A stretch of DNA of 30,685 bases from Terramyces sp. JEL0728 (lineage: Eukaryota; Chytridiomycota; Chytridiomycetes; Rhizophydiales; Terramycetaceae). The notes under the pieces are model-generated. The model saw nothing but the letters and a program-made list of their open reading frames with translations, was not told the DNA's origin and searched no databases. The position numbers were made by a program, and so were the translations under genes. Positions 1 through 30,685 of this stretch are shown here, piece by piece. Every line of letters begins with the position of its first letter. Positions within the stretch are counted from its first letter, which is position 1. The stretch is from assembly GCA_027603945.1 (NCBI GenBank), contig JADIIU010000143.1:1-30685 (forward strand), in the 5' to 3' direction.

Positions 1-159
1 GGTACAATTTTTTACAGTACAATTTAATATTTGTGAAACTTTGAAACCCCCCAGTACCAACCAAAATTTTCATGGGATTTGAGAAGCTACTCTGATTTTA
101 AAGAGCTGCCTTCATTTTGATACATATTCTTGAACAACGCGATAAATTCCAATGACCGT

Positions 160-1369
160 TTATTCAAGTGGACAGCAGCGCAGTTCATCACAAGAACTGG
201 GACATTGCAAAACACAGCTCTCGTAATCATCGACAAACTCTGGTTGGACTGTAGAGCTATGGATTCCATGACCCTATGTCAACAATAACTTACATGCATC
301 TCCATTTTGATCAAATCTGCAATTTCCATATAACCAGGATTAGTTTTAGCTAGCACCACGTGCACTGATCCGACTATTTGTGTATCAGATAACTGCCATA
401 CATGAAGTTCATGGATATTTAGTATCCCGTTGATTTTCATCAACTTATTTTTCAGTGTAGTCAGCGATATGCTTTGTGGAGTTGCTTGCAGTAAAATAAA
501 GATTGCTGATCTACATAGCGGTATGGTGGAAATAATAATAATTACCGTAATCAACAGTGACATTATTGGATCCATATAAATTGTCCAATCTTGCTGTATG
601 TAAATAATGATTAAAGTGGATGTAATCACTCCAATTGAAGTCATCAAATCTCCAAACAAATGAAGGTATACCCCGTGTAGGTTCAAGTCACCGTGGTGGT
701 CTTTCATCAATTCCGCTGCCTTGACAACCGCAGTGTTTAATTCCAGTGGGTCCTCTTCCGAATCAGCAACTGCCTGGTATTCAAATCCGTTTAGAGTAGT
801 CTTTTTAGAATGGTTGTGCGAACAAGGTTCGTGTCCATGCTCCACATCGTGAAGCGAATGTTCGTCGGTTATTTCATCATCATGCGAATGTGTGGTGTGA
901 GAATGTCCGTGGCAGTGTGAATGACCATGGGAGTGACCTGAATTAAATTAAATTACCATGAAAGATGAGCATTCCAATGATATTCATTGCTAATCCAGAA
1001 CAAGCGACATAGAGCACAACCCACGGGTTCTCGATATCGCTTGGCTGGATTAATCTCTGTATGGCTTCAATAATTAAAATAAATGACAATGAGAGCAAAG
1101 AACATCCATTAATAAGAGCTCCAATAATTTCCGCTCTTTGCAATCCAAAGGAAAATTCAGGTCCGACTACTGTTTTTGAAATCTAGTTTAATAATGGTTA
1201 CTCTAGTTGCATACAATGCTATTATGAATGAGAAAATATCTGAAAGCATATGAAAGGAATCCGCAACGAGAGCAACTGATCCGTATACATATCCGCCGAC
1301 TATCTCTGCAAAGAAGAATAGGGAAGACAGGCATATCATAATTATCAGCTTGGTTTGCTTTCCATCCAT
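160..1369 (-). CDS. Zinc transporter, cation diffusion facilitator family (ZnT1/Zrc1-like)
   Basis: This gene encodes a proton-coupled zinc exporter of the CDF/SLC30 family, expected in the vacuolar or plasma membrane. Splicing out introns at 1183-1201 (19 nt), 938-956 (19 nt) and 274-293 (20 nt) gives 383 aa. Six membrane segments are visible. The metal site is seen as DSFHMLSD in TM2 and HLFGD in TM5, the HxxxD pairs typical of zinc-selective members. Between TM4 and TM5 lies a histidine-rich cytosolic loop (repeated HGHSH). The last exon restores a GIHSSTVQPEF-type block, as in the C-terminal domain of ZnT1-like proteins, followed by a cysteine-rich tail. The start is the first ATG in frame (1369); the stop is TAA at 160-162. 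It is divergent from the gene at 1742. Family assignment is firm; exact substrate and membrane are inferred. Confidence 0.9.
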
Positions 1370-1378
1370 TTTGCACAA

Positions 1379-1741
1379 AAAATTTGGATAAATTTCCTAC
1401 ACGGAAAAAATTATCACTTTATGTGTCCAGCATGAATAGGCGGTTTCGATCAACGAGCATAAACGGGATTGCCGGATACTGTTCTGCACAATACAGTCGT
1501 TGATTGTGCAACTCCCAAGCTGATTCAGGTGTAATTAAATGAATATCCCCTCAATGCATCAGGATAAATTCGGATGAATGTTGGAAATTGATCCATTCAT
1601 TCGGCGAATAATCTCGAACGTCAGTTGCTATTGCGGACATTCAAAGTTTCACCATTCATCGGAAGAATCTCGGAAAAAGAAACGCGAAAAACAACCTTTG
1701 CACTATAAAAAAGTAAACTTTGAACGATAATTCAAACTAAA
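1379..1741. promoter_or_regulatory. Divergent intergenic region with TATA-like box
   Basis: This 363-nt gap separates the divergent zinc transporter and the gene at 1742. No coding sequence was recognised. A TATAAAA at 1704-1710 lies 32 nt before the ATG at 1742 and could be its core promoter. Short motifs related to GGATGAATG/CATTCATCC recur at about 1573, 1595 and 1652 in both orientations. Function is inferred from position only. Confidence 0.3.
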
Positions 1742-2341
1742 ATGACCGATTCAAACCCAATAGTATATTTGCATTCGCATTCAACCAGCTCTCCAAGCGA
1801 AAATGTCTGCACAGATGAAAAATGTCCTGCATTCAACATTGATCAAATCATCAAAGAAAAGTTTGAAACTTACCGCGAAGAAGAAAAAGAAAGAGACGAA
1901 GATTTCCCAGATGCGTACGAACCATTCTGTGACCTCGCTGAGAATATCAAAAAATTTGCAGTAATGTTGGCCAAAGAAGTTGGCGATGAATTTTCTGGTG
2001 CTAAAGATCATGTTACCAGAGATACCAAGAATGCAGCAAAAGATTTGGCAAAAGAGCTAAAGAATGCTGCTCATGAAGTCAAGAATACAATGAAACAACA
2101 TCAACATGAACGATCAAAAAGAGCTAAAAGAGCTTCAAGATTCCATCCTCATTTCCCATTCCCACCGCCGCCACCACCAGTTCCACCTGTACCGCCTGTA
2201 AATGGTGCTGGTATCCCACCAATTCCACCAGTGCCAAGATTCACTGAAGCAGAAATTGCAGATTTGATTGATCAGGGTGCTCAAGTAGTCATTCACGAAT
2301 CTGATGATGGAAAATCAAGAAAGATAATCATTTCGTATTAA
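1742..2341 (+). CDS. Unknown 199-aa helical and proline-rich protein
   Basis: I do not recognise this protein. It is a single exon of 199 aa. The first 60 residues are acidic and polar. Residues about 65-125 form a charged amphipathic helix region rich in Ala, Lys and Glu (AAKDLAKELKNAAHEVKN), like LEA-type or coiled-coil segments. A basic patch follows (ERSKRAKRASR), then an almost pure proline linker at about 138-165 (FPFPPPPPPVPPVPP) and a short C-terminal segment with alternating hydrophobics. There is no signal peptide or membrane segment. The proline tract could bind SH3, WW, EVH1 or profilin partners. The basic patch could be a nuclear signal. Both ideas are inference. A TATA-like box lies 32 nt upstream. 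Confidence 0.7.
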   Translation: MTDSNPIVYLHSHSTSSPSENVCTDEKCPAFNIDQIIKEKFETYREEEKERDEDFPDAYEPFCDLAENIKKFAVMLAKEVGDEFSGAKDHVTRDTKNAAKDLAKELKNAAHEVKNTMKQHQHERSKRAKRASRFHPHFPFPPPPPPVPPVPPVNGAGIPPIPPVPRFTEAEIADLIDQGAQVVIHESDDGKSRKIIISY

Positions 2342-2544
2342 ATAAACCTGATTTTTGTATATTTGGCGCTTTTATCGAAACATTGGAAATTACGAATTCT
2401 ACCAGAGATTATATACCGTTGGCGGCAATTAAACCGTTGGATATCTCGCGGTGGTGTATACGAATATTTAGATGGGTGATATAGAATAACCACATTGCCA
2501 CTCTAGAAACGTCATTGTGCAAACATTTTCTCTAAATCAAAGCA

Positions 2545-3279
2545 ATGGATGTCTGCAACTTTGTGTCTGGAATCATCTTGGGCATGACTTTTTATGATAT
2601 TGGGTTGACACCGGTTCTATCAGGAAAGAAAATCCCAGTGCTGATGTTCTTGGCTGCTTTCACGGCAACAATATACATTCTGGGGTTTGAAATAATCGCT
2701 AGGTGCCAGTTAGATCCTTCATCCACTGAATATCTGGTAATTGCTCTAATTATGAATGTGATGGATAGTCTGTCGGCAATACCGTACATTTACTCTTTGA
2801 TTTCTCGGTTGGTTGCAATTATGCCTCTCAATCCAAACAACGAGTACTTTTATACAATCATGGTTATACCGCTCGTTTATCCAATTGTAGATATTTACGG
2901 AATCATGGTTCTGTTTGGATGCCCTTTCAACCCGCGCTTAGCCAGCACTCTATTCGCGTTGGGTAATGTTGCTTTTGGAACTACATTCTTTTCTTTGGAT
3001 ATGTGTGTTACGTATTGGCTCATCAAGAACCAGCCAACACCAAATGCCATAGACTTTTTCCCGCTAGTTGGAGGATTAATTTACATTGCAACTGCTCTTG
3101 CTGCTACTTTTGATTCGGCCATTGATGCGTCTCCTCTGTATCTTGCATACGCCATTGATATCTTTTCTTACCAAATTGTTTCAAGGCGATTGACAGGTGT
3201 AATTAAAGGCAGGACATCGAGCGTACAATCTCCAATGAAAATACCTTCTGGTTCAAAAACTGACAATTCCCTTTATTAA
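2545..3279 (+). CDS. Seven-span membrane protein, tandem family member 1
   Basis: This is a 244-aa single-exon integral membrane protein and the first of four tandem paralogues, each starting MD[VI]CN. Hydrophobicity suggests seven membrane segments, at roughly residues 5-22, 31-49, 62-90, 95-118, 130-152, 168-185 and 190-212, with a short Ser/Thr-rich cytosolic-type tail. Motifs shared with the paralogues include GKKIPVL before TM2, LISRLVAI after TM3, YPIVDIY in TM4, GNxAFGxTFFxLD in TM5 and YQxVSRRL at the end of TM7. I do not recognise the family. The layout resembles a receptor or small transporter. This copy is the most divergent: its TM5-TM6 loop has NQPTPNAID where the others have SKQELVD or SRQELVD. 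Function is unassigned. Confidence 0.85.
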   Translation: MDVCNFVSGIILGMTFYDIGLTPVLSGKKIPVLMFLAAFTATIYILGFEIIARCQLDPSSTEYLVIALIMNVMDSLSAIPYIYSLISRLVAIMPLNPNNEYFYTIMVIPLVYPIVDIYGIMVLFGCPFNPRLASTLFALGNVAFGTTFFSLDMCVTYWLIKNQPTPNAIDFFPLVGGLIYIATALAATFDSAIDASPLYLAYAIDIFSYQIVSRRLTGVIKGRTSSVQSPMKIPSGSKTDNSLY

Positions 3280-3442
3280 ATGGAGGATGGTCATATTTCT
3301 ATACCAGACGCAATTGTTTATAATCTGCGTAGCTGATGCTCACTGAAATGGAATCTATATCTCCACATGAATAGTACAATAATATAAAATATTTCATGAT
3401 ATAATCGAAAGAGAACACGTCATCCTAATATTTTAAAAATTA

Positions 3443-4171
3443 ATGGATGTCTGCAATTTTCTATCTGGAGTTGTAATAGGAATCACATTTCATGATATCG
3501 GGCTGAAACCAGTATTAGCAGGAAAAAAGATTCCAGTGTTGATATTCCTGTCTATAGTTACAGCGTTCTTTTATGTGTTGGGATACGAGATACAAGCGCG
3601 AGTTCCCCTTCAGCCTGGCTCGACAAGTTTTATTGCAGTGGGAATTGTGATGAATATTATGGATATGACGAGTTCAATTCCATACGTGTGGGCACTGATT
3701 TCCAGACTAATTGCGATTCTTCCAATGCACAACCACAAGCATTTACTGTATATTTGGATGATTGTTCCCTTTCTATACCCAATTGTAGATATCTACAACA
3801 TACTGGTACTATTGGATTACCCTCTGGATCCAGCTCTTGGACCGCTACTGTACGCAATTGGGAATATAGCGTTTGGGATCACGTTCTTTTTCCTTGACTT
3901 ATTGGTTACTTATTTCCTCTTCAAATACAAATCAAAGCAAGAACTGGTGGATTATTTTCCTGTGATTGCTGGAATGCTTTTCATCGCGAATGCCCTCACA
4001 GCAACATTTAATCCATGGATTGATGCATGCCCATTCTACTTGGCCTATGCAATTGACGTTTTAGCTTACCAGCGAGTATCAAAAAGATTATGCCATGTTA
4101 TTTCGGGCATGGACAAGAAAAATAGCTCCAAAGTAAATTCATTTGCGCAGACAGTGCCGAATTACAACTGA
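3443..4171 (+). CDS. Seven-span membrane protein, tandem family member 2
   Basis: This is a 242-aa single-exon paralogue, 163 nt downstream of member 1 on the same strand. It has the same seven-segment plan and block motifs (MDVCNF at the start, GKKIPVL, YPIVDIY, GNIAFGITFFFLDL, VDYFP, YQRVSKRL). The TM2-TM3 loop reads YEIQARVPL, as in member 3. The loop after TM5 is KYKSKQELVDYFP. The tail is short and polar (KKNSSKVNS). There is no obvious signal peptide, so the first hydrophobic segment probably serves as signal-anchor. The copies keep full-length frames despite much amino-acid divergence, so all appear to be under selection. The biochemical role is unknown. Confidence 0.85.
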   Translation: MDVCNFLSGVVIGITFHDIGLKPVLAGKKIPVLIFLSIVTAFFYVLGYEIQARVPLQPGSTSFIAVGIVMNIMDMTSSIPYVWALISRLIAILPMHNHKHLLYIWMIVPFLYPIVDIYNILVLLDYPLDPALGPLLYAIGNIAFGITFFFLDLLVTYFLFKYKSKQELVDYFPVIAGMLFIANALTATFNPWIDACPFYLAYAIDVLAYQRVSKRLCHVISGMDKKNSSKVNSFAQTVPNYN

Positions 4172-4475
4172 TAATGTGGGAATAATAAAGCCTGGTTCAT
4201 CTTTACGGAATCCATATTAAAATTGCACTACGCTAAAATTAGGGGTTTCCTTTGATATTTACGCAAAGTGAGATTGAATTGTCATTAAAATTGCGACTAT
4301 TCATTGAATAACATTTTGAGAAGCAAATATTTCTTTGTAGCGATATACTACTAACTCGCCACCATGAGACTAAACCCCATTGAAGCTGCGCAGAGAATAA
4401 TGTATTTGCTATAAAAACGTTTCCAGTCCTCGTAGCTGGAACACGTCATCCATACTTTTCGCCTTATCTGCCAAA
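4172..4475. promoter_or_regulatory. Intergenic region upstream of family member 3
   Basis: This 304-nt gap lies between members 2 and 3 of the seven-span array. I see no gene. A TATAAAAA at 4410-4417 lies 58 nt before the ATG at 4476 and is a plausible core promoter element for member 3. A 16-codon frame with a Kozak-like GCCACCATG start (4363) ends at that box and is probably upstream of the transcription start. Other sequence is AT-rich without clear structure. Confidence 0.3.
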
Positions 4476-5222
4476 ATGGACGTGTGCAACTTTCTTTCAG
4501 GTGTAGTGCTTGGCATCACCTTCCACGATATAGGAATTGGGCCGATTCTAGCAGGTAAACGGATCCCAATATTGATTTTCGTGGCGGTCCTGACTGCTTT
4601 CATTTACATTCTGGGATATGAAATACAAGCTCGCGTGCCACTAGATCCATCATCGCCAGCCTATATAGGAATAGGAATCGCTATGTCGATTATGGATGGC
4701 ACCTCGGCAATCCCATACGTATATGCGCTTATTTCACGCTTGGTAGCAATTTTACCAACAAACAGGTACAAATCGTATCTTTATCTATGGATGATTGTCC
4801 CAATTTTATATCCCATTGTGGATATTTACACTGTGCTGGTACTGGTAGGATACCCAGTTAATCCGGCATACGGACAATTCCTTTACGCGATTGGCAATAT
4901 TGCGTTTGGAATTACGTTCTTTGTGCTTGACCTCTGCGTAACTTTTTGGCTATTCAAGTACCAATCCAAGCAAGAGCTTATTGACTACTTTCCACTGTTT
5001 GCTGGTGTACTTTATATTGCAAATGCTATTGCTGGAACGATTGATACCAGTATTGATCCTTGTCCGTTTTACCTTGTCTATGCTATTGATGTGCTTGCCT
5101 ATCAGCAAGTGTCTAGAAGAATGTGCAATATGATGGGGGCAAAGCCTTCTAATTCTATTGGAGTGTCTGGCAAGCCAAGTACTGTAAATACAAAGTCGGT
5201 GATGAAATCTGATGATGACTAG
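4476..5222 (+). CDS. Seven-span membrane protein, tandem family member 3
   Basis: This is a 248-aa single-exon paralogue with the same seven-segment topology and block motifs (MDVCNF start, GKRIPIL, YEIQARVPL, PYVYALISRLVAIL, YPIVDIY, GNIAFGITFFVLDL, YQQVSRRM). Its C-terminal tail is longer and polar (Ser/Thr/Lys rich, ending KSDDD), with many possible phosphorylation sites. It is closest to members 2 and 4 by eye. Members of this array share no recognisable enzymatic signature. A receptor or transporter role would be a guess based on topology. Confidence 0.85.
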   Translation: MDVCNFLSGVVLGITFHDIGIGPILAGKRIPILIFVAVLTAFIYILGYEIQARVPLDPSSPAYIGIGIAMSIMDGTSAIPYVYALISRLVAILPTNRYKSYLYLWMIVPILYPIVDIYTVLVLVGYPVNPAYGQFLYAIGNIAFGITFFVLDLCVTFWLFKYQSKQELIDYFPLFAGVLYIANAIAGTIDTSIDPCPFYLVYAIDVLAYQQVSRRMCNMMGAKPSNSIGVSGKPSTVNTKSVMKSDDD

Positions 5223-5365
5223 CCTCAATTCGTATGGAAATAAATATCTGTTTGTGTAAATTATATCTACACATAATTTTTCGTATTTGACGGAAATATA
5301 TTTTAATTCTATGGTAGATTTCATTTAGCATACGCGATTCATTTCAATAATCTGCCTCGCGATAG

Positions 5366-6121
5366 ATGGACATTTGCAACTACTTGTCAGCAGTAGTTAT
5401 AGGCATGACACTTAAAGATATTGGTCCAACAGCGATTTTACAAGGAAAGAAAATACCCATTCTGATATTTTTAGCTGTAATCACATCATTCTTTTACATT
5501 TTAGGGTATGAAATCCAAGCACGCATACATCTAATACCAAAAACCCCCAGTTACACAGCGGTAGAAATTATGATGAATATCATGGATATGTCGTCAGCGA
5601 TACCATATGTTTACGCCCTAATATCGAGACTTGTAGCTATCATGCCATTAAATGAATATAGAAATTACCTGTACATTTGGATGATTGTTCCGATCCTGTA
5701 TCCCATCGTTGATATTTATGACATACTGCTACTGCTAAACTTTCCATTGGATCCAACGTTGGCGTCGTTATTGTATGCAATTGGAAATATAGCTTTTGGA
5801 ATTACATTCTTTTTCTTGGATTTGCTCGTAACAGCTTGGCTGTATCAGTACAAATCCAGACAAGAACTAGTAGACTGCTTTCCTTTAGTTGCAGGTATTC
5901 TTTACATAGCAAATGCCATGGCTGCAGCGCTGGATCCAAATATTGATACCAGCCCATTTTACCTGGCATATGTAATCGATATATTTGCATTTCAACAAGT
6001 ATCAAGAAGATTGTCACTCGCAGTAGGCAGAAACAGCAGTAATGCAATCAGCATGTCAACATCGATGAGGGAAAGATCCAATATTCGAATGGAAATGAGT
6101 AGTGACATTTCAAATTTATAG
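5366..6121 (+). CDS. Seven-span membrane protein, tandem family member 4
   Basis: This is the last copy of the array, 251 aa, single exon, starting MDICNY. The conserved blocks are present (GKKIPIL, YEIQARI, PYVYALISRLVAI, YPIVDIY, GNIAFGITFFFLDL, YQQVSRRL equivalent FQQVSRRL). The tail is Ser/Met/Arg-rich (NSSNAISMSTSMRERS). It converges with the hydrolase gene on the other strand; only 41 nt separate the two stop codons. No function can be assigned from sequence. Confidence 0.85.
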   Translation: MDICNYLSAVVIGMTLKDIGPTAILQGKKIPILIFLAVITSFFYILGYEIQARIHLIPKTPSYTAVEIMMNIMDMSSAIPYVYALISRLVAIMPLNEYRNYLYIWMIVPILYPIVDIYDILLLLNFPLDPTLASLLYAIGNIAFGITFFFLDLLVTAWLYQYKSRQELVDCFPLVAGILYIANAMAAALDPNIDTSPFYLAYVIDIFAFQQVSRRLSLAVGRNSSNAISMSTSMRERSNIRMEMSSDISNL

Positions 6122-6162
6122 ACATGGGGATTATGAAAATAACATGCATTTAATATTTCTGT

Positions 6163-7362
6163 TTATTCGTCTTTTTGAACATGGATATTAACCAGGCCAG
6201 GTGCTATTGGAGTACCGACTGTAAACCTTTGAACACAATAGTCTTTTCCGTCGATGCTCTTAGTTTCTTTAGTATGCGCAGGCTCAATGAAATCTGCTGA
6301 ATGTCCAACAGGACTAAATGTGATTAATTCAATCGGAGTTTTCACGTACTTGAAACAAGGAAATTGCATTCCTCCCTGAATATCTGCCAAATCAGTTTTG
6401 AATTCCAAGTGCAAGACCAGATTGGAATCGGAAGGTAAAGGAGATTCAAAATTCAAAGTGGAGCCGGCAACAGTTGCTTTTTGCGAGTATCTGAAAGTTT
6501 TGCTATCAACCTGCCAATTTTTGACAGAATCTAGGCCATCAGGTGTGCGCAATACAGTTGCCAAGCAAGAAGAAATTTTGATATGCTCGTTTGAATCTAA
6601 AGTAAGGCTGGCCAATTCATCTTTTGTTTTTAAACTATCGTTAACATTTAATTACGCTATAGAAACCGCTCCGCTGAACCCTGTGTACTCTTGATTTGGA
6701 TTGAAAATGGTAAGAGTGTATTTGATTGGCTCCACTGGGGATTCATGGCAATCCAGTAATTCCAGCCAGTAAGCAACTCTTTCAAAAGTAGCTTGATCAT
6801 AAATAGTCCTGTGTCCACCTATGTAATGAACCGTTTCAAACAGCCCTTCACCTCTCTTAACTTCATGTCTATTATCATCAGTGTATCCCATCAAATTCAA
6901 ACTTGGGCAGTTTAAAGTTTTGGAAAACACTTCCATACCTTCAGGAATTGTACCGTTGAGCAACACAAACTTTGGTCGAGGTGACAGCAAACTAGACACC
7001 ATGCCTGCTACCATTGACCCGTTGGAAAACCCAAGAATACCAACAAAGCTGTCATCCCAGTGCTCCCTTACTTTTTCCAAGGCAGGCAACAAATCCAAAT
7101 CAACAGTAACGGCTGGGAACCCTTCATAGACGACCCTTGTTTCTCCATTGGTTAAATGGTCACAATTTTCAAACCATCTGTTGAAGCTTGGAGAGCCAGA
7201 TTTCAGCATTGCCTCTGGAAGCCATTCTTTTGGGAACTCTAATGGACCGTCAATAAATACCAATTCGTATTTATTTTTGAGGATTTCTTCAAGTGGTTCC
7301 AATGTTTTTTGCATGCGTTCTTTGCATCCTGCCATTCCGTGTAAACATAAAATCCTCTTCAT
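6163..7362 (-). CDS. FSH-type serine hydrolase with a C-terminal M1-aminopeptidase-like N-domain
   Basis: One 21-nt intron (6635-6655) joins two frames into a 392-aa protein. Residues 1-205 match the family of serine hydrolases (FSH/OVCA2, alpha/beta-hydrolase fold): the oxyanion-region motif LCLHGMAG at the start, nucleophile motif GFSNGS with Ser113, an acid in GYTDD (about 162-163) and His184 in GGH. These hydrolases usually act on short esters or thioesters in the cytosol. Residues about 212-392 look unlike this fold. YTLTIFNP...GFSG, LTLDSNEHIKI, FESPLPS and then FPCF resemble the beta-rich N-terminal domain of M1 aminopeptidases, stopping well before the HExxH catalytic domain, which is absent. 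The assignment of the second domain is by eye and less sure. GFSNGS replaces the commoner GFSQGA-type nucleophile elbow. Confidence 0.8.
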
Positions 7363-7644
7363 TTTTGCAGAGTTGTAACTTTCAATCCTATTTATGCCTG
7401 GGTCCCGAATTGCTTTTTGCTGGTAAAGTTTGGATTCTCAACACAGAATGACTCGATTACTTATTATTAGCAAGTGCGATTCCTGGCATTTCTGTTTTGT
7501 GGCAGAATCTGATCTGGCAAGATATCCGGAGGTGTTGCTAATACAACTCTCCATTAATTCAAAATCATTCCTTCATACAGCATTTGGGTTCTATTCCGTA
7601 ATTTTATTAGAGGATAGCAGGTGTTATATTTTTCAAAAAAAATA
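7363..7644. promoter_or_regulatory. Divergent promoter region, hydrolase / SCYL2
   Basis: This 282-nt gap separates the divergent starts of the hydrolase (7362, minus) and SCYL2-like (7645, plus) genes, and must hold both promoters. I found no clear coding exon. A non-conserved frame at about 7430-7645 overlaps the SCYL2 start in a different frame and looks like chance. No confident binding motif was seen. Confidence 0.25.
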
Positions 7645-9736
7645 ATGGGAAATGCAATTTCGCAACAGTACGATATAAAGCAAACTCTGGCGACATCAGG
7701 CCCAGGTGATTTGTGGACAATCAGCAACGCAACCAAGAAACAGACTCAAAAACAGCTCTCAATCTTCATGTTTGATAAATCAAAAGTGCAAAAATTGGTT
7801 CCATTTGCAAAACAGGAGCAATTGAAAAAAGAAACAGAATATATATCTGAAATATTGAAGCAATCCGTTCAGCAATTGACTAGATTGAGGCATCCGTGTA
7901 TCTTGCATGTAACGGAAGCATTTGTGGATTTAAAAACAGTGTACTGCTTTGGGTCTGACCCACTAGCAGGCAATCTCTCTACTTTGCTCTCAAGCCCAAT
8001 GGACGAATTGGAAATACAAGCAGGGTTATTGAGTATTTGTAAAGGGTTGCAATTCCTACATTCCAACGGCATTGTTCACAATTGCTTGATTCCTTCGTGT
8101 GTTTTTATCGATCAAAAGAACGATTGGAAAATTAGTGGGTTTGAATTTGCTTCTAGAGCGGGTAATTTATCAATCAGAACGTTTCCTCAGTACTGTTTGC
8201 CTTCTGTTGCCTACTTTGCACCTGAAGTTGTCCTAGAAGATAGATGCGAACCGAAGAGCGATGGTTATTCATTTTAATGGTAGTATATTCATTAGGAGCC
8301 CTCATCTGTTCACTTTTCAACAAAGGCAAACCACATTTATCTGTTACAGTTCAGAATTTCAAAGATGTGATAATCCAGCCAATTGAATTATCTTACTTGC
8401 CTGCATTTCTTGAATCTACTGTAAGGAGAATGCTGGCAGTTGAAATTACTGTGCGGATGGGATTGAACGAATTCTTGACCACAGAATATTTCAACAGTAA
8501 TACCGTTAATACCATCAAATACCTGGATAATTTTATTGAACAATCGAATAGCGACAAAGCCGCCTTTTTGAAGGGATTGCCAGGTCTTTTACCTCTATTT
8601 TCAAGTTCAACATTAGTAAAGAGGATATTGCCCGTTTTGGAGCAGGAAATGAAGAACCCAGCACTAATCAATTTCCTATTACCAAACATACTTTTTATTG
8701 CAGAGAAAACGAACGACAATGAATTCAAAAAACATATTTTGCCTTGTATCAAAATATGTCTCTCGAGCAAAAACAGCGACATCATTCTGGCAATTTACTC
8801 AAAGATAGAATTAATATTACAAAAGTGCGATATAAAGGAGTTGACTCCGTATATCTTGGAAGCTATTGACAATGCCGATATGCAGATACAAACCACTGTT
8901 TGCCAATCGTTGGCGAAAATAGCAGCAAACTTGGACTATCACACAGTCAAAAATGTAATTAAAGTTAATCCAGATATATGACAAAGTCCAACTGATATTC
9001 TCTACTGCAAAAGTGGTAGGTATTCAAGGAAATACGTTATTAGCAATCAAAGCGCTCGTGCCCAAACTAGACGCAGTAGGTTTTATTAATCTAGACAACT
9101 GTCGGCAAAAACTTGCTGCCAATGCTGGAACAACGCAACAAACCGCATCAATCACTGATATCACTATATATAAACATATACCAAAAATCAAGTGAAATTG
9201 TAGATTATTTAGTAATTGGAACTATAATTATACCCCAACTGTGGGTCTTGACATGTCACCAGCATATTACAATGCAGAATTTCAAGAATATTTGCAGCGC
9301 AATTGATGGATTGAGCACCAGTGTAAGACAGCAAAAATTAAAACAAATTGAACAAAGCAAGGTTGAAAATAGTGCTGTAAAAGATCATGCTGCTTCAAAG
9401 AATCATGCGAAAATACAAGCTGCGCCAGCAGCAGTAGATCCTTCAGTGTCTTTGAATTTCTGGAATAGACTGGATAATATGGCACTAAATGACCAGAAGC
9501 CGTCAAATACAAACCAGGTTCAGTCGTTTAATAACCATGTGCCCACCATTCCACCTCCAACTAACCCAAGAGCATCAGCCGTTCAAAGTACACTTGCACC
9601 AGCATTCAATTCGCAGCAACTTAATGTTCAAATGCAGCCGCTAGTTCCTACTCGAGCCACTCAATTCACTCCAACACAATCAAGTATGAAGCGGGAGCTA
9701 TCGAAAAAAGAAATCCGAGAATTCGACTTGCTATAA
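7645..9736 (+). CDS. SCYL2: SCYL2-type pseudokinase (clathrin-coat associated)
   Basis: Removing introns at 8264-8283 (20 nt), 8955-8973 (19 nt) and 9076-9094 (19 nt) gives 677 aa. Residues about 8-290 form a degenerate protein-kinase domain. The start MGNAISQQYDI and the block QQLTRLRHP are characteristic of SCYL2/CVAK104 and fission-yeast Ppk32. Catalytic residues are missing: HRD reads H145-N-C and DFG reads GFE (165-167). The APE region is kept (YFAPEVVLED). A helical HEAT-like region follows to about residue 520, then a Gln/Pro/Asn-rich disordered tail containing NFWNRLDNM. In other organisms SCYL2 binds clathrin and adaptors in TGN-endosome traffic. The initial MG raises the possibility of N-myristoylation. 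An upstream exon cannot be excluded, because animal proteins have extra residues before MGN. It is convergent with taxilin, with 39 nt between stops. Confidence 0.88.
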
Positions 9737-9775
9737 TATACTCTTGTGCTGTTCGGCATGTTTAATCAACTAGCA

Positions 9776-10916
9776 TTACTTTTTTTTATTCAATTGGTCT
9801 TGAAGATACCTGCACAGATCATCCTTTTTGCGAATTTGTTCGTTCAAACTGTCAATTTCGCCCATCAAACTCTTTTTCTGCATTAACAAAAATTACTTGA
9901 TTAGTTTCTTTTTTCAGTTGCTCTTGAAGACTTTCGTTCAACTGCCGGACATCCTTGTTGTCCAGCTCAAGCTTCTTTGTCTTGTTTGCCATCTGCATTA
10001 AAAGGTGTTACTTGTTCCATTTCCTTGCGAAATGTGATAAAAAGCTCATTTGATTTGTTTAGAGTTTCTTCAACCAGTTTGAATTTTTCTACGTAGAGAG
10101 ATAGCTGCTTTCGCAATTCTTGCTCTGTCTTTATACAATTGTCCAATTTCTATATTAGCCAAGAATACTTCTTTGTTTTCTTGGTATTGCTGTTTGGCTT
10201 TAGTCGACTCTTGCTTGTGCAACTCTGATTTAGCTAGAGCGAGCTCATATTCTTTATGTTGCCGTTTAAGAGTAGATTTGAATGATTTTTGTTGTAAATC
10301 AATCTCCAACAGAAATCCCTTTAATTTTTCCTTTAAAATATGGTTTTCTTCAAAAAGTTTTGATTTACGTTCCTGGATAGATTTCTTGTGCAAATCTTGT
10401 AACTGCAGCTTGAATGTTTGTTCCAGCTGCAGTAATCGTTCTTGCCCTCGTTGTTTTTCCAGCTGAAACTTTTGCTGCTCTTGATCAAGTTTTTCCTGGA
10501 ATTCGTTGGCCAGTTTATTGTAATCCTTGCTTTCCGAGAAATTCATACGTCTCTGCAATTCTTGCTTTGAACTAGAGAGTTCTTTACGCACTATATTAGT
10601 AATATTTACATTGCTCACAATCATTTAGTTTTTGATTGGAAAATTGCTTGACCCTATGAAAGCTGGAATTAATGTCCAAGTAATTTTGAAATAGCATGGA
10701 AAACTTCTGAGCTAGTTTCTCTTTGGAGTCATCATTGCCATTTTGAAGCCATTCTATTACATCTTGAAAGTCCTTTTTGCGTTCCTTGTAGCCTTCAATC
10801 TTCAACTGATCCAATTCCTTGATTTTTCGGTTCAGCGTAATAACGAAATTTGGTTTCTTTTCTTCTGTAATATCCCTTGGTTTTGGGATCTGTGAATTAT
10901 CACGAAATGGTTTCAT
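9776..10916 (-). CDS. Taxilin-family coiled-coil protein
   Basis: Four 19-nt introns (10591-10609, 10150-10168, 9993-10011, 9878-9896) connect five exons into 354 aa. Almost the whole protein from about residue 25 is predicted coiled coil, rich in Gln, Lys, Glu and Leu heptads. The family signature is the C-terminal block LRKQLSLYVEKFKLVEETL followed by NKSNELFITFRKEMEQM, which matches taxilin. Taxilins bind syntaxins and the nascent-chain complex and act in vesicle traffic or at centrosomes. The exact partner here is not visible. The N-terminal 25 residues are polar. It lies downstream of MCM5 on the same strand, 206 nt away. Confidence 0.85.
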
Positions 10917-11122
10917 TTTTTTACTTTTGATTTTGAATTTCGAATGATTAAAAAAATGCTAAGCTCTTGAATGGGCAGCCAGGACAATCAGATTTTCTCT
11001 GTCCATCGCACGGAATTCCATAGAATATAGGTAGAGTGCAAACAGTCAGTACCAATTTAATACACTTTACAGAAAGACGCAAACCTTATTGCTCTGGATG
11101 AGGCTAACTTGAATCGCATTTA

Positions 11123-13382
<2,260 letters not shown>

Positions 13383-13585
13383 TTTATAGATTAGTTAAGA
13401 TCTGGAGTTTGGACAAATTATTTTTTCTTGCTCTGGACATTCAAAAGTTATCCATTTTGTGGTGAAAGATCTTGCTCTGATGATTAATAATTCAAGCAGA
13501 TAGGCAGCCTGATTGCGCGTTTTTGAATTCACCAGCCATAACGATATCTGTTCATAAAAAATAAATTTATTAAAGTGTACATGCC

Positions 13586-15368
13586 TTACCAGTTGAACCG
13601 CAAATTGTTCTCTTTTTGTTTGGAATAAGGATTATACATATTGTAGATGAAAGTGAGGACGCAGAACCCACACAGGACATACATGAAAATATCGAATCCC
13701 CAACTGATCCCCTTCATACTAGATATTTGGACACCAAAAATCGCTACATTAGTTTCAATTACATTGGTTGGCGGTAAATTTGGCGTATTCTTGGAACGCG
13801 ATTGTGGTGAATTGAGTTAGGGGCATCGAGCATAGCAAAATAATACCGGCGTTAAACACCATCGCACTCATTAGAGTTTCTCCAATTCTATATTAGTACT
13901 AATTACGCTAGAGGATGGATGGTGAAAAAGATTATTCGCATTCCCAATTTGGCGTTTCCTTTGATTACACATCCAAGCAAGTAAAACGTGAATAATCCGT
14001 AAAGGAAGATGCCAATGATAGGGATGCCAGCGGTCGCGTTGAGCATATCATTCAAGAACGGACTGATTGGGTTGATTGCTACTCCCTTCATCTGTAATGT
14101 AACTGGGATAACATACAATGCAATATGAATCAACCACATCAAGGTTAGGATAGATCTGGATTAGCTTGGGATTACGATAAGATTGCAAACAGGAACTTGG
14201 CCCACTGAAGGATAAGATTTCCACCTTGGAATCTGTAAGCATCTTCCAAGTTTCTATAGTGGTATTCAAGAATAACAACGTCTTTTCTAAATCTGTTTTC
14301 CCTGTTCTTGATTTGTCTGTATTTTCTGCTGAAATTGTTGCTTCTTCCAGCCATTTTCAATTCTTGTGACAGGGTCTTGTACGCTTCCATCAAAATTGCT
14401 GATTGCTCTCCAATCATCTTTTTTCTATCTTGATATTCAGTTGCTGTAATTGGTTTTGGACGGTGTTTGAATTCATTCAGCCAGTCGTAAGGAAGTGCGG
14501 CCATGCCTACACCGCAGAATACACTAAAAATAGCCCAGCCAACTAGGGTCATGACAGCAACAACGAAAACACCCGGAGAGACAACTACGTCGTTTACGGC
14601 TGGAACTTTGCAGCACGCCTATATCAACAAATATATACGATTCCATACGTGTTCGAAGTAAGTGACTGACATCCAAATCCAGGCTTCCAGTTATTATTTG
14701 CGTATCCAACGGGAATTGGTGTGTAAGTGGATCCATTAGATAACGGGATTTTAGGACGCAAGGTAATCGGAACCCCAATAGCGCTTCCATTGCAATAAAA
14801 TTCAAATGAGAAAAAGAAATCCAACGAACTCTGTTCGATTAACGTTGTATCAAATAACGGCGATTGTAAGTAAGTAGTTTTGATTTCAGCATACCCCAAT
14901 CCTCCCCAGTACATTGCTGCAATTATACCAGCCAGTATAATGAGTGTTGGGATTATATATTTGATGGCATATCCAAATTGAGCTCCCGCAGACCTGGATT
15001 AATAATGGATACCGTGACGATTCGCCATTTTCGTTATCATCGGAATCCTCTCCTTCATAATAAAACACGGTAAAAGGTACAATAAGCACTACTAATCCAA
15101 TCGTGCAGCCAAAGAATCCAAGTGTAAGTTTATCCATGGGCAACCCATTCGCTGCCCCTATTAATCCATTTTGATTAGCTACATCTAGCGGTAGCAAGAA
15201 TAAATTCCACGCTGCGCAAGACAGAGATGCAACCACCACTGCTTTCGGAAACCAAGCGACCCATTTATCTTGAGGATGCTGGAAATATACCACAAAGTAG
15301 AGCGATGCGATTACTACTAGTATTGCAAACACTACTGCTGTAATTACTAGAACGACATTGACTCCCAT
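13586..15368 (-). CDS. LMBR1/LIMR-family multi-span membrane protein
   Basis: Introns at 14994-15012, 14619-14638, 14156-14175, 13888-13906 and 13744-13762 (19-20 nt) give 561 aa with about nine membrane segments. Hallmarks of the LMBR1-like (LIMR) family are present: the first pair of helices with LPLDVANQNG, the block VPFTVFYYEGEDSDD, a central cytosolic coiled region (PLPYD-like start, RPKPITATEYQDRKK, then a charged helix), FGLR/KLGMRIIFFTIHPLA and QFTTIAFQEYAKFTAN. Relatives include the lysosomal cobalamin exporter LMBD1 and lipocalin-interacting receptors. Which of these functions applies is not visible. Between the second and third membrane blocks lies a luminal or external loop with cysteines and NGS/NST sites. 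Start chosen at 15368 (MGVNVVLV), so that the protein opens with a membrane helix; longer frames upstream are polar and look non-coding. Confidence 0.8.
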
Positions 15369-15535
15369 TTCAAGAAACGCGTAAAATTTTGAACGATGAA
15401 AACAATCCAGTTTCGGCATATAAAACAGAATCGACACAAACCGGCTAATCGCCTTGCCATCGCGATATTGAAATATAATACGCAAAGCCATCGTGATATT
15501 GAATAAATTCAAAACGAAAATTTATATTAACCTCT

Positions 15536-16982
<1,447 letters not shown>

Positions 16983-17288
16983 TTTTGATTTCCAAATTCA
17001 AAGTTGAAAATTTCTACAAGGGTTTCAGTCACGTGATTGAAATGGAGAATTGACTGAAATTAACAACGAATTCGCAATTCTGGATCAGGAAATCTACAGC
17101 AGGGGTTCTCACTAACTTTTAATTATTGGCGCGGCAAGAATTCCCAACAAAGCAAGGTAGCGCTGTCGATATAATAATTTCAACATGGCGTAGTAGTTTA
17201 TCTCACTAGTAGGTATTCAATTCCGGTATCCTCTACATCTAGCTAATCCAGAGCGAGTTAATTTTGCAAACAAAAAATCAAAATCGTA
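16983..17288. promoter_or_regulatory. Divergent promoter region, RPT1 / Eaf6
   Basis: This 306-nt gap lies between the divergent starts of RPT1 and Eaf6. I see no gene. A palindromic TCACGTGA at 17029-17036 contains the CACGTG E-box core recognised by bHLH or bZIP factors in fungi and is the only clear candidate site. Its use is inference. Confidence 0.35.
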
Positions 17289-17693
17289 ATGGAAAAAGAG
17301 TATACACTGGACGACTTGACTCTGGCAGAAAAGGAACTGACAGAAATGCTACAGAAAAAGAAGCAGCTATTCAAAAACCTTGACTCGATTGAACAAAGCC
17401 TGTACAATTTGGAAACCTCGTATATTGAAGATTCGACTTATGGGAATATAATAAGAGGCTACGAAGGCTTTTTGAATTCTAGGACGCCGAATAGAAGAGC
17501 GAGGACAATAGATCAGGACCGTATTTTCTCTCAGTCGTCCGTTTCGTTTTCAAAGTTGCAGCAAGAGCAAGATGCAATAATCGACGGTAAGTTTCGATAA
17601 TAAATAGATGAAGAAGAGTATATTGAAAAAAAGAAAAAGAAAAAGACCGATTCAGCCAGAAAGAAGCGGGTCATACATTCAGATGAAGATTAA
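17289..17693 (+). CDS. EAF6: NuA4 histone acetyltransferase subunit Eaf6 (MEAF6-like)
   Basis: A 21-nt intron (17587-17607) gives 127 aa. Eaf6/MEAF6 is a small scaffold subunit of NuA4 and other MYST acetyltransferase complexes in the nucleus. Evidence is the N-terminal coiled coil (LAEKELTEMLQKKKQLFKNL), the core block TSYIEDSTYGNIIRGYEGFL, and the FSQSSVSF motif that follows. The last exon adds an acidic-then-basic tail (DEEEYIEKKKKKK ... KKRVIHSDED) that could serve as a nuclear signal. Without splicing, the frame stops after GKFR. It converges with a receptor-like gene, with stops 37 nt apart. Confidence 0.9.
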
Positions 17694-17700
17694 TATATTT
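17690..17700. terminator. Shared near-palindromic 3'-end element TTAATATATTT
   Basis: TTAATATATTT overlaps the Eaf6 stop and lies 31 nt beyond the stop of the opposing gene at 17731, reading AAATATATTAA there. The same sequence occurs in the same setting at 24968-24978. It may serve 3'-end formation on both strands. This is inferred from position and repetition only. Confidence 0.3.
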
Positions 17701-17730
17701 ACAATACTCTTTCTCTGAGTTTGGTTCCAG

Positions 17731-19203
17731 CTATTCGATTGTTGTTTGCTTCAGCGCTGTCATTTTGAGTGTTTGTTCGGCGATAGTTTTGTCAGAAGCT
17801 CCAACGTACATCCGATTTGTTTTTGGTTTGATCAACTCTTCCGTAAAATGCCTCAGATAAGCATAAAGCAGCAGCGTTCCACTGATCTGCAGCTGTTCGA
17901 ATAATGAAAATGCCCCTTCCAGCCCTAGGATAGCATCGTCACTGCCCAGCATATTCGTTATGGAATAAATGTAGTAAAGGATCCCATAAGCTATTGACCC
18001 AGCTACCTGTAAAAATATCAAAAAGAACCCTGTCTTGTATTTCCACAGCAATTGACTACGAGACATTGCAATTCCCTTTTTCGACTCATTAAATTTGAAT
18101 TGATATAGAATCTTGCATAGCATAAAAATGATGGGGACGAGATCAAAGCAGCATGCGATACCGCTGTAAACATTTCCGTACGTATGGCTAAAATGTGATA
18201 TATCCAGCAGGTCCATAAACGGCTGAGCAACGACTTGGTCGGTGATTACCAATACATTCGCCACAAACCGAACAATGTAGAGCAGCACAAATACGGCGTA
18301 CATGGAGAGCTTTAATGAGGAGGACAGGTTTAGCAATTGAGAGAGAATGTTTGCAGAAGCGAGGTTTCTCAAACAATTGTTGAACGACCCGACATATATT
18401 ATAATAGCTAATGTAAGCATCGCGTCCTCGGTTGGAATATACCCGTAAACGTTATACATGTATCCAATCGTCTTTATCAGGTAAACAGCTTCGATTGAAA
18501 GAATTAACGGCGTCTTTCTGTCATTTAACCTTTGGAGGTAGTATCCTATAAAAGATAATGCAATCAAAATAGTGCTAATAAATCCTGCTAATCCACTAAT
18601 ATCCGCTGCTGTCCTGTGCAGAGGAACGAATTCCAGTGATGGCTGGTAATTAGTCCACTCAACATAGTTTTTGGCTCCTACAATCTTTGTGATAGAAATA
18701 CTAACATTTCCTAGCGACTCTGTAGAGTAAACACCTTGATTGTCCAGGAGAACCTGTTCTTGCAAGATTGTGCAATCCATATCATTGTAAATAGTGAGCA
18801 AATCGCTCGTGCAAATAAACCCATAATTACACTTTCCGTTATTTAAATAGAATGCGCTTTGAATGTACGGAAATAGAGTTGTGACTGTCAGGTTACTGGA
18901 ATCAAACAGGTCAATTTGACAGTATGAATGGCTATTGGCCGTGTAAACCGGAGATGACTGATAATCCCATGCTCCTCCAAGGTAATTACTCTGCCAGCTA
19001 TGTCGATATTCAGTTTGCAGAATATCGATGGATGACGTGCAACAACCAACTCCATTTTCAGTTGGATAATTCTCCATTCCACAATATCCAACGTTATTCA
19101 GCCAATAATAATCTGGAGCAAATGTTTCATTAAATACTAAAAATGACACTGGTGTTCCATTGCACTCTGTTTGGCTCCATATTGATTGAAATACTAGTGA
19201 CAT
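17731..19203 (-). CDS. Receptor-like seven-span protein with eight-Cys ectodomain, copy 1
   Basis: This is an intronless 490-aa membrane protein, paralogous to the gene at 19420-20880. The first ATG in frame gives MSLVFQSIWSQTEC, matching the paralogue's start. Residues 1-200 form a predicted extracellular domain with eight cysteines at 14, 41, 54, 55, 95, 125, 131 and 144, several N-glycosylation sites (FNET, SNLT, GNVS) and motifs APDYYW, GCC and GKCNYGF. Seven hydrophobic segments follow (about 202-222 up to 440), including LCKILYQF, LLWKYK and LLLYAYLRHFTEEL, then a Lys/Thr-rich tail. The plan is that of a cell-surface receptor. I do not recognise the family, and the hydrophobic start is too short to call a classical signal peptide with certainty. 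Confidence 0.82.
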   Translation of the reverse strand: MSLVFQSIWSQTECNGTPVSFLVFNETFAPDYYWLNNVGYCGMENYPTENGVGCCTSSIDILQTEYRHSWQSNYLGGAWDYQSSPVYTANSHSYCQIDLFDSSNLTVTTLFPYIQSAFYLNNGKCNYGFICTSDLLTIYNDMDCTILQEQVLLDNQGVYSTESLGNVSISITKIVGAKNYVEWTNYQPSLEFVPLHRTAADISGLAGFISTILIALSFIGYYLQRLNDRKTPLILSIEAVYLIKTIGYMYNVYGYIPTEDAMLTLAIIIYVGSFNNCLRNLASANILSQLLNLSSSLKLSMYAVFVLLYIVRFVANVLVITDQVVAQPFMDLLDISHFSHTYGNVYSGIACCFDLVPIIFMLCKILYQFKFNESKKGIAMSRSQLLWKYKTGFFLIFLQVAGSIAYGILYYIYSITNMLGSDDAILGLEGAFSLFEQLQISGTLLLYAYLRHFTEELIKPKTNRMYVGASDKTIAEQTLKMTALKQTTIE

Positions 19204-19419
19204 GATTGACAAGGACAAGGAAAAAAGACAAGCAGATTGACACAATGGAATTTAGGATCGACATTGTTTCCATTGTCGAGTATATACTCCAAGAATTTTG
19301 TAACGATTTGAATTCGTGATGCACATTTCTTGCATGCAAAGTATTGTGATCGCTCTTGAGATACGAAGAGGTATTTAAACGCCGAATAAGAAATTGCAAC
19401 GAGTAGATTTATTCAGATC

Positions 19420-20880
19420 TTACCACTGGAAAGAACTGTTGATCATTGTCCCTTTCACTGCTGGGGCTGTCTTTTCCGCCGTTACATTCTTGAAAGTACT
19501 TGGACCCACTAATTCCTCTGTGAAATGCCGTAGATATTCATACAAAAGTATTGTGCAGCTAATCTGTATTTGGTCAAAAAGACAAAAGATACCCAACATT
19601 CCCAGCCATGTGTCATCACTGCCCAACATGTCAGTAAGAGCGTAAATGAAAAACAGTGCAAAATAAAAGATAGTAACAACCACTTCCAATATAATCAATA
19701 ATACCGGTATCTTGTATTTCCACAGCAGCTGCATAGTCGACTTTTTAATTCCTTTTTTTTGTTCCTTGATTCCAAATTGCAGCAATATTTTCCACAGCAT
19801 GAAAACAATAGGAACTAAATCAAATAAACACGAAAATCCGTAATAGAAGTTGTTTATCGCGTTTCTTACTATCGTTATCTCTGTCAAGTCTGTAAAATAG
19901 GTGAAAATATCGTCTATTCTTTCTATGGTGCACATTGTAAAGTGGAGTAGGTAGCAGAGGACAAGAACAGTATTGAGTATGTAAATGGTGAATTTTGATT
20001 GGAATTGAAGCAACTGTGAGAGCATTTTTGAACTGATCAAGTTGCAAAATAATTTGCTAGCTAGTCCTACGTGGGTCAATAAAAAGACTGTAAAAAGTAT
20101 TCCATTACTCGTTAATATTCCATACGTAGTGTATACATATCCAGCAACTTCAAGCAAATAGCAGATCTGGATTAACAGGATTGGCAGGGATTTTCGCTCT
20201 CTTACTCTTCTTGAGTAGTTTTTAGTAAACAGCAAAGCAATAAATGCTCCCAGAACATAGCCAATAAGCCCGAATGTATCTATAAAGGTGTTGTGAGTGG
20301 GATAGTACTCGAGGGCTGGTTGATACGTTGTCCAACTAATGTAATTCTTGGCTCTTGTAAAAGTAGTTGATGAAATACTAATATTTCCCATCGTCAAGGA
20401 AGAGAAATTTGCATTGGTTGTGATGTCGATCTGTTCTGTCTGTGTTTTACAATCCACGTCATCAAAAGCTACCAACTGTGTATTTGTACATTTGAATCCA
20501 TAATTACATTTACCGTCATTTAAATAGTAGGCTCTTTGGATATACGGGAACAATGTGCTCATATTAAAGGTGTCGGATTCGTAAAAATCAATTTGGCAAT
20601 AGGTGTGCGTGTTTGAGCTTGAGAATGCGGCCGATTGATAATCCCAATCGTCTACAATGTATGTACTCTGCCAGCTTACAACATTATCCGTTGCTGGTAG
20701 GTCAATGGATGACGCGCAGCATCCTGCTCCAGTGGTGGTAGGAAAATTCGCTTCTCCACAGAACCCCACGTTACCGTACCAATAATAATCAGGAGCAAGC
20801 GTTTCGTTGAATACAACAAATTTTACTGGTACGCCTTTACAATCTGTTTGGCTCCAAATTGACTGAAATACTGTTGTCAT
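19420..20880 (-). CDS. Receptor-like seven-span protein with eight-Cys ectodomain, copy 2
   Basis: This is an intronless 486-aa paralogue of the preceding gene on the same strand, 216 nt upstream of it. The first ATG gives MTTVFQSIWSQTDC. All eight ectodomain cysteines fall at exactly the same residue numbers as in copy 1 (14, 41, 54, 55, 95, 125, 131, 144), and the blocks APDYYW, GCC, TYCQIDFY, GKCNYGF are shared. The seven membrane segments and the motifs FDLVPIVFMLWKI, QLLWKYKIPVLL, MLGSDD and YLRHFTEEL are also conserved. A receptor role is inferred from topology. No catalytic motif is present. Confidence 0.82.
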   Translation of the reverse strand: MTTVFQSIWSQTDCKGVPVKFVVFNETLAPDYYWYGNVGFCGEANFPTTTGAGCCASSIDLPATDNVVSWQSTYIVDDWDYQSAAFSSSNTHTYCQIDFYESDTFNMSTLFPYIQRAYYLNDGKCNYGFKCTNTQLVAFDDVDCKTQTEQIDITTNANFSSLTMGNISISSTTFTRAKNYISWTTYQPALEYYPTHNTFIDTFGLIGYVLGAFIALLFTKNYSRRVRERKSLPILLIQICYLLEVAGYVYTTYGILTSNGILFTVFLLTHVGLASKLFCNLISSKMLSQLLQFQSKFTIYILNTVLVLCYLLHFTMCTIERIDDIFTYFTDLTEITIVRNAINNFYYGFSCLFDLVPIVFMLWKILLQFGIKEQKKGIKKSTMQLLWKYKIPVLLIILEVVVTIFYFALFFIYALTDMLGSDDTWLGMLGIFCLFDQIQISCTILLYEYLRHFTEELVGPSTFKNVTAEKTAPAVKGTMINSSFQW

Positions 20881-21014
20881 TATAAACAATGAAAAATAAT
20901 TCGATATTGTTCAGCAATCAATACAATGATTATTCTAAAAATTGTGGTAGATCTACAATAGGAACATTCCTCTTGATTAGGACCTGCTAACACTTTCGGT
21001 ATGATCTGCTGCAA

Positions 21015-21651
21015 TCATCTCGGCTTTCCGATTTCCCAAGGATACTGGCATTGGTTAGTATGATTCGAGAATATACAAGTATCCAGAAATCCAGATGATT
21101 TCGGTTTTGCTGCAAACACGTTTCTTTTTTCAATTTCCTGCAAAACGTTTCCCAGGACAAAATTCCTGCAAGATTTTTGAAAACCTGCAGTGGCGGTAGA
21201 GCCTAGAATTATATAAAGACTGTTGATCAATTTATTATTTGGCTTGTGGAGAATTCCGAGTACCAGTTGTCTCGTTGAGAATAGAATAAATCTGTACCAG
21301 GTAGAGCAACTGTGCCCGAGTCGCATATGAAGTTGCCGAATGTATTGAGGTACTTGTCGTCTAATGCAAGTCTGAGCAAGTCTGAGCAAGTCTGTCGAGT
21401 CTGTCGGATCGCATCTACTGTTCCATCTCCCTTACCATCTACACCATGGTATTCCAACATCCATTCCTCGATAATCCACTGGACTTTTGAAATCCACATT
21501 CGCCCATTATTTAAGCTCTGTTTATCCACGAAGCCATTTGAATCGAAATCAAAGGGCAAAAAGCAAGGCGTAAGTGATTGCAAACACTCAGACGAGAAAG
21601 CATGATTCACCTGCCATACGGATGCATAAAGACAGGTAAATGATGCCGGGC
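21015..21651 (-). pseudogene. EF-hand-like, cysteine-containing gene of unresolved structure
   Basis: Two overlapping frames look coding. One (about 21651 to 21227) reads through CLYASVW, SSECLQSLTPCF, a calcium-loop-like DFDSNGFVDKQS, helix WISKVQWIIEEWMLEYHG, a second loop DGKGDGTVDAIR, and ends STSQIIN-stop. The other (in its lower part, about 21200 to 21015) reads GFQKSCRNF, FLDTCIF and NQCQYPWEI. Together they suggest a secreted protein with EF-hand or dockerin-like loops. I could find no ATG in the first frame and no 18-22 nt GT-AG intron that joins the two frames. It may be a decayed gene, or it may use an unusual intron. A 10-bp tandem repeat lies inside. No function is claimed. Confidence 0.35.
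21367..21394. repeat. 10-bp tandem repeat (TCTGAGCAAG)
   Basis: The unit TCTGAGCAAG occurs in two full copies with partial flanking copies (CAAG before, TCTG after), followed by two near-copies of TCTGTCGAG. It lies within the EF-hand-like frame, which stays open through it. Removing one unit would bring in a stop. Confidence 0.8.
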
Positions 21652-21811
21652 AAACGCTGCCGCTAACCTATCAAGATAAACTCTATTTATTTGCACCAGG
21701 AGTGTCAATGCACCAATCACAAGACTTATTTGTACTACTCCCCTCTGTCACATGAATAGTGGCTTGCGCGCGCTCTTAAAAATGAATCAACAATATTTTT
21801 GTTTACCAAAG

Positions 21812-24800
21812 ATGAGCTCCGTAGGCAAACTCAACATCAATTCTTCTGCAACAGAGATTCTGAATGCATGCAAATCAGATCTCTCCGTCCTCGAAAACAT
21901 CATCAATCTAATGAACGAAAAGGTTGCCAAGTTGGACAAGAAGGATCAAACTGCTACCAACCATGCTTTAAAGGTCTTTGAAGAGCTTGCAAACAAGGAT
22001 ATGATTAGAGCGCAACCATTCTTGATCAAAACCTTGCCAGATGTGCTAAATGCCTGCGGTGACAAGAAAGCTACTCCTGAAACCGTCGCTAATGCACAAA
22101 ACGCCGCTAAAGCGATTACTGACAAGATTTCGCCAAATGCCGTGCCCGAATTACTCCCATATCTGTTCCAAGCTCTTGATATCAAGTGTAGATGGCAAAC
22201 TCGTGTGGCTGCTTTGAACGCCATTACTGGGTTTGGTGATCATGCTCCAGAACAGTTAGGTTTCGCCCTTCCTTCAGTAGTCCCTGAAGTATCAAAGTGC
22301 ATTGTAGATCTTAAAGCTGAAGTCTGTGCTGCTGCTGAAGCTGCCATGGTTGCCGTTTGTGACGTTGTTGGTAATAGAGATATTGAACATTTAACTTCTG
22401 ATATCTTGCGTTCTATTACTCACCCTGAAGAAACTGAAGAAATCATGCACAAATTGGCTGGAGTAACATTTGTACAATCTGTAGAATCCCCAGCCTTAGC
22501 TATGGTTACTCCACTTTTGATTAAAGGTATTTGTTGATTAATCCAAGGTTTGAACTCCCGCTCAAAAGCTACCGTTCGTCAATCTGCTGTTATTATCGAC
22601 AACATGTCCAGATTAGTTGATGATCCATTAGATGCTGCTCCGTTCATGCCATTGCTTATGCCTGTCTTGGAAAAGGCTGCTGATATGGTCTCTGACCCTG
22701 AAGCCAGAAACATTGCTGAAAGATCTGTTGCCCAGCTGAGATCTTTGAATGCTCAAGTAGAAGAAGCTCAGTCAAGACAACAACACATTGAACACTCCCG
22801 TGTCTACGATGCTGTCAAGAGTAAAGTTTCTGCCAAAGGAGCGGATTCCTATCTTTCCCACGTCGCCAATTTGTGTTGCTCGTTGATGACTGTCCGCAAA
22901 TTCAACAAATCCCACTGGAAGGAAATTGAAGAACACTTGGCCGTCATTGACAAACAAAAGGCTGCTTCAGTGATTGACAAACTTCGAACTGAATGTGAAG
23001 CTATGGCCAAACCACTGCCAGGAAAAGACGAAGAAGATGATGATCCAGCCCTTGAACTTTGCAACTGCCAATTTACTTTGGCTTATGGTACCAAGATTCT
23101 TTTGCACAACACTAAACTCAGATTGATGAGGGGTGGAAAGTACGGTTTGCTTGGTGGCAACGACTCTGGCAAAACCACTCTCATGCGTGCTATTGCCAAT
23201 GGTTCTGTTGAAGGTTTCCCTGATCCAGCTGAAGTCAACACTGTTTTCGTCGAAGCCGATATTTTGGGTGAGCTGTCCCATTTGTCCTGTGTCGATTATA
23301 TCATGGCTGATCCTGCTTTGGAAGGTATCCCAGAAGACGAAGTATTATCCATCATGGGCACTGTCGGCTTCACTGCCGACGGAAAAGCTAAACCAACCCA
23401 CCCAGTATCTTCCCTTTCTGGTGGCTGGAGAATGAAATTGGCTATGGCTCGTTGCATGTTGCAAAAGGCAGAAATCTTGCTTTTGGATGAACCTACCAAC
23501 CACTTGGATGTTATCAACGTCGCTTGGGTAAAGAATTACATCAACTCGTTGACCAATGTCACCTGTATCATGGTATCTCACGATTCTGGATTCTTGAGAG
23601 ATTGCTGCACCAGTTACATTCAAATCAAGAACTTGAAACTCAAGCAGTTCAAAGGAACACTTGATGACTTTATTAAAGCACATCCTGAAGCGCAATCCTA
23701 CTTTAACATCAAATCGTCCAAGCTAAAGTTTAGGTGATTTTTATTAATTGTAGTTTCCCACAGCCAGGTGCTATTGAAGGTATCAAATCCCGTTCAAGAG
23801 CTTTGATGAAGATGTCGCACTGTAACTTTACCTACCCAGGCAACGACAAACCTACTCTGTATGATATCTCTATTCAAGTATCTATGGCTTCCAGAGTTGG
23901 CTGTGTTGGTGAAAACGGTGCCGGAAAATCTACCATGATTAAAGTGTTGACTGGTGAAGTAGTCCCACAAGAAGGTGATGTCTGGATGCATCCTAACGCT
24001 CGTGTTGCTTATGTAGCTCAACACGCTTTCCACCACATTGAAGCTCACTTGGAAAAGACTCCTAACGAATATATCAGATGGAGATACGAAACTGGTGAAG
24101 ACAAAGAATCATTGGTCAAAGTTTCTATGGTAATTGTTTCTGATCAAAGGCATACACCCCAGAAGAAGAAAAACTCCAAAAGGTTCCATTCGAATGGAAA
24201 GATCCTGTTTCCGGAAAGATAGTCAAGAAAACCATCGGTACTGTCGGCGGCACCCGTAGAAAGGCAAAGGGCGGTGACTTTGAATACGAAGTCCGTTTCT
24301 TGAATGAAGCCCCAACTGCCGATGGTACCTATGTCCCACACAAGACTTTGATCAAACAAGGTTGGGAAAAGGCATGTAAAGCTATTGATATGCGTATTGC
24401 ACAGTCATCAGGTTTACAGATGAGGGCTTTGTCATCTGTTAACGTTGAAAAGCATCTCAACGATGTTGGTTTGGAGCCTGAATTTGCATCCCACACTCGT
24501 ATGGGTGCTTTATCTGGAGGCCAAAAAGTTAAAGTCGTCTTGGCTGCTGCGTTATGGAACGAACCGCACATTTTGATTTTAGATGAACCTACCAACTACT
24601 TGGATCGTGAATCTTTGGGTGCATTGGCATCTGCTATCGAAGCATATCAAGGCGGTGTCGTTATTATTTCCCACCACAATGAATTCGTCTCTACTTTGTG
24701 TACTGAAGAATGGGTTATGGATGCAGGCCACTTGACAACCAAGGGACAATCTGGATGGATGGACCGTCAAGACGACAAGATCAATGATCAAGTCAACATT

Positions 24801-24971
24801 GAATCTATTGTTGATGCTGCTGGTAACACTGTTCAAATCAAACAGAAAAAGAAGCTCAACAAGAGAGAAGAAAAGGCAATGATCAAGAAGGTCAAGGCAA
24901 AGATTGACAAGGGTGAAGAATTGGACAGTGATGAAGACGAGTTTGCTAATGAAAAGGAACTCTACAATTAA
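21812..24971 (+). CDS. EEF3: Translation elongation factor 3 (eEF3), ABC-F-type ATPase
   Basis: Three introns (22527-22547, 23734-23753, 24130-24149; 20-21 nt) give 1032 aa, close to the usual 1040-1050. eEF3 is a ribosome-bound ATPase that releases E-site tRNA during elongation and is essential in many fungi. The order is N-terminal HEAT repeats (1-300), a four-helix region, ABC domain 1 with signature LSGGWRMKLAMA and Walker B ILLLDEPTNHLD, then ABC domain 2 with Walker A GENGAGKS (686-693), the chromodomain insertion, LSGGQKVKVVLA and LILDEPTNYLD, and a Lys-rich tail. ABC1 Walker A reads GGNDSGKT (441-448), with Asp444 where Gly is expected. Codon use is strongly biased to GCT, GGT, TTC and AAG, as in a highly expressed gene. 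Start at MSSVGK (21812) is chosen; an in-frame ATG at 21752 would add 20 residues. Confidence 0.96.
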
Positions 24972-24978
24972 TATATTT
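24968..24978. terminator. Shared near-palindromic 3'-end element TTAATATATTT
   Basis: The element overlaps the eEF3 stop codon and lies about 33 nt past the stop of the opposing gene (25011). It is identical to the copy at 17690-17700. A two-way 3'-processing role is inferred. Confidence 0.3.
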
Positions 24979-25010
24979 CATCTGCATTCTTTGCGAGTTC
25001 TATGCCAAGA

Positions 25011-25832
25011 CTATTGGTTTATTAGAGAGTATACTTGTTCCAGAGTAGTAAAAGTCCCAGCCAACTGATTCATTCCTTCGTCTCTATATACTTTGATATC
25101 GCTTGAAAACAGGCAATAAAACCTCTCTACATTTTTCGAAATTATCATTACAACACAGTCCAGTGCTCTCCATTCCAGAATATATAGTCCCTTGACCATG
25201 ATCAATCTATTAATAAACGGAATAACAGTATCATTGTACTCGAACCTCGTCGCTTCGACAGCAAACTCACTGACTAATCCAGGAGGTATAGTAACTGGCT
25301 TATCAAGGTACACCACCAGCTGCTCCTCCATTACAACCCGACACTTGTACCCTTGTATATCAATACTAGGTCCCATCCAGTCCTTGAACAGATCGCCCTT
25401 CCATCCATGTATAAACTCTACATACTCTTTATACTTGTCCAAGTCCATGTCGAAATACGATACTTGCTCAATCGCTAATTGTAATTGGTCGTAATCGTTG
25501 ATAACCTTATCGAAATACGCAGAGAATTCGTTTTCAATGTGTACAGTTGAACTTAGCCGGCATTTTTCAGTTATATCTAGTACGAATACTCTGCCGCAGA
25601 TGGTAAAGATTCCGTTCTCGGTAAATGTTTCCATGTTGTATTTTCTGGCTATTTTTTCAAGTATTCTTGTTTTTAAGGCGGGAGAGTGTTTGTGGTTGAT
25701 TGCATGGAACAGACAGGCGTTGAGTTCAGTTGCAAAGAGTGTGTCTGGTTTTATTTGTGATAGTTTTTGTGGGTTGATTTGGTACTTGTTGCGTCCTTTT
25801 AGTAATTCCAGATCTTGTTTCTCGAGATGCAT
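25011..25832 (-). CDS. Possible Mediator subunit 1 (Med1)-like protein
   Basis: This is a 273-aa single-exon protein, soluble, without signal or membrane segment. An N-terminal helical part (LNACLFHAINHKHSP, TRILEKIARKYNMETF) is followed by a beta pattern FTICGRVFVLDI, a helix with DKVINDYDQLQLAIEQ, and a C-terminal beta-rich part. The order, a short helical repeat, then a strand pair bearing (G)-x-VFVLDI, then a helix, recalls the fungal Med1 domain of the Mediator transcription complex, but I see no diagnostic motif. An alternative is another unknown conserved nuclear protein. It is convergent with eEF3, with stops 39 nt apart. Confidence 0.35.
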   Translation of the reverse strand: MHLEKQDLELLKGRNKYQINPQKLSQIKPDTLFATELNACLFHAINHKHSPALKTRILEKIARKYNMETFTENGIFTICGRVFVLDITEKCRLSSTVHIENEFSAYFDKVINDYDQLQLAIEQVSYFDMDLDKYKEYVEFIHGWKGDLFKDWMGPSIDIQGYKCRVVMEEQLVVYLDKPVTIPPGLVSEFAVEATRFEYNDTVIPFINRLIMVKGLYILEWRALDCVVMIISKNVERFYCLFSSDIKVYRDEGMNQLAGTFTTLEQVYSLINQ

Positions 25833-25868
25833 TTCGAAAATTTCAATATTAAAAATAAAAATAGTTTA

Positions 25869-26569
25869 TTAAAGACGTAGCCGTTTCTTTGTTGAAACTG
25901 GTGATTCCAAGAGTGGCGGCAGTCGCTTTGGGGTTTTATTTACATCTGCTGGAATCTTGTACTGGATTGGGCTATCTCGTATTTTTCTTGGGGTTTTTAC
26001 GGGTGTTAGGAGTTCAATCGAAAGTCTTTTCAAAGAGGTATTTTGTTTGGTAGTAACTTGCTTGCTGAAAGCATCTGTAACTTGCCTGGTAGTTTTTACT
26101 GGAGGTTCAGCACTTTTAGATCCTGGCTCTTTTTTAAATAACGTGCGAGGAAGGATTTCTTCCTCTTCATCTGATTCTTGATCCATCCATTTCATTAAAT
26201 CTACTCCAGCCATCTTTTCAAACATTTCCTTTCCTTTCTTTTTGCTAATCGTCTTTGGCTTTGTCTTTGTCTTTGCAAGTGATTTTGCAAGTGATTTTGA
26301 TGGTGACTTTGGCGACATTAGGTTGAACTGCAGCTTTTGTCCTTTATTCTCCCTGTTCAACTGCAATAACCGCCTACATTAGAATAAACGAACCGTCGGG
26401 TAGTTTTATAATCATGTTGCCACTCATCTTCCAACAGAATCTCGTACAGTTTGTCGGTGATATAGACCGGGATTGTATGTGGTTTGAATGGCGCTTTGTG
26501 GATATCGACGAGTGAATCGACTTTTTCTAGGATCGACAATAATATTGAATCTTGTTTTTCAGTGATCAT
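25869..26569 (-). CDS. Unknown basic protein, 226 aa
   Basis: A 20-nt intron (26374-26393, GT..TCTAATGTAG) joins two frames into 226 aa. The donor GTTCG is atypical. Residues 1-65 are helical and acidic-hydrophobic (MITEKQDSILLSILEKVDSL, LYEILLEDEWQHDYKTTRRR). The rest is disordered and basic, with the internal repeat KSLAKSLAK, a stretch KTKTKPKTISKKKGK, an acidic cluster DQESDEEEE, and several SP or TP sites (LMSPKSP, LLTPVKTP, NKTPKRL, LESPVS). This composition fits a nuclear, possibly CDK-phosphorylated protein. I recognise no family. The gene is followed by the gene at 25011-25832 only 36 nt downstream on the same strand. Confidence 0.65.
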
Positions 26570-26892
26570 GTCACGAAAAGGGAAAATGTTTATTCAAAAA
26601 TAAAGTATAAAGTCGGATACCCTGGTTCTTGTAATGATACTTTTGTTTCAGGAATTGTGGTTTTTCAAATTCATGAAGGATATGTAGTTGATAAGTATAA
26701 TACACTTTGAATGCTGTGAAATAACACATTCATGAATTAAATTGTAACAAATGGCATCGCTTGTGCGCTATCAAGATCTGTACGGTGGTTAAAAGTCTAA
26801 ATGAGCAGTTTAACAGGAATACAATCCTAGAGCGACATTAAAGTTTATTGAAAAAGAGTACAAGAAATAAGTGATTACAGCCAACGACAATA
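26570..26892. other. Intergenic region, no recognised gene
   Basis: This 323-nt AT-rich stretch contains a 13-codon frame on the plus strand at 26752 (starting MASLVRY) that I could not extend convincingly through any 19-22 nt intron. It probably holds the promoter of the minus-strand gene at 26569 and the 3' end of the small gene at 26893. No RNA gene was seen. Confidence 0.3.
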
Positions 26893-27057
26893 CTATGTAT
26901 GGATACTAACAAGCCTAGTAAAGACAGTAAAAGTGCCAAATATGCAAATCGAAGCAAGGCTTAATCCAATCACTATAGCTGTATATATTTCTCGATTTGT
27001 GTAGCGCTTGTGGTATATCTCCATCAATGGATCGTTGTGTATCTCTAAATCTTTCAT
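26893..27057 (-). CDS. Small single-span membrane protein, 54 aa
   Basis: A complete frame from ATG (27055-27057) to TAG gives 54 aa: a polar charged N-terminus (MKDLEIHNDPLMEIYHKRYT), then a clear membrane helix (IYTAIVIGLSLASICIFG) and a short tail with one arginine. The split between a charged head and one membrane helix is typical of small mitochondrial or ER membrane subunits, but I cannot name it. Support is composition only; it may be a chance frame. Confidence 0.45.
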   Translation of the reverse strand: MKDLEIHNDPLMEIYHKRYTNREIYTAIVIGLSLASICIFGTFTVFTRLVSIHT

Positions 27058-27317
27058 TTTGAAGTTTTATTGGTGACTTTCCGTGCGGGGAAATTCCACA
27101 AAATGCGATAAAAATTATGTAAGCAAACTCATTGGCAAAAGCTCAAGGTGTATAGTACTGGAATGGTGCCTGTGGGCTATCTACATTAGATTCATAACAC
27201 TACTACCTCTAACCCACGACTATCCAAAAGTGCGTCATGAAACACTACTTTGTATACCTTACTGAATCCGTGCTTCTCACATACAATAAAACAGATACCA
27301 TTTATTATCCAGATTAA
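27058..27317. promoter_or_regulatory. Intergenic region upstream of the velvet gene
   Basis: This gap separates the divergent small membrane protein and the velvet gene. A 60-codon plus-strand frame at 27083-27265 has no protein-like pattern. No known site stands out. If the velvet protein begins at the second ATG (27399) the region extends to 27398. Confidence 0.25.
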
Positions 27318-27970
27318 ATGGTTTTCCGGCAATGGTGGATCCGCATAGACCATATTTGGGAAGCCGAACAAAAAAACCTAAGCCTACTTTCCAACCAAAT
27401 GATTTACCGATTCACAGTGCGACAGCAACCACTGCGAGGTAGAGAATGCGGACTAACCAAACCATATATCAAAAGCCACATGTATTTGATATTAACTTAG
27501 ATATCCAATACCAGTATTCCAGATTGAATTTGAAAATGGAATAGGTAAAAAACAGGTAAGTTTATCTTATTCAGTTGTATCAGTATACCTTTCTTTGTAA
27601 CATTGTTCTAGTTGGAGAAGATGATAATCTGCAACAAACACTGATTGCAAGTCGATCTGCACATAGGACCTTTCAGGAAAACTTGCTGGGACAGACTACG
27701 ATTGAAGGAAGAGTGCTAGTAGATCCCGAAGACGCAAAACCAAAAATATTCTTTATATTCAACGAGCTGTACATAAAGACACCTGGCGCATATCGATTCA
27801 AGTGCCATCTAATTGATACAAACCAGCCGGATATGATTGTAGTGGAACTCAGTACCGAATTGTTTCATATCTATAAACTGAACGAGTACAAAAAGGAAAA
27901 AGTGCATACTGTATTGACCAAATCATTTGAATTGCAAGGAGTGGAATTTAAACAGAAAAAGAATTCTTGA
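27318..27970 (+). CDS. Velvet-domain regulator (fungal)
   Basis: Two 19-nt introns (27482-27500, 27556-27574) give 204 aa from the first ATG, or 177 aa from the ATG at 27399. Velvet proteins are fungal transcription regulators with an NF-kB-like DNA-binding fold that link development and secondary metabolism. Seen here are the opening strand YRFTVRQQPLRGREC, then YPIPVFQIEF, the block LLGQTTIEGRVLVDP, the core IFFIFNELYIKTPGAYRFKC, and the ending LSTELFHIYKLNEY followed by SFELQGVEFKQK. These match the velvet domain in order. The protein is almost only the domain, with no long disordered regions as in VosA or VelB. The insertion between the two halves is short. Confidence 0.85.
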
Positions 27971-28324
27971 TTGGATGCATGCGCGATTAAAGAATAATAT
28001 ATTCCTTTAAATGGCGGTCTATTTTATGGTATTTATTGCTTTGAAATGTGCTATTCTCAGGCCATTGCTGTTTTTCATCTTTATTGGGACTGAGCGGAAA
28101 TATATCCCTCGATTGAAAAAAGTTTTATATTTCAAATTAGAGTATCATTTGTATTTGAAATATTTCTGATGGCACGCTACCAGTATTGTCCATTGCTGCA
28201 TTCAGGTTGATATCTAGATTTTGGGATTGGAACCGTTGACAGCAATACATTTCATAAGAGACTATTTGATGGTGATTTAATCCAGGTATTTGCTATTGTG
28301 CCATCTGACATATCGTGGAAAGTT
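27971..28324. other. Intergenic region, no convincing gene
   Basis: This 354-nt gap lies between the convergent velvet and ATPase/nuclease genes, unusually long for a convergent pair here. It contains a 52-codon plus-strand frame at 28011-28169 (hydrophobic start MAVYFMVFIAL) and a second plus-strand frame from 28170 that is interrupted by TGA after 13 codons and then stays open into the antisense of the neighbouring gene. Neither resembles a family I know. ATAATATATT shortly after the velvet stop resembles the element found at other 3' ends. Confidence 0.3.
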
Positions 28325-30118
28325 TTATTGAATGAAATACTTGAATGCATGACCAAACACTTGCAAGGCATCACCATTCACACGAAACACTTCCGATGCT
28401 CCAGATTTCCCCAATGTTGATTTGTTGTGTTTGGTTTGATCGGTGGTAATGTATATGAATCTTACATGTTCTTTTAAAGAAGCAGTCCATCTTGTTGAGT
28501 TCTCAAACTTCTTTGATACCGAATAGGGTGAAGCCAAACAGTAATATTCCAACACGCTGAATTTAGTGTTTCCGACTAGGCATTTAAATATATCGTGAGC
28601 TCCAGTAGCGTGGATTGAGTATGACGAGACTGAGATAGAAACAAAGTTAATGAAACCTCCAGAATAAATGACTACGTCGACCACTGGATGTGTAGGGCCA
28701 TAGCATACAATCATTGTATTGTCCTCATACGCTGGAATAGATTCATTGAGTTTGGGACAGATCTGATCAATCTTTTTGGCAACGAGTATGGTAAAATCTA
28801 AGTCAGATGTAGTACTATCGAGGCGGCAGCCACGAAATTTGAATTGAGATTGCTTTTTAGCAAACCCTAGTTGTATAAACATTTGAAATGCATATCCTCG
28901 AGCATCTGTTGAAGCTAAAACTCGTATTATTGAGTCCAGTTGATCCGAGATTGTACTATAAAGAGCATCCAACACTGTTGGTGCAATAGGAGTCACTTTT
29001 TCATCATCCAATACTTCAAAAAGCCCAGAATCGACCCATCTATCAGGTAAAGGTCGAAATTCAAACTGATTTGTAACAGCCAATGCGGCAAATTGAAGAA
29101 TTTCCTTTTCTCGGTGTCTTTCTAAAATTCGAGTAATTCTTTGAGCAAAATATTTTACATTCTTTCCCTGTATTAATTTTTGATTGTGCGCAGATAAAGA
29201 ATTTCCATTATTCAAATACTCATTTTTTACCATCATAAGTAACCTTGGGACACGTCCAGTCAACTCAAACAAGTTGGTATCAGGCAGGATGAAACTATTT
29301 GGAATAAAGTTCGAAGTTCGATAGTGCATAACAACTGTGCTCCATTCTTCAGTTGTGTAAAGATTAACGTAACGACCAGCTAGCGAAGCGTCCATATCAG
29401 AAAACATTTGCGACTGTTGAATATCAAATGAAGATGATACCGCAAGCATGGCATAACCCCATTTCAAATTGAAGTAACTAAAATGTCCAAATAATTTTTC
29501 GAGCAAAGGCTGTTGAATTCCAGTATCTTTTTGAAGGCAATTCCATTGGTCAATCCCAATAAAGACCGGTACATCGCAATCAAACAAGCATGTCTGAAAT
29601 ATCATAGTTAAGGCTTCCTTTTCATCCTTCCTTTGGTTGAGTGCATTTTCAGCCAGTGTCCTAATACGTTGGAGTTTCTTCTTGTCAGCATGCCGCTCAA
29701 ACAAACTTTGGTTTGAATCTAAAAGGGATTGCAATAGTGCTATTGCACAAACACTGTCTTCCTTTTGATAAAAAGTGCTGGTATTTGAAATATACACCAC
29801 AAGCCAATTTCCACTTTTGAAACAATCCAAAGCGCATAAGTAAAGTAACAAAGATTTTCCTGCACCTGCTGGACCTGTCAGTACGCACTTGCCATTGCGA
29901 ACTTCATCCCTTGGAAGGCCAGCAAAGGTATGCACCTGGTAACGCAAGCTAACAAATAGCGGGCGAGACATTACAGCTAACGAATTTCGTACAGTGTCCA
30001 TTTGTATAGAATATGGTACTTGGAGGGCACCTGCAAGCTTTACTTCTTCAAAATCCGACATTAATGAAATGAGAACTGAAAATTTTTGTGAGAAGCTACA
30101 AGAACGGAAAGATACCAT
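28325..30118 (-). CDS. P-loop ATPase with C-terminal nuclease-like domain (Crinkler/RHS type candidate)
   Basis: This is an intronless 597-aa protein (578 aa if the second ATG at 30061 is used). Walker A GPAGAGKS (82-89) is followed by WLVVYISNTSTFY. A Walker B-like strand reads PVFIGIDQWN, and the sensor region AMLAVSSSFD follows. The C-terminal part has RGYAFQMFIQL, a strand PVVDVVIYSGGF and FVSISVSSYSIH, resembling the (F-E)...D-x-hh...Q-x-S/T pattern of the PD-(D/E)XK-like nuclease in Crinkler and RHS proteins. Here the Glu is Gln and the final Gln is Ser, so catalysis may be impaired. Crinkler/RHS genes are known from oomycetes, chytrids and trypanosomes. No N-terminal Crinkler header is clear. 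An alternative is a diverged STAND or DAP3-like ATPase. Confidence 0.6.
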   Translation of the reverse strand: MVSFRSCSFSQKFSVLISLMSDFEEVKLAGALQVPYSIQMDTVRNSLAVMSRPLFVSLRYQVHTFAGLPRDEVRNGKCVLTGPAGAGKSLLLYLCALDCFKSGNWLVVYISNTSTFYQKEDSVCAIALLQSLLDSNQSLFERHADKKKLQRIRTLAENALNQRKDEKEALTMIFQTCLFDCDVPVFIGIDQWNCLQKDTGIQQPLLEKLFGHFSYFNLKWGYAMLAVSSSFDIQQSQMFSDMDASLAGRYVNLYTTEEWSTVVMHYRTSNFIPNSFILPDTNLFELTGRVPRLLMMVKNEYLNNGNSLSAHNQKLIQGKNVKYFAQRITRILERHREKEILQFAALAVTNQFEFRPLPDRWVDSGLFEVLDDEKVTPIAPTVLDALYSTISDQLDSIIRVLASTDARGYAFQMFIQLGFAKKQSQFKFRGCRLDSTTSDLDFTILVAKKIDQICPKLNESIPAYEDNTMIVCYGPTHPVVDVVIYSGGFINFVSISVSSYSIHATGAHDIFKCLVGNTKFSVLEYYCLASPYSVSKKFENSTRWTASLKEHVRFIYITTDQTKHNKSTLGKSGASEVFRVNGDALQVFGHAFKYFIQ

Positions 30119-30230
30119 AGAGGCTTGGACAATAGCTTGAAGATAAAGTTATACGTGAAAGAGGGGGATAGAGCCCAGGGGTATGCAATCAATTATTGAC
30201 AGGTCAATTATTGCAATAAATATTGGGCAA

Positions 30231-30290
30231 TTATTGATTGGAGCTATTTTGCAATACCAATAATTGATTGGAGCTATTTTGCAATACCAA
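30231..30290. repeat. Two tandem 30-bp repeats
   Basis: Copies at 30231-30260 and 30261-30290 read T[TA]ATTGATTGGAGCTATTTT and continue GCAATACCAA, with one mismatch. The flanks contain further CAATTATTG/CAATAATTG motifs in both orientations between 30190 and 30300. They lie just before the transposase-like frame and may belong to a transposon end. Confidence 0.85.
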
Positions 30291-30380
30291 TTATTCATTT
30301 TCTTGCTCTAATTAAATTGTTCCCAATTAAATATTGGTAATCATTTTTTCCAATGAAAAAATTTTCTAAATGCACACTAA

Positions 30381-30685
30381 ACAAGATCTTTGTATTTCTT
30401 CAAGAAATCAATAAAAGAGGAGTATTGGGATTGCAAATTTTGTAGTGTTGAAGGACAGGGTTCGAAATCTTTAAAAAAAAAGAAAGGAACAGGTTGGTCA
30501 AATTTATTTTGCCATATTCAAACCGTGCACAAGGACTACCAGAGTATTCTTAAAGATAAAATCAATCCAATGTTTACTGTTTCTGCAAAGGTAAAAAGTA
30601 TTTTTTCATGGATGGAGTTGATTATCATGCAGAACTGGCCATTAACAGTAGTTGATGATGAGCTCGTTCGAAAAGCAGTTTCCTA
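30381..30685 (+). mobile_element. 5' part of a BED-zinc-finger hAT-like transposase (runs off the window)
   Basis: An open frame without a visible ATG runs from 30381 to the window end. It contains YWDCKFC, then KKGTGWSNLFCHIQTVH: two Cys (CxxC) and two His (HxxxxH) in BED-finger order, followed by an Ile/Trp-rich start of a transposase-like region (FSWMELIIMQNWPLTVVDDE). Proteins of this kind are hAT-type transposases or domesticated descendants, seen in oomycetes, chytrids and others. The start, the rest of the gene and the element ends are not visible, so intactness cannot be judged. Confidence 0.6.

Follow-up and report, generated by a model that had tools for sequence, protein, structure and literature searches.

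Introns of 19–22 nt with a near-fixed branch-site distance in a probably fungus-like genome

Tiny spliceosomal introns are known from very few lineages, which a probable fungal relative would now join. The nucleomorph of Bigelowiella natans contains more than 800 introns in a narrow range of 18–21 bp, those of heterotrich ciliates measure 15–16 nt, and those of Mikrocytos mackini are extremely uniform at 16–17 bp (all according to the relevant portions of PMC10245619). For Stentor coeruleus, the excerpted account places the branch adenosine (branch A) at +10 in 90.9% of introns and gives an A+U content of 75.6% (PMC9505925). Among fungi, the genes of Cryptococcus neoformans are intron-rich, with a mean intron length of 63 bp in the section of the source used here (PMC8476143), and no report of such tiny introns in fungi was seen among the publications listed.

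Here, we analyse a window of 30,685 nt (the whole stretch of DNA under study), in which 35 introns lie between positions 274 and 27574: 15 of 19 nt, 14 of 20 nt, 5 of 21 nt, and 1 of 22 nt. We consider it highly probable that these are spliceosomal introns of the U2 type, reduced across the genome to a functional minimum, which would point to a compact mode of spliceosome assembly. They share their narrow, tiny size range with the B. natans nucleomorph, but in that relict nucleus about 300 genes bear introns, whereas the present genome spans 15 Mb and carries an estimated 17,000 or so introns. With S. coeruleus, a free-living organism, they have in common uniform tiny introns, a fixed place for the branch A, and a commonest intron that starts GUAAUU; the Stentor introns, however, are 15–16 nt long and, in the published portion cited, without a strong branch consensus, whereas those described here are 19–22 nt long with YTAAY. 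Mikrocytos mackini has 224 introns and 17–19 identified spliceosome proteins, whereas the present genome is intron-rich and keeps step-two factors. The introns of Paramecium and Nyctotherus, as partially described (PMC5014332), are longer and belong to ciliates, and those of C. neoformans are, by the excerpted mean, about three times longer, although intron-rich genes are a shared feature. The initial annotation of this DNA named chlorarachniophyte nucleomorphs and Stentor as precedents but left out the mikrocytids, with introns of 16–17 nt in the same partial source (PMC10245619).

The intron list was rebuilt by a dynamic-programming model restricted to lengths of 15–30 nt and to GTA or GTG donors, which supplied 30 of the 35 introns. 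The five that it missed were placed by hand, namely those starting at 12947 (by MCM5 homology), 8264 (from a looser model), 26374 (from a candidate list), and 274 and 27556. These last two were placed from the ends of the span given in the initial annotation. The rebuilt list yields the same number of introns of each length as had been claimed and the same figures for their ends: all 35 are GT-AG and 32 begin with GTA, the exceptions being at 8264 (GTT), 23734 (GTG), and 26374 (GTT). The one full coordinate pair compared, 16231–16249 in RPT1, is exact. The looser model (GT-AG, 12–150 nt, without motif or length preference) returned 38 introns, of which 13, all of 19–21 nt, are in the list; the other 25 were long, odd-sized, or antisense and were set aside. 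Dynamic-programming picks in MCM5 (17 nt), in the velvet gene (16 nt), and in one unknown ORF (16 nt) were judged wrong. A frame-free motif count in the window gave 14 candidates at 19 nt against 1.5 expected and 8 at 20 nt against 2.0; the 4 at 21 nt (2.1 expected) are unremarkable alone, and 58 nt gave 6 against 2.0. Each of the five window introns with a length divisible by three contains an in-frame stop. The earlier statement that removal leaves whole codons is borne out by spliced frames that close in 10 of the 11 genes; the frame of the LMBR1-like gene is open in the dynamic-programming model and in the Pfam analysis.

Excision was tested against conserved proteins, and 13 of the 15 junctions in spliced RPT1, MCM5, and eEF3 are gap-free in alignment to relatives. 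In RPT1 (reverse strand), gap-free junctions against PSMC2/RPT1 were found for intron 2 (16872–16891, 20 nt), intron 3 (16814–16833, 20 nt), intron 4 (16710–16731, 22 nt), intron 5 within Walker A (16231–16249, 19 nt; its sequence occurs exactly once in the 15.0-Mb assembly), intron 6 (15811–15830, 20 nt), and intron 7 (15661–15680, 20 nt). RPT1 intron 1 (16947–16967, 21 nt) contains in-frame stops, and its junction, at residue 5, lies beyond the aligned part. In MCM5 (reverse strand), junctions are gap-free against yeast Mcm5 for intron 1 (13214–13233, 20 nt), intron 2 (12947–12966, 20 nt; here homology overrode the dynamic-programming choice), intron 4 (12054–12073, 20 nt), and intron 5 (11714–11732, 19 nt), whereas that of intron 3 (12756–12776, 21 nt, with two in-frame stops) falls where the alignment is variable and interrupted by gaps. 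In eEF3 (forward strand), the junction of intron 1 (22527–22547, 21 nt) is gap-free in 42 of 42 spanning homologs, that of intron 2 (23734–23753, 20 nt, GTG donor) in 85 of 87, and that of intron 3 (24130–24149, 20 nt) in 73 of 74; these counts took in relatives whose protein is unbroken at the junction.

Domain matches extend this picture. In the zinc transporter (CDF) gene on the reverse strand, introns 1 (1183–1201, 19 nt) and 2 (938–956, 19 nt) were found by both models and lie within the same Cation_efflux match, the score of which rises from 48.5 bits for one exon to 150.4 bits after splicing; intron 3 (274–293, 20 nt, branch A at +15) has its junction within the ZT_dimer match of the spliced protein. 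All four taxilin introns (reverse strand, each 19 nt: 10591–10609, 10150–10168, 9993–10011, and 9878–9896, numbered 1–4) have junctions within the Taxilin match of the spliced protein. In the LMBR1-like gene (reverse strand), introns 1 (14994–15012, 19 nt) and 2 (14619–14638, 20 nt) fall within the LMBR1 match of the spliced protein, introns 3 (14156–14175, 20 nt) and 4 (13888–13906, 19 nt) were returned by both models, and intron 5 (13744–13762, 19 nt) was placed by frame and motif. Splicing of the kinase-like gene (forward strand) raises its Pkinase score from 62.0 to 78.5 bits; its intron 1 (8264–8283, 20 nt, GTT donor), from the looser model, has its junction within that match, and introns 2 (8955–8973) and 3 (9076–9094), both 19 nt, follow from frame and motif.

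Both models also gave the single introns of the FSH1 serine hydrolase gene (6635–6655, reverse strand, 21 nt, with an in-frame stop) and of the NuA4/EAF6-like gene (17587–17607, forward strand, 21 nt, with in-frame stops and a junction that is not in the Pfam match). In the velvet gene (forward strand), intron 1 (27482–27500, 19 nt) was placed by frame and motif, the best Pfam Velvet stretch lying downstream, and intron 2 (27556–27574, 19 nt), at the end of the initially annotated span, leaves the frame open. This intron is among the two least secure because the dynamic-programming model preferred an overlapping 16-nt alternative (27545–27560). The other, and the weakest of all, is the 20-nt intron with a GTT donor at 26374–26393 (reverse strand) in a gene of unassigned function (25869–26569), where two frames are joined into a 226-aa ORF; it is insecure because a Pfam search of that spliced ORF gave no match.

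Most of these introns have a YTAAY-like branch site, in which the A is followed by a pyrimidine, usually 2–3 nt, and AG; a TRA branch core is present in 31 of the 35 window introns and absent in 4, and the preference for G at donor position +5 is missing or weak. Counts of the branch A by distance from the donor rise to 100 at +14 (5.7 expected), 77 at +15 (5.0), and 16 at +16 (4.8), with background at +13 (5 against 4.3) and +17 (5 against 5.1); together, +14 and +15 hold 177 sites against 10.7 expected. Positions +10 and +11 reach about twice the shuffled values (11 against 4.8 and 10 against 5.3). The apparent ruler, which sets the branch A at +14, +15, or sometimes +16, is the new element of this analysis, and the minimal donor–branch spacing remarked upon earlier can now be sharpened to 13–14 nt.

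A canonical U2 snRNA (140 bits) is present in the genome and carries GUGUAGUA, complementary to the YTAAY at its fixed position. Excision restores the protein in RPT1, MCM5, eEF3, and Slu7/Prp18 and brings the Pfam gains, as expected of U2-type introns; with the GT-AG ends, the match of YTAAY to canonical U2, and the homolog-confirmed excision, the spliceosomal reading of the initial annotation is supported by the sequence features tested. An alternative would be that the segments are removed at the DNA level, as are the eliminated sequences of ciliates, or are skipped by the ribosome. Their sizes do overlap those of known tiny eliminated or skipped elements, but GT-AG ends in 35 of 35 cases, the constant position of the YTAAY branch, the canonical U2 RNA, and a single GC-AG case (in Prp18, donor GCAAGT) leave this explanation with a negligible probability.

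The step-two factors Slu7 and Prp18, entered as N/A for Stentor in the published account as excerpted, are both encoded here, against the expectation of loss. Their gene models were made by direct reading of the sequence, automatic models having been dropped (one lay on the other strand, and the GC-AG intron was missed). Their own introns are 20–21 nt long, and their frames are open when spliced; one of the two Slu7 junctions is gap-free and the other has a gap no more than a few residues away. Searches for U1 and U6 were negative within their scope: U6 was found neither by a genome family search nor by two sequence patterns, and a genome family search returned no U1, a result that does not demonstrate absence. 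Two weak U6 family matches proved to be near-duplicate protein-coding stretches, and two one-mismatch pattern matches lack the context of U6. Rfam scans with curated cut-offs gave no match in the window or at 20 sampled loci, and the U2 locus alone scored. The near-duplicate stretches, which are 98.9% identical, carry the same intron at 21 nt in one copy and 20 nt in the other; the spliced frame has 136 codons in both, against 94 and 108 unspliced.

The claim that such introns are the general rule was examined in a 200-kb sample, in a whole-genome pattern, and in 19 introns of five conserved genes. A motif scan of the 200 kb gave one large excess, of 152 candidates at 19–21 nt against 41.3 in shuffles (53, 66, and 33 at 19, 20, and 21 nt against 14.3, 13.2, and 10.3), with lesser excesses at 17, 18, and 22 nt; this one large excess falls where the claim had placed it. 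A frame-bridging test that used neither motif nor length information peaks for GT-AG alone, at 19–21 nt: it gave 28 events there, whereas five control dinucleotide pairs gave 5, 9, 2, 2, and 6. A genome-wide mode above 25 nt, named beforehand as the observation that would speak against the claim, appeared in neither the motif nor the frame tests. On this sequence evidence, the view that introns shorter than 25 nt would be a genome-wide rule and not a local one is supported.

A sizeable class of longer introns might nonetheless coexist with the tiny ones and be invisible to these tests. After removal of overlaps with tiny candidates, the motif scan still exceeds shuffles at 46–60 nt (208 against 177) and at 72 nt (22 against 12); the 22 sequences at 72 nt all differ, although the excess at this length was taken for chance among 58 bins. 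Frame bridging recovered just 1 of the 35 window introns, and with such insensitivity its silence at 23–160 nt, where GT-AG rates stay within the range of the five control pairs, excludes no broad minority of longer introns. Against such a class, all 19 introns needed in RPT1, MCM5, eEF3, Slu7, and Prp18 are of 19–22 nt, with none longer in the aligned parts (0 of 19; 95% upper bound near 15%), and the sharpest donor–branch signal beyond the tiny class, at a distance of 47 (9 sites), was rejected as double counting, a nearer tiny-intron donor being present in 9 of 9. We regard a sizeable longer class as very unlikely; these scans revealed no other size class of similar weight, and a minority of longer introns may exist.

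In the human pre-catalytic complex, as described in part of the source, donor-bound U6 and branch-bound U2 lie about 15 nm apart, so that some 52 intron nucleotides are needed, and a minimum donor–branch distance of about 50 nt was estimated in human extracts (PMC6692369). A spacing of 13–14 nt would be too close for a complex of the human type. U1 and U2 would therefore act not next to each other but one after the other, or would recognise their sites by way of the longer exons, and both the U6–donor and the U2–branch helix would be shorter. A shortened or altered donor helix would fit the missing preference for G at +5, and the short gap from branch to AG could not accommodate a classical U2AF65 polypyrimidine tract. 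The minimum donor–branch distance may thereby become a testable evolutionary variable.

The description of the genome as fungus-like fits its gene content: velvet, eEF3 (with a HEAT domain), and M36 fungalysin, which we take to be fungal-type (Fungi/Holomycota) markers, are all present, and yeast Mcm5 is the best MCM5 match. These findings weigh against a protist unrelated to fungi that happens to possess eEF3 and velvet genes, in whose clade the introns might be less surprising. Such a placement, which we hold to be unlikely, would accord with a genome search that found no 5.8S rRNA, with one listed eEF3 relative labelled as a Myxococcaceae MAG, and with the finding that the best solved RPT1 relative is of the PSMC2 type, not the homolog of the yeast type. 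Relatives sought in viral contigs were not found, and those in prokaryote contigs were limited to remote ABC proteins. If the fungal placement holds, this would be the tiny-intron lineage nearest to the structurally known spliceosomes of yeast and human. Many genes of the clade would be expected to come out fragmented from gene finders and RNA-seq mappers built for larger introns.

On balance, we lean towards a wider interpretation: a fungus-like lineage that is rich in introns, not reduced, and probably zoosporic would hold the great majority of its introns at a physical floor of 19–22 nt while keeping standard U2 and Slu7/Prp18. That floor would be set by the rigid +14/+15 ruler, so that the spliceosome would have to assemble by a compact route unlike known human structures, and environmental relatives would have tiny introns in the corresponding positions. 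The proteins of some eEF3 relatives end exactly at the intron 2 site, as if these relatives bore an intron there.

A list compiled for the window, two entries of which came from the span ends of the initial annotation, gives the totals claimed there: 35 introns, with 15, 14, 5, and 1 at 19, 20, 21, and 22 nt, respectively, GT-AG ends in 35/35, and GTA starts in 32/35. Thirty entries were produced by a model restricted to 15–30 nt and five, including those two, were added by hand. The introns are 72% A+T; G+C is 39% in a 200-kb sample (one fixed 10-kb stretch from each of 20 larger contigs [C1, C6 … C96]) of the assembly, which comprises 15.0 Mb in 231 contigs and from which contig C143 (30,685 bp) was taken whole as the window. 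Modulo 3, intron lengths leave a remainder of 1 (n = 16), 2 (n = 14), or 0 (n = 5), and all 5 introns whose length is a multiple of three contain an in-frame stop.

That the spliced lengths fit RPT1, MCM5, and eEF3, as had been proposed, is supported by alignments to known homologs, in which nearly all junctions are gap-free. Spliced RPT1 (434 aa) aligns with PSMC2/RPT1 (433 aa) over residues 14–431 with a single one-residue gap, located away from the junctions, 6/7 of which fall within the alignment. Gap-free junctions number 4/5 for MCM5 against yeast Mcm5 (the remaining one lies in a gapped stretch) and 3/3 for eEF3 against Elongation factor 3A. Splicing also improves Pfam scores: a CDF gene reaches 150.4 bits spliced versus 48.5 bits for one exon, and a kinase gene 78.5 versus 62.0 bits.

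A comparison with 120 of 7806 eEF3 relatives served as a control. Among the matches listed, unbroken relatives spanning the intron sites have no gap within 8 residues in 42/42, 85/87, and 73/74 cases, versus a baseline of 84.6% (6756/7990) elsewhere in the alignments; these relatives would lack the introns if their proteins were predicted from genomic DNA. Also among the matches listed, the proteins of other eEF3 relatives terminate exactly at the intron 2 site. One of these (P0001) ends in …KFK-YIALT-stop, which in junction phase corresponds to AA|GTA.AT.GC.CT.AC. plus a stop codon; should that codon be TAG, the tail would form an intron of 19 nt whose branch is CT.AC. Three more (P0003, P0006, and P0008) end at the codon expected from a GTAA, GTAG, or GTGA donor. 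Tiny introns are therefore probably common to a wider uncultured clade, judging from protein ends rather than DNA.

A frame-free motif scan (GTA[AT]...YTRAY...AG), which captures 21/35 window introns, found 14, 8, 4, and 6 candidates of 19, 20, 21, and 58 nt in the window versus 1.5, 2.0, 2.1, and 2.0 in shuffles. The genome-wide length tabulation suggested in the initial annotation, when run by motif on the 200-kb sample, yielded a large excess of candidate introns at 19–21 nt (152 versus 41.3 in shuffles), with 20 versus 12.3 at 17 nt, 25 versus 13.8 at 18 nt, and 24 versus 14.0 at 22 nt. For longer candidates, counted after removal of those with the same donor or acceptor as a tiny candidate, the counts were 260 versus 264 (23–45 nt), 208 versus 177 (46–60 nt), 126 versus 127 (61–71 nt), and 86 versus 89 (73–80 nt). 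The sample, with such overlaps already removed, also has an isolated surplus at 72 nt, where 22 different sequences compare with 12.1 expected.

A frame-bridging test blind to motif and length, run on the sample and the window, recorded 10, 10, and 8 GT-AG events at 19, 20, and 21 nt, and 5, 9, 2, 2, and 6 events summed over 19–21 nt for five control dinucleotide pairs. At 23–160 nt, the normalised GT-AG rate lies inside the range of the control pairs in this low-sensitivity test, only 1/49 of whose window events belongs to the list of 35.

Across the whole genome, the pattern GTAANN{2,30}CTAAYNTAG has 792 matches versus 381 for the reversed pattern, and 85/100 among the matches listed (contigs C1–C5) are 19–21 nt long. 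The excess at 18–22 nt, together with the 21/35 capture rate, leads to an estimate, rather than a count, of ~17,000 introns, and the intron density of the window extrapolates to the same figure. In RPT1, MCM5, eEF3, Slu7, and Prp18 combined, 19/19 introns are 19–22 nt long. Identical or near-identical introns recur every ~29.3 kb on C3 (93–145 kb) and every ~31.3 kb on C4 (272–304 kb), which suggests large segmental duplications.

A natural indel occurs between two loci, C199:3323–6428 (L002) and C111:33441–36545 (L003), that are 98.9% identical over 3.1 kb with 20 mismatches (blastn). The same intron is GTAAATGTTTGCTAACGATAG (21 nt) and GTAAATGTTGCTAACGATAG (20 nt) in this pair; spliced, both have a 136-codon frame, and unspliced, 94 versus 108 codons. 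By eye, nearly all substitutions are transitions, with G or C oftener in L003, and the loci look like haplotypes or recent duplicates under a biased mutation process.

The branch point occupies a nearly fixed position. In 231 kb (sample and window), GTA donors followed by YTAAY and then AG, with 1–4 nt between Y and AG and sites with G directly before AG excluded, yield 100 cases with the branch A at intron position 14 (5.7 expected), 77 with it at 15 (5.0), and 16 with it at 16 (4.8). Positions 13 (5 versus 4.3) and 17 (5 versus 5.1) are at background, and 10 (11 versus 4.8) and 11 (10 versus 5.3) are mildly high. Anchoring the count on strict CTAAY sites reproduces this abrupt onset, with 0 donors at distance 12 and 32 at distance 13. 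A TRA core is present in 31/35 window introns, and the last such core places the A at 14 (n = 21), 15 (n = 8), 16 (n = 1), or 17 (n = 1, with an alternative reading at 14). The remaining four, judged by eye, are compatible with 14–15. Donors with the A at +14 have A at +4 in 56/100, T at +6 in 62/100, and G at +5 in 18/100 (genome G, 19%), and those with the A at +16 have G at +5 in 6/16. The near-absence of space between donor and branch site, claimed initially, corresponds in the sequence to 13–14 nt between +1 and the branch A.

Human extracts are reported to require ~50 nt between donor and branch, a need put down to the B complex, where the U6-donor helix and the 14-nt U2-branch helix are 15 nm apart (PMC6692369). 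From the geometry here we infer a compact assembly: at 13–14 nt, helices of human size would clash on the RNA, so that U1 and U2 should bind successively or across exons through shorter helices. The weak +5 G would be expected if the donor helix were shortened or altered. The short branch-to-AG gap has no room for a polypyrimidine tract, so a classical U2AF65 site should be absent.

One U2 snRNA was found (C70:14443–14635; 140 bits versus a cut-off of 46), with its GUGUAGUA region intact; U1, U6, and 5.8S were searched for in the assembly and not found, which we do not take as absence. Slu7 (C3) and Prp18 (C7) match their profiles above cut-off and, when spliced (introns of 20 and 20 nt, and of 21 and 20 nt), are open proteins alignable to solved Slu7 and Prp18. 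The 20-nt Prp18 intron (L029:1790–1809, C7) is GC-AG with a GCAAGT donor, so a non-GT donor occurs even at such a size. In yeast, Slu7 and Prp18 are tied mainly to long branch-to-AG distances, and their retention here is thus unexplained by intron geometry.

The precedents named initially, chlorarachniophyte nucleomorphs and Stentor, agree with reports of tiny introns as the rule in nucleomorphs and heterotrichs (PMC10245619, PMC9505925). Where such introns are the rule, reported lengths are 18–21 bp in chlorarachniophyte nucleomorphs (PMC10245619), 15–16 in heterotrich ciliates (PMC10245619, PMC9505925), and 16–17 in mikrocytids (PMC10245619). The shortest Trichomonas introns are given as 23 nt (PMC12316389), and a survey of 644 fungal genomes offers Cryptococcus (mean 63 bp) as its short-intron example (PMC8476143). 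Among the open-access titles and abstract beginnings listed, none reported introns of ~20 nt as the general rule in fungi or related lineages; as the listings covered open-access papers, this negative is weak evidence. No mention of intron length turned up by word search in papers covering Paramicrosporidium, sanchytrids, Aphelidium, and rozellids.

Domain matches include velvet, eEF3 with a HEAT domain, M36 fungalysin, and class C GPCRs carrying ligand domains (30/84 long ORFs of the sample were domain-scanned). The known distributions of these four point to a zoosporic fungus or a close relative of one. Window 2545–6121 holds four apparently intronless ORFs in tandem (~242–251 aa) that resemble, by eye, related multi-pass membrane proteins, with Pfam matches in 0/4; two tandem ORFs of ~500 aa (window 17731–19251 and 19420–20910), related by eye, have no match in Pfam. 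A 607-aa ORF (window 28325–30148) has weak DAP3/STAND-type NTPase matches. Within the sample, L025:687–7350 holds an NRPS-like cluster of long ORFs, whose domains are of the condensation, AMP-binding, carrier, and beta-lactamase-fold types, adjoined by a weak FSH1-type hydrolase match.
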